Of a stretch of 42,255 bases of DNA, positions 1 through 42,255 are shown piece by piece. The translations under genes were made by a program, and so were the position numbers. Within the stretch, counting starts at the first letter, position 1. Each line of letters begins with the position of its first letter. The DNA is from a virus: IMG/VR virus record IMGVR_UViG_3300035701_000083, positions 1 to 42,255 of that record. One strand, given 5' to 3'. Below the pieces are notes generated by a model. The model ran no database searches, had not been told where the DNA came from, and saw nothing but the letters and a program-made list of their open reading frames with translations.

Positions 1-200
1 GGGGCAGGATCATGACCATGAGTTACTACAACGTGCCTATGGCAGACAAGGTTAACCATTTCACGTATCCCTGGCTGGTACACCGTTTCGTCTGCATTAC
101 GCGGGACGGCAGGATCGTGGATCCACCACCAGGGCAGATTTACTTCCCGTTGGTGGCGAAGGTGCCGTTGTGGATGCCGCTGGATATGTTTTATTTATGA
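1..200 (+). CDS. C-terminal part of a tail/lysis-region protein, cut by the left edge
   Basis: An open frame enters from base 3 and ends at 200, 12 bases before the endolysin start. The first ATG is at 12 (MTMSYYNVPM...). The 62 visible residues are rich in aromatic residues and proline and read like the end of a folded domain (HRFVCITRDGRIVDPP). I do not recognise a family. The gene that runs off the right edge (from 41963) has matching style and lies just upstream if the molecule is circular, so these may be two parts of one protein of about 160 residues. Direct joining of the last and first bases does not keep the frame, so either a couple of bases are missing at the junction or two overlapping genes exist. 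Function unknown; its place between fibre and lysin genes suggests a tail-tip or lysis accessory role (inference). Confidence 0.5.
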   Translation, partial: GRIMTMSYYNVPMADKVNHFTYPWLVHRFVCITRDGRIVDPPPGQIYFPLVAKVPLWMPLDMFYL

Positions 201-212
201 GAGGAAATAAAA

Positions 213-977
213 ATGAGCCAAATAAAAATAGTTGATCTATATTCCGTCAATGCGCCGCTGTCCATCGATAAGCTGGTTTTGGATGGATACCGCGGCGTGA
301 TCTTCAAAGCCGGGCAGGGCGAATGGCCGGACGTGCCGCGCGTGCAGCCCACCTGGTGGAACGATGCCAAGCTCGCCGGGTTGGAACGCGGCTGGTATTG
401 GCTGGGAGATGCCCGTATTCGACCAAGTCTTCAATTCGAAGCCTTGAAGAAATCTACAAATCTTGACTTTGGGGAACTTGGTATGTGGATAGATGCTGAG
501 AAGCCCTATAGGATGGTAGATAAGGGAGATAAGATTTATTGGGCAATGCCATATTCTGGATTTGATGCCCTATATGATCTTATGTATTATATTCAACAAA
601 CAGGAGTGTCCAGGTTTGCTGAGCATCTTCCTGGGTTTTATACCAATCCTAATTTTTGGAGCATTATCTCCAATCGGATGTCTATCGGTGCTCAAGAGTG
701 GTTTGCCCGGGCTCCGCTCTGGACTGCTCAATACTATTGGCACTGGACTGAAAAATCCAAGCCAACTCTATATGGAGCATGGAAGAAATGGACACTCTGG
801 CAGCATCGGGAGGGTCCGGATGATAATCTTTTCAATGGGACGGTGGAGGAGTTCATCGCGTTCTTCGGGCTGGAAGTTCAACCAATGCCGATCCCGATCC
901 CGGTACCTGTCCCGGCGACCATCGTCGAGATAACGGTCAGGATGAGCGATGGCAGGGTTGAGATGGTTTACCCATAG
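213..977 (+). CDS. GH25-type lysozyme (endolysin)
   Basis: This is a 254-residue cell-wall hydrolase predicted to cleave the glycan strand of peptidoglycan (muramidase) at the end of infection. It has GH25 hallmarks: an N-terminal Asp in a beta strand (VDLYS, D8), the catalytic D-x-E pair in WIDAEK (D94, E96), GFYTNPNFW near residue 140, APLWTAQY near 165 and LWQHREG near 200. A proline-rich linker (PIPIPVPVP) and a short C-terminal tail of about 20 residues follow, too short for a typical wall-binding domain. No signal peptide is seen, so release would need a holin. ATG at 213 is preceded by GAGGAAAT. The middle of the gene (about 430-800) is more AT-rich than both ends, which suggests a recombinant gene. 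A broken copy of its first 40 codons lies at 41821. Confidence 0.88.
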   Translation: MSQIKIVDLYSVNAPLSIDKLVLDGYRGVIFKAGQGEWPDVPRVQPTWWNDAKLAGLERGWYWLGDARIRPSLQFEALKKSTNLDFGELGMWIDAEKPYRMVDKGDKIYWAMPYSGFDALYDLMYYIQQTGVSRFAEHLPGFYTNPNFWSIISNRMSIGAQEWFARAPLWTAQYYWHWTEKSKPTLYGAWKKWTLWQHREGPDDNLFNGTVEEFIAFFGLEVQPMPIPIPVPVPATIVEITVRMSDGRVEMVYP

Positions 978-988
978 GAGGGTTTACA

Positions 989-1228
989 ATGACAGCGAGA
1001 TCTATCACGCGGCCTGAGTTCGACAATCTAAAAATCGACATGGACCGGATCGGCAAGATAATCGATGGCAATGGAAGGGATGCGGGCTTGATGACGACGG
1101 TGGCAATCCTGCGCGATAACTACAAAACCTTAAGCAACGATGTCAAGTCGGTCAAAGCCTGGGAGATTGCGATTTTCATTGCGATCGCAGTGGATGTCCT
1201 TACGCGGGCGCTGAAGATCGATTTTTGA
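989..1228 (+). CDS. One-TM holin-like protein
   Basis: This 79-residue protein starts 11 bases after the endolysin, with GGAGGG ahead of its ATG. Residues 1-55 are hydrophilic and probably helical. Residues 57-73 (WEIAIFIAIAVDVLTRAL) form one hydrophobic segment followed by a short charged tail. Size, topology and position next to the lysin fit a small holin or a lysis-accessory membrane protein. One-TM holins are hard to tell from other small phage membrane proteins, so the role is inferred from context. Confidence 0.6.
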   Translation: MTARSITRPEFDNLKIDMDRIGKIIDGNGRDAGLMTTVAILRDNYKTLSNDVKSVKAWEIAIFIAIAVDVLTRALKIDF

Positions 1229-1256
1229 CAATTTACTCAACGAAAGACGCAACAGG

Positions 1257-1279
1257 AAGCCCCGCGAGGGGCTTTTTTT
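1257..1279 (+). terminator. Intrinsic terminator of the lysis operon
   Basis: A 7-bp GC-rich stem AAGCCCC/GGGGCTT closes on a GCGA tetraloop and is followed by a run of seven T. It lies between the rightward holin-like gene and the leftward integrase gene, so it ends the late transcript before the integrase. Confidence 0.85.
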
Positions 1280-1280
1280 A

Positions 1281-2243
1281 TTAAATGTTCAAATGATCCA
1301 CTGGTGAGGCCCGCCGGTGGGCGTTATCCAGGTCTATCTGTGCCAGACGCAGGTAGGTCTTGACCATCTCCATGGTCGAGTGACCCAAAATATATTGCAG
1401 GGTGTACGGGTCGCCGCCATTTCTTAAATACATAATGGCGAAGGTGTGGCGGAAGCGGTGCGGGTGGACGTTCGGGATGCCGGCCCGCTCGCCGATGTTT
1501 TTCAGCAGGTTCAGCAGGCGGTCACGGTTCATCTGCCGGTATCTCGTGGTCAGGAAGAGGAAATCGTCCGGTTGCGCTGCTGGCTTCGTGCTATCCAGCT
1601 GGCGGGACCTGCGGATCGCCAGGTAGCGCCACAGCGCGTGGCCGGTGCGGTACGAGTAGGGGATCGAGCGCTCCTTGTCGCCCTTGCCGAAAATCGAGAT
1701 GCGCTGGTTGCGTGTGTCCAGGTGCCTGATCCTGATGGCGCACAACTCGGAGGCGCGCAGGCCGGTATCAACCAGCAGCAGGATGATGGCGCGGTTGCGC
1801 TCCGGATGAGGCAGCGAGTTGGCGCAGCTGCGCTTGCCCGGGAGTGAGTAGAATTTCGATTTTTCCAGGGCGTTGAGCATGACGACGATCTCGTCAGCCG
1901 TAAATGGTATGATCTCACGCTGCTCAGGCTTGGGAGGCGTGACCAGGCGGACCACGTTGCGGGAGGCAAGATCTTCGCTGACCGCCCAGGTCCAGAGGGC
2001 GGAGAGGCCCACGTAGTAGTTGAGGATCGTCTTTTTGGTGACTCCTTCGCGCGATGCCAGGAAGGATTCGATCTGGCGGTTGGTGATATCGGCGATGGGC
2101 GGATCCTGGTCGAGGCAGGATAAGAATTTGTTGAATGTATTTTTGTAATCGGCGATGGTATGCGGACTGAGATGACGCGCTCCCGCTGCCAGCAGATAGC
2201 CCTCGATGGCCTGTGAAATCGATATCAGAGTGTTCATAGCCAT
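1281..2243 (-). CDS. int: Phage tyrosine integrase
   Basis: This is a 320-residue XerC/D-like site-specific recombinase, expected to integrate and (with a factor not identified here) excise the phage. Residues 10-95 are a SAM-like core-binding domain (SPHTIADYKNTFNKFL). The catalytic domain holds the full set: R163 (TGLRASELC), K187 (GKGDK), H262-x-x-R265 (HRFRH), H288 (LGHS) and nucleophile Y297 (KTYLRLA). ATG at 2243 gives MAMNTL; MNTL at 2237 is an alternative start. The likely attP core (2427-2468) lies about 180 bp upstream of the start codon. The stop is separated by one base from the terminator T-run of the convergent lysis operon. Confidence 0.93.
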   Translation of the reverse strand: MAMNTLISISQAIEGYLLAAGARHLSPHTIADYKNTFNKFLSCLDQDPPIADITNRQIESFLASREGVTKKTILNYYVGLSALWTWAVSEDLASRNVVRLVTPPKPEQREIIPFTADEIVVMLNALEKSKFYSLPGKRSCANSLPHPERNRAIILLLVDTGLRASELCAIRIRHLDTRNQRISIFGKGDKERSIPYSYRTGHALWRYLAIRRSRQLDSTKPAAQPDDFLFLTTRYRQMNRDRLLNLLKNIGERAGIPNVHPHRFRHTFAIMYLRNGGDPYTLQYILGHSTMEMVKTYLRLAQIDLDNAHRRASPVDHLNI

Positions 2244-2567
2244 GCGGTCTCCTGTTCTTTTTCAAACCTGCGAAATTATAAAAAATAGGATGAAAGCGTT
2301 CGCTGGCAGGGTTTTGATCAGGATTAACTATGAGTGGTGCAGCAGGTATTACTTTTACTTACTGGTGAACACCAAGCCGCATGGTTGTTGATTTTGTCAA
2401 TCCGTGCGGTGTGAGGTAGTACCAAGTCGGGGCGGGCGGATTTGAACCGCCGACCTCACGGTCCCGAATTATGTCATCCCGAACCCCTGCCGCACCTCGC
2501 ACAGTGCTGTGGATTTATGCAGCCGTGCTGGGTGCAGCCCCCCACATCCGTGAGGGGTGCGGTTGGG
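2244..2567. other. Intergenic attP region without genes
   Basis: These 324 bases lie between the integrase start and the end of the leftward exported-protein gene. I see no credible gene. The stretch holds the tRNA-Pro 3'-half (2427-2468) and, 30 bases further, CACAG-TG-CTGTG (near 2499-2510) and CCCC/GGGG pairings around 2538-2556 that could act as protein-binding sites or a weak terminator for the leftward operon. Integrase arm sites would be expected here but I cannot identify them by eye. Confidence 0.5.
2427..2468 (-). other. 3' half of tRNA-Pro(CGG): likely attP core
   Basis: Read on the minus strand this is an exact tRNA 3' half: anticodon loop TTCGGGA (anticodon CGG), 3' side of the anticodon stem CCGTG, variable region AGGTC, T stem GGCGG/CCGCC around loop TTCAAAT, acceptor strand CGCCCCG and discriminator A. 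No CCA follows. The 5' half of the tRNA is absent: the sequence next to the anticodon loop cannot pair with CCGTG. A tRNA 3' end next to an integrase is the classic attP identity segment that restores the host tRNA after integration. Because phage genes lie on both sides, the window shows the non-integrated (circular) arrangement. Confidence 0.85.
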
Positions 2568-2828
2568 CTATGGTTGTAATCTCCAATGTGGAGCCATACT
2601 ATCATCGCCGGGGAACCAGGTCCAGCATTGGATATCGACGTTGAGCCATTTGGGCGCGTCGTAGACCTTCGGGCATTCGACCGCCTTATGTACGCAGGCG
2701 TTGACAATAATCCCGCCGCGATAAGCCAGCGGTCCCGGGCAGGTATCCCAAACAGGAGCCCTGGTTCCGCGAGCGGCAATGAATGCAAGTGCCGCTAGGC
2801 ATACAGGTAAAACGAATTTCTTGTTCAT
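2568..2828 (-). CDS. Small exported Cys-containing protein (copy 1)
   Basis: This 86-residue protein has a Sec-type signal sequence: MNKKF, a hydrophobic core LPVCLAALAFIAA, then a polar region around residues 20-25. The mature part has Cys in DTCPGP, ACVHKAVECPK and DIQCWTW, suggesting a disulfide-bonded extracytoplasmic domain. A closely similar gene lies in the opposite direction at 4339-4599; the two flank the immunity region. I chose the internal ATG (2828) because the paralog begins there and an SD-like GGAAGAAA lies upstream. Function unknown. A prophage-expressed exported protein next to the repressor could act in superinfection exclusion (inference). Confidence 0.7.
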   Translation of the reverse strand: MNKKFVLPVCLAALAFIAARGTRAPVWDTCPGPLAYRGGIIVNACVHKAVECPKVYDAPKWLNVDIQCWTWFPGDDSMAPHWRLQP

Positions 2829-2911
2829 TTCTTCCTCTTTCTTCTTGGAACATTGATCCAATATCCTCCCGGAAACAAAGCCAAATCAGGTAAAAAAACA
2901 ACAATTTGCGG

Positions 2912-3304
2912 TTAATCGGACGATATAGACACCTTGCGATCTTTTCTCCCTGCATGATATTCCCCTCTTTCCTCCTGGATCATCAGGAACTCCAAAAAAT
3001 CCAACGCACTCTTTTTATTGGCCGGATCCTGTAATTGATTGTACATATATTCGATGCGATCAAGCAGTTCGTCGGCACTTAATTTCAACGGTAACAAACC
3101 AGCTATTCTGAATATATTTTCTGCTGGCGCTTTGAATAATTTCGCGAGCTTTTTGCAGGTTTCATAACTTGGTTGATCACCATTAAGAATATCGGAAATT
3201 GTCGGATGAGATAATCCGGCTTTTCGTGCCGTCTCCCTAACACTCCAATTATTCTTTTCCATGTTACTTGAAAGCCAATTTATCAAATCTTTGGCATTTG
3301 ACAT
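2912..3304 (-). CDS. XRE-family phage repressor (CI-like)
   Basis: This 130-residue protein has an N-terminal helix-turn-helix: residues 19-58 (NWSVRETARKAGLSHPTISDILNG) match the XRE/Cro-CI fold, followed by LAKLFKAPAENIFRIAGLLP, typical of XRE proteins. The C-terminal 50 residues are acidic/helical and could serve in oligomerisation. There is no S24 peptidase domain, so RecA-stimulated self-cleavage is not expected. It is transcribed leftward, divergent from the lytic operon, across operator-like repeats. Its ATG has no SD; a TAGACT hexamer six bases upstream could be a -10 box giving a leaderless mRNA, as for lambda cI from PRM (inference). Confidence 0.85.
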   Translation of the reverse strand: MSNAKDLINWLSSNMEKNNWSVRETARKAGLSHPTISDILNGDQPSYETCKKLAKLFKAPAENIFRIAGLLPLKLSADELLDRIEYMYNQLQDPANKKSALDFLEFLMIQEERGEYHAGRKDRKVSISSD

Positions 3305-3317
3305 ATTTTTAGTCTAT

Positions 3318-3410
3318 CCGATTTGGTAGAAGGAGTTCTAACCAATTTGGTAAATAGTATTGACAGTTATGGTATTTTATGTATAATGGTAAATATATTT
3401 ACCAGTTTGG
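3318..3410. promoter_or_regulatory. Operator cluster of the repressor
   Basis: Between the divergent repressor and the first lytic gene there are related sites. CCGATTTGGTA lies at 3318-3328. The odd palindrome ACCAATTTGGT lies at 3341-3351. The perfect 18-bp palindrome TGGTAAATATATTTACCA lies at 3387-3404 and runs into ACCAGTTTGG (3401-3410). All share ACCAA/TTGGT half-sites. One overlaps the -10/start region of the rightward promoter, one sits just upstream of its -35, and one near the repressor start, as expected for a lambda-like switch. A further ACCAATTTGTC is at 4100-4110. Binding is inferred. Confidence 0.75.
3360..3387 (+). promoter_or_regulatory. Rightward early promoter (consensus)
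   Basis: TTGACA at 3360-3365 and TATAAT at 3382-3387 are perfect sigma70-type hexamers with a 16-bp spacer. The start point would fall near 3394, inside the 18-bp palindrome, so bound repressor would block it. The first downstream gene starts at 3422. Confidence 0.85.
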
Positions 3411-3421
3411 AAGGATGAATT

Positions 3422-3667
3422 ATGGGCGAAAGAACATCTGTATATTTTGACGACGAGACCTGGCCGAAGCTGGAGGCGATGGCTCACGGTGATTTGAGGA
3501 CAGTTTCCAATTTCTTGAACAAACTCACCCGCGAGGAATGGGATCGGCGCCACCCGGTTGAGATCGTACGGGTCGAGGAGCTGCCGCATCCCGTTGGTGC
3601 CGAGCCGGTCCCGCTGGTTTTCGTCAAGAGACCAGGTGATGAGGATGAGGTCGGCATAGAAGCATAA
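3422..3667 (+). CDS. Ribbon-helix-helix-like regulator, first gene of the lytic operon
   Basis: This is an 81-residue protein. Residues 3-45 (RTSVYFDDETWPKLEAMA...VSNFLNKLTREEWDRR) resemble a ribbon-helix-helix fold: a short beta strand followed by two helices, as in Arc/CopG/MetJ proteins. The C-terminal half is acidic and proline-containing. It starts about 28 bases after the predicted transcription start with AAGGA spaced 6 bases from ATG. Its position is that of Cro or another early regulator, so it may control the same operators or turn off repressor synthesis (inference). Confidence 0.65.
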   Translation: MGERTSVYFDDETWPKLEAMAHGDLRTVSNFLNKLTREEWDRRHPVEIVRVEELPHPVGAEPVPLVFVKRPGDEDEVGIEA

Positions 3668-3684
3668 AATCCAAAAGGAGAACC

Positions 3685-4062
3685 ATGGAGATACCTGAGG
3701 AAATCTATTACAGATATTATTTCGTCCCGCCGGAAGTTCTCAAGGAGATGCAGAATTGCGCACCACCGGCACTCATGATACCCATGTTCCAGCTTCGCAG
3801 AATAATCGAAATCCTGGCGGTCAATACCCTGGAAAATAACAGGGAGTACAGCATTTACGGAGATCCTTACTGGTGGATGTATATCAAAGACGTCGCTCAA
3901 CAATACAGTAAGGCGGAGGGCGTCGAGATCAGTCCGATCAAGATCGCTCACATCCTGGCCAGGATTGGTCTGCGCAGGCACCGCCGCAATAACGGCACGC
4001 TGGTGATCTGGACGCAGAAGCAGATCGAAATCCTGCATCGTTATTTTTCAACCAGGAAATGA
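3685..4062 (+). CDS. Early protein with C-terminal winged-helix-like region
   Basis: This is a 125-residue protein with AAAGGAG 7 bases before its ATG. The N-terminal third is aromatic (EEIYYRYYFVPPEVL). Residues 75-120 (DVAQQYSKAEGVEISPIKIAHILARIGLRRHRRNNGTLVIW) read like a winged helix with a recognition helix at IKIAHILARIGL and a basic wing. This may be an early transcription regulator or a DNA-binding partner of the repressor switch. I do not recognise a named family. Confidence 0.65.
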   Translation: MEIPEEIYYRYYFVPPEVLKEMQNCAPPALMIPMFQLRRIIEILAVNTLENNREYSIYGDPYWWMYIKDVAQQYSKAEGVEISPIKIAHILARIGLRRHRRNNGTLVIWTQKQIEILHRYFSTRK

Positions 4063-4099
4063 AGGATTTTTGGCATCATTCAAAGCGTAGCATGGATTT

Positions 4100-4110
4100 A
4101 CCAATTTGTC
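4100..4110. promoter_or_regulatory. Outlying operator-like site
   Basis: ACCAATTTGTC matches the immunity operator (ACCAATTTGGT) except for one half-site base. It sits in the gap before the gene at 4134. It could be a secondary operator or a chance match. Confidence 0.35.
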
Positions 4111-4133
4111 AGAAGTTTTACTGAGGTGAAATC

Positions 4134-4328
4134 ATGAAGCAAGGCCAAGTGGTGAAAATCTATTTCGACCCGATCATGAAAAGAAAAATCGAGGGGGAAG
4201 CCGCGCTCGTAAAAAAGCTGGATGTCCATCCCGGTCCCGGATACGAGACCTGGATCGTCAATTTTGTAGCAAAGCCGGGAAGGAAATATTTCTCCGGCGA
4301 TCAAATTCGCAAGATACATATTCAATAA
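4134..4328 (+). CDS. Small beta-rich basic protein
   Basis: This is a 64-residue protein with GAGGTGA upstream of its ATG. It is mostly short beta strands (QVVKIYFDP, ETWIVNFVAK, KYFSGDQIRKIHI), like an SH3-type or similar small barrel, and has a net positive charge. It lies in the early operon 10 bases before the exported-protein gene. Function unknown. Confidence 0.6.
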   Translation: MKQGQVVKIYFDPIMKRKIEGEAALVKKLDVHPGPGYETWIVNFVAKPGRKYFSGDQIRKIHIQ

Positions 4329-4338
4329 GGAGAAAACA

Positions 4339-4599
4339 ATGAACAAGAAATTTGCTTTATCCCTATGTTTGGCGGCGCTGACATTCGTCGCGGCACGCAG
4401 CACCACGGCTCCGGTCTGGGATACCTGCCCGGGACCGGTGGCTTATCGCGGCGGCATCATCGTCACCGCCTGTGTGCACAAAGCCGTCGAATGCCCCAAG
4501 GTCTACGACGCCCCAAAAACCCTCAACGTTGATATCCAATGCTGGACCTGGTTCCCCGGCGATGATGGCATGGCTCCGCACTGGCAGTTACAGCCGTGA
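4339..4599 (+). CDS. Small exported Cys-containing protein (copy 2)
   Basis: This 86-residue paralog of the leftward gene at 2568-2828 differs at a minority of positions; DTCPGP, ACVHKAVECPKVYDAP and the DIQCWTWFPGDD region are the same. It has a signal sequence with core ALSLCLAALTFVAA, then Cys residues likely in disulfides. It is made with the lytic operon, while copy 1 reads with the repressor direction, so the phage could express one form as prophage and the other in lytic growth (inference). SD AAGGAG is well placed. Its TGA overlaps the GTG of the next micro-ORF. Confidence 0.75.
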   Translation: MNKKFALSLCLAALTFVAARSTTAPVWDTCPGPVAYRGGIIVTACVHKAVECPKVYDAPKTLNVDIQCWTWFPGDDGMAPHWQLQP

Positions 4600-4685
4600 A
4601 GCGGAAGCATTGGTTCTGGATCGTCTGGATAATTCTGATGCTGTCCGCGGTGGCTTTGGGGGTGATGTTATGGCTCTATTACTAA
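4596..4685 (+). CDS. 29-residue membrane micro-protein
   Basis: A GTG overlapping the TGA of the exported-protein gene (GTGA) opens a 29-codon frame: KRKHWFWIVWIILML, then SAVALGVMLWLYY and stop. It is a basic N-terminus followed by one unbroken hydrophobic helix. Its end overlaps the start (4670) of the next membrane protein by 16 bases. Translational coupling on both sides and the TM-like composition argue that it is real, but it is too short to be sure. Confidence 0.45.
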   Translation: MKRKHWFWIVWIILMLSAVALGVMLWLYY

Positions 4686-5002
4686 TTGGGATAGTACTTG
4701 TCACCGGGATACTCATCGGCTGGTTCTGGCGCTCCGAGATCGCCGAGCGCGAGAAGCTCGAGGCCAGGGTAACCCTCCTCGAGGCCGCGAATCTGACAGG
4801 TCGCGGTGCGCTCCCGCTCAACGTCGAGAACTCGATGCTAGAGGAGATCGCCAACATCCTGAAAGCCAGGCGTCACATCGAGGAGATGGACGTCTACATA
4901 GCCGGTCTGCGCCGCATCCAGGATGTCGCCCGCAGCTCGCTGAACGAAGCCATGGACATCAACGGAGAGATCCGCAGCAAGCCGCGCAATATAAAAAAAT
5001 AG
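4670..5002 (+). CDS. Membrane-anchored coiled-coil protein
   Basis: Residues 2-20 (ALLLIGIVLVTGILIGWFW) are one N-terminal membrane helix. The rest of the 110 residues is charged helix with coiled-coil spacing (EIAEREKLEARVTLLEAAN, EEIANILKARRHIEEMDV). I start it at ATG 4670, preceded by GGGGGTGA; the frame is open further upstream only because it runs across the exported-protein gene. Topology is like a spanin or a membrane-tethered accessory protein, but it is in the early region, so the role is unknown. Confidence 0.65.
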   Translation: MALLLIGIVLVTGILIGWFWRSEIAEREKLEARVTLLEAANLTGRGALPLNVENSMLEEIANILKARRHIEEMDVYIAGLRRIQDVARSSLNEAMDINGEIRSKPRNIKK

Positions 5003-5015
5003 AAAAGGAGAAGAT

Positions 5016-5255
5016 ATGTTCCTCCGACAATTTATCGCATCAATTTTGTTCGGCTTCTTGCTTGTTTGCCTGATTATTCCCATGATTTGGGTGTTGATTA
5101 TTTTGGCATTCAAGGTGGATGAGAAGATCGACCAGGCCTGTGGCATATGCACATGCTTCGAGTTTGCGGGAGATAACCCGATTTGCCCAGTTCATCAATT
5201 TGTACATCCAAATTGTAGGTGTAATTTGGTGGAATTTAATCCAAAGGAGAAATGA
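5016..5255 (+). CDS. Membrane protein with cysteine-rich tail
   Basis: This is a 79-residue protein. Residues 6-32 (FIASILFGFLLVCLIIPMIWVLIILAF) are a long hydrophobic segment. The tail has CGICTC, ICPVH and NCRC, seven Cys/His that could bind zinc. It starts at ATG 5016 behind AAAAGGAGAAG. It belongs to the run of small early membrane proteins between 4339 and 5255. Function unknown. Confidence 0.6.
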   Translation: MFLRQFIASILFGFLLVCLIIPMIWVLIILAFKVDEKIDQACGICTCFEFAGDNPICPVHQFVHPNCRCNLVEFNPKEK

Positions 5256-5256
5256 T

Positions 5257-6135
5257 ATGCCTAATAAATTAGAACCAATTGAAACTACCGGCGGCTGGAT
5301 CGATGGTCATTTGGTTGAGCTTATGTTTGACCGTGAGCAAATGAAGACCGCGTTTGTAGTGAAATATCCAGATGGTTTGCTCGAAATCTGCATGAATGTG
5401 ATCATCAAGGGAAGAGAATATATCCCTCAACATCTGGATGATCTTTTAACCAAGAATATTGTTTTACTGCCGATGAAACTGGGAAAATCATGCTCTCTAT
5501 CCGAGCTTAGGTTAAGCATCTGGAGTTTTTTGGATAAATACTTTGATTTCAAGGGAGATGAATTTAATGATCGGCAGTGCAACATTTATGTTTTAAATTC
5601 CTGGATATATGATAACCACAAAAGGACACCGTACTTATGGGTGACAGGGAATTATGGATCCGGCAAGACTCGTTTGCTGGACACAGTTGGCTGTATTTGT
5701 TACCGCCCAATGCGATTTAATGTGAGATCAACAGCATCGGCTATCCTGCGGAGCCTTGATCTATATCACGGTACGCTTTTGCTGGATGAGGTTGATTATT
5801 ACAAATCATCTTACCTTTCAAATGAAATAGAGATCATCAATAATATTCTAAGTGCGGGAACCTATAAAGGGAATATTCTATCGTTGGAAATGGACTTAGA
5901 TGGTGAGATAGCACAGGAGGGCATCTATAACGTTTATGGACCAAAAGTGATCACAACTCTGAAGGAATTTAATGATCAACCATTCAAAAGTCGTTTTCTG
6001 AAGATAAATTTGGGCGATGGCAAACTCAGCCCAAGAATCCCGCAGATATTGCCGGATAAATTTTGGCAGGAGGCGGAAGAAGTCCGGAATTTGCTGCTCG
6101 CTTACCGGATGGCAAACGCAAAGGAGATTAAATAA
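5257..6135 (+). CDS. Stand-alone copy of the replicative helicase ATPase domain
   Basis: This 292-residue protein aligns from its first residues (EPIETTGGWIDGHLVEL) with the middle of the large helicase at 9122-10948 (EPIETAGGWIRGHLVEL). It ends at the matching LLLAYRMA, so it lacks that protein's N-terminal 115 residues and C-terminal winged helix. Walker A is GNYGSGKT (about 130-137), Walker B LLLDEVD (about 174-180), and VYGPKVITT with a downstream SRF is conserved where the helicase has VYGPKVIGT and SRC. The gene is much more AT-rich than its paralog, so the duplication is old or one copy was imported. It may act with, regulate or compete with the helicase, or serve a different step (inference). 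Start at ATG 5257 after AAAGGAGAAATG. Confidence 0.8.
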   Translation: MPNKLEPIETTGGWIDGHLVELMFDREQMKTAFVVKYPDGLLEICMNVIIKGREYIPQHLDDLLTKNIVLLPMKLGKSCSLSELRLSIWSFLDKYFDFKGDEFNDRQCNIYVLNSWIYDNHKRTPYLWVTGNYGSGKTRLLDTVGCICYRPMRFNVRSTASAILRSLDLYHGTLLLDEVDYYKSSYLSNEIEIINNILSAGTYKGNILSLEMDLDGEIAQEGIYNVYGPKVITTLKEFNDQPFKSRFLKINLGDGKLSPRIPQILPDKFWQEAEEVRNLLLAYRMANAKEIK

Positions 6136-6150
6136 TTAAAAATAAATCCA

Positions 6151-6222
6151 GCCCTGCCCCGTCCGTGTTCGCCTCTGGGCGGTCGGGTTTCTCCCCCGCA
6201 TGAAAGCACGACGGGGCGGGGT
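6151..6222 (+). promoter_or_regulatory. Structured leader before the second recombinase
   Basis: Two GC-rich arms (CCTGCCCCGTCCGTG near 6153-6167 and CACGACGGGGCGGGG near 6207-6221) can pair over about 14 bp, with one mismatch and one bulge, around a 39-base apical region. The element ends some 23 bases before ATG 6245. No T-run follows, so it reads as an mRNA leader structure or a DNA site rather than a terminator. It is more GC-rich than the gene before it. Confidence 0.45.
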
Positions 6223-6244
6223 GGAAAGATCAAAGGAGATTGAC

Positions 6245-7174
6245 ATGAACACCCAAACGCAAGAACTGACCGAAACGAAAACCAGCTCCAACTGGCTCGA
6301 CGATTACAGCCAGCACGTCCGCAGCCACTGCGCCTCCAGGCTGACCGTGATTTCCTACCTGCAGGAGGTGCGCTCGTTCGTCGCCTGGTTCGAGCAGACC
6401 AACCAGGAGGCGTTCACTCCAGACCTGCTCAACGGCACCGACATCCGTGAGTACGCGCGCCGCTGCATGGCCGTCAACAAGCCCTCCACCTGGAACCACA
6501 AGCGCACGGTGCTCAAGTCGCTTTGCGATTGGGCGTTGGAGAGCGGCTTTCTCACGTACAACCCATTCCGCGACATCCCCCTGGGCAGGTCGGTCGATCT
6601 CGCCCCGCGCTGGCTCGATCGCAGCGCTTACAGCCGTCTCACCCGTCATCTCGAGCTCGCCACCAACTCCCCCCAAACCGATGCCCGGCGCAGGCAGGCG
6701 GTCCGTGACCAGGCGCTCGTCAGCCTGATGTTGTATGCCGGTCTGCGCGTGGCCGAGGCCGTCGCCCTGGACACTCCCGATCTGGAGATATCCGAGCGCA
6801 AGGGTCGGGTCATTATTAGGCATGGTAAGGGAGATAAGAGGCGCGAGGTCCCGCTGGGCAGTGATGTGCGGCGTGCGTTAGCTGCCTGGCTGGCGATCCG
6901 GGGCGGAACGCCCGGACCTGTGTTTGGCGGCAAAAACTCCGATCGCATCACCACCCGACAGGTGCAGCGCATTGTGGAATCCATCGGTCAAGCCTGCCAG
7001 CTAGATGTCGGGTCCACACCGCACCGGCTGCGGCATACCTGCGCCAAGCGTTTGCTCGATAACGGTGCGCCGCTCACAGTGGTCTCGAAGATCCTCGGTC
7101 ACGGCAGCCTGAACGCAACTGTTCGCTACACCCTGCCTGGCTGGGATGATCTCGAAGCCGCGGTGAATAATTGA
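6245..7174 (+). CDS. Second tyrosine recombinase (XerC/D-like)
   Basis: This 309-residue recombinase has a SAM-like N-terminal domain (SRLTVISYLQEVRSFVAWFE) and a complete catalytic set: R168 (AGLRVAEAV), K195 (GKGDK), H260-x-x-R263 (HRLRH), H286 (LGHG) and Y295 (VRYTLPG). ATG 6245 follows AAAGGAGAT at good spacing. Codon use is C-ending and differs clearly from the AT-rich gene before it and the G-rich genes after it, a sign of separate origin. A tRNA-like element begins 8 bases after the stop. It could resolve multimers, integrate at a second site, or come from a smaller mobile element inserted in the phage (inference). Confidence 0.9.
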   Translation: MNTQTQELTETKTSSNWLDDYSQHVRSHCASRLTVISYLQEVRSFVAWFEQTNQEAFTPDLLNGTDIREYARRCMAVNKPSTWNHKRTVLKSLCDWALESGFLTYNPFRDIPLGRSVDLAPRWLDRSAYSRLTRHLELATNSPQTDARRRQAVRDQALVSLMLYAGLRVAEAVALDTPDLEISERKGRVIIRHGKGDKRREVPLGSDVRRALAAWLAIRGGTPGPVFGGKNSDRITTRQVQRIVESIGQACQLDVGSTPHRLRHTCAKRLLDNGAPLTVVSKILGHGSLNATVRYTLPGWDDLEAAVNN

Positions 7175-7182
7175 TTATCTTT

Positions 7183-7241
7183 GGGACATAATGGCGTTGC
7201 TTTTTTACCAGGCAAGGCGGGTTCGATTCCCGCATGTCCCA
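7183..7241 (+). ncRNA. D-arm-less tRNA-like element
   Basis: Acceptor GGGACAT (7183-7189) pairs with ATGTCCC (7234-7240), extendable by two bases outward to TTGGGACAT/ATGTCCCAA; discriminator A is 7241. The T arm is perfect: GCGGG/CCCGC around TTCGATT. A middle hairpin TTGCTT/AGGCAA (one G-T pair) closes a 7-base loop TTTTACC. Only seven bases join acceptor and middle stem, so there is no D arm, and the total is 59 nt. Read as a tRNA, the anticodon would be TTA, which would read UAA; CC after the anticodon is atypical. Alternatives are a deleted tRNA remnant, the att site of the adjacent recombinase, or a tRNA-mimic RNA. Confidence 0.5.
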
Positions 7242-7242
7242 A

Positions 7243-7312
7243 TCGCGTGGCGGTGCACCACGCGACTCCTTTGAAAGCCCTGGGTTGTGTGCCGGTCACT
7301 CAGCCCAGGGCT
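7243..7312 (+). ncRNA. Two perfect hairpins after the tRNA-like element
   Basis: Hairpin 1 has TCGCGTGG (7243-7250) and CCACGCGA (7258-7265) around CGGTGCA. Hairpin 2 has AGCCCTGGG (7276-7284) and CCCAGGGCT (7304-7312) around 19 bases. Neither has a T-run. Together with 7183-7241 they make about 130 bases of strongly structured, apparently non-coding sequence. They may be parts of a small RNA or recombinase recognition sites. The gap 7313-7523 holds nothing else I can support. Confidence 0.4.
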
Positions 7313-7523
7313 GAAGGGTCAACCCCGATGCGGTTTTGCGCAATAAGATTATTTAGTAGCAGGAAAAATCTCTTTCTTCACTTTTACCCTACGTTTACGT
7401 CCCCGGGCGCACGCGTGGGAGAAACGACGCTCGCTTTGTGTCGCATATTATCAAGATGTGGACATGATCAGGGTTTTTTGGATGATTTTCGGGCTGAAAT
7501 AGGGTCATTATCGAGGCGAATTT

Positions 7524-7637
7524 ATGTCGCATAACACGGAACCAGGGTGGGGGGCAGCTTTCAAGGCGGAGGAGGGGGGGAGGCCGTGGGCACGCGGGAA
7601 GGCACAGCGAAATATCCAGGAGAAACGAGGTAAATAA
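7524..7637 (+). CDS. 37-residue basic peptide
   Basis: ATG 7524 (GAGGCGAA upstream) opens MSHNTEPGWGAAFKAEEGG, then RPWARGKAQRNIQEKRGK and stop, just ahead of the next ATG at 7639. It is basic and Gly/Arg-rich. It fits tightly in the early operon, but nothing else supports it. Confidence 0.35.
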   Translation: MSHNTEPGWGAAFKAEEGGRPWARGKAQRNIQEKRGK

Positions 7638-7638
7638 G

Positions 7639-7851
7639 ATGATGGCAAAATGTCAATTGCAAGCAATGTTTCGATATACGTGGCCATGCAAAGATGAAGC
7701 GATAGTTTGTATCATACATGCCCAGGAATTGCTGAACACCGCCAATGCATTGAGTTTCCATTTGCAGATGATCCCTTTGACCCCCGATGAGATGTATGGT
7801 CAGTCCTGTTCTCAAAATGTTCGGGAAGAGCAGGATGATGGTGATGGATAA
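7639..7851 (+). CDS. Small early protein of unknown function
   Basis: This is a 70-residue protein starting at ATG 7639 or 7642, after a purine-rich GAGAAACGAGG. It looks like a compact alpha/beta protein (CKDEAIVCIIHAQELLNTANAL, then FHLQMIPLTPDEMYG) with an acidic end. It overlaps the next small gene. No family recognised. Confidence 0.5.
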   Translation: MMAKCQLQAMFRYTWPCKDEAIVCIIHAQELLNTANALSFHLQMIPLTPDEMYGQSCSQNVREEQDDGDG

Positions 7852-8011
7852 CAATTCGCAGATTCGATTGATGTTGAATAGTGATCAAGCCAAAGAGATC
7901 AAGAAATGGCTTCTTGCTGATATGCTTTTTGATTTTCGTCTGCTTGGTTGGAGCATATCAGTTTGGGTGGCATGGCCGTTTCTTTTGATAAGGCATATTG
8001 GTAATGGATGA
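7844..8011 (+). CDS. Small protein with a hydrophobic C-terminal segment
   Basis: This is a 55-residue protein (MDNNSQIRLMLNSDQAKEIKKWLLADML...). In-frame starts also exist at 7835 and 7838, nearer to the SD-like GGAAGAGCAGG. The C-terminal 25 residues (LLGWSISVWVAWPFLLI) could be a membrane helix. The stop overlaps the primase start by 8 bases, suggesting translational coupling. Function unknown. Confidence 0.45.
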   Translation: MDNNSQIRLMLNSDQAKEIKKWLLADMLFDFRLLGWSISVWVAWPFLLIRHIGNG

Positions 8012-9125
8012 TTTTTTGGACTACATTGAGGACGTGAAGCTGGCGAACCCGATCGAGGACGTGATCGAGGAGAGCGGGTACAAGTTGTCAGGGGGGCATG
8101 GCTCGACCAGGCGGGGCGTAGGCAAGGACCATGACAGCCTGGTGGTCAGCATCAACAAGCAGCTATTCTACTGGAACAGCCGGGCTGCCGATGGCTGGCG
8201 GGGGGATGTGATCAGGTGGGTAGAGAAACATAAGGGCGTGGATTTCCAGGGGGCGCTCGATCACCTGGCAAAGCGGGCGGGGATCTCCCCGCCGGTATGG
8301 TCCGGAGCGGATCCGGAAACGATCCAGACCAGGCGAACGACTGAGGACGTGATGGGGATTGCTGCTACTGTGTTCCATCGCTGGTTGATCGGCGATGAAG
8401 AGAAGGACGTCAAACCCGACCAGGATGCGCTGGACTACGTGCGGGGTAGGGCGTGGACGGAGGAGACCATCGAGGCGGCGATGATCGGGTTCAGCGGGAG
8501 GAAGCAGGCCTGGCAGATACAGGACATGACCGGCGACTTCAACCTGCACGGGATAGACGTGCAATCACCGGCGGCGGTGATGGTGCTGGGCTTCGCAGGG
8601 AACGTGCGGGAGTGGGGACAACACTGGGATATCGACATATCAGCCTGGGATGAGAAGGAACGCATCCACGGGCTGATGGATACGCCGGGGGTGATCTACG
8701 TGCACTACTACAACGGCAGCGCACGCTACCTGACACGCAGGCAACTGCCCGGGTTTGACGTGATCAAGAGCGAGGGAAAAGAACGGGCGTGGAAATCATT
8801 CAACCCGCCGGTGGTGCTGGCGGGCTACAGGCAGCCGTACTACAACCACGTGTACAGGCGGGATGCGCCGGATTGCGTGATCGTGGAGGGGCAGGGGGAT
8901 GCGGTGTCGCTGGCGCAGCTGGGACGGCCAACGGTGGCGCTGTGCGGGGTCACGGCCAGGGACGCGGGGATGGAGAGACTGCAGCGGGTCCTGAGCAAGC
9001 ACCAGGCGTTATATCTGGCGCTGGACAGCGATCTGGCTGGGAAAGCCAGCGCATGGATGGTGGCGAGGGAGTTCGGGCCGATGGTGCGGATGGTGAGTTG
9101 GGCAGATAAGGAGGGCAATTCGTGA
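8004..9125 (+). CDS. DnaG-type Toprim primase, C-terminally split
   Basis: This is a 373-residue replication primase. Residues 25-90 keep the layout of the CHC2 zinc-binding domain (SLVVSINKQLFYWNSRAADGWRGDVIRWVEKHKGVDFQGALDHLAKRAGI), but every cysteine is missing, so it cannot bind zinc in the usual way. The Toprim core is clear: CVIVEGQGDAVSLAQLG (catalytic Glu) near 290 and LYLALDSDLAGKAS (D-x-D) near 335. The sequence stops inside the end of the Toprim fold; the expected KDANDL motif is in the next gene. The stop lies inside a palindromic repeat (9113-9136). I use ATG 8004; an in-frame TTG at 7998 is possible. Confidence 0.85.
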   Translation: MDDFLDYIEDVKLANPIEDVIEESGYKLSGGHGSTRRGVGKDHDSLVVSINKQLFYWNSRAADGWRGDVIRWVEKHKGVDFQGALDHLAKRAGISPPVWSGADPETIQTRRTTEDVMGIAATVFHRWLIGDEEKDVKPDQDALDYVRGRAWTEETIEAAMIGFSGRKQAWQIQDMTGDFNLHGIDVQSPAAVMVLGFAGNVREWGQHWDIDISAWDEKERIHGLMDTPGVIYVHYYNGSARYLTRRQLPGFDVIKSEGKERAWKSFNPPVVLAGYRQPYYNHVYRRDAPDCVIVEGQGDAVSLAQLGRPTVALCGVTARDAGMERLQRVLSKHQALYLALDSDLAGKASAWMVAREFGPMVRMVSWADKEGNS

Positions 9126-9136
9126 ATTGCCCCAAC
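9113..9136. repeat. Palindromic repeat (family A) splitting primase and helicase
   Basis: GGGCAATTCGTGAATTGCCC plus CAAC forms a near-perfect palindrome. It holds both the primase TGA (9123-9125) and the helicase GTG (9122-9124). Removing 23 bases (9114-9136) joins the two frames in phase. Other copies: 12097, 17486, 23079, 32062. Confidence 0.9.
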
Positions 9137-10948
9137 GAAGGCCCCAACAAAGACGCAAACGACCTGATCGTTGATTGGAAGGCGGAGGGGATATCGCCGG
9201 AGGAACAAAGCGAGCGGCTGGGACTGCTGCTGCAACACGCCAAGCCATTCGTCGTGTGCATGGCCGAGCGGGTGGCGGAGATGGACGGACCGGCGCGGGA
9301 CCTGGGTATGCGGGAGGTATCCGGGCTGGCAGCCCAGATGGATGGGCATGAGCAGGCGATCTATAAGGAACAGATATGCGAGGTGCTGCACATCGGGAGG
9401 AGGGAGTTCAAGGAGCTGGTCAAGGCCAGCATCAAGGGGGAGACGGACGAGGAGGATAAGAGTGAGCCGATCGAGACGGCAGGCGGCTGGATACGTGGCC
9501 ACCTGGTGGAGCTGCTGTACGACCGGCAGACTATGAAGACGTCGTTCGTGGTGCGCTACCCGGATGGGAAGATCGAGGCCAGGCACAACATCATCATCGA
9601 AGGGAAGAAATACATTCCGATATACCCGGACAGCCTGCTGACCCGAGACGTGGTGCTGCTGCCAACCAGGTTGGAGGCGCTGCGTCCCACGGTCGAGCTG
9701 GTGGGGATCATCCGGGCGCACCTGAACCGGTACTTCGATTTTGGCAGCGATGAATTCTTCGAGAGGTTGTGCGCCTACTACGTGATGTTCTCATGGGTAT
9801 ATGACGGGTTCACGACGGTTCCATATATCCGGGCACTGGGAGATACCGGGACGGGAAAGTCCCGGCTGCTGGACACGGTGGGCAACGTCTGCTACAGACC
9901 GATCCGGATCACAGGCGGATCGTCTGCATCCAGTATCTTCCGCACGCTGGACCTGTATCACGGGACGCTGGTATTGGATGAGGCGGATTTCGCCAAATCA
10001 GACGAGGCGACGACCATCGCCAAGGTACTGAACGGGGGAAACCAAAAAAACCGGCCACTGCTGCGCATGATGGAGGCGGGTAACGGGAAATGGTCGGTAC
10101 AGGCGTTCGACGTATATGGTCCAAAGGTAATAGGGACGCGGAAGGGATTCGGGGACAGGGCGATCGAGAGCCGATGCCTGACCAAAGAGACCGGGGGAGG
10201 GGTGCCACATCCGAGGATCCCGCTGGAACTGCCGCGTGTCTTCTGGCAACAGGCTGAGGAAATCCGAAACCTGCTGCTGGCGTACCGGATGGCGACGGCG
10301 CAAGAACAGCGGGAGGTGGATTACAGCGGGGTGGACCGATCAGTCGAGCCGCGGCTTAACCAGGTCACGTTAGCTCTCGTTACCATCATCGAGGATGAAG
10401 AGCTGCGCACGGAGATCCGGGGATTCATCAAGGATTACAACGAACAATTAAAAGTAGAACGCAGCGGGACGATGACAGCCAGGGTGCTGGAGGCGTTGGT
10501 GCAGTGCTGGGGGAGAGGCACGACGACGGCGAGCGAGGAGATCAACCGGATCTACCTGAAGGACTTGGCGGAGGCGACGAACGAGATCGTGGATGAACAG
10601 AACCGGCAAATGGGGGACGAGGTGGAGACGGCGACGGTGGATGAGGAGGGGAGGAAGAAAAAGTCATCCAGGATGACGAGCCGGAGGGTGAGCGATACGG
10701 TGCGGAAGTACCTGCAGCTGAAGGTTTTGCGGGCGACGGACGGGGAGAAGGGGCGCAAGGGGACGAACTACGTGGTGTGGGACCAGGAACGGGTGGATGC
10801 GCTGTGCGAGCGGTTCGGGGTGGAGATGGTGGGGCGCGGGAGCTTGAAGAAACAGATGGCTTTTGGTGAGGAGGAACGGGGGAAGTGGAAGGCGCTGGAT
10901 GAGAAGAATAAACAGGAAACGATGGAGATGAGGTCTGGAAATGAATAG
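9122..10948 (+). CDS. Phage replicative helicase/ATPase (D5/VirE-like) with Toprim remnant
   Basis: This is a 608-residue protein. Residues 8-18 (PNKDANDLIVDW) look like the end of a Toprim domain (consensus gKDaNDll), left over from the split with the upstream primase gene. Residues 20-115 are a helical linker. The ATPase region begins at about 115 (EPIETAGGW): Walker A GDTGTGKS (about 240-247), Walker B LVLDEAD (about 283-289), and VYGPKVIGTRKGFGDRAIESR with a likely sensor/arginine finger. The C-terminus (about 515-570, SRRVSDTVRKYLQLKVLRAT...KGTNYVVW) is a winged helix. The GTG start overlaps the previous TGA (GTGA), so re-initiation is likely. Expected role: unwinding at the phage origin. 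Confidence 0.82.
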   Translation: MNCPNEGPNKDANDLIVDWKAEGISPEEQSERLGLLLQHAKPFVVCMAERVAEMDGPARDLGMREVSGLAAQMDGHEQAIYKEQICEVLHIGRREFKELVKASIKGETDEEDKSEPIETAGGWIRGHLVELLYDRQTMKTSFVVRYPDGKIEARHNIIIEGKKYIPIYPDSLLTRDVVLLPTRLEALRPTVELVGIIRAHLNRYFDFGSDEFFERLCAYYVMFSWVYDGFTTVPYIRALGDTGTGKSRLLDTVGNVCYRPIRITGGSSASSIFRTLDLYHGTLVLDEADFAKSDEATTIAKVLNGGNQKNRPLLRMMEAGNGKWSVQAFDVYGPKVIGTRKGFGDRAIESRCLTKETGGGVPHPRIPLELPRVFWQQAEEIRNLLLAYRMATAQEQREVDYSGVDRSVEPRLNQVTLALVTIIEDEELRTEIRGFIKDYNEQLKVERSGTMTARVLEALVQCWGRGTTTASEEINRIYLKDLAEATNEIVDEQNRQMGDEVETATVDEEGRKKKSSRMTSRRVSDTVRKYLQLKVLRATDGEKGRKGTNYVVWDQERVDALCERFGVEMVGRGSLKKQMAFGEEERGKWKALDEKNKQETMEMRSGNE

Positions 10949-11542
10949 AAATGTAGATTTATATAGATTAGTGAAGGTTAGTGAAGAACTTTTGGCACTT
11001 CTGAGGCAGTTTCATTTTGTTTTGCATCAAAAGATTGAATCAAAACAAAGTGATTCATCCCCCAAAACCCTGAAAGTTCTTCACTCACCTTCACCGCGAG
11101 GATGGGAGAGATGGTGGAGGGTCGAAAAAGGGCGATTTTGGGCGTTTTTATGTAGATTTAGTAGATTAGTGAAGGTTGGTGAAGATGTAAGTAAAGTAAG
11201 TATATTATTTTTTATCATTTCTAATGCCCTTGACTGCTTTTAGAGGTATATATGCTTATCCATATATTCGAAAGTGAAGATGTCAAAAAGGGCACTTCTT
11301 CACCATTCTTCACTCGTTAATAAAAAGTTAATAAACCATCCCCATATATGGGAATTACTGACAAAAACAACTACGAAACCTATATATGGGGGGGAAAAAG
11401 ATTATGAATTCTTCACTGCGAATATATGCATAGGCATATATTCAGGATGGGTGGTAGGGAAAGTGGGGCGGAATGCGGAGGATGAAAGAGGAGATTGCTT
11501 CGGCAAAGACCGCCTCGCAATGACAGATTATGGAGGTTGAGA
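10949..11542. other. Non-coding iteron-like region: candidate replication origin
   Basis: About 590 bases without a convincing gene, AT-rich and repetitive. Direct copies of TAGATTAGTGAAGGTT(A/G)GTGAAGA occur at 10964-10987 and 11162-11185. An inverted copy GTTCTTCACTCACCTTCAC is at 11076-11094, one mismatch from the reverse complement. Related TTCTTCAC boxes lie near 11297-11313 and 11407. Short ATATATGC/CATATATTC and CCATATATGG motifs cluster at 11250-11275, 11341-11352, 11379-11390 and 11420-11443. It follows the helicase directly. Weak open frames here mostly translate the repeats. A family E palindromic repeat ends the region (11491-11526). Confidence 0.55.
11491..11526. repeat. Dispersed palindromic repeat, family E
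   Basis: GAGATTGCTTCGG ... CCTCGCAATGACA: an outer inverted repeat (GATTGC.../...GCAAT) with a variable middle. Similar copies are at 11707-11745, 13672-13763, 29977-30044, 30146-30188, 32502-32563, 33029-33057, 35287-35329 and 35341-35382. Confidence 0.8.
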
Positions 11543-11743
11543 ATGTTTAGAGCCGGGTATGAGAAATTTTGGTTGAAGGGAAAGAAATTTTATGCCGCGA
11601 AGATCATGGGGTTGAAGGGGTCGAGGCGATATTCGAGGCTGGCGTTCAAGCGGGCGAGTGAGGCGGAGGGGTATGCGGCGAGATGGCTGGAGAGGTGGGA
11701 GAGGATGAGATTGCTTCGGGGCATAGAACGCCCCTCGCAATGA
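11543..11743 (+). CDS. Small very basic protein, C-terminus from a repeat
   Basis: This 66-residue, Lys/Arg-rich protein (RAGYEKFWLKGKKFYAAKI, RRYSRLAFKRASEAEGYAARWLERWER) could bind nucleic acid. ATG 11543 follows GGAGGTTGAG. The last dozen residues (MRLLRGIERPSQ) and the stop codon come from a family E repeat (11707-11745), so the native end is probably replaced. Function unknown. Confidence 0.5.
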   Translation: MFRAGYEKFWLKGKKFYAAKIMGLKGSRRYSRLAFKRASEAEGYAARWLERWERMRLLRGIERPSQ

Positions 11744-11761
11744 CAAAGGATGGAGGTTGAG

Positions 11762-12094
11762 ATGAGCGAGTATAAGATCAATCCATATTTGAGCGGGACG
11801 GAGATGATCAGCAGGGAGCGGAGAAGGCAGGTCATAAAGGAGGGGTACAACGCGGATCATGATGCGAGACACGAGCCAGGGGCACTGGCGATGGCGGCAG
11901 CGGTGTACATCATGGGGGCGTGCTCAGGGATGCGGGGTGGAGGAGAACGACCAGGGGAGGTGATGATCTGCTGGCCATTCGAGGTTTCGGCTTACAACCC
12001 GAAGGATCCGCTGCGGGATTTGGTGAGGGCGGGGGCGTTGATCGCAGCGGAGATAGACAGGATGATGAGGGTGGAGGATGTTGGAGATGAGTGA
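11762..12094 (+). CDS. Conserved-type phage accessory protein (RRRQ..GY..DHD motif)
   Basis: This 110-residue protein is MSEYKINPYLSGTEMI, then SRERRRQVIKEGYNADHDARHEPGALAMAAAVYI, a WPFE segment and DLVRAGALIAAEIDRMMR. I recall this pattern from small early-region proteins of many tailed phages, whose function is unknown. ATG 11762 is directly after GGAGGTTGAG; an upstream in-frame ATG (11750) is less likely. A family A palindrome follows three bases after the stop. Confidence 0.65.
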   Translation: MSEYKINPYLSGTEMISRERRRQVIKEGYNADHDARHEPGALAMAAAVYIMGACSGMRGGGERPGEVMICWPFEVSAYNPKDPLRDLVRAGALIAAEIDRMMRVEDVGDE

Positions 12095-12096
12095 AA

Positions 12097-12120
12097 GGGC
12101 AATTCGTGAATTGCCCCAAC
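12097..12120. repeat. Palindromic repeat, family A
   Basis: GGGCAATTCGTGAATTGCCC plus CAAC, identical to the copy that splits the primase-helicase. It sits in the gap between 11762-12094 and the zinc-ribbon gene at 12140. Confidence 0.9.
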
Positions 12121-12139
12121 GGGAGGACGGAGGATCAAT

Positions 12140-12340
12140 ATGAGTAAAGAGACTGTGGAATTCACCGAGATCGCCAGGAGAGAGTACGCGGCGATCATCG
12201 AGCGGAGGTACATTTTCGAGATGCACTGGTGCCAGTTTTGCAGTCGGCAGACGATGCAGCGGCTGGAGATGCGGGGGACGCAGCACGAGAAGCGGTGGTG
12301 CCCGATATGCAGGATCGGGAAGATGGCGAGGGTGAGGTGA
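12140..12340 (+). CDS. Zinc-ribbon protein
   Basis: This is a 66-residue protein with two CxxC knuckles, WCQFCS (about 30-35) and WCPICR (about 53-58), a classic zinc ribbon. The N-terminal 25 residues are helical and acidic/basic. SD GGAGGA precedes ATG 12140. Its TGA overlaps the GTG start of the methylase (GTGA), so the two are probably coupled. It may bind nucleic acid or the methylase; unknown. Confidence 0.65.
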   Translation: MSKETVEFTEIARREYAAIIERRYIFEMHWCQFCSRQTMQRLEMRGTQHEKRWCPICRIGKMARVR

Positions 12341-13143
12341 TCACTCGTTCGGTGATGCGTTATCCGGGTGGAAAATATCGTTTGGCCGCGTGGGTAATCT
12401 CGCATTTTCCGGCTCATGAGACATATGTCGAGCTGTTTGGTGGGGCTGCCAGCGTGCTGATGAAAAAGACGCGTTCGATCGGTGAGGTTTATAACGATTT
12501 GAATGGAGATGTAGTGAATGTTTTCCGGATACTACGCGATCGTGAGCAGGCTGCAGAGCTGGCCAGGCTGCTTGCTCTGACGCCATATGCCAACGAGGAA
12601 TATCGGCTGGCATATGAAAATTGTGATGATCCGATCGAGCGAGCGCGTCGAATGATCTTCCGCTCATTTGCCGGGCATGGATCGGACAGCGTATTCAGGG
12701 CGCATGCTGGATTTCGGGGATATAAAAATAAACAAAGCGGTGTGACCACTGCGAATGAATGGTCAAATTTTCCCAAGGAGATCCCGGTTTTTGTCGAACG
12801 ATTACGGGTTGTGTGCATCGAACAAAGAGAAGCGATAAAGATCATCTCCATTTACGATCGTCCGGATACCCTGTTCTACGCCGATCCGCCATATTTAATA
12901 TCTACCAAGTCGGCGAGGAGTGTAAAGTATTTTTGTGAAATGACAGAAGAAGAGCATGTGGAGCTGGCAGTCATTTTACACAAGATCCAAGGAATGGCGA
13001 TCGTAAGCGGTTATCCGTCCGAATTATATGATCGAATTTATTCCGACTGGCGGTGTGTTCGGAAATCTCACAGGGCGCAAAATGCCAAAAAAACAACGGA
13101 GTGTTTATGGTTGTCGCCGAATATAAAAACTACGTTGTTTTGA
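12337..13143 (+). CDS. D12-class DNA adenine-N6 methyltransferase (Dam-like)
   Basis: This 268-residue enzyme transfers a methyl group from S-adenosylmethionine to adenine in DNA. It has RYPGGK near the N-terminus, the SAM-binding ELFGGAASVL motif, the catalytic DPPY (FYADPPYL, about 184-187), and the D12-family insert between them. A phage methylase commonly protects against host restriction or replaces host Dam. GTG 12337 overlaps the preceding stop; ATG 12355 is the alternative. Base composition is more balanced than in neighbours, suggesting separate acquisition. No matching restriction gene is visible, so it is an orphan. Confidence 0.9.
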   Translation: MITRSVMRYPGGKYRLAAWVISHFPAHETYVELFGGAASVLMKKTRSIGEVYNDLNGDVVNVFRILRDREQAAELARLLALTPYANEEYRLAYENCDDPIERARRMIFRSFAGHGSDSVFRAHAGFRGYKNKQSGVTTANEWSNFPKEIPVFVERLRVVCIEQREAIKIISIYDRPDTLFYADPPYLISTKSARSVKYFCEMTEEEHVELAVILHKIQGMAIVSGYPSELYDRIYSDWRCVRKSHRAQNAKKTTECLWLSPNIKTTLF

Positions 13144-13154
13144 GGAAATCAGGA

Positions 13155-13175
13155 GCGGGGCGACCCCGCCCATAC
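13155..13175. repeat. Palindromic repeat, family C
   Basis: GCGGGGCGACCCCGCCCATAC lies between the methylase and the HTH gene. Family C has GC-rich arms of varying sequence ending in CCC(C/A)TAC. Similar elements: 15341, 15499, 15661, 17515, 18844, 20484, 25923, 26485. Confidence 0.7.
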
Positions 13176-13211
13176 GTGGGTTGTTATCGTTTTTAACAAG
13201 GCATAAGGTCA

Positions 13212-13517
13212 ATGAAAAACGAAAACAGGTATCAATCATCGGCAATACGAAAACGGCTGCTAAAACGCCATGCGAGGGGCGCGACGTGGAGGGAGATCGC
13301 TGGCGATATTGGGTTGAATGTGAGCTATATTTTTAATTTTGCGGTGCACGGGGTGGAGCCGACGGAGCCTGCGGTGAGGGTGAAACTGGGGTTGAAGGCG
13401 GAGTGCCCGCGCTGCAAGAGGCGGGTGGTTTTGGCGCCGACCCGGCGATGGCACAGGTTGAGCAGCTTGAGCAGGGAGCAGGTTTATTATTTATTCGAGC
13501 ACAGAGAGGAGATGTGA
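13212..13517 (+). CDS. HTH protein with C-terminal zinc knuckle
   Basis: This is a 101-residue protein. Residues 10-45 (IRKRLLKRHARGATWREIAGDIGLNVSYIFNFAVHG) form a helix-turn-helix. A CPRC knuckle with basic flanks follows (ECPRCKRRVVLAPTRRW). Only one Cys pair is seen, so zinc binding would need His or a partner. It is probably a DNA-binding regulator of the accessory or late genes. SD AAGG is weak. Confidence 0.6.
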   Translation: MKNENRYQSSAIRKRLLKRHARGATWREIAGDIGLNVSYIFNFAVHGVEPTEPAVRVKLGLKAECPRCKRRVVLAPTRRWHRLSSLSREQVYYLFEHREEM

Positions 13518-13521
13518 GATC

Positions 13522-13851
13522 ATGTATAAAATTGTGGAGAGGAAAGCGAGGGTGGTGGGGATGGATGCGCCGCTGGCTCATGCCGTCTCGCACCGGCGTG
13601 CCGTCGTTGCTCCCGGCACGAACGGTGCCAGCGGCGTGCGCATGGGCGACTTGAAGCCGCCCATGCTTGAGGAGATTGCTTCGGGGCATACATGCACTCC
13701 CGAAGGGCACCGGGACGGGTGTGGCGGGCAGTGCCAGGGTAGAACGCACCTCGCAATGACAATGAGGGAGAGGCTGGTCGTGTGGGGGTTGGCGGCGCTG
13801 ATCTTGGTGGGGTTGGTGTTCGCGGTGATCGGCTGGGTGGGATTATGGTAA
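13522..13851 (+). CDS. Composite ORF: short N-terminus, inserted repeats, TM C-terminus
   Basis: One open frame of 109 residues has three parts. The first 15 residues (MYKIVERKARVVG...) begin at ATG 13522. Residues 18-80 translate palindromic repeat sequence, including a family E element at 13672-13763 and a GCCGCCCATGC-type palindrome before it. The last 29 residues from ATG 13762 (RERLVVWGLAALILVGLVF plus AVIGWVGLW) are a single membrane helix. The natural product may be only the 29-residue peptide, or a small membrane protein into which repeats were inserted in frame. Confidence 0.4.
   Translation: MYKIVERKARVVGMDAPLAHAVSHRRAVVAPGTNGASGVRMGDLKPPMLEEIASGHTCTPEGHRDGCGGQCQGRTHLAMTMRERLVVWGLAALILVGLVFAVIGWVGLW
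13672..13763. repeat. Dispersed repeat, family E (long form)
   Basis: GAGATTGCTTCGGGGCATAC ... CCTCGCAATGACA with a longer middle that itself holds GGCGGGCAGTGCCAGGG-type sequence, as in the copies at 29977 and 32502. Confidence 0.7.
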
Positions 13852-14015
13852 TGGCATTTGACTATATTTGGCATTGGCGCTGCAGATTGCCGGATCGAAA
13901 AGGGCAGCGATGCCGGGTGCTCATAAGAGGAAAAATGAATTCTATTTTGGTTGAATTTTTGGATGGCTATAAAGTGATCACATCACGATATGCAGTCAGG
14001 AGGTACGCAAACTAA
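13851..14015 (+). CDS. Small basic beta-rich protein
   Basis: This is a 54-residue protein (MAFDYIWHWRCRLPDRKGQ... then ILVEFLDGYKVITSRYAVRRY). It looks like a small beta-barrel for nucleic-acid or ligand binding. The ATG overlaps the preceding TAA; an in-frame ATG at 13845 is possible. Its last residues AN and its TAA stop come from a family B palindrome (14006-14027). Confidence 0.55.
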   Translation: MAFDYIWHWRCRLPDRKGQRCRVLIRGKMNSILVEFLDGYKVITSRYAVRRYAN

Positions 14016-14027
14016 CAGTTTGCGGTA
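14006..14027. repeat. Palindromic repeat, family B
   Basis: CGCAAACTAACAGTTTGCGGTA. The TAA in the loop is the stop codon of 13851-14015. Other copies: 15901-15923, 17385-17407, three tandem variants at 18630-18803, 22913-22936. Confidence 0.85.
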
Positions 14028-14032
14028 CCGCG

Positions 14033-14542
14033 ATGAATGAGGTGACGGTGCTGGAGGATGAATGCAACATGGAGGGTGTGCGGAGGCTGCACGTGATGAG
14101 CGGGACGGAGATCGATCTATCCCTACTGATGTGGTGGGTGCCGGTGCCAGCACAGGACATGGTCCAGGTGCGGGAGTGGGAGGAGGCGCAGCTGGGGGTG
14201 AAACATATGGAGCTGAAATGGAAGGCGCGGGAGGGGGTGCGCTGGCAGATCATGGTGGATGGGGCGACGGTGGAGTGGCATGGGGTGCTGTGGTTTATCG
14301 AGCCGGGCGGGAGGATATCGGAGGCGGTGGGGGATGCGGCGGGGAGGCACTGGGTGGAATTCGACTGCTGGCCGCAGTTCGGGTGGGTGAGGAGGCTACC
14401 GGAGGGGGTGGCGGAGGGGGTGGAGGTGGAGATCGGGGCAGGGGTGGAGGCGGTGATGGTGATGCTGGCGGAGTGGGTGCCTGCTGGGTTTGTGGCGGTG
14501 GGGCGCGGCGCAGGCGCCGCATCTACGAGAGGGGAAATTTGA
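14033..14542 (+). CDS. Unknown accessory protein, Trp-rich
   Basis: This is a 169-residue protein of extreme G-rich codon use. Residues 30-130 contain many Trp and alternating beta-like segments (WWVPVPAQDMVQVREW, MELKWKAREGVRWQIMVDG, VEWHGVLWFIEPGGRI, HWVEFDCWPQFGWVRRLPEG). The last 30 residues are low-complexity Val/Gly/Ala. No known motif. The next gene overlaps its stop. The other long frame across this stretch gives a glycine-rich nonsense peptide, so I prefer this frame. Confidence 0.5.
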   Translation: MNEVTVLEDECNMEGVRRLHVMSGTEIDLSLLMWWVPVPAQDMVQVREWEEAQLGVKHMELKWKAREGVRWQIMVDGATVEWHGVLWFIEPGGRISEAVGDAAGRHWVEFDCWPQFGWVRRLPEGVAEGVEVEIGAGVEAVMVMLAEWVPAGFVAVGRGAGAASTRGEI

Positions 14543-15381
14543 GAATTATACGGGTTTTTCCCAGACGGACCAGCATGACGCCGAGAGATCCGATGGCTTT
14601 TATTGGAGATCCGCCATTATGGAGACCTGAGGCAGATGAGGTGCATGTTTCGGTGACATTCACATGGGATATCTTAGAGGGGAGACGGTTGGGAACAGCA
14701 TGGGCAAACTATTATCCAGTTGTGAGGATGGGCGGGCCTGTATTTGGAGATAGGCCAGACGGTTTCGTGCCAGGATTTTATATCAAGCCAGGTGTGACAT
14801 TCACGACCAGAGGATGCAATAATCAATGTCCATGGTGCCTTGTTCCAAGCAGGGAAGGCCGGTTGATCGAGATGCCGGATTTTGCGCCCGGATGGATCAT
14901 CCAGGATAACAATTTGCTGCAGGCAAATCGGAAACACATTATGAAAGTTTTGGAGATGTTAAGATCACAACCAAAGGCGGCGATCCTATCAGGTGGATTA
15001 CAGGCGAGTTTGGTCAGCGACTGGTTTGCCGAAGAGCTTCGGACGATGCGGATCAACCAGGTTTTCATGGCGGCTGATACACCCGGAGCGATCGAACCGC
15101 TGAAGAAGGCGATCAAAAAATTGGAATTTTTGGGCAGACGAAAGCTGCGTGTCTATGTGATGATCGGCAGAAATGAAACGATAGAACAGGCAAGCGAACG
15201 ACTGCAGGAGGTCTGGGATATTGGTGTACTGCCGTTTGCACAGTTGTATCAGCCTGCGGTTAAGTTTGTTCGATATTCCCGGGATTGGCTGGATCTGGCG
15301 AGGACGTGGTCACGTCCAGCGGCGATGTTTAGCGATCAGGGGCGGGGTGCTTCGCGACCCGCCCATACAGGAGGTGCGTGA
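14539..15381 (+). CDS. Radical SAM protein
   Basis: This is a 280-residue protein with the radical SAM cluster motif CNNQCPWC (C93, C97, C100; CxxxCxxC), expected to bind a 4Fe-4S cluster and cleave S-adenosylmethionine. Upstream are IRVFPRRTSMTP and FIGDPPLWRP; downstream ILSGGLQASLV and RVYVMIGRNETIEQASERL fit the partial TIM barrel. The TTG start at 14539 overlaps the previous TGA and keeps the N-terminal RIIRVFPRR block; ATG 14575 is the alternative. Substrate unknown. The final residues (GRGASRPAHTGGA) and stop are encoded by a family C repeat. Base composition is more balanced than neighbours. Confidence 0.8.
   Translation: MRIIRVFPRRTSMTPRDPMAFIGDPPLWRPEADEVHVSVTFTWDILEGRRLGTAWANYYPVVRMGGPVFGDRPDGFVPGFYIKPGVTFTTRGCNNQCPWCLVPSREGRLIEMPDFAPGWIIQDNNLLQANRKHIMKVLEMLRSQPKAAILSGGLQASLVSDWFAEELRTMRINQVFMAADTPGAIEPLKKAIKKLEFLGRRKLRVYVMIGRNETIEQASERLQEVWDIGVLPFAQLYQPAVKFVRYSRDWLDLARTWSRPAAMFSDQGRGASRPAHTGGA
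15341..15369. repeat. Family C repeat at the radical SAM gene end
   Basis: GGCGGGGTGCTTCGCGACCC plus GCCCATAC: arms GGCGGGTCGCGAA-like pair with each other. It encodes the last codons of the radical SAM gene. A near-identical copy is at 15661-15687. Confidence 0.75.
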
Positions 15382-15707
15382 TGAGCGGAATTGAATGGTG
15401 CTGCAAGAACGGGCATGTGCTGGGGCTGGTGCTATCGAATGCGAGGGGGGTAAAGCAGCTGCTGTTGTATAGGGAGGCGCATGATCTGATGCAGCACAGG
15501 GCGCAGCTTGCTGCGCCCCTACAAATACCGGATACGATTGCGATCGTGAGGTATGCGAAGGATATACGATGTTCGATGTGCGGGGAGAAGAGGCCGTGGA
15601 TGATCGGGAGGGATGCGATCGAGGAGCTGGGGTTGAGGCTGGAGAAGCTGGTGGGGAGAGGCGGGGTGCTTCGCGACCCGCCCGTACGGAGGGAGGCGGG
15701 GAGATGA
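15378..15707 (+). CDS. Small zinc-binding protein carrying two repeat-encoded segments
   Basis: This is a 109-residue protein. WCCKNGHVLGLV near the N-terminus and RCSMCGEKRPW near residue 65 form a plausible zinc ribbon. The segment HRAQLAAPLQ is the translation of a family C palindrome at 15499-15522, and the C-terminus GGVLRDPPVRR of another at 15661-15687. The GTG start at 15378 overlaps the previous stop; the next codon is ATG. Function unknown. Confidence 0.6.
   Translation: MMSGIEWCCKNGHVLGLVLSNARGVKQLLLYREAHDLMQHRAQLAAPLQIPDTIAIVRYAKDIRCSMCGEKRPWMIGRDAIEELGLRLEKLVGRGGVLRDPPVRREAGR
15499..15522. repeat. Family C palindrome inside a coding region
   Basis: GGGCGCAGCTTGCTGCGCCC plus CTAC. 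It is 24 bases long (a multiple of three), so the reading frame of the host gene is kept. Confidence 0.85.
15661..15687. repeat. Family C repeat at a gene end
   Basis: GCGGGGTGCTTCGCGACCCG plus CCCGTAC, near-identical to 15341-15369. It encodes most of the C-terminus of 15378-15707. Confidence 0.75.
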
Positions 15708-15910
15708 TCGAGAGGGACGAGGATGGATTCTATGCGGCATGCGATAACTGCTCGAGCGAGAAGGAGATCCACCAGGGGAGTTTCGAGAGGGCGGTGGAGG
15801 TGCTGAAGATGTTCGGGTGGAAGGTGGTCAGGATCAGGGGAAAATATTATAATTTATGTCCGGGGTGCGATGCCGCGGCGTTCGTGAGGAAGGAAAACTG
15901 CGCAAACTAA
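15704..15910 (+). CDS. Zinc-ribbon protein, end encoded by a repeat
   Basis: This is a 68-residue protein with CDNCSS (about 13-18) and LCPGCDAA (about 51-58), a zinc ribbon split by a helix/strand region ([26 protein letters not shown]). This alternation resembles small phage proteins with a zinc ribbon around an alpha/beta insert. ATG 15704 overlaps the previous TGA. The last residues CAN and the stop are from a family B palindrome (15901-15923). Confidence 0.65.
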
Positions 15911-15923
15911 CAGTTTGCGGTAC
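15901..15923. repeat. Palindromic repeat, family B
   Basis: CGCAAACTAACAGTTTGCGG plus TAC, the same as at 14006. TAA within it stops the gene 15704-15910. Confidence 0.85.
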
Positions 15924-15936
15924 GAGGAGGCGAGTG

Positions 15937-16677
15937 ATGGGTGAGACGACGGGAATACCGTATTGTGATGGGACGTGGAATCCGTGGCAGGGATGTCACA
16001 AGGTGAGCGAGGGATGCAGGAACTGCTATATGTTCCGCGAGAAAACGTGGCATGGGCAAGAACCGAACGTGGTGGTAAGGTCGAAGGAGGCTACGTTCCT
16101 GGCGCCGCTGAAGTGGGAAAACAAGCGGATTTTCGTTTGCTCATGGAGCGATTTTTTCATCAAGGAGGCAGATGGTTGGAGGGATGAGGCCTGGGAGGTG
16201 ATGAGGCAGGCGGTGACAAATACGTTCCTGATACTGACGAAGAGACCGGAGAGAATTAAACGATGCCTGCCGCGGGATTGGGGGAGTGGATGGGAGAATG
16301 TGTGGCTGGGGGTGAGCGTGGAAAACCAGGAGCAGGCGGATCGTAGGATATTACAATTGTTTTATAATCCTGCTAAAATTCACTGGGTATCGGCTGAACC
16401 ATTATTGGAGAACATACCATTTTTTAACATGGTTGATTGGATTGTGGTTGGGGGGGAAAGCGGGCCAGGCTGCAGGCCAATCGGTGTTGGATGGGCGAGA
16501 GATTTGCTAACATTGGCAAGATCAAACGGAAAAAAATTTTTCATGAAGCAGTTGGGTGGATGGCCGGACAAGAGGGACAAGATGGAGGATTTTCCGGAGG
16601 ATTTGAGGGTGAGGGAGTGGCCGGAGGGGCACCTACGGGCCGCACCTACGGGAGGGGATGGGAGAGAAATCAAGTAA
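15937..16677 (+). CDS. Phage Gp37/Gp68 family protein (DUF5131, radical SAM-like)
   Basis: This 246-residue protein starts [38 protein letters not shown] with C20, C27 and C30 is the signature of the phage Gp37/Gp68 family, regarded as related to radical SAM proteins. Also typical are [42 protein letters not shown] and [13 protein letters not shown]. The biochemical role is not established to my knowledge. It is the second cluster-binding protein in 1.5 kb, so the two may act in one pathway (inference). SD GAGGAGG, partly in the tail of the repeat. The C-terminus includes a palindromic GGGCACCTACGGGCCGCACC element. Confidence 0.85.
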
Positions 16678-16696
16678 AATATAGATGTGGAGGATT

Positions 16697-16894
16697 ATGA
16701 TGAAGAGAAGAAATGAAGAAATTCAAATGAAAAAACTTGGATTTAGAGTGGCTAGAGAGACGCTAAACAAAATTGCGTTCCAGCAAGGGGTATTTGCTGG
16801 TGCCATAGCCAGAGCGACGATTTCGGTTACGGAGTTGGGTAAGGTAATCAATGACCTCAAATGCAAATATTCTATTTGGCAGGTTAGGAAGTAA
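16697..16894 (+). CDS. Small basic helical protein
   Basis: This is a 65-residue protein starting at ATG 16697 (next ATG 16700) after GTGGAGG. KRRNEEIQMKKLGFRVARETL and GVFAGAIARATISVTELGKVINDL suggest helices. The gene is more AT-rich than its upstream neighbour. No family recognised; a short DNA-binding or toxin/antitoxin-like role cannot be told from the sequence. Confidence 0.5.
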   Translation: MMKRRNEEIQMKKLGFRVARETLNKIAFQQGVFAGAIARATISVTELGKVINDLKCKYSIWQVRK

Positions 16895-16902
16895 GATTTG
16901 GT

Positions 16903-17127
16903 ATGGCAAAAAAATTATTTCGTTGGTATTGTCATCACTGCAATGTTGAGTATTATGGTCTGAAGGATACGTGGGAATGTCCAATATGCGGGGGGAATTC
17001 TAAAAGGATTGAATGGACCGGTGGTTATATTGGAGGCACAATAAAGTCTATGGATAATGGTTGCCAAAGTTTGCCAGAGCCATACGGGAGGTTGACAAAA
17101 GGAGAAGAAAATGAAACATATACATGA
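16903..17127 (+). CDS. Zinc-ribbon protein
   Basis: This is a 74-residue protein. YCHHCNVEYYG and ECPICGG are two zinc knuckles 14 residues apart, a rubredoxin-like ribbon. The C-terminal half (WTGGYIGGTIKSMDNG...) is less structured. It is the next-to-last gene before the late promoter/terminator unit; some late antitermination proteins carry zinc ribbons, so it is one candidate for that role (inference). The stop region overlaps the start of the next gene. Confidence 0.6.
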   Translation: MAKKLFRWYCHHCNVEYYGLKDTWECPICGGNSKRIEWTGGYIGGTIKSMDNGCQSLPEPYGRLTKGEENETYT

Positions 17128-17335
17128 ATGGACTACACGATACATCAAGTTTGGTAGCCGACATCAGTATGACGCTGCGTCCGGTATGCAATGCAAATGC
17201 GGTGCCGAATTGAGCCAGTATCAGATTGAACATATTATTAATGTAGCGGAGATGGCTGCGGAGGGAGGGGCGGGGGCTCAGATTAAAAAGAGTATCGAAA
17301 AGATGAAGAATGAATTCAGCACGTACGAGAAGTAG
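17111..17335 (+). CDS. Small His/Cys-containing protein before the late promoter
   Basis: This is a 74-residue protein, ATG 17111 behind AAAAGGAGAAG. The start MKHIHEWTTRYIKFG and the single knuckle MQCKCGAEL could bind a metal together. Residues 35-70 are helical (YQIEHIINVAEMAAEG, QIKKSIEKMKNEF). Function unknown; it could be a late regulator because the putative late promoter begins 8 bases after its stop. Confidence 0.55.
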   Translation: MKHIHEWTTRYIKFGSRHQYDAASGMQCKCGAELSQYQIEHIINVAEMAAEGGAGAQIKKSIEKMKNEFSTYEK

Positions 17336-17342
17336 AGTGAGG

Positions 17343-17370
17343 TTGACAAAAGAGGAATACGGCATATAAT
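17343..17370 (+). promoter_or_regulatory. Consensus promoter before the late operon
   Basis: TTGACA (17343-17348) and TATAAT (17365-17370) with a 16-bp spacer match sigma70 consensus exactly, as in the early promoter. The start would be near 17377, with a terminator about 70-100 bases downstream. The TTGACA context (GAGGTTGACAAAAG) resembles a segment at 17089-17102 inside the previous gene, so a partial duplication may have created it. Confidence 0.65.
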
Positions 17371-17376
17371 GTGAGG

Positions 17377-17484
17377 GAATGGGGCGCAAACTAACAGTTT
17401 GCGTTACGCAGGTCCCCGGAGTTGAGGGGACCAGTGGACGGGTTGAGCGCCGTCGTGTCGAAAGACACGGCGGCGTTTTTGTTT
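17377..17484 (+). ncRNA. Short structured late leader RNA (PR'/6S-like)
   Basis: Between the consensus promoter and the terminator, a transcript of about 105 nt would contain three hairpins: a family B palindrome (17385-17407), GGTCCCC/GGGGACC (about 17411-17432) and the terminator (17448-17475). It contains no gene. The layout copies the lambda late leader, where RNA ends early unless antitermination occurs; hairpins in the leader could also act in cis like HK022 put sites. This is inference. Confidence 0.45.
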
Positions 17485-17485
17485 T
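17448..17485 (+). terminator. Strong intrinsic terminator before late genes
   Basis: A 12-bp stem CGCCGTCGTGTC/GACACGGCGGCG (one G-T pair) closes on a GAAA tetraloop and is followed by TTTTTGTTTT. It separates the accessory genes from the late operon. Confidence 0.9.
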
Positions 17486-17538
17486 GGGCAATTCGTGAAT
17501 TGCCCTTACAGATTAGGGCGGGGACCCCGCCCCTACAG
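17486..17538. repeat. Family A and family C palindromes, back to back
   Basis: GGGCAATTCGTGAATTGCCC plus TTAC (17486-17509), then AGGGCGGGGACCCCGCCCCT plus ACAG (17515-17538). The second element runs into the AGGAGG ribosome binding site of the next gene. Confidence 0.85.
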
Positions 17539-17547
17539 GAGGTAACG

Positions 17548-17928
17548 ATGGAACTGACATTTGTGCAACTGGCGATCCTGGGTTTGGTCGCGACGGTGAT
17601 AGTGGGGATCTTGAACTTGCTGGCGGAGAAGGGCGGCATTCACCTGGCACGAGGCTGGGTGACTGCGATCCTGTTCGTGATCGCGATGATCCTGTCATTT
17701 TTTTGGCAGCCGGTGGCGCTGCCTGCGTTCCCGGTGTGGGCGGGGGATCCGGCGGTTTTTGCGTTGGCTTTACTGACATTTACAGGGACGCTGGCAAGCG
17801 CAGCGGGGGTGGTGGTAGGGTTCGCGACGGTGATCTACAACTGGCTGGTGAAGAAGGTGTATGACCGGCTGGCACGGGTCGCGGTGCAGGGAAAGTTTTA
17901 CGAGAAGGCGAGACGGCCGAAGAGATAA
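17548..17928 (+). CDS. Three-TM membrane protein (holin-like) at the head of the late operon
   Basis: This is a 126-residue protein. Hydrophobic segments lie at about 5-25 (FVQLAILGLVATVIVGILNLL), 38-55 (WVTAILFVIAMILSFFW) and 70-100 (AVFALALLTFTGTLASAAGVVVGFATVI). The C-terminus is basic (YEKARRPKR). Size, three helices and a charged tail fit a class I holin, though it is far from the endolysin. ATG 17548 with AGGAGG at ideal spacing. If the genome is circular there are two holin-like proteins; which one triggers lysis cannot be told. Confidence 0.6.
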   Translation: MELTFVQLAILGLVATVIVGILNLLAEKGGIHLARGWVTAILFVIAMILSFFWQPVALPAFPVWAGDPAVFALALLTFTGTLASAAGVVVGFATVIYNWLVKKVYDRLARVAVQGKFYEKARRPKR

Positions 17929-17940
17929 GAGGGCGGGATG

Positions 17941-17990
17941 ACCCCACCCCTAACCCCTCCCCATCGGAAAAAATACCGATGGAGAGGGGG
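17941..17990. repeat. Family D repeat supplying the terS ribosome binding site
   Basis: ACCCCACCCCTAACCCCTCC, then CCATCGG-A(n)-CCGATGG and AGAGGGGG: an imperfect palindrome with pyrimidine- and purine-rich outer arms. Its purine arm lies 11 bases before ATG 18001 and can act as SD. Copies: 21835, 24712, 25854, 25979, 29612. Confidence 0.8.
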
Positions 17991-18000
17991 AGATGAAAAA

Positions 18001-18663
18001 ATGCCAATAAAGCCGAGTGAGCTGGATATACAGCAGATGATCTTCGAGGGTTGGGAGAGCTTCGACGAGGCGGCGGAGGATGCCGCGGAACGAGCGATCC
18101 CGCCGGAGGAGGCGCGGCTGATATCGGAGACGGCGCGGGGGGCTTTCCAGCGAAAAGGTGAAAGCGGTGAGGTGCCAGCCTGGTTCGGGGATTACCTGCA
18201 ACTGCGGGAGATGGGCTGGCCGTGGCGGGTGGCGACGTATATCGCATGGGCGGCATCGGTGAAGACAAATCGCTGGCCAAAAACATTGAACGAGCTGGCG
18301 ACGGATGTGCTGGGACTACGCAGCCCACGAGCGGTGCATACCTGGCGGGAAAAGTATCCTACGATCGGGGCAACGATATCTATCATGCAGGCGATGCCAT
18401 TAATGGAATACCGGCGGGATCTTTTCGAGGCGACAATCAGAGCCGGGTTAGGGGATTACAAGGGAAATCGAGATCGCAGGCTGGCTTTGGAAATGACGCA
18501 AGATTATATCCCGCATTTGAAGATCGAGGAGAGGCAGCTGGGCAAGATCACAGATCTGAGCGGCGTGAGCCGGGAGGACCTGGAGAAAATCGGGGGAGGA
18601 AAATTGAGGGAGGCGCTGGTCAGATTACAGGTCGAGGGAGGGTCGGATGAGAATGGCGGATAA
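18001..18663 (+). CDS. terS: Probable terminase small subunit
   Basis: This is a 220-residue protein directly upstream of the large subunit. Residues 60-125 have a helix-turn-helix-like pattern (YLQLREMGWPWRVATYIAWAASVKTNRWPKTLNELATDVLGLRSPRAVHTWREKYPTIG) as expected for recognition of the packaging site. The C-terminal part is helical and charged (IEERQLGKITDLSGVSREDLEKIGG). ATG 18001 is chosen over the upstream in-frame ATG because the upstream residues only translate the family D repeat. The gene end (VEGGSDENGG and stop) is repeated three more times downstream with the repeat. Confidence 0.7.
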   Translation: MPIKPSELDIQQMIFEGWESFDEAAEDAAERAIPPEEARLISETARGAFQRKGESGEVPAWFGDYLQLREMGWPWRVATYIAWAASVKTNRWPKTLNELATDVLGLRSPRAVHTWREKYPTIGATISIMQAMPLMEYRRDLFEATIRAGLGDYKGNRDRRLALEMTQDYIPHLKIEERQLGKITDLSGVSREDLEKIGGGKLREALVRLQVEGGSDENGG

Positions 18664-18827
18664 TCGCAAACCAGCGGTTTGCGTTACGGTCGAGGGAGGG
18701 TCGGATGAGAATGGCGGATAATCGCAAACCAGCGGTTTGCGTTACGGTCGAGGGAGGATCGGATGAGAATGGCGGATAATCGCAAACCAGCGGTTTGCGT
18801 TACGGTCGAGGGAGGATCGGACAAGAA
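18630..18827. repeat. Tandem 58-bp repeat of the terS end plus palindrome
   Basis: Three full 58-bp units (18630, 18688, 18746) and a partial fourth (18804). Each holds 34 bases of the terS 3' end including its TAA, and a family B palindrome variant GCAAACCAGCGGTTTGC with GTTAC. Only 1-2 bases differ between units, so the array is recent. Confidence 0.92.
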
Positions 18828-18843
18828 TGATGATGACGGATAA

Positions 18844-18867
18844 GGGCGCAGCATGCTGCGCCCCTAC
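18844..18867. repeat. Family C perfect palindrome before terL
   Basis: GGGCGCAGCATGCTGCGCCC plus CTAC, a perfect 20-base palindrome. A GGGGTCCCC follows, then the terL SD GGAGG. Confidence 0.9.
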
Positions 18868-18890
18868 GGGGTCCCCACGGAGGTATGTGA

Positions 18891-20477
18891 ATGATGCTTG
18901 ATGTTTCCACCGCGACCAGACGAGACGTCGCCCCTACGAACATGCGGATCACGCCGGAGGCGGCGGTGCAGGAGATCGCGAGGAGGGAGGCGGCGCGGCG
19001 GGGGTTGATCGATTTCTCGACCTATGTGGCACCATGGTACAGACCGGCACCGCACCACATCCTGGTGGCGGAGAAGCTGGAACAGGTCAAGCGTTTCATC
19101 GAAACGGAGGGGCGGGAGGGGATCGGCAGGCTGATGATCTTCGAGCCGCCGAGGCATGGAAAATCGGAGCAGGTGTCGCGACTATTCCCGGCATGGCTGC
19201 TGGGGAAGATGCCGGACGTGCGGGTGATACTGACGGCGTATGGGGCGGACCTGGCGCAATCGGACAGCCGGGCGGTGAGGGCATACGTGACCGGGCCGAG
19301 GTACGGCAACGTGTTCGGGGAGAGATCGACGGAGGAAACGCCGGTGGAGCTGAGCGCAGACAGCCGGGCGATATCGAACTGGAACCTGGCGGCGCCGAAC
19401 CGGGGAGGTCTGATAGCGGCGGGCGTGGGAGGCGGGATCACGGGTTTCGGGGCGGACTACCTGAGCATCGACGATCCGTTCAAATCGCGGGATGATGCGC
19501 TGAGCGAGCTGTACCGGAGGCGGGTGATGGATTGGTACCGATCGGTGGCGTACACGCGGCTGGAGAAGGCGGGGGCGGTGGTGATCACGCACACGCGCTG
19601 GGACCAGGAGGACCTGGCCGGGCAATTATTGATGGAGATGGCCAGCAACGAGGAGGCGGACCAGTGGGAGGTGATCTTCCTACCGGCGGTTGCGCTGGAC
19701 GAGGACATGTATCCAAAAACGGAGGAGGAATTTCGGGAGAACTTATTGCGAGGGATTTATATCCCGCTGGGGGGGGATGTGCTGGGTCGGTCGCCGGGGG
19801 ACCCCTTGTGGCCAGAGAAATACAGCAGCGAGAAGCTGCAACAAATTCAGGCGAACATCCAGATTTTCGAGTACGTGTCATTATTTTTGCAGATGCCGCG
19901 GCTGGTGAAGGGCGGGTTCTTCGATGAGGCGGATTTCTTGTTCGTGGACAAGGCGCCGGAGGGACTGCAGTGGTTCCGGTACATCGACCTGGCGCTGGGC
20001 AAGAGCGAGGCGAGCGATTTCAACGTGACGATCGCAGTGGCGCTGAATGATGAGTCAGGAATTTTATATGGGCGGGACATGCTGAAGGTGCGCAACCTGG
20101 AGGAATTTCTACCGCTGTGCAAGACGTTGATGCTTTCGGAGGGGGAGGCGGGCACGATCTGGGGAGTGGAGGACGTGTCGTTCCAGGCGCTGGTGGTGAA
20201 GGAATTTTTGAAGGATGCTGAATTGGCAGACGTGACGATCAAGCCGGTGAAACCAAAGGGGGACAAGATGACCCGGGCCAGGCCATGGCAGGGGCGGGCG
20301 AAGCAGAGGAAGGTGAAGCTGGTGCGGGCGGCATGGAACCGTCCGTTCATCCGGACGGCGGCGGCATTCTCGGCGACGGCGAGGTTCGATGATGAGATCG
20401 ACAGCATGAGCGGCGGGGTGCAGATGGTGGCGGAGCAGAGCAGGCTGAGGAAGACGGTGAGATGCTATGCCGGATGA
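18891..20477 (+). CDS. terL: Terminase large subunit
   Basis: This 528-residue DNA-packaging motor has an N-terminal ATPase with Walker A EPPRHGKS (85-92), Walker B YLSIDDPF (190-197) and coupling motif THTRWDQEDLAG (about 235). The C-terminal RNase H-like nuclease has acidic residues in RYIDLALGK (about 363), WGVEDVSF (about 425) and FDDEIDSMSGG (about 503). It cuts concatemers and translocates DNA into the prohead with the small subunit and portal. Residues 9-17 (TRRDVAPTN) translate a family C half-repeat (18921-18937), so the extreme N-terminus is repeat-derived. The gene overlaps the portal start by 11 bases. Confidence 0.95.
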   Translation: MMLDVSTATRRDVAPTNMRITPEAAVQEIARREAARRGLIDFSTYVAPWYRPAPHHILVAEKLEQVKRFIETEGREGIGRLMIFEPPRHGKSEQVSRLFPAWLLGKMPDVRVILTAYGADLAQSDSRAVRAYVTGPRYGNVFGERSTEETPVELSADSRAISNWNLAAPNRGGLIAAGVGGGITGFGADYLSIDDPFKSRDDALSELYRRRVMDWYRSVAYTRLEKAGAVVITHTRWDQEDLAGQLLMEMASNEEADQWEVIFLPAVALDEDMYPKTEEEFRENLLRGIYIPLGGDVLGRSPGDPLWPEKYSSEKLQQIQANIQIFEYVSLFLQMPRLVKGGFFDEADFLFVDKAPEGLQWFRYIDLALGKSEASDFNVTIAVALNDESGILYGRDMLKVRNLEEFLPLCKTLMLSEGEAGTIWGVEDVSFQALVVKEFLKDAELADVTIKPVKPKGDKMTRARPWQGRAKQRKVKLVRAAWNRPFIRTAAAFSATARFDDEIDSMSGGVQMVAEQSRLRKTVRCYAG

Positions 20478-21927
20478 GAAAAAGGGCGACGTGACGTCGC
20501 CCCTACGGGTAAAAGATCTGGAGCGGGCGTTCAAGATGTTGAACAGTAAGAAACTCGTCTATGACAAGCTGTTCAACTACTACGAGGGCAAACAACCGCT
20601 GGTGTACCTAGCGAGCAGGCTGGACGAGATATTCAAGGACTTAAACGCTTACTTCGCGGAGAACTGGTGCTCGGTGGTGATCGACTCGGCACGGGACCGG
20701 ATCAACCTGAAGGAGATCCAGATCCAGGACGTCACGGCGGCGAAGACGTGGGCGGAGATCTGGGAGAGGTCGGAGCTGGCGCTGGAGAGCGACGAGGTGC
20801 ACGAGGCGGCGATGGTGGCGGGTGAGGGCTACGTGGTGGCATGGCCGGACAACGAGGGCAGGATCGAGGCGTATGCGAACGATCCGCGCATGTGCCATAT
20901 TTTCTATGAGCCGGAATTCCCACGGAAGAAAAAATTTGCGGCGAAATGGTGGGTGGATGACGGCGAGCGGATGCGGATGACGCTGTACTACCCGGACAGG
21001 CTGGAGTACTACATCAGCAGCAAGAAGGCGGAAAACGTCACGAGTTATCAATCGCTGGTGGCGATGAAGGTGGACAAGGCGGAAAACAAGTTCAAGGAGG
21101 TACCGGTATTCCATTTCCGGCTGGCGAGGAAATTGAAGAGCGACCTGACGAACGTGGTGCCGATACAGAACGGGATCAACAAGATCCTGACGGACATGAT
21201 GGTGACGGCGGAGTTCCAGGCGTTCCCGCAGCGGTACGTGATCAGCCAGGCGGATATCAAGGGTAAGCTGAAGAACGCGCCGAGGATGATCTGGGAGCTG
21301 CCAGCGGGGGACGGGATGAGCCAGCAGACGGTGGCGGGGCAGTTTGCGGCGGCGGATCTGGAGAACTACCTGAAGGCGATCGACAACCTGGCGGGGGCGA
21401 TCTCATCGATCACGCGGACGCCGAAGCACTATTTTTTCAGCGTGGGATCGAATTTATCAGGAGAAGCACTTATTGCGATGGAGGCGCCGCTAAACAAGAA
21501 GGCGAAGGACCGGATCGACCGGTTCACGCCAGCGTGGAAGCAGACGGCGTTGTTCATGCTGCGGGCGGCGGGGGTGACGATCGAGGCGAGCAAGGTGAAC
21601 GCGATCTTCGACAAGCCGGAGACGATCCAGCCGAGGACGCAGGCGGAGACGCGGCAGATGAACGTGATAGCGGGTCTGCCGATACGGACGATTTTGCGGG
21701 AGGAGGGGAAATCGGAGGAGGAGATCAAGCAGGTGGAGAGGGATATCGCGGAGGCGAAGACGGCGCAGGCGAACCTGGCGAGCGCGTACCTGGCGGAGGC
21801 GAGGAAGAAGTTCGACCAGGAGAACCCCAACCTGAACCCCACCCTGAACCCCACCCCTAACCCCTCCCCATCGGAAAAACACCGATGGAGAGGGGAAATG
21901 GAGAGGGGAAATGGAGGGGATGAATGA
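20467..21927 (+). CDS. Portal protein (SPP1 gp6-like)
   Basis: This 486-residue protein is expected to form the dodecameric channel at one capsid vertex. LFNYYEGKQPL near the start, NWCSVVIDSARDRI, a long DPRM...YYPDRLEYY central part, IQNGINKILTDMMV, SITRTPKHYFFSVGSNLSGEALIAMEAPL and the helical stem fit SPP1-type portals. It sits between terminase and MuF genes, the standard order. Residues 7-14 (GDVTSPL) are encoded by a family C palindrome (20484-20506), and the last 30 residues (NPTLNPTPNPSPSEKHRWRG...) by a family D repeat (21835-21898). So both ends of an essential protein carry repeat-derived peptides. Confidence 0.9.
   Translation: MPDEKKGDVTSPLRVKDLERAFKMLNSKKLVYDKLFNYYEGKQPLVYLASRLDEIFKDLNAYFAENWCSVVIDSARDRINLKEIQIQDVTAAKTWAEIWERSELALESDEVHEAAMVAGEGYVVAWPDNEGRIEAYANDPRMCHIFYEPEFPRKKKFAAKWWVDDGERMRMTLYYPDRLEYYISSKKAENVTSYQSLVAMKVDKAENKFKEVPVFHFRLARKLKSDLTNVVPIQNGINKILTDMMVTAEFQAFPQRYVISQADIKGKLKNAPRMIWELPAGDGMSQQTVAGQFAAADLENYLKAIDNLAGAISSITRTPKHYFFSVGSNLSGEALIAMEAPLNKKAKDRIDRFTPAWKQTALFMLRAAGVTIEASKVNAIFDKPETIQPRTQAETRQMNVIAGLPIRTILREEGKSEEEIKQVERDIAEAKTAQANLASAYLAEARKKFDQENPNLNPTLNPTPNPSPSEKHRWRGEMERGNGGDE
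20484..20506. repeat. Family C palindrome inside the portal gene start
   Basis: GGGCGACGTGACGTCGCCCC plus TAC within codons 6-14 of the portal gene. Confidence 0.88.
21835..21898. repeat. Family D repeat inside the portal gene end
   Basis: Doubled AACCCCACCCT(A/G)AACCC arms followed by CATCGG-A(n)-CCGATG and AGAGGGG, all in the portal reading frame. It continues into short GGAGAGGGGAAAT units and the overlap with the next ATG. Confidence 0.85.
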
Positions 21928-22904
21928 ACGGGGAGCCGCGGGTGGTGCAGGTGATGCGGGAGCACAAGGCGCTGATCCTGGCGCAAGAGGAAGCGACGAT
22001 GCGCGAGATGGCGGAGGCGTGGGTGCGGGTAGAGATGAGGCTGGAGGCGCAGATGGCGGCACTGGTATATGAGGCGGCGGCGCTGGCGAGGGGAGGTCAG
22101 GTATTGAGCCAGGCGCAGCTTTTCCAGATGGAGCGATATCGCAGCCTGATGGCGCAGGTGGAGATGGAGATGAGAAAGTACACGCGCTGGGCGGATGAGT
22201 CGATGACGGCTTACCAGGCGAGGCTGGCGGAGCAGGGGCTGGTGCACGCGGCGGAGGCGATCCGGGCGGTATACACGGAGGCGGGGGTTATTGGGGCACA
22301 TTTCAACGTGCTGAACGCGGGGGCGGTGGAGGCGATGATCGGGCTGGCGGGGGATGGGAAGCCATTGATGAATTATTTGAAGGATATTTACCCGACGAGC
22401 GTGGAGGGGATCAGGGGGACGCTGGTGGATGGGGTGGCGCAGGGTTGGGGGGCGGAGAAGCTGGGGAGAGAGTTGCGGGACAGCTTCGGGATGGGATTGC
22501 AGCAGGCGATGAACACGGCGCGGACGGAGGGGCTGCGGGCGTACCGGTCGGCGAGCCTGATGGAGTATCGAGAGAGCGGGGTGGTGAGCAGGTACAAGCG
22601 GTTATCGGCGCACGACGAGAGGGTGTGCGCGGGATGCCTGTTCATGGATGGGCAGGAGGTGGAGGGTCTGGAATTATTCGACGAGCACAACCAGGGTCGA
22701 TGCACGGCGGTGCCGTGCGTGGAGGGGGTGGAGAAGCCGGAGTGGACGGCGGGGAAGGAGTGGTTCGAGGGGCAGAGCGAGAATGTGCAGGAGAGCATTT
22801 TGGGGACGGGCAGGTTCGAGGCGTGGAAGGACGGGGCATCATTGGAGGAGATGGTGGTGAGGAAGACGGACCCGGTGTGGGGAGGGGCGTATGTGGCGAG
22901 GTGA
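21924..22904 (+). CDS. MuF/SPP1 gp7-like minor head protein
   Basis: This is a 326-residue protein. The N-terminal 120 residues are long charged helices (REHKALILAQEEATMREMAEAW, MERYRSLMAQVEMEMRKY). The MuF domain lies at about 180-260: MNTARTEGLRAYRSASLMEY, then HDERVCAGCLFMDGQ and NQGRCTAVPCV, where the Cys/His set may bind metal. MuF proteins bind the portal and are packaged in the head, sometimes ejected into the host. ATG overlaps the portal stop by 4 bases. Confidence 0.88.
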   Translation: MNGEPRVVQVMREHKALILAQEEATMREMAEAWVRVEMRLEAQMAALVYEAAALARGGQVLSQAQLFQMERYRSLMAQVEMEMRKYTRWADESMTAYQARLAEQGLVHAAEAIRAVYTEAGVIGAHFNVLNAGAVEAMIGLAGDGKPLMNYLKDIYPTSVEGIRGTLVDGVAQGWGAEKLGRELRDSFGMGLQQAMNTARTEGLRAYRSASLMEYRESGVVSRYKRLSAHDERVCAGCLFMDGQEVEGLELFDEHNQGRCTAVPCVEGVEKPEWTAGKEWFEGQSENVQESILGTGRFEAWKDGASLEEMVVRKTDPVWGGAYVAR

Positions 22905-22912
22905 GGCGATAT

Positions 22913-22936
22913 CGCAAACTAGACAGTTTGCGTTAC
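22913..22936. repeat. Palindromic repeat, family B variant
   Basis: CGCAAACTAGACAGTTTGCG plus TTAC in the 69-base gap between the MuF and scaffold genes. Confidence 0.88.
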
Positions 22937-22973
22937 GACAACAAAACAGGCGAGATGCCGGAAGGAGATCGAG

Positions 22974-23606
22974 ATGATCTACGGATTGAAAGGTTTGAAT
23001 TTCTACCCTGATGCCGGGGGAGGCAGCACGAGTGCTGCATCTTCAACCGGTGCGGGTGGGAATGAGGGCAAAGTTGGAGGGGCAATTCGTGAATTGCCCC
23101 AACAGGCTGACCAGGGAAGGAATGAAGGCGAGACGCTGACATTCGAGAGCTGGATTGCCGGGCAACCGAAAGAGGTAAAGGATTTGCTGGATGGGCATAC
23201 GGCGGGCTTGAGGACGGCGCTGGGGTCCGAGCGGGAGATCCGCGAGGACACCGAGAAGAAGCTGCGAACGATGGCCGAGAAGGCCGAAAAAGGGAGTGAG
23301 TCCCAAAGGCAGCTGGTCGAGATGGCCGACAAGATTGCGGAATCAGATCAAAAAGCCGATTTCTACGAGGATGCTCATGCGGCGGGCGTGACGAACCTGA
23401 AGCTGGCGTACATCGTGGCGAAGCAGGAGGAGCTTTTCGACAAGCGGGGCCGGGTGAATTTCGAGGCGATGAAGAAAGATTACCCGGAGTTGTTTGCCGG
23501 AACGGTCAATGCTGCGGGAAACGCGGGCAGCGGGACGGAAGGGAACCTGGCAGGCAAGGGCGATATGAATACTTTCATAAGGCAGTCTGCCGGGAGGGGA
23601 ACGTAG
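22974..23606 (+). CDS. Probable scaffold protein, with a repeat-encoded internal peptide
   Basis: This is a 210-residue protein just before the capsid gene. Residues 60-130 form a highly charged helix with coiled-coil character (SEREIREDTEKKLRTMAEKAEKGSESQRQLVEMADKI), as in scaffolds. The tail MNTFIRQSAGR is typical of this type. The N-terminal 45 residues are Gly/Ser-rich; inside them GAIRELPQ is the translation of a family A palindrome (23079-23103). A 25-base insertion is not a multiple of three, so the present frame must have been adjusted around it or the peptide is in a tolerant N-terminus with a changed start. Confidence 0.78.
   Translation: MIYGLKGLNFYPDAGGGSTSAASSTGAGGNEGKVGGAIRELPQQADQGRNEGETLTFESWIAGQPKEVKDLLDGHTAGLRTALGSEREIREDTEKKLRTMAEKAEKGSESQRQLVEMADKIAESDQKADFYEDAHAAGVTNLKLAYIVAKQEELFDKRGRVNFEAMKKDYPELFAGTVNAAGNAGSGTEGNLAGKGDMNTFIRQSAGRGT
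23079..23103. repeat. Family A palindrome inside the scaffold gene
   Basis: GGGGCAATTCGTGAATTGCC plus CCAAC, read through in frame as GAIRELPQ. Confidence 0.9.
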
Positions 23607-23685
23607 GGCGTGGGCTGAGATCGCAGCACGCCCATACAAGGGCGCGGCGTCTGGCAGCCAACTACGGGCTGCACCTGCGGGAGAA

Positions 23686-23722
23686 GACTCTTCGTTCGCA
23701 AAGGACGCTCGCTCAGAGTGAC
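23686..23722. repeat. Dispersed repeat, family F
   Basis: GACTCTTCG ... CGCTCAGAGTGACA: an inverted repeat (ACTCT/AGAGT) with a variable middle, in the gap before the capsid gene. A second copy is at 33788-33813. Confidence 0.7.
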
Positions 23723-23747
23723 ATGAGAGAAAAGACGGAGGTATGAA

Positions 23748-24710
23748 ATGCCATACAACAGTTTAATCAGCCGCAGTGATGCGGCAGCGCTGATCCCCGA
23801 GGAGGTCAGCAAGGAGCTTTTGACCCAGATCACGGAGGAAAGCGCGGTGATGAGGTTGAGCCGGAGGTTGGCGGATATGAGCCGGGCGCAGAAACGGATG
23901 CCGGTGATGTCGGCGCTGGCGACAGCGTATTTCGTGAGCGGTGATACCGAGTTGAAGCAGACCAGTGAAGTGAACTGGGCAAACAAGTATATCGATGCCG
24001 AGGAGCTGGCAGTCATCGTGCCAATCCCGGAGGCGGTGCTGGATGATGCTGACTACGATATCTGGGGCGAGGTGAAACCCAGCGTGGCGGAGGCTTTCGG
24101 GATCGCGATCGATGCGGCGGTGCTGTACGGGACGAACATCCCGGCAAGCTGGATAATCAACCTGGGGGCGGCAGGCTTGATAGCGGGTGCGCTGGCGGCC
24201 AGCCACCAGATCTCGGCGGCAGCCTACACGGACCTATACGAGGCGATCCTGGCGGAGACGGGGGCGGGCGCCGACGGGTTGTTCATGCTAGTGGAGGCTG
24301 ACGGCTACATGGTCACGGGCGCTCTGGCGCACATGTCGATGAAGGGCAAGCTGCGCAACGTGCGCGACACGAATGGGCAACCGATATTCAAATCGACGAT
24401 GCAAGCGCCGACGAGCTACGAGCTGGACGGCAATCCGATCCTGTTCCCGAAGAGCGGGGCGATCTCGGCGACGTACTGGCTGATCGCAGGGATGTGGGCG
24501 AGCCTGGTGTACGCCATGCGGCAGGATATCACGTACAAGATCCTGACGGAGGCGGTGATCACGGATGCGAGCGGGAAGATCATCTATAACCTGGCGCAGC
24601 AGGACATGGTGGCGCTGCGGGCGGTAATGCGCCTGGGCTTTGCGCTGCCACACCCGGTGACCCGGATGGATACGGGGACGGGTTATCCGTTTGCGACGTT
24701 GACGGCGTGA
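23748..24710 (+). CDS. Major capsid protein (HK97 fold)
   Basis: This 320-residue protein follows the scaffold gene, as in most siphoviruses. LIPEEVSKELLTQITEESAVMRLSRRL at the start, KRMPVMSALATAYFVSGDTELKQTSEVNWANKYIDAEELAVIVPIPEAVLDDA (E-loop/P-domain region) and the C-terminal HPVTRMDTGTGYPF fit the phage major capsid family of the HK97 fold. No N-terminal delta domain is obvious because a separate scaffold exists; no protease gene was seen, so the prohead is probably not proteolysed. AGGAGGT-like SD GGAGGT precedes ATG 23748. Confidence 0.9.
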   Translation: MPYNSLISRSDAAALIPEEVSKELLTQITEESAVMRLSRRLADMSRAQKRMPVMSALATAYFVSGDTELKQTSEVNWANKYIDAEELAVIVPIPEAVLDDADYDIWGEVKPSVAEAFGIAIDAAVLYGTNIPASWIINLGAAGLIAGALAASHQISAAAYTDLYEAILAETGAGADGLFMLVEADGYMVTGALAHMSMKGKLRNVRDTNGQPIFKSTMQAPTSYELDGNPILFPKSGAISATYWLIAGMWASLVYAMRQDITYKILTEAVITDASGKIIYNLAQQDMVALRAVMRLGFALPHPVTRMDTGTGYPFATLTA

Positions 24711-24711
24711 C

Positions 24712-24857
24712 CCCACCCCTAACCCCTCTCTTAACCCCACCCCTAACCCCTCCCTTAACCCCACCCCTAACCCCTCCCCATCGGGAAAACACCGATGGAG
24801 AGGGGAATAGAGCGGAGAATGGAGAGGGGAATGGAGAGGAGAATGGAGAGGGGAAGA
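24712..24857. repeat. Family D repeat, expanded array
   Basis: Three units of CCCCACCCCTAACCCCTC on the left arm, the CATCGG/CCGATG hairpin, then about five units of GGAGAGGGGAAT on the right arm. Pyrimidine and purine arms have expanded separately. It fills the gap after the capsid gene. Confidence 0.85.
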
Positions 24858-24887
24858 AGATGGAGATATAGGAAATGGAGGTATGAG

Positions 24888-25853
24888 ATGGGTTTATTTC
24901 CGAAAAACCTAAACGAGTACGTGGCTGCGATGGGGATCCCACGCGGGCCAAATTCAAAGGCGTATCTGGTGGATGCGCAACACGGCAGCGACAACAATCC
25001 CGGCACGACCTGGGAGAATCCGCTGCTGACGCTGGCGGCGGCGGAGGATAAATGCGTCGATAACCACAACGATGCGGTGCTGATCATTGGCGGACCGACG
25101 CAAAACAACCTAGCTGCAGCCCTGGTGTGGGATAAAAGCTACACCCACCTGATCGGGTTGACGGGCGATCTACCGGGCATCGGACAACGCGCACGCATCA
25201 CGAGCGCGACGGATGCGGCGATTGGCGTGACGATCACGTTGTCCGGAAGCGGCTGCATCTTCAAGAACCTGAACATCCAGAACGAAAACGTGGCGAACGC
25301 CGATTCAGGCGCTCTGCTGGTGGCGGGGATGCGCAACTATTTCAAGAAGTGCTTCATCTCGGGGATGCTCAGCTCAGTACCAGCTGGGCGTGCAGCGGCA
25401 TATTCGTGCACGGTGACGGGCCCGGAGAATTTCTTCGATGACTGTGCGATCGGGGTCTCGACGATCGAACGTACGGCGCACAATGCGGAGCTGATACTCT
25501 CCGGGGCAAACTGCAAGCGGAACTATTTCCGCAAATGCAAGATCCTATCGCAGTCGGTGGATCCCGGGAAGGTACTGGCGCGCATCGCGGCTGCCACGGA
25601 GATCTGGCAACTGGAATTCGAGGACTGCATCTGGTGGAACCTGGCGATGAACGCGGGTGCCGGTGAGGGCGGGACGTGCCTTGATCACGCGCTGGAGGAC
25701 GGCGCAACGATGTATCACCAGATCCTGCTGAGTGGTCTCAACACGGCCATTGGCTGCACACAGTTCACGGACGTGGCGACGTATGTCTTCACGCATGGGG
25801 CGGCGGTTGGCGGAGCGGTTGCGCCGATTGCGTTGAATAACCTGACGACTTAG
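24888..25853 (+). CDS. Beta-helix virion protein
   Basis: This 321-residue protein begins FPKNLNEYVAAMGIPRGPNSK, then YLVDAQHGSDNNPGTTWENPLLTLAAAED. The latter is the usual start of right-handed beta-helix (pectate-lyase-like) proteins in which a time-course of events or a surface is described by parallel strands. Repeated short strands (CIFKNLNIQNENV, NYFKKCFISG, NFFDDCAIG, NYFRKCKIL, EFEDCIWWN) support the helix. Its place between the capsid and connector genes suggests a head decoration or head-fibre protein rather than a tailspike (inference). ATG 24888 after GGAGGT. Confidence 0.7.
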   Translation: MGLFPKNLNEYVAAMGIPRGPNSKAYLVDAQHGSDNNPGTTWENPLLTLAAAEDKCVDNHNDAVLIIGGPTQNNLAAALVWDKSYTHLIGLTGDLPGIGQRARITSATDAAIGVTITLSGSGCIFKNLNIQNENVANADSGALLVAGMRNYFKKCFISGMLSSVPAGRAAAYSCTVTGPENFFDDCAIGVSTIERTAHNAELILSGANCKRNYFRKCKILSQSVDPGKVLARIAAATEIWQLEFEDCIWWNLAMNAGAGEGGTCLDHALEDGATMYHQILLSGLNTAIGCTQFTDVATYVFTHGAAVGGAVAPIALNNLTT

Positions 25854-26021
25854 ACCCCACCCCTGACCCCTCCCCATCGGAAAGACACCGATGGAGAGGG
25901 GAAGAGGTGGAGTAAACCCCACATCGGCGCCACGCGGCGCCGATACAGCCGATGGCGGCCGGAAGCCGCCTCGGCCAGCCCCTAGCCCCTCCCCATCGGA
26001 AAAAACACCGATGGAGAGGGG
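25854..26021. repeat. Repeat cluster: family D, C-like, family D
   Basis: A family D element (25854-25901), a palindrome ATCGGCGCCACGCGGCGCCGAT-type (25923-25944), a GGCGGCCGGAAGCCGCC hairpin, and another family D element (25979-26021) fill the gap between two virion genes. No gene is seen here. Confidence 0.8.
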
Positions 26022-26047
26022 AAGAAGGTAGAGAAAGGAAAAATAAA

Positions 26048-26458
26048 ATGACAGCAACACTCAATACCAAATATGGACACGGTGCGCTGGTGATCGATAT
26101 CTTGGGCAGCGCGTCCTCGCACAATCTGGGGAACATCCTGAATCCGGAGGGCGTGCCATGTGTGATCCTGGAGGCGGAGCTCTATATCGAGCATGCAGGC
26201 CTGGCAACATGCGACCTGCACATCGGCGTGGGGGCGGCATCAGCCGGTGTGGGACAGAACGACATGGGTGACAACGTCCCGGTGGACGGCACGGCTGGCA
26301 ACGTGTATGCGCTGATCCACCCGACGGCGTTGAACACGCAGATCACGGTGCCAGCGACCTGGCATGCGGACGATTACATCACGTTCTACACCGATACGGC
26401 CTATTCAACCGGTTTCATCGGCAAACTGTTTGTACGATATGTCCGGTTGATGGATTAA
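26048..26458 (+). CDS. Probable virion decoration protein
   Basis: This is a 136-residue protein, almost all beta-strand by appearance (ALVIDILGSASSHNLGNIL, CVILEAELYIEHAGLATCDLHIGVG, YALIHPTALNTQITVPATW, DYITFYTDTAYSTGFIGKLFVRYVRLMD). This is the style of small jelly-roll-like capsid or tail surface proteins. It follows the beta-helix gene. ATG 26048 after AGAAAGGAAAAA. The exact role is unknown. Confidence 0.6.
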   Translation: MTATLNTKYGHGALVIDILGSASSHNLGNILNPEGVPCVILEAELYIEHAGLATCDLHIGVGAASAGVGQNDMGDNVPVDGTAGNVYALIHPTALNTQITVPATWHADDYITFYTDTAYSTGFIGKLFVRYVRLMD

Positions 26459-26484
26459 CAGGATCTGGCGGATACAAAATATCA

Positions 26485-26514
26485 GGGGCATGGCGAAGAA
26501 TGCCGTGCCCCTAC
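26485..26514. repeat. Family C repeat
   Basis: GGGGCATGGCGAAGAATGCC plus GTGCCCCTAC in the gap before 26535; arms GGGGCAYGGC/GCCGTGCCCC pair. Confidence 0.82.
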
Positions 26515-26534
26515 GGAATAGATGGAGGCATGAA

Positions 26535-27125
26535 ATGATACCAAACGAACAAGCAAGAGCGGTGGATGTGCTGAATGGCAATCTTCTGCGGAATGGCAAT
26601 ATGCTGGAAGATCTGATGTCTGGCGGTGTTTTTGAGGTCGAATGCCGCGATAAAGATGGCAACTTGAAATGGAAAGACACCATCAAGAATTTGGTCACGA
26701 CTTTGGGTAAGAACGTGGCGCTGGATGCTTACCTGGCTGGCGCTCCTTATACGGTTGTCGGGCCATTCATGGGATTAATCAGCTCAGTTGATTATGTCAG
26801 TGTGCCAGTTGTCGGCGATACGATGACCTCGCATGCAACGTGGAAAGAGGCAGGTACGACCAATGCGCCGACCTATACTGCACCACGGAAAACATGTTCG
26901 TGGAGTGCTGCGGCGGCAGGTGCAAAAGCGTTATCCGCGGCGCTACCATTCGTGTTTACGGGTGGCGGGACGGTGAAGGGCTGTTTCCTGGTTTATGGGA
27001 CCGGTGCGGTATCCACGATTGATAATACGTCTGGAACGCTTTACTCTGCGGGCCTGTTCACCGGCGGCGACAAGACGGTGGTTGCCACAGACACTTTGAA
27101 TGTAAGCTATACGGCATCTCTATAA
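26535..27125 (+). CDS. Virion structural protein
   Basis: This is a 196-residue protein. FEVECRDKDGNLKWKDTIKNLVTTLGKN at residues 35-62 is a pattern I know from phage structural proteins near head or fibre genes. The remainder is Gly/Thr/Ala-rich beta-structure (YTAPRKTCSWSAAAAGAKALSA, FVFTGGGTVKGCFLVYGTG). ATG 26535 after GGAGGCATGAA. The longer upstream frame only translates the family C repeat. Likely a capsid or tail surface protein. Confidence 0.65.
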   Translation: MIPNEQARAVDVLNGNLLRNGNMLEDLMSGGVFEVECRDKDGNLKWKDTIKNLVTTLGKNVALDAYLAGAPYTVVGPFMGLISSVDYVSVPVVGDTMTSHATWKEAGTTNAPTYTAPRKTCSWSAAAAGAKALSAALPFVFTGGGTVKGCFLVYGTGAVSTIDNTSGTLYSAGLFTGGDKTVVATDTLNVSYTASL

Positions 27126-27137
27126 CCTGAGGGTTTC

Positions 27138-28499
27138 ATGGCGACACGGTTATATTTGCCTGCATCAGGTGCAGCTCCGCTCGGATCGCTGGCGGTTAAT
27201 TCCAACTGGGAATTAACTAACAATCTGGTTCGTCTGCCAACATCTCATGTCAGGTCGGATACGGCGCTGGCTACCGTTACGTGGACGTGGCCTGCCGCGA
27301 CAACCCAGCAATGGTGCTGGTGGCAGTTCCAATCCAGGCCCCTAGCGGCAGCATATAACTGGTTGGCGACCGACACTGTTTCAATGGTCATCGGCAAATG
27401 CGCCGAAACGACAACGAGCGGTGACACCCACCTGGCTTATGTAATCCGGGTGGTGAGCGGCGACGGTGGAACCATCCGGGGAGTAATCGGGCTTTATCAT
27501 GCCACCAGCACCGAGTTTGCATTGGTGGCTTCGGCGGCTACGAGGATACACAGCGCAAGAACAGACGGAGCGACAGCTTTCTCATCTCAGGTCGGAGATC
27601 GCATCATCGTTGAGATAGGTTTACACGGTGTTACTCCTGCATTGGAGGCTATCCAGATGCGGAAGGGCGATCCGGTTGCATCACCTCCACTTGACTTTGC
27701 ACTTACTGCAGGCTTGACAACGGATCTAGTACCCTGGGTTCAATTATCAAGAGATGTAGTTTTTGGTTTTGCAGATAGCAATACGGAGGCAGGTACAGCC
27801 ACTGAAGCATCAGATGCCACGCAAATCAAGCCAGCGGCAGTTAGCGAAGTCGGCACAGCTGCCGAAACGTCTGACGGGATGCGGATCACAACCAGTGCTA
27901 TAGCAGAGACCGTATCGGCCACGGATGAGAGCAATGCTGCTAGGCCCGCCTTGTCTGCCGATATAACCGAGGCAATTTCTGCTTTGGATACTATAAGTGC
28001 TATTCTAGCAATCATTTCTGATCTTAGCGAGGCCGGATCCGCCACAGACAGTTCGAGTGCGACGCAAGAACGTGCATCAGGAATCGCCGAGGATGGTTCT
28101 GCTATAGACGCCCAGAATGGGTTACGAGTTACGGATGATGTCATAACAGAAACTGCAGTCGCTATCGAAACACAGACAGGTTTGCTTATATATGCGGCGA
28201 CAATCACGGAGGCTGGCAGTGCAGGAGATACTCCGAGCAATTTTGCCATTATATTTGCAGGGATTAATGAAGATGGCTACGCGGTAGATGCGAGCGATGC
28301 GCCGATGGGGGCAGTCCTGACGGCAGGCATCACGGAGACTATCAGTGCGATAGACGTATCAAGCAAACTGTTTATTGGTGCTGCGGAAATTGAAGAGATG
28401 GCGATCGCAATCACCGAACAGGATGTATTTTACCCAAAGTCAGAAGTGGCTGGAATTTTGATGGAGGTGTGGTCTGCACCCTGGAGGAAAGTGATATGA
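27138..28499 (+). CDS. Virion protein with eleven ~20-residue repeats
   Basis: This is a 453-residue protein. Residues 1-205 are a beta-rich domain with many Trp (TWTWPAATTQQWCWWQFQ), resembling carbohydrate-binding jelly-roll folds. Residues 215-440 consist of about eleven repeats of 20 residues with the consensus (I/V)-(T/S/A)-E-x-(G/I)-S-A-x-D-x-x-x-x. Examples are EAGTATEASDATQI, ETVSATDESNAAR, EAGSATDSSSATQ and EDGSAIDAQNGLR. Such repeats are likely to form a fibrous stalk. Clean repeats at protein level but divergent codons suggest selection for structure. Probable surface fibre. SD GAGGG precedes ATG 27138. Confidence 0.65.
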   Translation: MATRLYLPASGAAPLGSLAVNSNWELTNNLVRLPTSHVRSDTALATVTWTWPAATTQQWCWWQFQSRPLAAAYNWLATDTVSMVIGKCAETTTSGDTHLAYVIRVVSGDGGTIRGVIGLYHATSTEFALVASAATRIHSARTDGATAFSSQVGDRIIVEIGLHGVTPALEAIQMRKGDPVASPPLDFALTAGLTTDLVPWVQLSRDVVFGFADSNTEAGTATEASDATQIKPAAVSEVGTAAETSDGMRITTSAIAETVSATDESNAARPALSADITEAISALDTISAILAIISDLSEAGSATDSSSATQERASGIAEDGSAIDAQNGLRVTDDVITETAVAIETQTGLLIYAATITEAGSAGDTPSNFAIIFAGINEDGYAVDASDAPMGAVLTAGITETISAIDVSSKLFIGAAEIEEMAIAITEQDVFYPKSEVAGILMEVWSAPWRKVI

Positions 28500-29146
28500 G
28501 ACAGATCTCGGTTTCGACATTATCCAACCAGGACATATCCACCGCTCTGTTGGTCTGCACTTATATAGCCGACGCCGACCGAGGTTTGTTCTTTCGGTTG
28601 TTCCTGGACCAGATAGCCGGGAGTGGAGATTATTTTGTTTACTGCACAATCCAGCGTTTGGGTGCTGGCAACGAATATCGGGTAATTCCCTCGACTATTG
28701 TTGCAGTACCAGCTGTGACATCCGCTACGCTTCAAACGGTTGTTATCCCGGTAAAGGCGCTGGATGTAATCAAGATCTATGTTTTGGGATTGCCAGCGGA
28801 TGATACGATACCGGACATCATCACTGAGGTGTGGGAGGATGATGCCACGCTGAACAGCGTGTGGACGAATGCGAAGGCGGCATATCTCGACGGGTACATT
28901 TCGGATGTGCAGACGCTGGGGGCGGGAGCGATCAACTGGGAGGTGAATGTGAACGTTGGTGCGGATCCGCTGGATGGCGTGGATGTGTGGGTCAGCACGG
29001 ATATCGGCGGGACGAATGTGATCGCTCACGGCAGCACGGATGACAATGGAAAAGTCATGTTCATGCTGGATGCGGGCATATACTACGCCTGGAAACAGCT
29101 GGCGGGCTACTCATTCACAAATCCGGAAACCATGGTGGTGGCATGA
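28496..29146 (+). CDS. Virion protein with C-terminal Cna-B/transthyretin-like domain
   Basis: This is a 216-residue protein. It starts RQISVSTLSNQDISTALLVCTYIADADRGLFFRLFLDQIAGSGDYFVYCTIQRLG, a beta-sandwich-like segment. Residues about 150-215 (NVNVGADPLDGVDVWVSTDIGGTNVIAHGSTDDNGKVMFMLDAGIYYAWKQLAGYSF) match the carboxypeptidase-regulatory/Cna-B repeat pattern, common in adhesive surface proteins. The ATG overlaps the previous stop by 4 bases, after GGAGGAAAG. Together with 24888-28499 it belongs to a block of surface proteins between capsid and connector genes. Confidence 0.65.
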   Translation: MRQISVSTLSNQDISTALLVCTYIADADRGLFFRLFLDQIAGSGDYFVYCTIQRLGAGNEYRVIPSTIVAVPAVTSATLQTVVIPVKALDVIKIYVLGLPADDTIPDIITEVWEDDATLNSVWTNAKAAYLDGYISDVQTLGAGAINWEVNVNVGADPLDGVDVWVSTDIGGTNVIAHGSTDDNGKVMFMLDAGIYYAWKQLAGYSFTNPETMVVA

Positions 29147-29157
29147 GGAGTTGAAAA

Positions 29158-29610
29158 ATGGGATCTACATTTACGGGCACGGTGGTCACAACCACGACCA
29201 ATGTTACGGCAGCGGAGATCGCGCAGGTGCGGCGGATGACGGCGGAACCGACGGCGGTGACGTACAGCGATGCGAACATAATCGCTTTCATCGAGAATTT
29301 TCCGTTGGTGGACGAGAACGGAGAAACGCCGAGGATCCCATCGATGCTGACGCCGGGGGAGATGATGGTGAACCCGGACTGGATGGCGACGTATGATCTG
29401 AACGCGGCGGCGGCGGCGATCTGGATGGATAAGGCGGCAATACTGGCGCAGGATTACGATTATTCGGCGGACGGGGCGAACCTGTCACGATCGCAGGCTT
29501 TCGAGCAGGCGATGAAGATGATGCGGTTTTACCAATCACGGAGGAGCCCAACGACGATCACACTGGTGCCGGATATTTCGAGGGAGAGGACGTATGAGAT
29601 CAATGCGTGA
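29158..29610 (+). CDS. Head-tail connector (adaptor) protein
   Basis: This is a 150-residue protein at the usual connector position. ATNVTAAEIAQVRRMTAEPTAVTYSDANIIAFIENF (helices that match DNA-packaging adaptor proteins like HK97 gp6/SPP1 gp15), WMATYDLNAAAAAIWMDKAAILAQDYDYSADGANLSRSQAFEQAMKMMRFYQSRRSP (the common pattern of a C-terminal helix after YDYSADG). It is thought to dock below the portal. SD-like GAGTTGAAAA. Confidence 0.78.
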   Translation: MGSTFTGTVVTTTTNVTAAEIAQVRRMTAEPTAVTYSDANIIAFIENFPLVDENGETPRIPSMLTPGEMMVNPDWMATYDLNAAAAAIWMDKAAILAQDYDYSADGANLSRSQAFEQAMKMMRFYQSRRSPTTITLVPDISRERTYEINA

Positions 29611-29611
29611 G

Positions 29612-29660
29612 ACCCCACCCCCGGCCCCTCCCCAAATCCTGCGGATTTGGAGAGGGGGGA
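29612..29660. repeat. Family D repeat
   Basis: CCCCACCCCCGGCCCCTCCC, AAATCC/GGATTT hairpin core, then AGAGGGGGG. The core sequence differs from other copies, but pairs. Its right arm lies just before the SD of 29673. Confidence 0.82.
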
Positions 29661-29672
29661 AAGGAGTATTGA

Positions 29673-29978
29673 ATGCCTTATCCCAATGAGCATGCGGCGA
29701 GGATGCAGGACCCGGGAAAGTTCGACAATTTCCGGAGGACTTCGGGTGCGGAGCGGATGAATATCCCGTCGGGCATCGATGTGATCTGGGGACACCCGCG
29801 GGGGGCGGCGAAAGAGGTCTGGCAGCTGCAGGCGCTGCGGTTCCCGGTGGAGGATTGGACGGCGAGCGAGGCGCGCAAGTGGCTGAGAGAGCGCAAGTTC
29901 AATTTCATGGCGTTCGAGGCGGCGACGGAGGAGAACAAGAAGGTAAATGAGAATATTCGGAAAGCAGCTGGGAGATGA
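29673..29978 (+). CDS. Small conserved-type head-region protein (SEARKWL motif)
   Basis: This is a 101-residue protein. MPYPNEHAARMQDPGKFDNFRR, then GIDVIWGHPRGAAKEVWQLQALRFPVEDWTASEARKWLRERKFNFMAFEAA. I recognise the pattern NEHAAR...QALRF...WT.(A/S)EAR.WL from small phage proteins found near head genes; these are linked to prohead protease or MuF-type fusions, but the function is not settled. AAAGGAG precedes ATG 29673. Confidence 0.6.
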   Translation: MPYPNEHAARMQDPGKFDNFRRTSGAERMNIPSGIDVIWGHPRGAAKEVWQLQALRFPVEDWTASEARKWLRERKFNFMAFEAATEENKKVNENIRKAAGR

Positions 29979-30044
29979 GATTGCCACGGTCGCGACACGT
30001 GCCCTGGCGGGCAGTGCCAGGGAGAACGCTCCCTCGCAATGACA
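29977..30044. repeat. Family E repeat (long form)
   Basis: GAGATTGCCACGG ... CCTGGCGGGCAGTGCCAGG hairpin ... CTCGCAATGACA. The inner hairpin also occurs in copies at 13672 and 32502. It provides the TGA stop of 29673-29978. Confidence 0.75.
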
Positions 30045-30145
30045 ACAGGATGCCCCAGGATTTATTTTATGTGTGATTTTGGTGGAAAATTTGGTGGTTT
30101 CGGCAGCAGAGAGGCGCTGGATGGCATGAATATGCGAGCCTGGAG

Positions 30146-30188
30146 GAGATTGCCACGCCCCGCGTAAGGCGCGGGGCTCGCAATGACA
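30146..30188. repeat. Family E repeat
   Basis: GAGATTGCCACG, then CCCCGCG/CGCGGGG inner hairpin, then CTCGCAATGACA, ending three bases before ATG 30190 region. Confidence 0.8.
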
Positions 30189-30189
30189 G

Positions 30190-30579
30190 ATGAGGGCATT
30201 GACGGCGAACGAGCTGGGCAGGATGCGGGCAGCGGTGGAGAGCAGCATGATGGATGAGGTGGTGCTGATGCGCTGCACGGAGACGTTGGATGCGCTGAAC
30301 CAGCCGGTGCAAAGCTGGGCGGACGGTCCGATCCTGAAGTGTGGGCTGGATACGCGCGAGGGATCGGAGATGCGCGGGAACGGCAGACTACTGGTGAGAT
30401 GGGAGGCGCACGTGAGGCTGCCGATCGGGACGATCTTCAATCCGAGGGACAGGATCCGGGTGGCAAGCAGGCTGGGGCAGCCGACGGACGTGAACACGGT
30501 ATACGAGCTGGTGGGGCCGGCGCACGAGGGTCCGAGCGGGCTGGTGGTGCCGATCCGGAAGGTGCAGCCGAGCGCGTGA
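30190..30579 (+). CDS. Head-tail stopper-like protein
   Basis: This is a 129-residue protein. RTMRAAVESSMMDEVVLMRCTETLDALNQPVQSWADGPILKCGLDTREG is a typical start of head-closure/stopper proteins (the M-DEVVL-R...D-G pattern), followed by beta strands (WEAHVRLPIGTIFNPRDRIRVASR). It would close the connector below the adaptor. The ATG follows the family E repeat, whose CAATGACAGATGAGG supplies its upstream context; a good SD is lacking. Confidence 0.7.
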   Translation: MRALTANELGRMRAAVESSMMDEVVLMRCTETLDALNQPVQSWADGPILKCGLDTREGSEMRGNGRLLVRWEAHVRLPIGTIFNPRDRIRVASRLGQPTDVNTVYELVGPAHEGPSGLVVPIRKVQPSA

Positions 30580-30593
30580 GATGAGGAATTATT

Positions 30594-31046
30594 ATGGCAG
30601 ATGAGATCGGTGGAATGGATGAATTTTTGAGCAACCTGCAGAAGCTGCAGGCGACGACGGGCGGGGCGGCGCTGGGCCAGGCCATGATGGCGGGAGGCGA
30701 GGTGCTGCAGGGTGCGATCAAGATTTCATTCCAGGGATCGAAGGGCGGGCGGACTTACAAGCGGGGCGGAAAATCGCACACGGCTTCGGCGCCGGGCGAG
30801 CCACCAGCGATCGATTACGGATTTTTGCTGGGCAGCATCAAGGGGAAGCTGACAAACACGACGGAGACCAGCGCGACGGTGGAGGTGAGTGCGGACAAGG
30901 AATACGCAGGGAGACTGGAATTCGGGACGGGAAAGATGGCGGCGAGGCCGTTCATGCGCCCGGCGATGGACAAGAACAAGGAGAAAATCACGGAGGCGGT
31001 GGCGGTGACGTTGAAGCGGAAGATCAACGAGGTGAGAGGTGCTTGA
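30594..31046 (+). CDS. HK97 gp10-like tail-completion protein
   Basis: This 150-residue protein has the HK97 gp10 pattern: N-terminal helix (MDEFLSNLQKLQ), KISFQGSKGGRTYKRGGKSHTASAPGEPPAIDYGFLLGSIKG (the R/K-x-H-x-A-S-x-P-G-E-P-P signature), EYAGRLEFGTGKMAARPFMRPAMDKNK (Y-A-x-x-x-E-F-G-T motif). These proteins act in head-tail joining. It overlaps the next GTG by 8 bases. Confidence 0.88.
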   Translation: MADEIGGMDEFLSNLQKLQATTGGAALGQAMMAGGEVLQGAIKISFQGSKGGRTYKRGGKSHTASAPGEPPAIDYGFLLGSIKGKLTNTTETSATVEVSADKEYAGRLEFGTGKMAARPFMRPAMDKNKEKITEAVAVTLKRKINEVRGA

Positions 31047-31425
31047 GGAAGGGCTGGTCGATTACCTGCTGGCATATACGCCGCTGACGGTGCTGATCGG
31101 CGAGCGGGTGTATCCGTTAATCCTGCCGCAGGATCCAACGCTGCCTGCGCTAGTCTATCAACGGATCGGGAGCGTGCCGGAATATTCGCAGAGCGGATAT
31201 GCGGGCCTGACGTCTGCCCGGATGCAACTCACATGCTGGGGCACGACGCTGGTGAGCGCCAAAAACACGGCGGAGCAGGTCAGGCTGGCACTGGGCGGCT
31301 ACAAGGGTCCGATGGGAATGAGCACGGTGGGGGCGAGTTTCATCGAGAACGAGATGGACGACCTGGACGAGGAGACGGGGCTGTTCCGGGTGATCATGGA
31401 TGTGACGTTGTGGCATGAGGAGTGA
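31039..31425 (+). CDS. Tail terminator/completion protein (DUF3168-like)
   Basis: This is a 128-residue protein. LVDYLLAYTPLTVLIGERVYPLILPQDPTLPALVYQRIGSVPEYSQSGYAGLTSARMQLTCWG and the ending FRVIMDVTLWHEE match the DUF3168/tail-completion family that caps the tail tube. The GTG start at 31039 overlaps the gp10-like gene. Gene order gp10 - DUF3168 - tail tube is standard. Confidence 0.85.
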   Translation: MLEEGLVDYLLAYTPLTVLIGERVYPLILPQDPTLPALVYQRIGSVPEYSQSGYAGLTSARMQLTCWGTTLVSAKNTAEQVRLALGGYKGPMGMSTVGASFIENEMDDLDEETGLFRVIMDVTLWHEE

Positions 31426-31436
31426 AAGGAGACCAG

Positions 31437-31706
31437 ATGGCGAAGAGGAAGGATATTCCAGTTGAGACAAAGATCGAGGAAAGCGGCACCATTTTGGTAG
31501 CCAAGAACGCCACCATTTACAGGTCCGGGAAGTGGAACAGGATCACGCAGTACGCCTGCAATCTGTGCTCGTTCGACGTGCTGGAGGATGAGAACCTGAT
31601 GCTGGAGCATATCCTGGAAAGGCATTATTCACAGGCGGCAGCCGCGGAGGTATTGGAGGCGGCGACGGAACCAACAGACGGAGGTAAAAAATGGCAGACA
31701 GAGTAG
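31437..31706 (+). CDS. C2H2 zinc-finger-like protein in the tail operon
   Basis: This is an 89-residue protein, start at ATG 31437 after AAAGGAGA (upstream in-frame GTG at 31422 is possible). Residues about 44-68 (YACNLCSFDVLEDENLMLEHILERHY) have the spacing C-x2-C-x13-H-x4-H of a classical C2H2 finger. The preceding residues are beta-rich (SGTILVAKNATIYRSG). C2H2 fingers are uncommon in bacterial viruses, and the role in a tail operon is unknown. It overlaps the start of the next gene by 16 bases. Confidence 0.6.
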   Translation: MAKRKDIPVETKIEESGTILVAKNATIYRSGKWNRITQYACNLCSFDVLEDENLMLEHILERHYSQAAAAEVLEAATEPTDGGKKWQTE

Positions 31707-32056
31707 TTGTAACCAAGACGACGGCGCCGGGAGGCTATCCGAGTTTGCAGCCGGCGGTGAACTCGCTGGATGTGACGTTCGAGGCGGCGAATGTGGCCAA
31801 CGGCAACCGGTTCGTGGCGAGCGGGAAGGACCTGGTACTGGCGTGGAACACAGGCGCCGAAGCATACACGGTGATCCTGACGTCGATCGAGGATGAGAAG
31901 AAACGGACGGGCAACATCGCCAACTATTCGATCGGGGCGAGCGAGATCGCGGTGATCGGGCCGGTGCCGACGGACGGTTGGCTGCAGGCGGATGGCTACA
32001 TCTGGCTGTCGGCGAACAATGCGGCGGTGAAATTCGCGGTGATCACGCTGCCGTAG
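31691..32056 (+). CDS. Small virion protein, duplicate copy 1
   Basis: This is a 121-residue beta-rich protein. ADRVVVTKTTAPGGYPSLQP, then NRFVASGKDLVLAWNT, YTVILTSIEDEKKRTGNIANYSIG and DGYIWLSANNAAVKFAVITLP. Such sequences are found among tail or decoration proteins of siphoviruses. The next gene is a duplicate. ATG 31691 sits inside the end of the zinc-finger gene after GGAGGTAAAAA. Confidence 0.65.
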   Translation: MADRVVVTKTTAPGGYPSLQPAVNSLDVTFEAANVANGNRFVASGKDLVLAWNTGAEAYTVILTSIEDEKKRTGNIANYSIGASEIAVIGPVPTDGWLQADGYIWLSANNAAVKFAVITLP

Positions 32057-32061
32057 GATGA

Positions 32062-32086
32062 GGGGCAATTCATGAATTGCCCCAAC
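32062..32086. repeat. Palindromic repeat, family A
   Basis: GGGGCAATTCATGAATTGCC plus CCAAC: here with CATG in the centre, a perfect palindrome. It separates the two duplicated virion genes. Confidence 0.9.
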
Positions 32087-32111
32087 GCAACAAAAAAAAC
32101 GGAGGTGAAGG

Positions 32112-32480
32112 ATGGCTGATAGAGAGGTTCTGACCAAGACGACGGCGCCGGGAGGTTACCCGAGTTTACAACCAGCGGCGAACTCGCTGGATATCGTGTT
32201 CACGGCGGCGAATATCGTCGACGATAACCGGTTTGTGGCGAGCGGCAAGGATTTGATCCTGGCCTGGAACACGCACGGAGTGAATGCGTACACGGTGATC
32301 CTGACGTCGATCGAGGATGAGAAGAAACGGACGGGCAACATCGCCAACTATTCGATCGGGGCGGGCGAGATCGCGGTGATCGGGCCGGTGCCGAAGGATG
32401 GCTGGCTGCAGGCGGACGGCCATATCTGGCTGTCGGCGAACAATGCGGCGGTGAAGTTCGCGGTGATAGCGCTGCCTTAA
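32112..32480 (+). CDS. Small virion protein, duplicate copy 2
   Basis: This 122-residue protein is about 80 percent identical by eye to the product of 31691-32056, with long identical DNA stretches such as the one covering TVILTSIEDEKKRTGNIANY. One residue is inserted (NTHGVNAYT for NTGAEAYT). A recent tandem gene duplication is likely, with a family A palindrome at the boundary. Two versions could assemble in different places or vary a surface. GGAGGTGA precedes ATG 32112. Confidence 0.7.
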   Translation: MADREVLTKTTAPGGYPSLQPAANSLDIVFTAANIVDDNRFVASGKDLILAWNTHGVNAYTVILTSIEDEKKRTGNIANYSIGAGEIAVIGPVPKDGWLQADGHIWLSANNAAVKFAVIALP

Positions 32481-32501
32481 CAATTAGGCGAGATGACGGT
32501 G

Positions 32502-32563
32502 GAGATTGCTTCGGCACACATGCCCTGGCGGGCAGTGCCAGGGAACACCGCCTCGCAATGACA
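32502..32563. repeat. Family E repeat (long form)
   Basis: GAGATTGCTTCGG ... CCCTGGCGGGCAGTGCCAGGG inner hairpin ... CCTCGCAATGACA in the gap before the tail tube gene. Confidence 0.8.
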
Positions 32564-32579
32564 AGAATGGAGGTATGAG

Positions 32580-33005
32580 ATGACAACGGGTGCAACTGCT
32601 GCGTTAGGTACATTGTTCAAGATCGGTGATGGGGCGACGCCAGAGACTTTCACGACGGTGGCGGAGGTGACGGATTTGACACCGCCGAAGATCTCGTCGA
32701 AAAAGGAAGATGCGACGAGCCAGGATTCAACCTGGGAGGAATCGATCCCGGTGATGCTGAGCGGGGGTCAGATCTCGCTGACGGTGAACTGGATCCCGTC
32801 CGGGGCGACGCACAACGAGACGACCGGCCTGCTGAGCTGGCTGCTGAACAAGACCAAGCGGAACTGCAAGGTGGTGCTGCCGAGCACGGAGAAGACCTTT
32901 GCATTTCTGGCGTGGGTCTCGTCTTTCGAGGGCGGGACGCCGGTGAGCGGGAAGAAGTCGGCGAAGTTCACGCTGGAGATCAGCGGTCCGGTGGGTGTAA
33001 CGTAA
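32580..33005 (+). CDS. Major tail tube protein
   Basis: This 141-residue protein has the pattern of siphovirus tube proteins: GTLFKIGDGATPETFTTVAEVTDLTPPKISSKKEDATSQDSTWEESIPVMLSGGQISLTVNWIP. The end TPVSGKKSAKFTLEISGPV also fits the family (beta strand that closes the tube barrel). It directly precedes the tail assembly chaperones and tape measure, as expected. ATG 32580 after GGAGGTATGAG. Confidence 0.87.
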   Translation: MTTGATAALGTLFKIGDGATPETFTTVAEVTDLTPPKISSKKEDATSQDSTWEESIPVMLSGGQISLTVNWIPSGATHNETTGLLSWLLNKTKRNCKVVLPSTEKTFAFLAWVSSFEGGTPVSGKKSAKFTLEISGPVGVT

Positions 33006-33028
33006 AAAGTCCGCCGCAGATGCGGGAG

Positions 33029-33057
33029 GAGATTGCCACGCTTCGCTCGCAATGACA
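33029..33057. repeat. Family E repeat (short form)
   Basis: GAGATTGCCACGCTTCGCTC plus GCAATGACA in the 70-base gap between tail tube and chaperone genes. Confidence 0.8.
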
Positions 33058-33075
33058 TAAAAAAAGGAGATCTTT

Positions 33076-33468
33076 ATGGCAAAATATTTCACGCGCGAGG
33101 AGATCCTGGAGGTACAGGACCTGCCGTTCGAGGACGTGGTCGTGCCTGAATGGGGTGAGGACATGGTGCGGGTGGCGGGGATGAATGCGCTGGAGGCGAC
33201 GCGCTACAGCCTGCGCATGGAGAAGTTGAACGAGAACGAGCAGACGGAGACGATCATGCCGGAGCTTTTGAGCCGGACGCTGGTCAATGACCAGTTCGAG
33301 CGGATCTTCAGCGAAAAGGACATCGAGGCGCTGGGGAAGAAATCGGCGGTGGTGGTGAAGCGGTTGTTCGAGATCGCACTGCGGTTGAGCGGGATCTCGG
33401 AGGCGGCGATCGAGGAGCAGGCAAAAAACTCAGGCGGGACCCCGGCCGACGATTTGCTTTCCGGCTAG
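33076..33468 (+). CDS. Tail assembly chaperone, upstream frame (gpG-like)
   Basis: This is a 130-residue protein made by normal reading. AKYFTREEILEVQDLPFEDVVVPEWGEDMVRVAGMNALEATRY (ED-V-VPEWG-x-x-V-x-V pattern) matches tail chaperones of the lambda G/HK97 type. Near the end (33423-33429) lies A AAA AAC in the correct phase for a -1 shift. After the shift, reading continues into the frame of 33492-33830, giving a gpG-gpGT-like fusion of about 251 residues. The short product and fusion would both coat the tape measure during tail assembly. AAAGGAGA before ATG 33076. Confidence 0.88.
   Translation: MAKYFTREEILEVQDLPFEDVVVPEWGEDMVRVAGMNALEATRYSLRMEKLNENEQTETIMPELLSRTLVNDQFERIFSEKDIEALGKKSAVVVKRLFEIALRLSGISEAAIEEQAKNSGGTPADDLLSG
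33423..33429 (+). promoter_or_regulatory. -1 programmed frameshift site A AAA AAC
   Basis: The heptamer AAAAAAC is in the phase X-XXY-YYZ of the gpG-like frame (codons GCA AAA AAC). A slip by -1 reads AAA AAA CTC AGG CGG and stays open through LRRDPGRRFAFRLALRLG into the downstream gene. GC-rich sequence after it (CGGCCG, CCGGCTAGC) could form a stimulatory structure. Confidence 0.85.
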
Positions 33469-33830
33469 CGCTGAGGCTCGGGGTCCCGGACGTGGATGGG
33501 ATGCTGATGCGCATCACGGGGCGGGCGCTGGGTGAATGGATGGCATATGCAGGCCTGGAGCCGTTCGGTGAGCGGCGGGCAGATTTAAGAATGGGCATCC
33601 TGGCGGCGTTGATCGCGAATGTGAACCGGGATCCGGACAAGACGGAGGCGTTCAAGGCGGAGGATTTCATGCCGGATTTCGAGGCGGTGCCGGAGCCGCC
33701 GCCGGATCGTGAAAGAGTAGCTCAGGAGGTGGACATGTATTTTTCGTTGTTGGCGGAGATGGGGCGGGGAGGGGAGGAGCGGGAGGAGACTCTTCGCTCC
33801 GCTCAGAGTGACAATGGAGAGAAAAGATGA
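33429..33830 (+). CDS. Tail assembly chaperone, frameshifted extension (gpT-like)
   Basis: This frame has no good independent start: GTG at 33492 has no SD. It is open back to the slippery site, and the residues from there are LRRDPGRRFAFRLALRLGVPDVDGMLMRI, TGRALGEWMAYAGLEPFGERRADLRMGILAALIANVNRDPDK, AEDFMPDF. The blocks (LALRLG, EWMAYxxLEPFGExRADLR, ANVNRDP, EDFMPDF) are typical of the gpT part of siphovirus tail chaperones. So it is made as a fusion to the gpG-like part. The last residues (RSAQSDNGEKR) come from a family F repeat at 33788-33813. Confidence 0.85.
   Translation, partial: LRRDPGRRFAFRLALRLGVPDVDGMLMRITGRALGEWMAYAGLEPFGERRADLRMGILAALIANVNRDPDKTEAFKAEDFMPDFEAVPEPPPDRERVAQEVDMYFSLLAEMGRGGEEREETLRSAQSDNGEKR
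33788..33813. repeat. Family F repeat
   Basis: GACTCTTCGCTCCGCTCAGA plus GTGACA: arms ACTCT/AGAGT. It encodes the end of the frameshifted chaperone and lies just ahead of the tape measure ATG. Confidence 0.75.
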
Positions 33831-35275
33831 CGACGATCGGGACGCTAATTGTCAAGCTGATCGGTGATACGGCGCAGTTCTCGCAGTCGCTAAATAAAGC
33901 GAAAGGCGAGGCGAAGGGGATGGGGGAGGATATCAAGAAGTCCACGGCGGCGATCGGTGGATTCAATCTATCCGCAATCGGGGCGGCGATCGGGGTGGCG
34001 AGCTTTGGGGCGGCGATATACAAGGCCGGCAAGTTCGCGCTGGATTCGGCAAACCAGTTCAGGGATTACGGATTGCAGATACAGCAGGCGATGATCTTCA
34101 CCGGGCAGAGCGCCGAGGAGACCAGCCGGATGATCGAGCTGGCGGATGACATGGGAGTTGGCTTCGATACGCTGCGGCTGGGATTGCAAAATGCGGTGAA
34201 GCACGGCTTCGATCCGAGCATAGAGGGGCTGGGAAAGCTGGCGGATGAATTTTTGACCCTGGCGCCAGGCGTTGAACGGGGTGCTTATCTGCTGGAAAAT
34301 TACGGCAGATCCGGGTTCGCGATGGGGAAGCTGATGAGCCTGGGAGGCAGCGGGATACGGGAGGCGGCGGATGCGATCCAGGGATCCATCGTGATGACGG
34401 ATCAGGCGATCGCAATAGCGGAGGATTACCGGGTTGCGGCAGACCAATTGAGCGATTCATGGCGGGATGTAAAACTTGCCGTGGGAGCGGCGGTTGCTCC
34501 AGGCCTGATAGGAGCATTTACTATAATGACTGAATTGATAAAAGAACCAATTAATCAAACGAACGCCTATCGGGTGGCGGTTGATCGATTAAATGATTCT
34601 TTCACAGGGATCGATTCGGCGACCAGATCATATACGGCGATGGCGGAGGCGGCTGCGAAAACGGCGAAAGAGACCGTAGAGATAAGCCAGGCGGCGGTCA
34701 AGGCGACTCATGATTATGCAAATTTCGTGGAGATCGCCAGGGAGCTGGGAAAGGTTGGGGGGAAATCGCAGGTGGAATTAATCTACGACATCATATCGAA
34801 GACGCCGGGCATCACGGACAGGATGCTGGCGGACTACGCGCTGAAGAACAAGATGATCACGCAGGAGCAGTACAACCTGACGCTGGCGACGCAGGCCGCC
34901 GCCCAGAAACAGGGTGATGCGTACCTGTATCCGGTGGATCAGATCGATTTGATACGAGGTGGGTTGGGCGCGATTATGAACATGCCGGATATCACCAAGG
35001 TCATTGAGATCATTACCATTGGCGAGATCCCGGATGTACTCTTGAAAAAGCGACCCAAACGGCACAAGCAGTTTGGCGGTGATGTATATGCAGGCGAGGA
35101 AATTATTGTCGGGGAAGCTGGACCAGAGGCATTTGTAGCACCCGCAGATGGAAAAATCATACCAAATGATAAGTTGCGCAGCATCGGGGAGGTAGTTAAA
35201 CAAATCCAGAATAATTATTACGGGCCGGTGAACCTGACGGTGGCGGAGAAGGAAGAACCGTGGCGGGTTTTGTGA
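33827..35275 (+). CDS. Tape measure protein (short)
   Basis: This 482-residue protein follows the chaperone pair, overlapping its stop. Start TIGTLIVKLIGDTAQFSQSLNKAKGEAKGM is the classic phage tape-measure N-terminus. A hydrophobic helix follows (LSAIGAAIGVASFGAAIYKAG), then long helices, and a C-terminal block QFGGDVYAGEEIIVGEAGPEAFVAPADGKIIPN, also typical. It sets tail length; with about 0.15 nm per residue, a tail near 70 nm is expected, which is short for a siphovirus. The central part (about 34490-34700 and 34940-35210) is more AT-rich, suggesting recombination within the gene. Confidence 0.88.
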   Translation: MTTIGTLIVKLIGDTAQFSQSLNKAKGEAKGMGEDIKKSTAAIGGFNLSAIGAAIGVASFGAAIYKAGKFALDSANQFRDYGLQIQQAMIFTGQSAEETSRMIELADDMGVGFDTLRLGLQNAVKHGFDPSIEGLGKLADEFLTLAPGVERGAYLLENYGRSGFAMGKLMSLGGSGIREAADAIQGSIVMTDQAIAIAEDYRVAADQLSDSWRDVKLAVGAAVAPGLIGAFTIMTELIKEPINQTNAYRVAVDRLNDSFTGIDSATRSYTAMAEAAAKTAKETVEISQAAVKATHDYANFVEIARELGKVGGKSQVELIYDIISKTPGITDRMLADYALKNKMITQEQYNLTLATQAAAQKQGDAYLYPVDQIDLIRGGLGAIMNMPDITKVIEIITIGEIPDVLLKKRPKRHKQFGGDVYAGEEIIVGEAGPEAFVAPADGKIIPNDKLRSIGEVVKQIQNNYYGPVNLTVAEKEEPWRVL

Positions 35276-35286
35276 TGATGGTGAGG

Positions 35287-35382
35287 AAGATTGCTTCGCC
35301 CCGGAAAGAACCCGGGCTCGCAATGACAATGGGCGGGGTGGAGATTGCTTCGTCCCGGAAAGAACCCGGGACTCGCAATGAC
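35287..35382. repeat. Two family E repeats in tandem
   Basis: 35287-35329 and 35341-35382: (GAA)GATTGCTTCG(C/T)CCCGGAAAGAACCCGGG plus (A)CTCGCAATGACA. Almost identical units, 11 bases apart, between tape measure and Dit-like genes. A local duplication. Confidence 0.85.
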
Positions 35383-35396
35383 AGAGGTGAGTTAAG

Positions 35397-37595
35397 ATGC
35401 TTTTAGACCTGTATAAATGGGACGGGAACGAGATCAACGACGGGACTTATTACGAGGCCTGGATCCCGTACGGCCAGATCACGCTGCCAGCGGGCGAGCC
35501 TAAATGGATCAAGCAGGTTGGGCTCTCGTCGAAGCTGACGGGCATGGAGATCTCGGGCAAGGAGCTGACGATCTACGTGCGCTGCCTGGGGACGGTGAGC
35601 ACGCAGCACGAGACGATCAAGGCGCGCTTCAACGTGGACGGGGTAAACAGGATTTTGATCGCCAGGGACACGCTGGCGAGCAACCGGCAGTGGTATATGG
35701 AAGCGGAGGCGGCGCGGGTGATCGAGAAGTTCCCGGGCGTGTTCGTGATCACGCTGGCGCTGGAAGAGCCGGTCTGGTTGACAGTCGATACCGAGACGGA
35801 AACGACCTGGCAACCGACGGCCAGCGGGCAATCACGCAACTATACGATCGACATCGGGAACCTGGAGGCGCTGCCGATCTTCGAGATCACGCCGGTGACG
35901 GGCAAATCCGGGGTGATCACGGCGTACCGGCGGCATGTACGATTTTATAATCCGCAAATCTGGGCGATGCACAACTATGCGCTGGACGTGAGCTGCGGCG
36001 GGCTGAACACGGCGGCGTTGATCAATGACACGAGCGTCTCGAATCAGATCGATGACGCCGACGGGATCACGGCGGGAGACGAAACGATCAATATCGACAC
36101 GGCGGTGGGCGGCGGGTTGCCAGCCAGCGGAATGGGCTACTGTGGAACAGAGCAATTATCCTGGACGGCAAACAGCGGGACGCAGTTGACCGGCTGCGTG
36201 CGCGGCATCAATGGAACAACGGCGGCGGCGCACGCCAACAACGCGGTGATCGCAGTCAGCCGCATCCAGGCGGATGGTAACGATATCCGCGTTTTTGTGG
36301 ACGGCAAAGAATGCAAGCGCTGGCTGACGGGCATGAACACGGCGGCGACGCTGGTCTGGATCGTGATCGATTTCAAGAGGAAGCGTGAGTTTTTGTTGGC
36401 GACGGCGATGAATGATTCTTCAGATTACGCCGCGATTGCGGTGCAGGGCGAGAAGGCGCAACTTTGCCCGGACGAGGGCTGGCTGCTGATCGGGACGGAA
36501 GTTATCCATTATACAGACACATACGATAATGGCTTCAAAGACGGCCATGGCGAGACAAACCTGACACGCGGCTGCTGGGACACAACCAAGGCGGCGCATA
36601 CCATCGGAACGACGGTGCGCTGGCTCGAGCACGAAATCCAGCTCAACTACGGCAACCAGGCAATGACGGACCCATCCGTCAGCGACGAGATGAGCGACTA
36701 TTACGATGACGACAAGCCGATACTGGACCTGGCGAACTGCACGAACGTTCTGTGGACCTGGACGGAGTTCTGGTCGGCGTTGAAGACACGCACCTGCCAG
36801 TGGCATCCACATGTCAATCCGATCTGGGGACCGGCGGATGCGATGATGGTATTTTCATACACAGCAGATCACAAAAATTGGGATGCCGAACCCGCTGGCG
36901 AGATGGGGCTGATCGGCGGGTTGAAGGATGGCGTGTTGGCGGACGATAACTTCTGGATATTCAGCCACCCGGCGGGCATCAACACGACGGGGGCAAACAT
37001 GAACTGGGCAAGCGGCGAGAAGTACAACATTGCGGCGGCAACCGACGAGGCGGCGGTCAAGACCAACCCGTCCACCACGCCAACTCCGGAGCCGCTGCGC
37101 TGGGCGACCTGGTACACGATCCCGGATACGAGCGTGGCGAACACGTGGCAGGCGTGGTCACGCGATACGACGATCACGGGCACGGTCTATCACGTGATGC
37201 TGTACCTGAAAACGAAGCGGGCGACATCATACATCGAGGTGTCGAGCGTGACGCTGCCGCTCCTGGCGGCGGGCGTGCCGCAGGGCACGCTGGGGTCGCA
37301 GGTAGCGAACATCTATAAGATGTCGCTTAAGCTGGAGAACACGACGACGGGTTACAGCATCAACCTGGACTGCCCGGTGAAACTGAATGAAAAGCTGACG
37401 GTGGACACGCTGGAGCGGACCATCCGCATGACACCAGGCGGGGGGAACGCGTTCAAGGCATTGACGCTAAACAAGCCGGATAAAAACCGGGCGCAGTGGC
37501 TGGCGATGGGCCAGGGCGTGAACAACATCGAGGTCACGGAAAGCGGACTGGCCGGCCTGCTCATCGTGGTCAAGTGGCAGGGCAGGAATAACTGA
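35397..37595 (+). CDS. Distal tail (Dit-like) protein with large insertion
   Basis: This is a 732-residue protein downstream of the tape measure. The N-terminal 150 residues (LDLYKWDGNEINDGTYYEAWIPYGQ..., then ETIKARFNVDGVNRILIARDTLASNRQWYMEAEAARVIEKFPGVFVITL) resemble the Dit/tail-ring beta-sandwich. The C-terminal 110 residues (NIYKMSLKLENTTTGYSINLDCPVKLNEKLTVDTLERTIRM... AMGQGVNNIEVTESGLAGLLIVVKW) resemble the Dit galectin-like part. The middle 450 residues are an insertion that includes a YCGTEQLSWTANSGTQLTGCVRGINGTTAAAH repeat-like module, found twice (second copy VQGEKAQLCPDEGWLLIGTEVIHYT...NLTRGCWDTTKAAH). It may help host binding. Confidence 0.72.
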   Translation: MLLDLYKWDGNEINDGTYYEAWIPYGQITLPAGEPKWIKQVGLSSKLTGMEISGKELTIYVRCLGTVSTQHETIKARFNVDGVNRILIARDTLASNRQWYMEAEAARVIEKFPGVFVITLALEEPVWLTVDTETETTWQPTASGQSRNYTIDIGNLEALPIFEITPVTGKSGVITAYRRHVRFYNPQIWAMHNYALDVSCGGLNTAALINDTSVSNQIDDADGITAGDETINIDTAVGGGLPASGMGYCGTEQLSWTANSGTQLTGCVRGINGTTAAAHANNAVIAVSRIQADGNDIRVFVDGKECKRWLTGMNTAATLVWIVIDFKRKREFLLATAMNDSSDYAAIAVQGEKAQLCPDEGWLLIGTEVIHYTDTYDNGFKDGHGETNLTRGCWDTTKAAHTIGTTVRWLEHEIQLNYGNQAMTDPSVSDEMSDYYDDDKPILDLANCTNVLWTWTEFWSALKTRTCQWHPHVNPIWGPADAMMVFSYTADHKNWDAEPAGEMGLIGGLKDGVLADDNFWIFSHPAGINTTGANMNWASGEKYNIAAATDEAAVKTNPSTTPTPEPLRWATWYTIPDTSVANTWQAWSRDTTITGTVYHVMLYLKTKRATSYIEVSSVTLPLLAAGVPQGTLGSQVANIYKMSLKLENTTTGYSINLDCPVKLNEKLTVDTLERTIRMTPGGGNAFKALTLNKPDKNRAQWLAMGQGVNNIEVTESGLAGLLIVVKWQGRNN

Positions 37596-37610
37596 TTAAG
37601 GAGATAAAAA

Positions 37611-38024
37611 ATGGTTGATTACAACAAATTTAATTCTTTTGTAGAAGCAGAGGCAGAGAAAAAGATTGATCTCTCCAGTGCAGGATTGACCGTCGCATTG
37701 TGCGATGCGGCGCACGCGCCCGTGGCGACAAATTCGATATTGGCGAATCTTACGCAAATATCCTACACCAACCTGTCATCCAGGGTGATTACCGTGACTT
37801 CATCCGGCCAGACCGGCGGAACGTACAAGCTGGTGCTGGTTGACCTGGTTCTGACAGCCAGCGGTGCGGTTGGGCCATTTCAGTACGTGGTGATCTATGA
37901 TGACGGGGCGACCAATGACGACCTGATCTGCTGGTATAACTACGGGTCTGAGGTGACACTGGCGAGTGGTGAGACGTTCACAATTAATTTCGATCCGGAC
38001 ACCGGCGTATTGCAGATAGTTTAA
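37611..38024 (+). CDS. Small tail-tip structural protein
   Basis: This is a 137-residue protein. VDYNKFNSFVEAEAEKKIDLSSAGLTVALCDAAHAPVATNSILANLTQI, then YKLVLVDLVLTASGAVGPFQYVVIYDDGATNDDLICWYNYGSEVTLASGETFTINFDPDTGVLQI. This F-x-x-E-A-E-K...L..A.....N pattern is found in many phage structural genes near tail tip and fibre genes. The strand-rich end suggests a beta-sandwich. AAGGAGATAAAA before ATG 37611. The base composition is more AT-rich than in the genes before it. Confidence 0.72.
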   Translation: MVDYNKFNSFVEAEAEKKIDLSSAGLTVALCDAAHAPVATNSILANLTQISYTNLSSRVITVTSSGQTGGTYKLVLVDLVLTASGAVGPFQYVVIYDDGATNDDLICWYNYGSEVTLASGETFTINFDPDTGVLQIV

Positions 38025-38034
38025 GGCAGTCCAA

Positions 38035-40059
38035 ATGGCCATTACGCAAGTTGGGTCGATAACCGGACCAGTCACGCAGATTGGAACAAATCTGACTGTG
38101 ACAGAACCGGCAGGTTGTCAGGCAGACGACTACCTGGTAGTTTGGATTGCCCATAAAGGAACAGTTGGTTATCAGGCTCTTAATGGTTGGATTAAGCTAG
38201 AAAACCAATCTATAGGAAATACGGATTCAACAGATGGTATTGCGTCTGGCGAATTATTTTACATCAAACGCGGCGCGTCTGCCCCCAATCTCACATTCAT
38301 ATGGGAGACCGAATTGGGAGACGTGGCGATGGGAATGTGTGCCGCTTTCCGTGGGATACATCTTACCGATCCCATTCGTGCAAGCACCAGCAAAACGGCT
38401 GCGATAGGAGCGACAGTCGCCACAGAAACCGCTTTGTCTGCGTCCATCGGAGACCTTTGCTTTATGGGGTTGGCTGGTGGTGATGCTTATACTTTTTCAG
38501 CAGAGCAAATAAATGGCGTTCCGACAGCCTTAAATGAATTAGCAGATAACAACACGACCACTGGCTCAGATACTACTAATGCGGTAGCCGCTCTAGTTCT
38601 TACGTTAGATATTACAAGTCAAACATTACAGGCGACATGCTCAAGTGCATTGGGGCGAAATGTTATTGCAGTAGCCTATTTCAAACCCACGGCCAATGCT
38701 TACACGCTCGCGTGTGATTATGGTACATATGCGTTAACCGGGCAGCCGGTCACGTTCAAGCGGACGTATGTACTGGCGGCGGAGCAGGGTTCTTATGCAC
38801 TCGCGGGGCAGGCGGTTGTTCTTCATAAGGGATATACATTAGTAGCTGGATTAGGTACATACGCATTAACAGGTCAACCAGTTACGTTCAAGCGTACTTA
38901 TGTACTGGCAGCGGGGCAGGGTTCTTATGCGCTCGCGGGGCAGGCGGTTGTTCTGACGCGAAGTTATGCGATAACAGGCTTGCAGGGCTCTGAATACTTG
39001 CGATGGAAGCTATCCGAGCGGGTGATCATTTTCAGCAAGACCGGTATACCGCTGGCGGAGTTGAGCGCGCCGGTTGTGCGCAACTGGAAGCTCGAGTATG
39101 CGGTATCGGCGGAGCGGGCGGTCTTCGAGCTGGATCCGGCGGATATACGGGGCGGATTTTTGGACTACGGCAATTTTATCGGGGTGTTCTCGGACGACCT
39201 GCCGAACTGGGCGGGTGTGATCTGGCCGCCGCAGACTTGGCCGGGCGGCGGCAAGGTGCTGGTGGAGGCGAAGGGTGCGGAGTACGTGACCAGCTTCCGG
39301 GTCACGGGCGTAAACGACAGGATATCGGGAACTGGCGGACTGATCTTCGCAAAACTTTTGACCAGCATCCAGTCATCAGGCTGGCGTCCACACCTGCCGC
39401 TGGTGATCATCGACGAGACCAACATCATCCACTCAGGCAAGCATGTGACGATAACGTATCACCGCGAGCGGCTGTTCGATGCGTTCAACGATTTGGCGGA
39501 GGAGACCGGCCAGTACTGGTGGCTGGAGCCGGAGCTTGACCCGAGAGGCAGGCTGCGGTTGGTTGCATTCTGGCAGGCGAAGCGGGGACGGAAATGGCCT
39601 AAACGCCTGATCGAGGGATCGAATTTCACGCCGGATCAAGTGCTCGAGACGGGGGACATCGTCAACCGGCTATATGGGATCGGCAAGCAAAAGGGCTGGA
39701 CACACCCGCTGGAAGTGGCCGTGAACGACATGGATTCGATCTCGGACTACGGATTGATCGAGGATGTTTTCATAGATGAGTCTGCGGACCCGAACACGCT
39801 GTTGACGCGGGCGGCGCGGCGGCTGCAGAAGCGGTCCCGGCCGCGCATCATGATCACGGGCAGCATCTACAAGACGCCGTACCCGTGGATCGGGGATCTG
39901 GTGGACGTGCAATTATCGTATGAGTTATATACAGCCAAGGGCGTGAACCTGGGCAGGCTGGTGGAGGATATCCAATTGACGGAAATGTCTTATTCATCGG
40001 CAGAGAAAATGGCGGCGGTGACACTGGATTCGGCCGGAATCAACGACGAGGGCGAATGA
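38035..40059 (+). CDS. Tail-tip hub (Tal-like) protein fused to an N-terminal domain and repeats
   Basis: This is a 674-residue protein with three parts. Residues 1-220: a beta-rich domain (ITGPVTQIGTNLTVTEPAGCQADDYLVVWIAHKG... NVIAVAYFKP) of the kind found in phage adhesins. Residues 222-325: five imperfect repeats of 20-22 residues with the consensus Y-x-L-x-x-x-x-G-x-Y-A-L-x-G-Q-x-V-x-x-x-R; two pairs are almost the same at DNA level. Residues 330-674: a Tal/gp18-like hub with FSKTGIPLAELSAPVV, FDAFNDLAEETGQYWWLEPELDPRGRLRLVAF and SRPRIMITGSIYKTPYPWIGDLVDVQL. Base composition changes near 39000, at the border between repeats and hub, so the front looks added. Confidence 0.75.
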   Translation: MAITQVGSITGPVTQIGTNLTVTEPAGCQADDYLVVWIAHKGTVGYQALNGWIKLENQSIGNTDSTDGIASGELFYIKRGASAPNLTFIWETELGDVAMGMCAAFRGIHLTDPIRASTSKTAAIGATVATETALSASIGDLCFMGLAGGDAYTFSAEQINGVPTALNELADNNTTTGSDTTNAVAALVLTLDITSQTLQATCSSALGRNVIAVAYFKPTANAYTLACDYGTYALTGQPVTFKRTYVLAAEQGSYALAGQAVVLHKGYTLVAGLGTYALTGQPVTFKRTYVLAAGQGSYALAGQAVVLTRSYAITGLQGSEYLRWKLSERVIIFSKTGIPLAELSAPVVRNWKLEYAVSAERAVFELDPADIRGGFLDYGNFIGVFSDDLPNWAGVIWPPQTWPGGGKVLVEAKGAEYVTSFRVTGVNDRISGTGGLIFAKLLTSIQSSGWRPHLPLVIIDETNIIHSGKHVTITYHRERLFDAFNDLAEETGQYWWLEPELDPRGRLRLVAFWQAKRGRKWPKRLIEGSNFTPDQVLETGDIVNRLYGIGKQKGWTHPLEVAVNDMDSISDYGLIEDVFIDESADPNTLLTRAARRLQKRSRPRIMITGSIYKTPYPWIGDLVDVQLSYELYTAKGVNLGRLVEDIQLTEMSYSSAEKMAAVTLDSAGINDEGE

Positions 40060-40060
40060 G

Positions 40061-41590
40061 ATGAAGACGAGACTGCCGGGCGTGCGCGAGTTCCACCGAA
40101 ACGAGGGCGACGAGGTCATGAACCTGCTGCGCAGATACCGGCTGGGGCTGCGGCGGGCGAAAGAGTCCTACCGGACGGAGCAGGCATTGCGGGCGAGCGA
40201 CCTGGCGACGGAGCAGGGCGAGTTCCACGCGGGGGCGTTCATCACGGGCGAGGGTGACCCTGAGGATGCGGATTTCACGGGCGGGTTCTTTGGCTATCCG
40301 GGGGTCACGATTGGCGGGACAGAATACTTTTTGTTGGGGATGGAGCTGGGGGAAATGCAGGTGGGGTTGTCGCTGGTAAATGGCAAAGTCTATTATGGAG
40401 GGGGTGCTGGTGTAATGGATGTGGATGGCATCCGGGGCGCCTATGGTGGGGCAATTACGTACTGGCTACAATCGGATGGGGACGTGTTCATCGGCTCGAA
40501 TGTTGGTGCGCCTGCCACGACCTCGTTTGTGGTTTTCTCAAACGCACAGACCTACAACGGCGAGAGCATGGGTGCGGGGGATGTGTTGCTTGGATGCAAC
40601 ACTGCTGGCTATGCTAATGTTCTCTGGGATGTTTCCGACAAGCAGTTGAAATTCAGGGGTGGGGTAACGACCCGGCTTTATATTGGCACTGATGGTTCTT
40701 TATATTGGAGCGCGGGTTGGCTGAATAATGATGGTATGTCCATTCTTTATTCGGACACGCCTGGGGATGCCAATAAAATAAAGTTCACGGGTCTTTTATC
40801 CGACGCATATATTTATGCCGACGGTGCTGGCACTATATGCCTGGTTAGCGGCGATGGCGGACGAGGGGGCCAACACATAAATATCGCCGGTGGTGATTTA
40901 CGGATTGCGTCTAGTGCGAACTCTTCGTTTTTCCAAATGGGCACCGGGGTATATATCTATGCTGGATCAGCGATGGATGGACAAGAGACCGTCTTCAATG
41001 AGAACGGCAGGGATATTAATTTTCGCATCGAGGGTGATACGGATGCGAACTTGTTACGTCTGGATGCCGGATTGGACGCCATTGGAATTGGCGGCGCACC
41101 AACAGCGGGGCAGAAGCTCAAGGTGACCGGCGCAATGACGGTCACGGGGGCGCTTACTCCAGCTTCCATCGCGGGTTGGGCAATCGGCACGAATGTGCAG
41201 GCGTGGGATGCGCAGTTAGATCAGTTGGCATTATGTGCAGTAGCCGCCAATGGCGATTTTATCGTTGGAAATTATGGCGATGGGTCCTCGCCGACGTGGG
41301 AGAAGAAGACCGCGGCGCAAGCGCGCACGGCGTTGGGGTTGGTCATCGGTACAAACGTGCAGGCGTGGGATACTGACCTGGATTGGGTGGCGGCAAATAT
41401 CACGACGGCGGGGAAAAATCTTATAGACGATACTGGTGTTGCAGCACAAAGAAGCACGCTCGGGCTGGGTGCGTTAGCCACCAAGAACGCGGCAGCTACC
41501 CAGGCGGATGCCACCGGAGCGCTGGATGATGTGGTTTCAAAATTCAACGCCTTGATAGATAAACTTCAGGCGGCTGAAATAATGGTTTGA
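40061..41590 (+). CDS. Tail fibre protein
   Basis: This 509-residue protein is downstream of the hub. The first 60 residues are charged and helical and may attach to the tail (VREFHRNEGDEVMNLLRRYRLGLRRAKESYRT). The middle is Gly-rich beta-structure (SDGDVFIGSNVGAPATTSFVVFSN, LYIGTDGSLYWSAGW, GGRGGQHINIAGGDLRI) like trimeric fibre shafts. The end has repeated fibre blocks: IGTNVQAWDAQLDQLA and IGTNVQAWDTDLDWVA, with ARTALGLVIG and RSTLGLGALATKNAA. A final helix follows. It should bind the host surface. The start codon is 1 base after the hub stop. Confidence 0.82.
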   Translation: MKTRLPGVREFHRNEGDEVMNLLRRYRLGLRRAKESYRTEQALRASDLATEQGEFHAGAFITGEGDPEDADFTGGFFGYPGVTIGGTEYFLLGMELGEMQVGLSLVNGKVYYGGGAGVMDVDGIRGAYGGAITYWLQSDGDVFIGSNVGAPATTSFVVFSNAQTYNGESMGAGDVLLGCNTAGYANVLWDVSDKQLKFRGGVTTRLYIGTDGSLYWSAGWLNNDGMSILYSDTPGDANKIKFTGLLSDAYIYADGAGTICLVSGDGGRGGQHINIAGGDLRIASSANSSFFQMGTGVYIYAGSAMDGQETVFNENGRDINFRIEGDTDANLLRLDAGLDAIGIGGAPTAGQKLKVTGAMTVTGALTPASIAGWAIGTNVQAWDAQLDQLALCAVAANGDFIVGNYGDGSSPTWEKKTAAQARTALGLVIGTNVQAWDTDLDWVAANITTAGKNLIDDTGVAAQRSTLGLGALATKNAAATQADATGALDDVVSKFNALIDKLQAAEIMV

Positions 41591-41612
41591 CAAGCATGGA
41601 AAGGAAATCCGA

Positions 41613-41819
41613 ATGACAGATCAATTGGTAGCATTACTATTGGGTTTGAAAAGGGATATCAATGATGCCGGACTGGATCCCAACCAGATACTACGCCTTC
41701 ACTTGAATGTTTTAAGCGGTCCACCGCCGGTTCAAAATTTGCCGGTTGAACAGGAACAAACAACCAAACCGGCAGTTTTGAAGAGGGACAAACATAAGAA
41801 GAAAAACGAAGGCGGCTGA
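41613..41819 (+). CDS. Small protein after the fibre gene
   Basis: This is a 68-residue protein. The first 35 residues are helical (DQLVALLLGLKRDINDAGLDPNQILRLHLNVL), then a proline-rich linker and a Lys-rich tail (KRDKHKKKNEGG). AAAGGAAA precedes ATG 41613. It could be a fibre assembly chaperone or a small tail-tip protein; unknown. Confidence 0.5.
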   Translation: MTDQLVALLLGLKRDINDAGLDPNQILRLHLNVLSGPPPVQNLPVEQEQTTKPAVLKRDKHKKKNEGG

Positions 41820-41820
41820 G

Positions 41821-41961
41821 ATGAATGAGATAAAGATCGTGGATTTGTATTCCGTCAAGAAACCACCAACTTCGATAAACTGATGCTGGATGGATAACGC
41901 GGCGTGATCTTCAAGGCCGGGCAGGGCGAATGGCCGGACGCACGGCGGCGAAGGTGGCATA
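41821..41961 (+). pseudogene. Decayed copy of the GH25 endolysin start
   Basis: From ATG 41821 the sequence matches the endolysin start at 213: NEIKIVDLYSV against SQIKIVDLYSV. Then a one-base loss near 41872 shifts the frame, and the codon matching Tyr (TAC at 289) is TAA. DNA identity is high from about 41890 to 41938 (CGCGGCGTGATCTTCAA, GCCGGGCAGGGCGAATGGCC) and stops at GGCCGGACG. Only the first 40 codons remain. The duplicate probably arose when the downstream gene was inserted ahead of the present lysin. Confidence 0.88.
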
Positions 41962-41962
41962 A

Positions 41963-42255
41963 ATGTTAATCGTAAAACACGATGTTGTTCCGAGATTAAA
42001 TGAACCGGGATGGAAGTGGCCGAAAATGGGACAAGCGCCAGAGGTATTTCCGATGTTCGTCGACCCATCGCGATTACATGGCACGGTGCGCACGAAGCTG
42101 GATGCTGACTGGATAAACTATTTCTACGATCTCAATCCGAGCGCATGGAAGTGGCGATATATCAAGAACGTACAAACGGGGTTGTTCAATACTGCCGGTT
42201 TCCCGCAGATGGAGAGCCTGACATGCGGGGGCAATCTGATCCGTTTCCGTGAAAT
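41963..42255 (+). CDS. Gene running off the right edge
   Basis: An open frame from ATG 41963 (AAGGTGG upstream) is not closed at the edge after 97 codons. LIVKHDVVPRLNEPGWKWPKM, then PMFVDPSRLHGTVRTKLDADWINYFYDLNPSAWKWRYIKNVQ and FPQMESLTCGGNLIRF. I do not recognise the family. If the ends join directly, the frame closes after 17 more codons at base 52; one or two bases more at the junction would join it to the frame ending at 200, giving about 160 residues. It is likely a lysis- or tail-associated protein. Confidence 0.55.
   Translation, partial: MLIVKHDVVPRLNEPGWKWPKMGQAPEVFPMFVDPSRLHGTVRTKLDADWINYFYDLNPSAWKWRYIKNVQTGLFNTAGFPQMESLTCGGNLIRFRE

Follow-up and report, generated by a model that had tools for sequence, protein, structure and literature searches.

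How a phage primase and its helicase-like partner came to be parted inside a short palindrome, and whether the palindrome parted them, is the question raised by this locus. The genes lie in a 42,255-base IMG/VR virus record, the whole of which was analysed and is here called the window, where the primase ORF (7998-9125) and the helicase-like ORF (9122-10948) share the 4 nt GTGA at 9122-9125. The features of the junction are these.

7998-9125, + strand: DnaG-type primase gene whose Toprim domain is without its last motif; 375 aa from the TTG at 7998, with an ATG at 8004
9107-9114, + strand: Shine-Dalgarno-like stretch TAAGGAGG, 7 nt upstream of the GTG, its final two G being palindrome bases
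9113-9132, + strand: palindrome GGGCAATTCGTGAATTGCCC with the stop and start codons; 20 bp, 8- to 9-bp stem
9122-10948, + strand: AAA+ helicase-like gene; 608 aa from a GTG start, opening with the Toprim tail KDAND
9133-9136, - strand: REP-like tag, CAAC on the + strand and GTTG on the - strand
9149-9163, + strand: KDAND, the final Toprim motif, carried by the helicase protein and aligned with K236-D237-A-N of T7 gp4

ORF coordinates and sequence place both the primase TGA (9123-9125) and the helicase GTG (9122-9124) at the center of GGGCAATTCGTGAATTGCCC. Thus, an earlier sequence-only reading of this DNA was correct that stop and start overlap as GTGA in the middle of a palindrome and that the repeat provides both codons as they now stand. 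It had drawn the palindrome from 9113 to 9136; the repeat is indeed present, but the 20-bp palindrome ends at 9132 and the remainder is the tag CAAC, the two together making a 24-base unit. An in-frame TAA at 9107 ends the helicase frame upstream, and no start codon except GTG 9122 was found in that frame between the TAA and KDAND at 9149. GTG 9122 therefore is the sole start that retains KDAND. The TAA also begins TAAGGAGGGCAATTC-GTG, which forms an excellent ribosome-binding site with its final G bases derived from the palindrome. The junction RNA is predicted to fold as a hairpin (z, -2.7 to -3.0) whose stem is 8 to 9 bp and whose loop holds the codons. So strong a Shine-Dalgarno-like stretch and so stable a hairpin at an overlap could suggest that ribosomes shift frame at the hairpin, join the two frames, and still make a fused protein. 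We consider frameshifting most improbable, however, and without support, because no canonical slippery heptamer was seen by inspection between TAA 9107 and TGA 9123. Moreover, the relatives described below have the helicase in another frame, most have no palindrome at the junction, and three have extra genes or remnants between primase and helicase.

What the junction interrupts is the catalytic domain of the primase. The protein is a DnaG-type (Toprim) primase with zinc-binding and Toprim domains: it matches Pfam Toprim_2 and a PHROG DNA primase, it has the EG and DxD motifs in its sequence (VEGQGDA and ALDSDLAG), and both PDB and fold matches are to DnaG; its Pfam match to the zinc domain falls under the cut-off. 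The AlphaFold model (pLDDT 87) has DnaG 2au3 as its best PDB match (E, 7e-12) and also matches a T7 gp4 primase fragment. The window primase does not hold a complete Toprim domain in one chain. It matches positions 1-65 of the 88 in Toprim_2, whereas the fused relative L014 matches positions 1-87, and therefore the domain is truly cut. When aligned with phage T7 gp4, the KDAN of the fused relatives falls on K236-D237-A-N, and in the window that motif stands at 9149 in the helicase protein, where the sequence-only reading had placed the end of the Toprim fold (KDANDL). D237 of T7 gp4 presumably participates in the Toprim active site. PMC5517523 names no metal binders other than a glutamate and a DxD motif, and for that reason the importance of D237 is something that we infer here. 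The split within Toprim leaves the final motif of the domain on the helicase protein, and so priming may require both chains.

The partner of the primase is a putative helicase. It carries Walker A (GDTGTGKS) and Walker B (VLDEAD) motifs in its sequence, and its name derives from those motifs and from its fusion to the primase in relatives. No Pfam family reached threshold, the structure model (pLDDT 69) was too weak to place and gave no PDB match at E<0.001, and neither a PDB profile search nor a search by fold placed the ATPase in a helicase superfamily. We note that a shorter second copy of the ATPase (51% identity over 296 residues) lies at 5119-6135, without the Toprim tail or the C-terminus, and adjoins an integrase gene (6200-7174).

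Whether the palindrome made the cut can be judged from relatives, which were drawn from IMG/VR scans. The helicase alone as a query returned only L006, the nearest relative, and a four-row alignment query returned the useful relatives. Twenty-five are fused (L014, L018, L019, L021, L023-L028, L030, L031, L033, L040, L190-L196, L198, L200, L202, and L203), and 15 distinct records besides the window are split (L006, L011, L012, L013, L015, L016, L017, L020, L022, L029, L176, L184, L186, L188, and L189; L187 matches L186 and was not counted as distinct). Thus, the fused homologs without the repeat that the sequence-only reading had asked for do exist. Most run uninterrupted through WP..KDAN or similar, as in RILRWPDGKDANDWL; no KDAN-like motif was found in fused L019. 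All 15 split relatives are broken at the breakpoint of the window, every one has, close to the helicase start, a D[AVI]N motif ([KV]D[AVI]N or similar), and none has the window palindrome at the junction. When the complete records of 12 relatives were searched with at most two mismatches allowed, the palindrome was found only in the contig of L006, at another place, and no inverted repeats with arms of at least 6 were found at the junctions of L176, L184, L186, and L188. We conclude that the repeat entered an old junction and did not create it, because relatives without the repeat are split at the same place. The sequence-only reading had taken as its refutation related phages in which the genes are all separate and the junctions unrelated to the palindrome, and within the clade that is what was found.

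The window junction nevertheless differs from the others. In 12 of 12 adjacent split pairs, the overlap between a candidate helicase ATG, in frame +1, and the primase stop measures 8, 11, or 14 nt, whereas the 4-nt GTGA overlap and a helicase in frame +2 belong to the window alone among split forms. The palindrome therefore altered a junction that was already there. L006 retains an 8-nt overlap in frame +1 (ATGGGTAA) at its first KDAND copy and carries a different palindrome, GGGCGGGGCGACCCCGCCC, at its primase/helicase junction; the IMG/VR scans contained no relative closer to the window and L006 with a palindrome-free split junction. Between primase and helicase (5995-7803), L006 has an extra 95-codon ORF (5715-6002) with no Pfam match. 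KDANDL stands, in different codons, both at the start of that ORF and at the start of the helicase (MAKDANDL), as if an incoming gene had brought a duplicate of the helicase start with it. Other junctions are also occupied: that of L189 holds a whole C5-cytosine methyltransferase (4568-6199; PF00145; E, 1e-25), and that of L012 holds a methyltransferase-like remnant (5657-5815). Finally, some relatives keep what looks like a KDA relic at the primase C-terminus (PREDA, and EKDA in L020), and a small out-of-frame duplication could have caused the split.

A tree of joined primase and helicase sequences, unrooted and with junction tails trimmed, has one branch that separates all split forms, the window included, from the fused forms (support, 100/100 for 24 rows; 100/99 for 34 rows). 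The window and L006 sit on a long branch. Constraining the two to group with the 12 nearest fused forms incurs a cost of 25.6 log units, and that arrangement is rejected (p-AU, 0.00059). L176 looks mosaic, with a split-type primase and a helicase that is nearer the fused group and falls among fused forms, and for that reason the final tree omits it; with L176 included, support falls to 81/98 and two changes are needed instead of one. Since the trees are unrooted, a single change fits either direction, and the two-gene state might be ancestral and the fused forms the product of later fusion, in which case the palindrome would still be a late arrival. We regard that order as distinctly unlikely. 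Fused forms are more diverse and occur in several deep lineages, T7 gp4 too carries its entire Toprim domain on a single chain, and a primitive state with its breakpoint within a catalytic domain would be difficult to arrive at. The choice of fission over fusion depends on this last point, namely, that such a break is derived.

Could the window lineage have been split by its palindrome independently of the other split phages? Fused homologs exist, and deletion of 20 or 23 bases reopens the window frame, the Trp codon being 47 nt from KDAND. Deletion of 24 bases (palindrome plus tag) or 25 does not, and as one length in three restores a frame by chance, excision is weak evidence for insertion. 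The sequence-only reading had removed 23 bases, and a single open frame does result, but removal of 20 works as well and removal of the tagged unit fails. We therefore rejected the 23-base excision as proof of insertion, as its outcome depends on the boundary chosen. The best point for an insertion that split the gene is that removal of the bare palindrome leaves a 27-nt in-frame linker both in the window and in L006, whose palindrome is 19 bp (as counted from the sequences), which is what a second, independent fission predicts. Against that point, split relatives without the repeat group with the window on the tree, the breakpoint and the opening motif are common to the window and the other split phages, L006 has another palindrome at its junction, and excision of the tagged 24-base unit fails to restore the frame. 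Thus, an independent split by the palindrome seems unlikely, and the earlier claim that the repeat converted one fused protein to a pair does not survive relatives that are split at the same site without the palindrome and form one group on the tree. The palindrome as cause of the fission was rejected on those two grounds, the junctions of the split relatives and the tree grouping. Moreover, simple excision does not yield the frame of the relatives, which implies that remodelling of the junction took at least two steps. We hold it very probable that an old fission in Toprim was followed by late capture of the junction stop and start by a REP-like element.

The captor belongs to a family. The 20-mer, with CGTG or CATG at its center, occurs in five copies, at 9113 and at the four places below, where shuffled sequences give an expectation of 0.

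12097-12116, + strand: second copy, just past the stop at 12094; a different palindrome is at this junction in the contig of L006
17486-17505, + strand: third copy, between genes; a different palindrome comes next, at 17516-17532
23080-23099, + strand: fourth copy, within a 210-codon ORF (22974-23606)
32063-32082, + strand: fifth copy, with the CATG center, between duplicated genes (31691-32056 and 32112-32480)

GGGC-stem-GCCC palindromes number 9 in the window and 15 in the contig of L006 (0.07 and 0.06 in shuffles). A tag of the pattern [CGT][AT]A[CT] follows on the 3' side in 9 of 9 and 14 of 15, respectively, and never on the 5' side. Read on the other strand, a tagged palindrome is GTAG plus a hairpin, the GTAG REP form; the window tags there are GTAG, GTTG, or GTAA, the copy at 9113 having GTTG, a degenerate form. 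The window element is REP-like: it is a short repeated palindrome (20 bp, five copies, in a class of nine), a GTAG or degenerate tetranucleotide stands at one end only in all nine window palindromes, and it is mostly extragenic (12097, 17486, and 32063 are intergenic, 9113 is in an overlap, and 23080 is inside an ORF). At four orthologous junctions the stems differ between the window and L006 (9113/19779, 12097/22787, 17486 plus 17516/27647, and 18844/28869 plus 28924), and at one they agree (15499/26100). No palindrome with the tag was found in five Chloroflexota genomes. The exact palindrome was present in 1 of 400 Chloroflexota genomes (G335), in eight copies mostly flanked by GTAG and CTAC; that genome has two Y1_Tnp matches. 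No Y1/RAYT-type transposase domain was found in the phage records (the window and G001).

Several further repeats were seen in the window. In a post hoc observation, the central GTG or ATG of three of the four other copies begins a frame of 13 to 16 codons (VNCPN... or MNCPN...; 12106-12147, 17495-17545, and 32072-32119) that ends at or overlaps the start of the next gene, like a leader peptide. A different GTAG-tagged palindrome (20484-20502) lies just past the terminase stop (20477) within the 5' end of the portal ORF (start, 20467) and may encode part of the portal N-terminus; the contig of L006 has none there. The genes that flank the fifth copy form a tandem duplication (31691-32480) whose proteins are 85% identical. 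Other repeats at 18630-18829, 21812-21880, and 24698-24790 comprise a 58-bp tandem array and 12-bp ACCCCACCCCTA-type arrays, the latter standing before a CCCCATCGG...CCGATGG hairpin.

The behavior of the element has precedents. Di Nocera et al. 2013 (PMC3733652) found GTAG REPs in Chloroflexi among others, located at gene ends, supplying stop codons to flanking ORFs, lying within DNA replication and repair genes, and, in different versions, occupying about the same site of recB. The sequence-only reading had known of no described case of such a junction, which is too strong given these reports; they make the window junction a variant of described behavior. Like those REPs, the window element is a short palindrome that carries a GTAG-type tag on one side and lies at the ends of genes. 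It differs in being in a phage, in its low copy number (5 near-identical copies, 9 of the class), in a tag that often is GTTG, in that one element gives both stop and start, and in phage records without a Y1/RAYT-type transposase domain. A limited literature search found no REP that gives both stop and start in a phage. The start-associated sequences of cluster K mycobacteriophages (PMC3203893) likewise are short repeats dispersed at phage translation starts, some with inverted repeats, but they are asymmetric 13-mers upstream of the start, whereas the window palindrome contains the start, and we claim no sequence kinship. As for the proteins, T7 gp4 has Toprim primase and helicase in one chain and shares the KDAN motif, but the window chain is broken just before KDAN and its ATPase is not assigned to the T7 type. 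The T4 primase gp61 and helicase gp41 are, like the window pair, separate proteins, and according to PMC10359460 they assemble into a primosome. In T4 the break falls between whole domains, and in the window it falls inside Toprim.

We propose the following history. In the ancestor of the phage group, an AAA+ helicase-like ATPase would have been fused to a DnaG-type primase, and the gene would have broken once, in Toprim, after the last strand and ahead of the KDAN motif. The halves would since have been kept as two overlapping genes, probably translationally coupled. Later, in the window lineage, a REP-like palindrome would have settled at the junction and come to provide both codons, stop and start; an ancestral ATG overlap, 8 to 14 nt long, would thereby have become a 4-nt GTGA overlap with a Shine-Dalgarno sequence partly made by the repeat. 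Ribosomes that end the primase would melt the hairpin and reinitiate at the GTG, giving matched amounts of the two proteins, which would assemble so that the helicase N-terminus completes the primase Toprim domain. We further suggest, tentatively, that across the whole phage group Toprim may be completed in trans by the helicase N-terminus, with an aspartate equivalent to D237 of T7 gp4, that priming may occur only in the assembled two-protein complex, and that the overlapping genes may couple synthesis.

A repeat that lies exactly at a break does not prove that the repeat made the break, and the locus corrects an attractive story. It also presents a REP-like element that has appropriated the stop and start codons where two phage replication genes meet. 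The fission in Toprim is of more interest than the repeat at the junction, as a conserved fission within the catalytic domain of a primase predicts that priming would depend on the helicase partner.

Follow-up and report, generated by a model that had tools for sequence, protein, structure and literature searches.

The analyzed stretch of viral DNA (the window, 42,255 nt) contains ∼40 short palindromic elements that, judging from their sequences, resemble repetitive extragenic palindromes (REPs). All of them have the same (+) orientation and are confined to a 26-kb part of the genome, from 9.0 to 35.4 kb. REP-type elements, which are abundant in bacterial chromosomes, including those of the probable host class, have probably entered this phage repeatedly. 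Elements that overlap the end of a gene or a linker are translated, as seen by homology for several proteins and by direct reading for others, and contribute a stop codon, extra C-terminal residues, or a few residues inserted in frame. The host of the virus is probably among the Chloroflexi bacteria.

Palindromic elements in the window

The elements comprise palindromes with a GTAG-like tag, of the form GGGC-stem-GCCC-[N][AT]AC; palindromes tagged with TGTC, which belong with the CGTC super-family that includes RPE-4 and RPE-6 of Rickettsia; and palindromes with a C-rich tail. In the families GATTGC...GCAATGACA and AGAGTGACA, it is the opposite strand that ends in TGTC. This tag is found in all 8 ATTGC-type window copies picked up by pattern, and genome G075 has 63 copies with TGTC and 6 with CGTC. 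The initial annotation described many families at once; the palindromes exist as stated, but several of these “families” represent a single architecture with covarying inner stems. The following elements were identified:

9113..9136, + strand: palindrome GGGCAATTC-GT-GAATTGCCC plus CAAC; carries the stop codon of 7998-9125 together with the GTG that starts 9122-10948
11488..11524, + strand: TGTC type (GATTGCTTCG..TCGCAATGACA), 5' of ORF 11543-11743; missing from sister phage L001
11704..11745, + strand: TGTC type; supplies the C terminus and stop of ORF 11543-11743
12097..12120, + strand: CAATTC-type palindrome directly 3' of the stop of 11750-12094
13151..13174, + strand: GGGGCGACCCCGCCC-ATAC element
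13669..13761, + strand: TGTC type within ORF 13522-13851, with additional palindromic sequence on its 5' side
14006..14027, + strand: CGCAAACTAACAGTTTGCG-GTAC; loop TAA terminates ORF 13851-14015
14505..14526, + strand: GCGGCGC-AG-GCGCCGC-ATCTAC; codes for the C-terminal GAGAASTRGEI of ORF 14033-14542
15342..15367, + strand: GGCGGGGTGCTTCGCGACCCGCCC-ATAC; codes for the C terminus of the radical SAM ORF
15499..15521, + strand: GGGCGCAGC-TT-GCTGCGCCC-CTAC, within ORF 15378-15707 (HRAQLAAPLQ)
15660..15688, + strand: GGCGGGGTGCTTCGCGACCCGCCC-GTAC, C terminus of ORF 15378-15707
15901..15922, + strand: CGCAAACTAACAGTTTGCG-GTAC; loop TAA terminates ORF 15704-15910
17385..17406, + strand: CGCAAACTAACAGTTTGCG-TTAC, flanked by a promoter-like site and an intrinsic terminator; common to L001
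17486..17509, + strand: CAATTC-type palindrome with a TTAC tail, intergenic
17516..17535, + strand: GGGCGGGG-A-CCCCGCCC-CTAC, intergenic
17939..17989, + strand: C-rich-tailed palindrome whose right arm may serve ATG 18001 as a Shine-Dalgarno (SD) sequence
18665..18802, + strand: 58-bp unit repeated three times in tandem, every copy with CGCAAACCAGCGGTTTGCG-TTAC (18665, 18723, and 18781)
18844..18866, + strand: GGGCGCAGCATGCTGCGCCC-CTAC, with terminase downstream
18921..18937, + strand: half palindrome GACGTCGCCCCTACG, terminase N terminus (RRDVAPT); left out of the 40
20484..20505, + strand: GGGCGACGT-G-ACGTCGCCC-CTAC, portal N terminus (GDVTSPL)
21846..21895, + strand: C-rich-tailed palindrome; codes for the portal C terminus
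22913..22935, + strand: CGCAAACTAGACAGTTTGCG-TTAC, separating the Mu-F-like and scaffold genes
23079..23103, + strand: GGGGCAATTCGTGAATTGCCCC-AAC, within the scaffold gene (GAIRELPQQ; scaffold peptide GAIRELPQQADQGR)
23606..23638, + strand: GGGCGTG...CACGCCC-ATAC at the scaffold stop
23688..23724, + strand: TGTC type (ACTCT..AGAGTGACA), intergenic
24708..24805, + strand: C-rich-tailed palindrome with a tandem tail, beginning at the major capsid stop codon
25852..25901, + strand: C-rich-tailed palindrome at the stop of 24888-25853
25924..25946, + strand: TCGGCGCC...GGCGCCGA-TAC element, intergenic
25971..26021, + strand: C-rich-tailed palindrome, intergenic
26485..26514, + strand: GGGGCATGGC...GCCGTGCCCC-TAC element, intergenic
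29610..29657, + strand: C-rich-tailed palindrome at the stop of 29158-29610
29975..30043, + strand: TGTC type, overlapping the stop of 29673-29978
30142..30189, + strand: TGTC type, intergenic
32062..32086, + strand: GGGGCAATTCATGAATTGCCCC-AAC, between both copies of a duplicated gene
32499..32562, + strand: TGTC type, intergenic
33027..33060, + strand: TGTC type, intergenic
33795..33821, + strand: TGTC type (ACTCT..AGAGTGACA); codes for the C terminus of ORF 33492-33830
35282..35384, + strand: two TGTC-type elements (35282-35328 and 35337-35384), intergenic

A gene boundary lies within 40 nt of 33 of the 40 elements, all types pooled, compared to 10.0 (maximum, 20) in 2,000 draws of random placement. 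A scan for hairpins with [N][AT]AC tails recovered 19 on the + strand versus 2 on the − strand, two of the 19 (at 32523 and 37736) falling outside the families; in 20 dinucleotide shuffles, the same scan gave a mean of 0.85 and a maximum of 4. These two comparisons rule out a chance origin of the palindromes. The strand ratio is 9:0 for the TGTC type, 7:0 for the C-rich-tailed type, and 16:0 in L001, where one of the 16 resembles a chance match. An Rfam search of the window gave no matches at the gathering score; a single match with an E value of 0.45, far under the threshold, was disregarded.

Elements read as protein

According to the initial annotation, the repeats are translated, creating stops, termini, and internal peptides. 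The palindrome families are indeed present at the places that it named, and alignment with homologs that lack them supports their being inserted elements read in frame. These alignments show that elements encode the two ends of the portal protein, the linker of the scaffold, the C terminus of ORF 14033, and a segment within ORF 15378. Relatives of the portal protein start at MSIQDL or MITDL, which align near window residue 13; as the only upstream starts are ATG 20467 and a GTG within the palindrome, the palindrome is translated at least partly. At the C terminus, the portal ends in a palindrome-encoded tail, and the tail of its relative in L020 differs. In the scaffold, GAIRELPQQ is located between the native N-terminal residues and ETLTFESW and is not found in L020, L021, L023, or L026; the peptide AI[RL]ELPQQ occurs in two nonhomologous proteins, the window scaffold and the L001 terminase. 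At the position of HRAQLAAPLQ in ORF 15378, the proteins from L002, L006, and L008 are ∼6 residues shorter and L019 has other residues, while L001 shares the element with a loop change from TT to AC that slightly alters the peptide.

The C termini of ORF 15378-15707 (palindrome 15660..15688) and of the radical SAM protein are also palindrome-encoded, the latter palindrome being absent from L001, although the upstream gene differs there. The small orphan ORFs can be assessed by sequence alone. Direct reading places the TAA codons of 13851-14015 and 15704-15910 within palindrome loops, and no homologs of these ORFs were found except for a weak match of 15704-15910 to phrog_17873. The same kind of reading has the C termini of ORF 11543-11743, an ORF missing from L001, and ORF 33492-33830 supplied by elements, the latter of the AGAGTGACA family. 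The claim for terminase (RRDVAPTN) stood in part: its N terminus exceeds those of six relatives by ∼10 residues and is probably element-encoded, but only a half palindrome is present. Two cases had previously been overlooked, the palindrome at 9113, which carries both a stop and a GTG start, and the C terminus of ORF 14033-14542, whose homologs have only short tails of other sequence after VAVG(G).

It could be argued that these peptides are native protein ends and that the palindromes reflect chance or codon bias, as high-GC DNA yields spurious hairpins and ORF ends and some N-terminal ORF extensions look spurious. Indeed, the ORF-caller extensions of 17938, 24795, and 25952 are probably not translated, given the starts of their homologs, and the same probably applies to 26490, where the SD sequence was identified by eye only. 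Nevertheless, the excess of + strand tailed hairpins over shuffled sequences and the lack of the peptides in relatives make this explanation highly improbable, and it is refuted for the portal, scaffold, and ORF 15378. Translated elements are a minority: 22 of the 40 are wholly intergenic and 18 touch coding sequences. Their translation appears to be incidental to insertion at the ends of genes, and the element-encoded peptides are most likely passengers. For annotation, this is a warning that SPSPQPSP tails, AIRELPQQ, and similar peptides derive from inserts and that a number of the predicted N-terminal extensions are probably spurious.

Comparison with the sister phage

At least 8 of the 10 L001 intervals that match element-bearing window intervals (7 by script, plus L001 3816-3834, missed by the script because of its scoring) contain a clean hairpin of a different family; the remaining 2 contain imperfect palindromes, as judged by eye. 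L001 has GGGCGGGGCGACCCCGCCC-GTAC at the 9113 site, where the primase homolog ends with ..GGATPPVRGDDG (hand reading), GGGCGTGGAAACCACGCCC-GTAC in place of the TGTC-type element at 11704, GGGCGGGGAGACCCCGCCC-CTAC at 12097, and GGGCGCAGCTTGCTGCGCCC-CTAC at 14006. Beyond those intervals, two elements are common to both phages, one is absent from L001, and one is shorter.

Such replacement could also be expected if the junction hairpins were functional phage RNA elements, i.e., mRNA stabilizers, processing sites, or parts of ribosome-binding regions, for which any palindrome suffices and the sequence turns over. The elements are co-oriented with the genes in the window, 32 of the 40 are followed within 20 nt by an SD-like motif (random, 15.3; maximum, 28), and the two copies of one L001 promoter-RNA-terminator unit keep a hairpin at the same position with a different sequence. 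However, intrinsic terminators are ruled out by the lack of T-runs (no more than 3 T's in the 8 nt 3' of every element; n = 40), 15.9 kb of the window is free of elements, and several elements are inside ORFs or at ORF starts. In addition, chromosomes are full of the same families, and in some phages the TGTC type opposes genes whose direction is confirmed by capsid or portal matches. An RNA role therefore appears rather doubtful. The single clear coding-strand intrinsic terminator in the window is at 17445-17478; a terminator tool also matched 20504 and 15919, in both cases on the noncoding strand.

Alternatively, the palindromes could be recombination boundaries between which gene cassettes enter and leave, with the translated ends as scars. 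Window genes missing from L001 (11543-11743 and 15704-15910) are bracketed by elements, and L001 carries another gene between the positions of 14505 and 15342. Still, the bracketing elements mostly belong to different families, which leaves no evident basis for homologous recombination between them, and the junctions at 12097 and 17486 were swapped without any gene change. We regard this possibility as unlikely.

Occurrence in bacterial chromosomes and other viruses

The TGTC type was detected in 7 of the 11 genomes examined, with a maximum of 453 copies, balanced between the strands (238 + 215), in one genome from the class of the probable host; chromosomal copies often form inverted pairs. 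The CAATTC type was found in 6 of 199 genomes of the class, with up to 34 matches, and in none of the 61 in the family of G001. The CGCAAAC pattern occurs at just 3 places in 2 of 396 genomes. Given these figures, host identification by repeat families was rejected. Among viral contigs, the CGCAAAC pattern matched the L001 record only and the GGCGGGGTGCTTCG pattern had no match. The PF01797 family is represented in all 6 genomes with the CAATTC type; as it is also present in 45 of 60 class genomes, RAYT co-occurrence carries no information. In L054, GTAG-type hairpins are found near a PF01797 gene.

Counting against the REP interpretation are the rarity of CGCAAAC; the exact CTAC/GTAG tails in only 13 of 32 elements of the window and L001 (counted by eye), the rest being variants, mostly [N][AT]AC; the tags on both sides of most chromosomal CAATTC copies, versus one side in the phage; and the absence of PF01797 from all 10 phage records. 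So do the lack of a target-site duplication at 15342, the sole near-empty site between the window and L001, and the viral TGTC elements that oppose genes (37 of 94 loci before clustering and 10 of 48 groups after). Agreement of the TGTC elements with GC skew (77 of 88 loci) markedly exceeded that with gene direction (57 of 94) before clustering only; with 39 and 38 of 48 groups, respectively, after clustering, replication and transcription are inseparable as the cause of orientation.

Under the REP interpretation, the elements would derive from the host, and a host enzyme, such as an IS200/IS605/RAYT-like HUH transposase or some other, would insert them as single-stranded hairpins in a strand-specific manner. 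Selection would purge insertions in essential genes, leaving elements at junctions, termini, and linkers, and fast turnover would result in sister phages bearing different elements at the same junction. More tentatively, REPs might use phages as both habitat and vehicle, entering on one strand only, as a single-strand enzyme of the host acting during replication would cause, settling at every tolerant junction, being rapidly swapped and incorporated into phage proteins, and being carried to new hosts. If so, this would help explain REP families common to unrelated bacteria, and the direction in which the phage replicates could be read from the strand uniformity. A phage lineage with several REP types bears on how REPs spread; in two REP-rich species, abundant families are reported as limited to core genome regions. 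The window and its sister phage represent a natural experiment in insertion and turnover, and close phage pairs can reveal unit boundaries, target preference, and the strand rule.

Comparison with known systems

GTAG REPs, which include those of Chloroflexi, and CGTC REPs are mostly located downstream of genes and provide stop codons; two Xanthomonas recB genes have different REPs at about the same site. REPs inside ORFs, REP-supplied stop codons, and element-encoded termini are on record for bacteria. Like the window elements, GTAG REPs (Di Nocera 2013; RAYT-associated REPs, REPINs) are hairpins of 20 to 30 nt found between co-directional genes, downstream of ORFs, and at times in ORFs, which is also the siting seen here. 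One end of these REPs bears an unpaired GT(A/T)N tag. In contrast, the window elements are single units in a phage, in one orientation, with a GTAG tag only in part.

The TGTC-type units, TGTC-ATTGCGAG...GCAATC, resemble CGTC REPs; Di Nocera 2013 names TGTC as a tag variant and places RPE-4 and RPE-6 of R. conorii in the CGTC-tagged super-family. Both the tag and a high-copy dispersed chromosomal family were found for the TGTC type, but the phage copies are mostly unpaired and strand-uniform. The likeness to Rickettsia palindromic elements suggested earlier is apt in view of the tag that they have in common. In RPE-1 and other such elements, palindromes are in frame, inside or ending proteins, as they are, by alignment, in the scaffold, portal, and ORF 15378; the window differs in having mostly gene ends, several families, and phage head proteins. 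Rickettsia elements are also longer.

MITEs in viral genomes, reported in two articles (PMC6004678 and PMC4495683), are likewise nonautonomous repeats that invade viruses. These are inverted-repeat transposon derivatives, unlike the 20- to 100-nt hairpins of the window, for which terminal inverted repeats with target-site duplication were not observed at the one informative site. In the open-licence literature, we found no report of a REP-loaded, strand-uniform phage with junction hairpins differing in a sister phage. The distinguishing features are the setting in a phage, the single orientation, and the presence of other palindromes at corresponding junctions of the sister phage.

Strand and placement of the elements

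A mechanical scan of the window for hairpins followed by an [N][AT]AC tail found 19 on the + strand and 2 on the − strand, compared with a mean of 0.85 (maximum, 4) in 20 dinucleotide shuffles of the window; two of the 19 do not belong to the element families. The GATTGC..GCAATGAC type elements (nine on the + strand, none on the − strand) and the C-rich-tailed ones (seven and none, respectively) are oriented uniformly. This strand uniformity suggests single-strand, strand-specific insertion, a mode that PMC8266576 describes for the IS200/IS605 elements.

In a list of 40 elements compiled by hand, not blind, and with gene starts checked by hand, 33 have a gene boundary no more than 40 nt away (random placement, 10.0; maximum, 20 in 2,000 draws), and 22 are fully intergenic (random placement, 2.4; maximum, 9). 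All 40 lie between 9.0 and 35.4 kb; the other 15.9 kb of the window (positions 1-9000 and 35400-42255) holds no listed elements. L071, the other half of a relative's record, mainly matches these element-free parts and contains one tail-hairpin per strand. Much of the relative's matching DNA is conserved in these parts all the same.

The window also contains larger repeats. The tandem gene duplication at 31673-32479 consists of copies (31691-32056 and 32112-32480) with up to 94% nucleotide identity and a palindrome between them. The 272-nt inverted repeat 2572-2843/4324-4595 is 82% complementary. Genes 5256-6135 and 9480-10320 are related (73% identity over 83 nt) and, by eye, both resemble P-loop ATPases; one may be a partial duplicate of the other.

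Different palindromes at the same junctions

The main blocks of the sister phage L001 are 84 to 90% identical to the window between 8.3 and 15.7 kb. The comparison covered ten element-bearing intervals of the window that have anchors on either side. In seven of these, a script identified a clean L001 hairpin that belongs to another family; an eighth (12097), missed by the scoring of the script, has a different hairpin there (L001 positions 3816-3834), and the remaining two have imperfect palindromes, recognized by eye. Elements 15499 and 17385 are common to both phages, element 15342 is missing from L001, and element 14505 is shorter there.

The best-supported explanation is that host-type REPs would have entered the phage repeatedly, being tolerated at gene junctions, termini, and linkers, and would be translated where they lie at gene ends. 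Its main rival is that the junction hairpins have an RNA role. The 17385 unit combines a promoter-like site, a hairpin, and a terminator, and its second copy in L001 (to 14933) carries another hairpin at the same position. The unit (17343-17480) has a perfect TTGACA-16-TATAAT promoter-like site, with the intrinsic terminator ∼105 nt on; it is 95% conserved in L001 (8512-8659) and partly repeated there (14861-14933), and it represents a possible small RNA with no match in Rfam.

The named relative Rctr41k (KX853513.1) has eight C-rich-tailed palindromes among the 13 hairpins listed, five between annotated CDSs and three within CDSs by our tally. In each of the relatives L020, L022, L023, and L024, a palindrome of its own directly follows the major capsid stop codon.

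Elements read as protein

The initial annotation proposed that the repeats encode protein termini and internal peptides, and comparison with relatives bears this out for the portal, the scaffold, and ORF 15378. Portals of relatives start with MSIQDL (L021, L023, and L026) or MITDL (L025), aligned near residue 13 of the window protein. The only start codons upstream of that point are ATG 20467 and a GTG within the palindrome itself, so, judging from the sequence, the palindrome must be translated at least in part. The portal C terminus is encoded by a C-rich-tailed element; the L020 portal has a different C-terminal element at the same place (SPSPQPSPTGRG), and those of L024 and L029 end short. 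The scaffold peptide GAIRELPQ, found as GAIRELPQQ in the linker between the native N terminus and ETLTFESW, is absent from the scaffolds of L020, L021, L023, and L026, and the L022 scaffold has its own Gln-Gly-rich linker. ORF 15378 carries an internal insert, shared with L001, that makes this stretch ∼6 residues longer than in L002, L006, and L008.

For the terminase, the claim is probable: six relatives have an N terminus ∼10 residues shorter, and that of the window protein contains half a palindrome; at about the same place, the L001 terminase has AILELPQQ, from another family. The homologs of ORF 14033 end with VAVG(G) and short, different tails; the window protein adds GAGAASTRGEI. The primases of the window and of L001 end in different palindromes (that of L001 by hand reading). 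The orphan ORFs 11543, 13851, and 15704, which have no useful homologs, have element-encoded ends by direct reading. Downstream starts are supported by homologs for ORFs 17938, 24795, and 25952 and by a Shine-Dalgarno sequence, seen by eye, for ORF 26490, so that the predicted N-terminal extensions of these four are probably not translated.

Probable host and occurrence elsewhere

The 42,255-bp record encodes, by Pfam and PHROGs, a terminase, an SPP1-type portal, a Mu-F-like protein, and a major capsid protein, plus a tail assembly chaperone. Relatives of the terminase are found among other IMG/VR contigs and in three MAGs (by title, Anaerolinea thermophila, Anaerolineales bacterium, and Chloroflexi bacterium HGW-Chloroflexi-6), so the host probably belongs to their group. 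The genomes searched represent what we take, from record titles, to be the class Anaerolineae. PF01797, a family of the REP-transposase (RAYT) type, is present in 45 of 60 genomes of the class and absent from the ten phage records examined.

TGTC-type elements occur in 7 of the 11 genomes examined, which were not random, having been chosen as holders of terminase relatives or of other element families; copy numbers reach 238 + 215 (G075, a genome of the probable host class). The chromosomal copies are balanced between the strands and often form inverted pairs. The CAATTC type was found in 6 of 199 class genomes and in none of 61 family genomes, and the CGCAAAC type was found in 2 of 396 genomes.

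At least 119 viral loci carry the TGTC type. Clustering yielded 60 groups, of which 15 have at least two sites, and 13 of those 15 are strand-uniform (expected, 6.1; none of 10,000 simulations was as concordant). Of 48 groups, 38 have elements oriented with the genes and 39 have elements oriented in agreement with GC skew, and the two correlates cannot be separated in these data. Before clustering, the elements ran counter to the genes in 37 of 94 loci; among such loci tested with 20 proteins, capsid or portal matches confirmed the gene direction in 10 of 17.

Families and tags

The CAATTC-, GGGG-, GCAGC-, and GACGT-type elements share the frame GGGC..GCCC followed by [N][AT]AC, with the inner stem altered on both sides. 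Double changes affect 4 of 8 pairs in alignment A2 (8 sequences) and 4 of 9 in A3 (11 distinct of 13), and every cell pairs; these sequences were picked for being hairpins, which guarantees full pairing, and the information lies in the common frame with its variable inner stem. Elements of the ATTGC and AGAGT types, including all eight ATTGC-type window copies found by pattern, have TGTC at their end; PMC3733652 names TGTC as a variant of the CGTC REP tag. Read on the opposite strand, the GGGC..GCCC-[N][AT]AC elements become GTWN followed by a hairpin, the arrangement of GTAG REPs.
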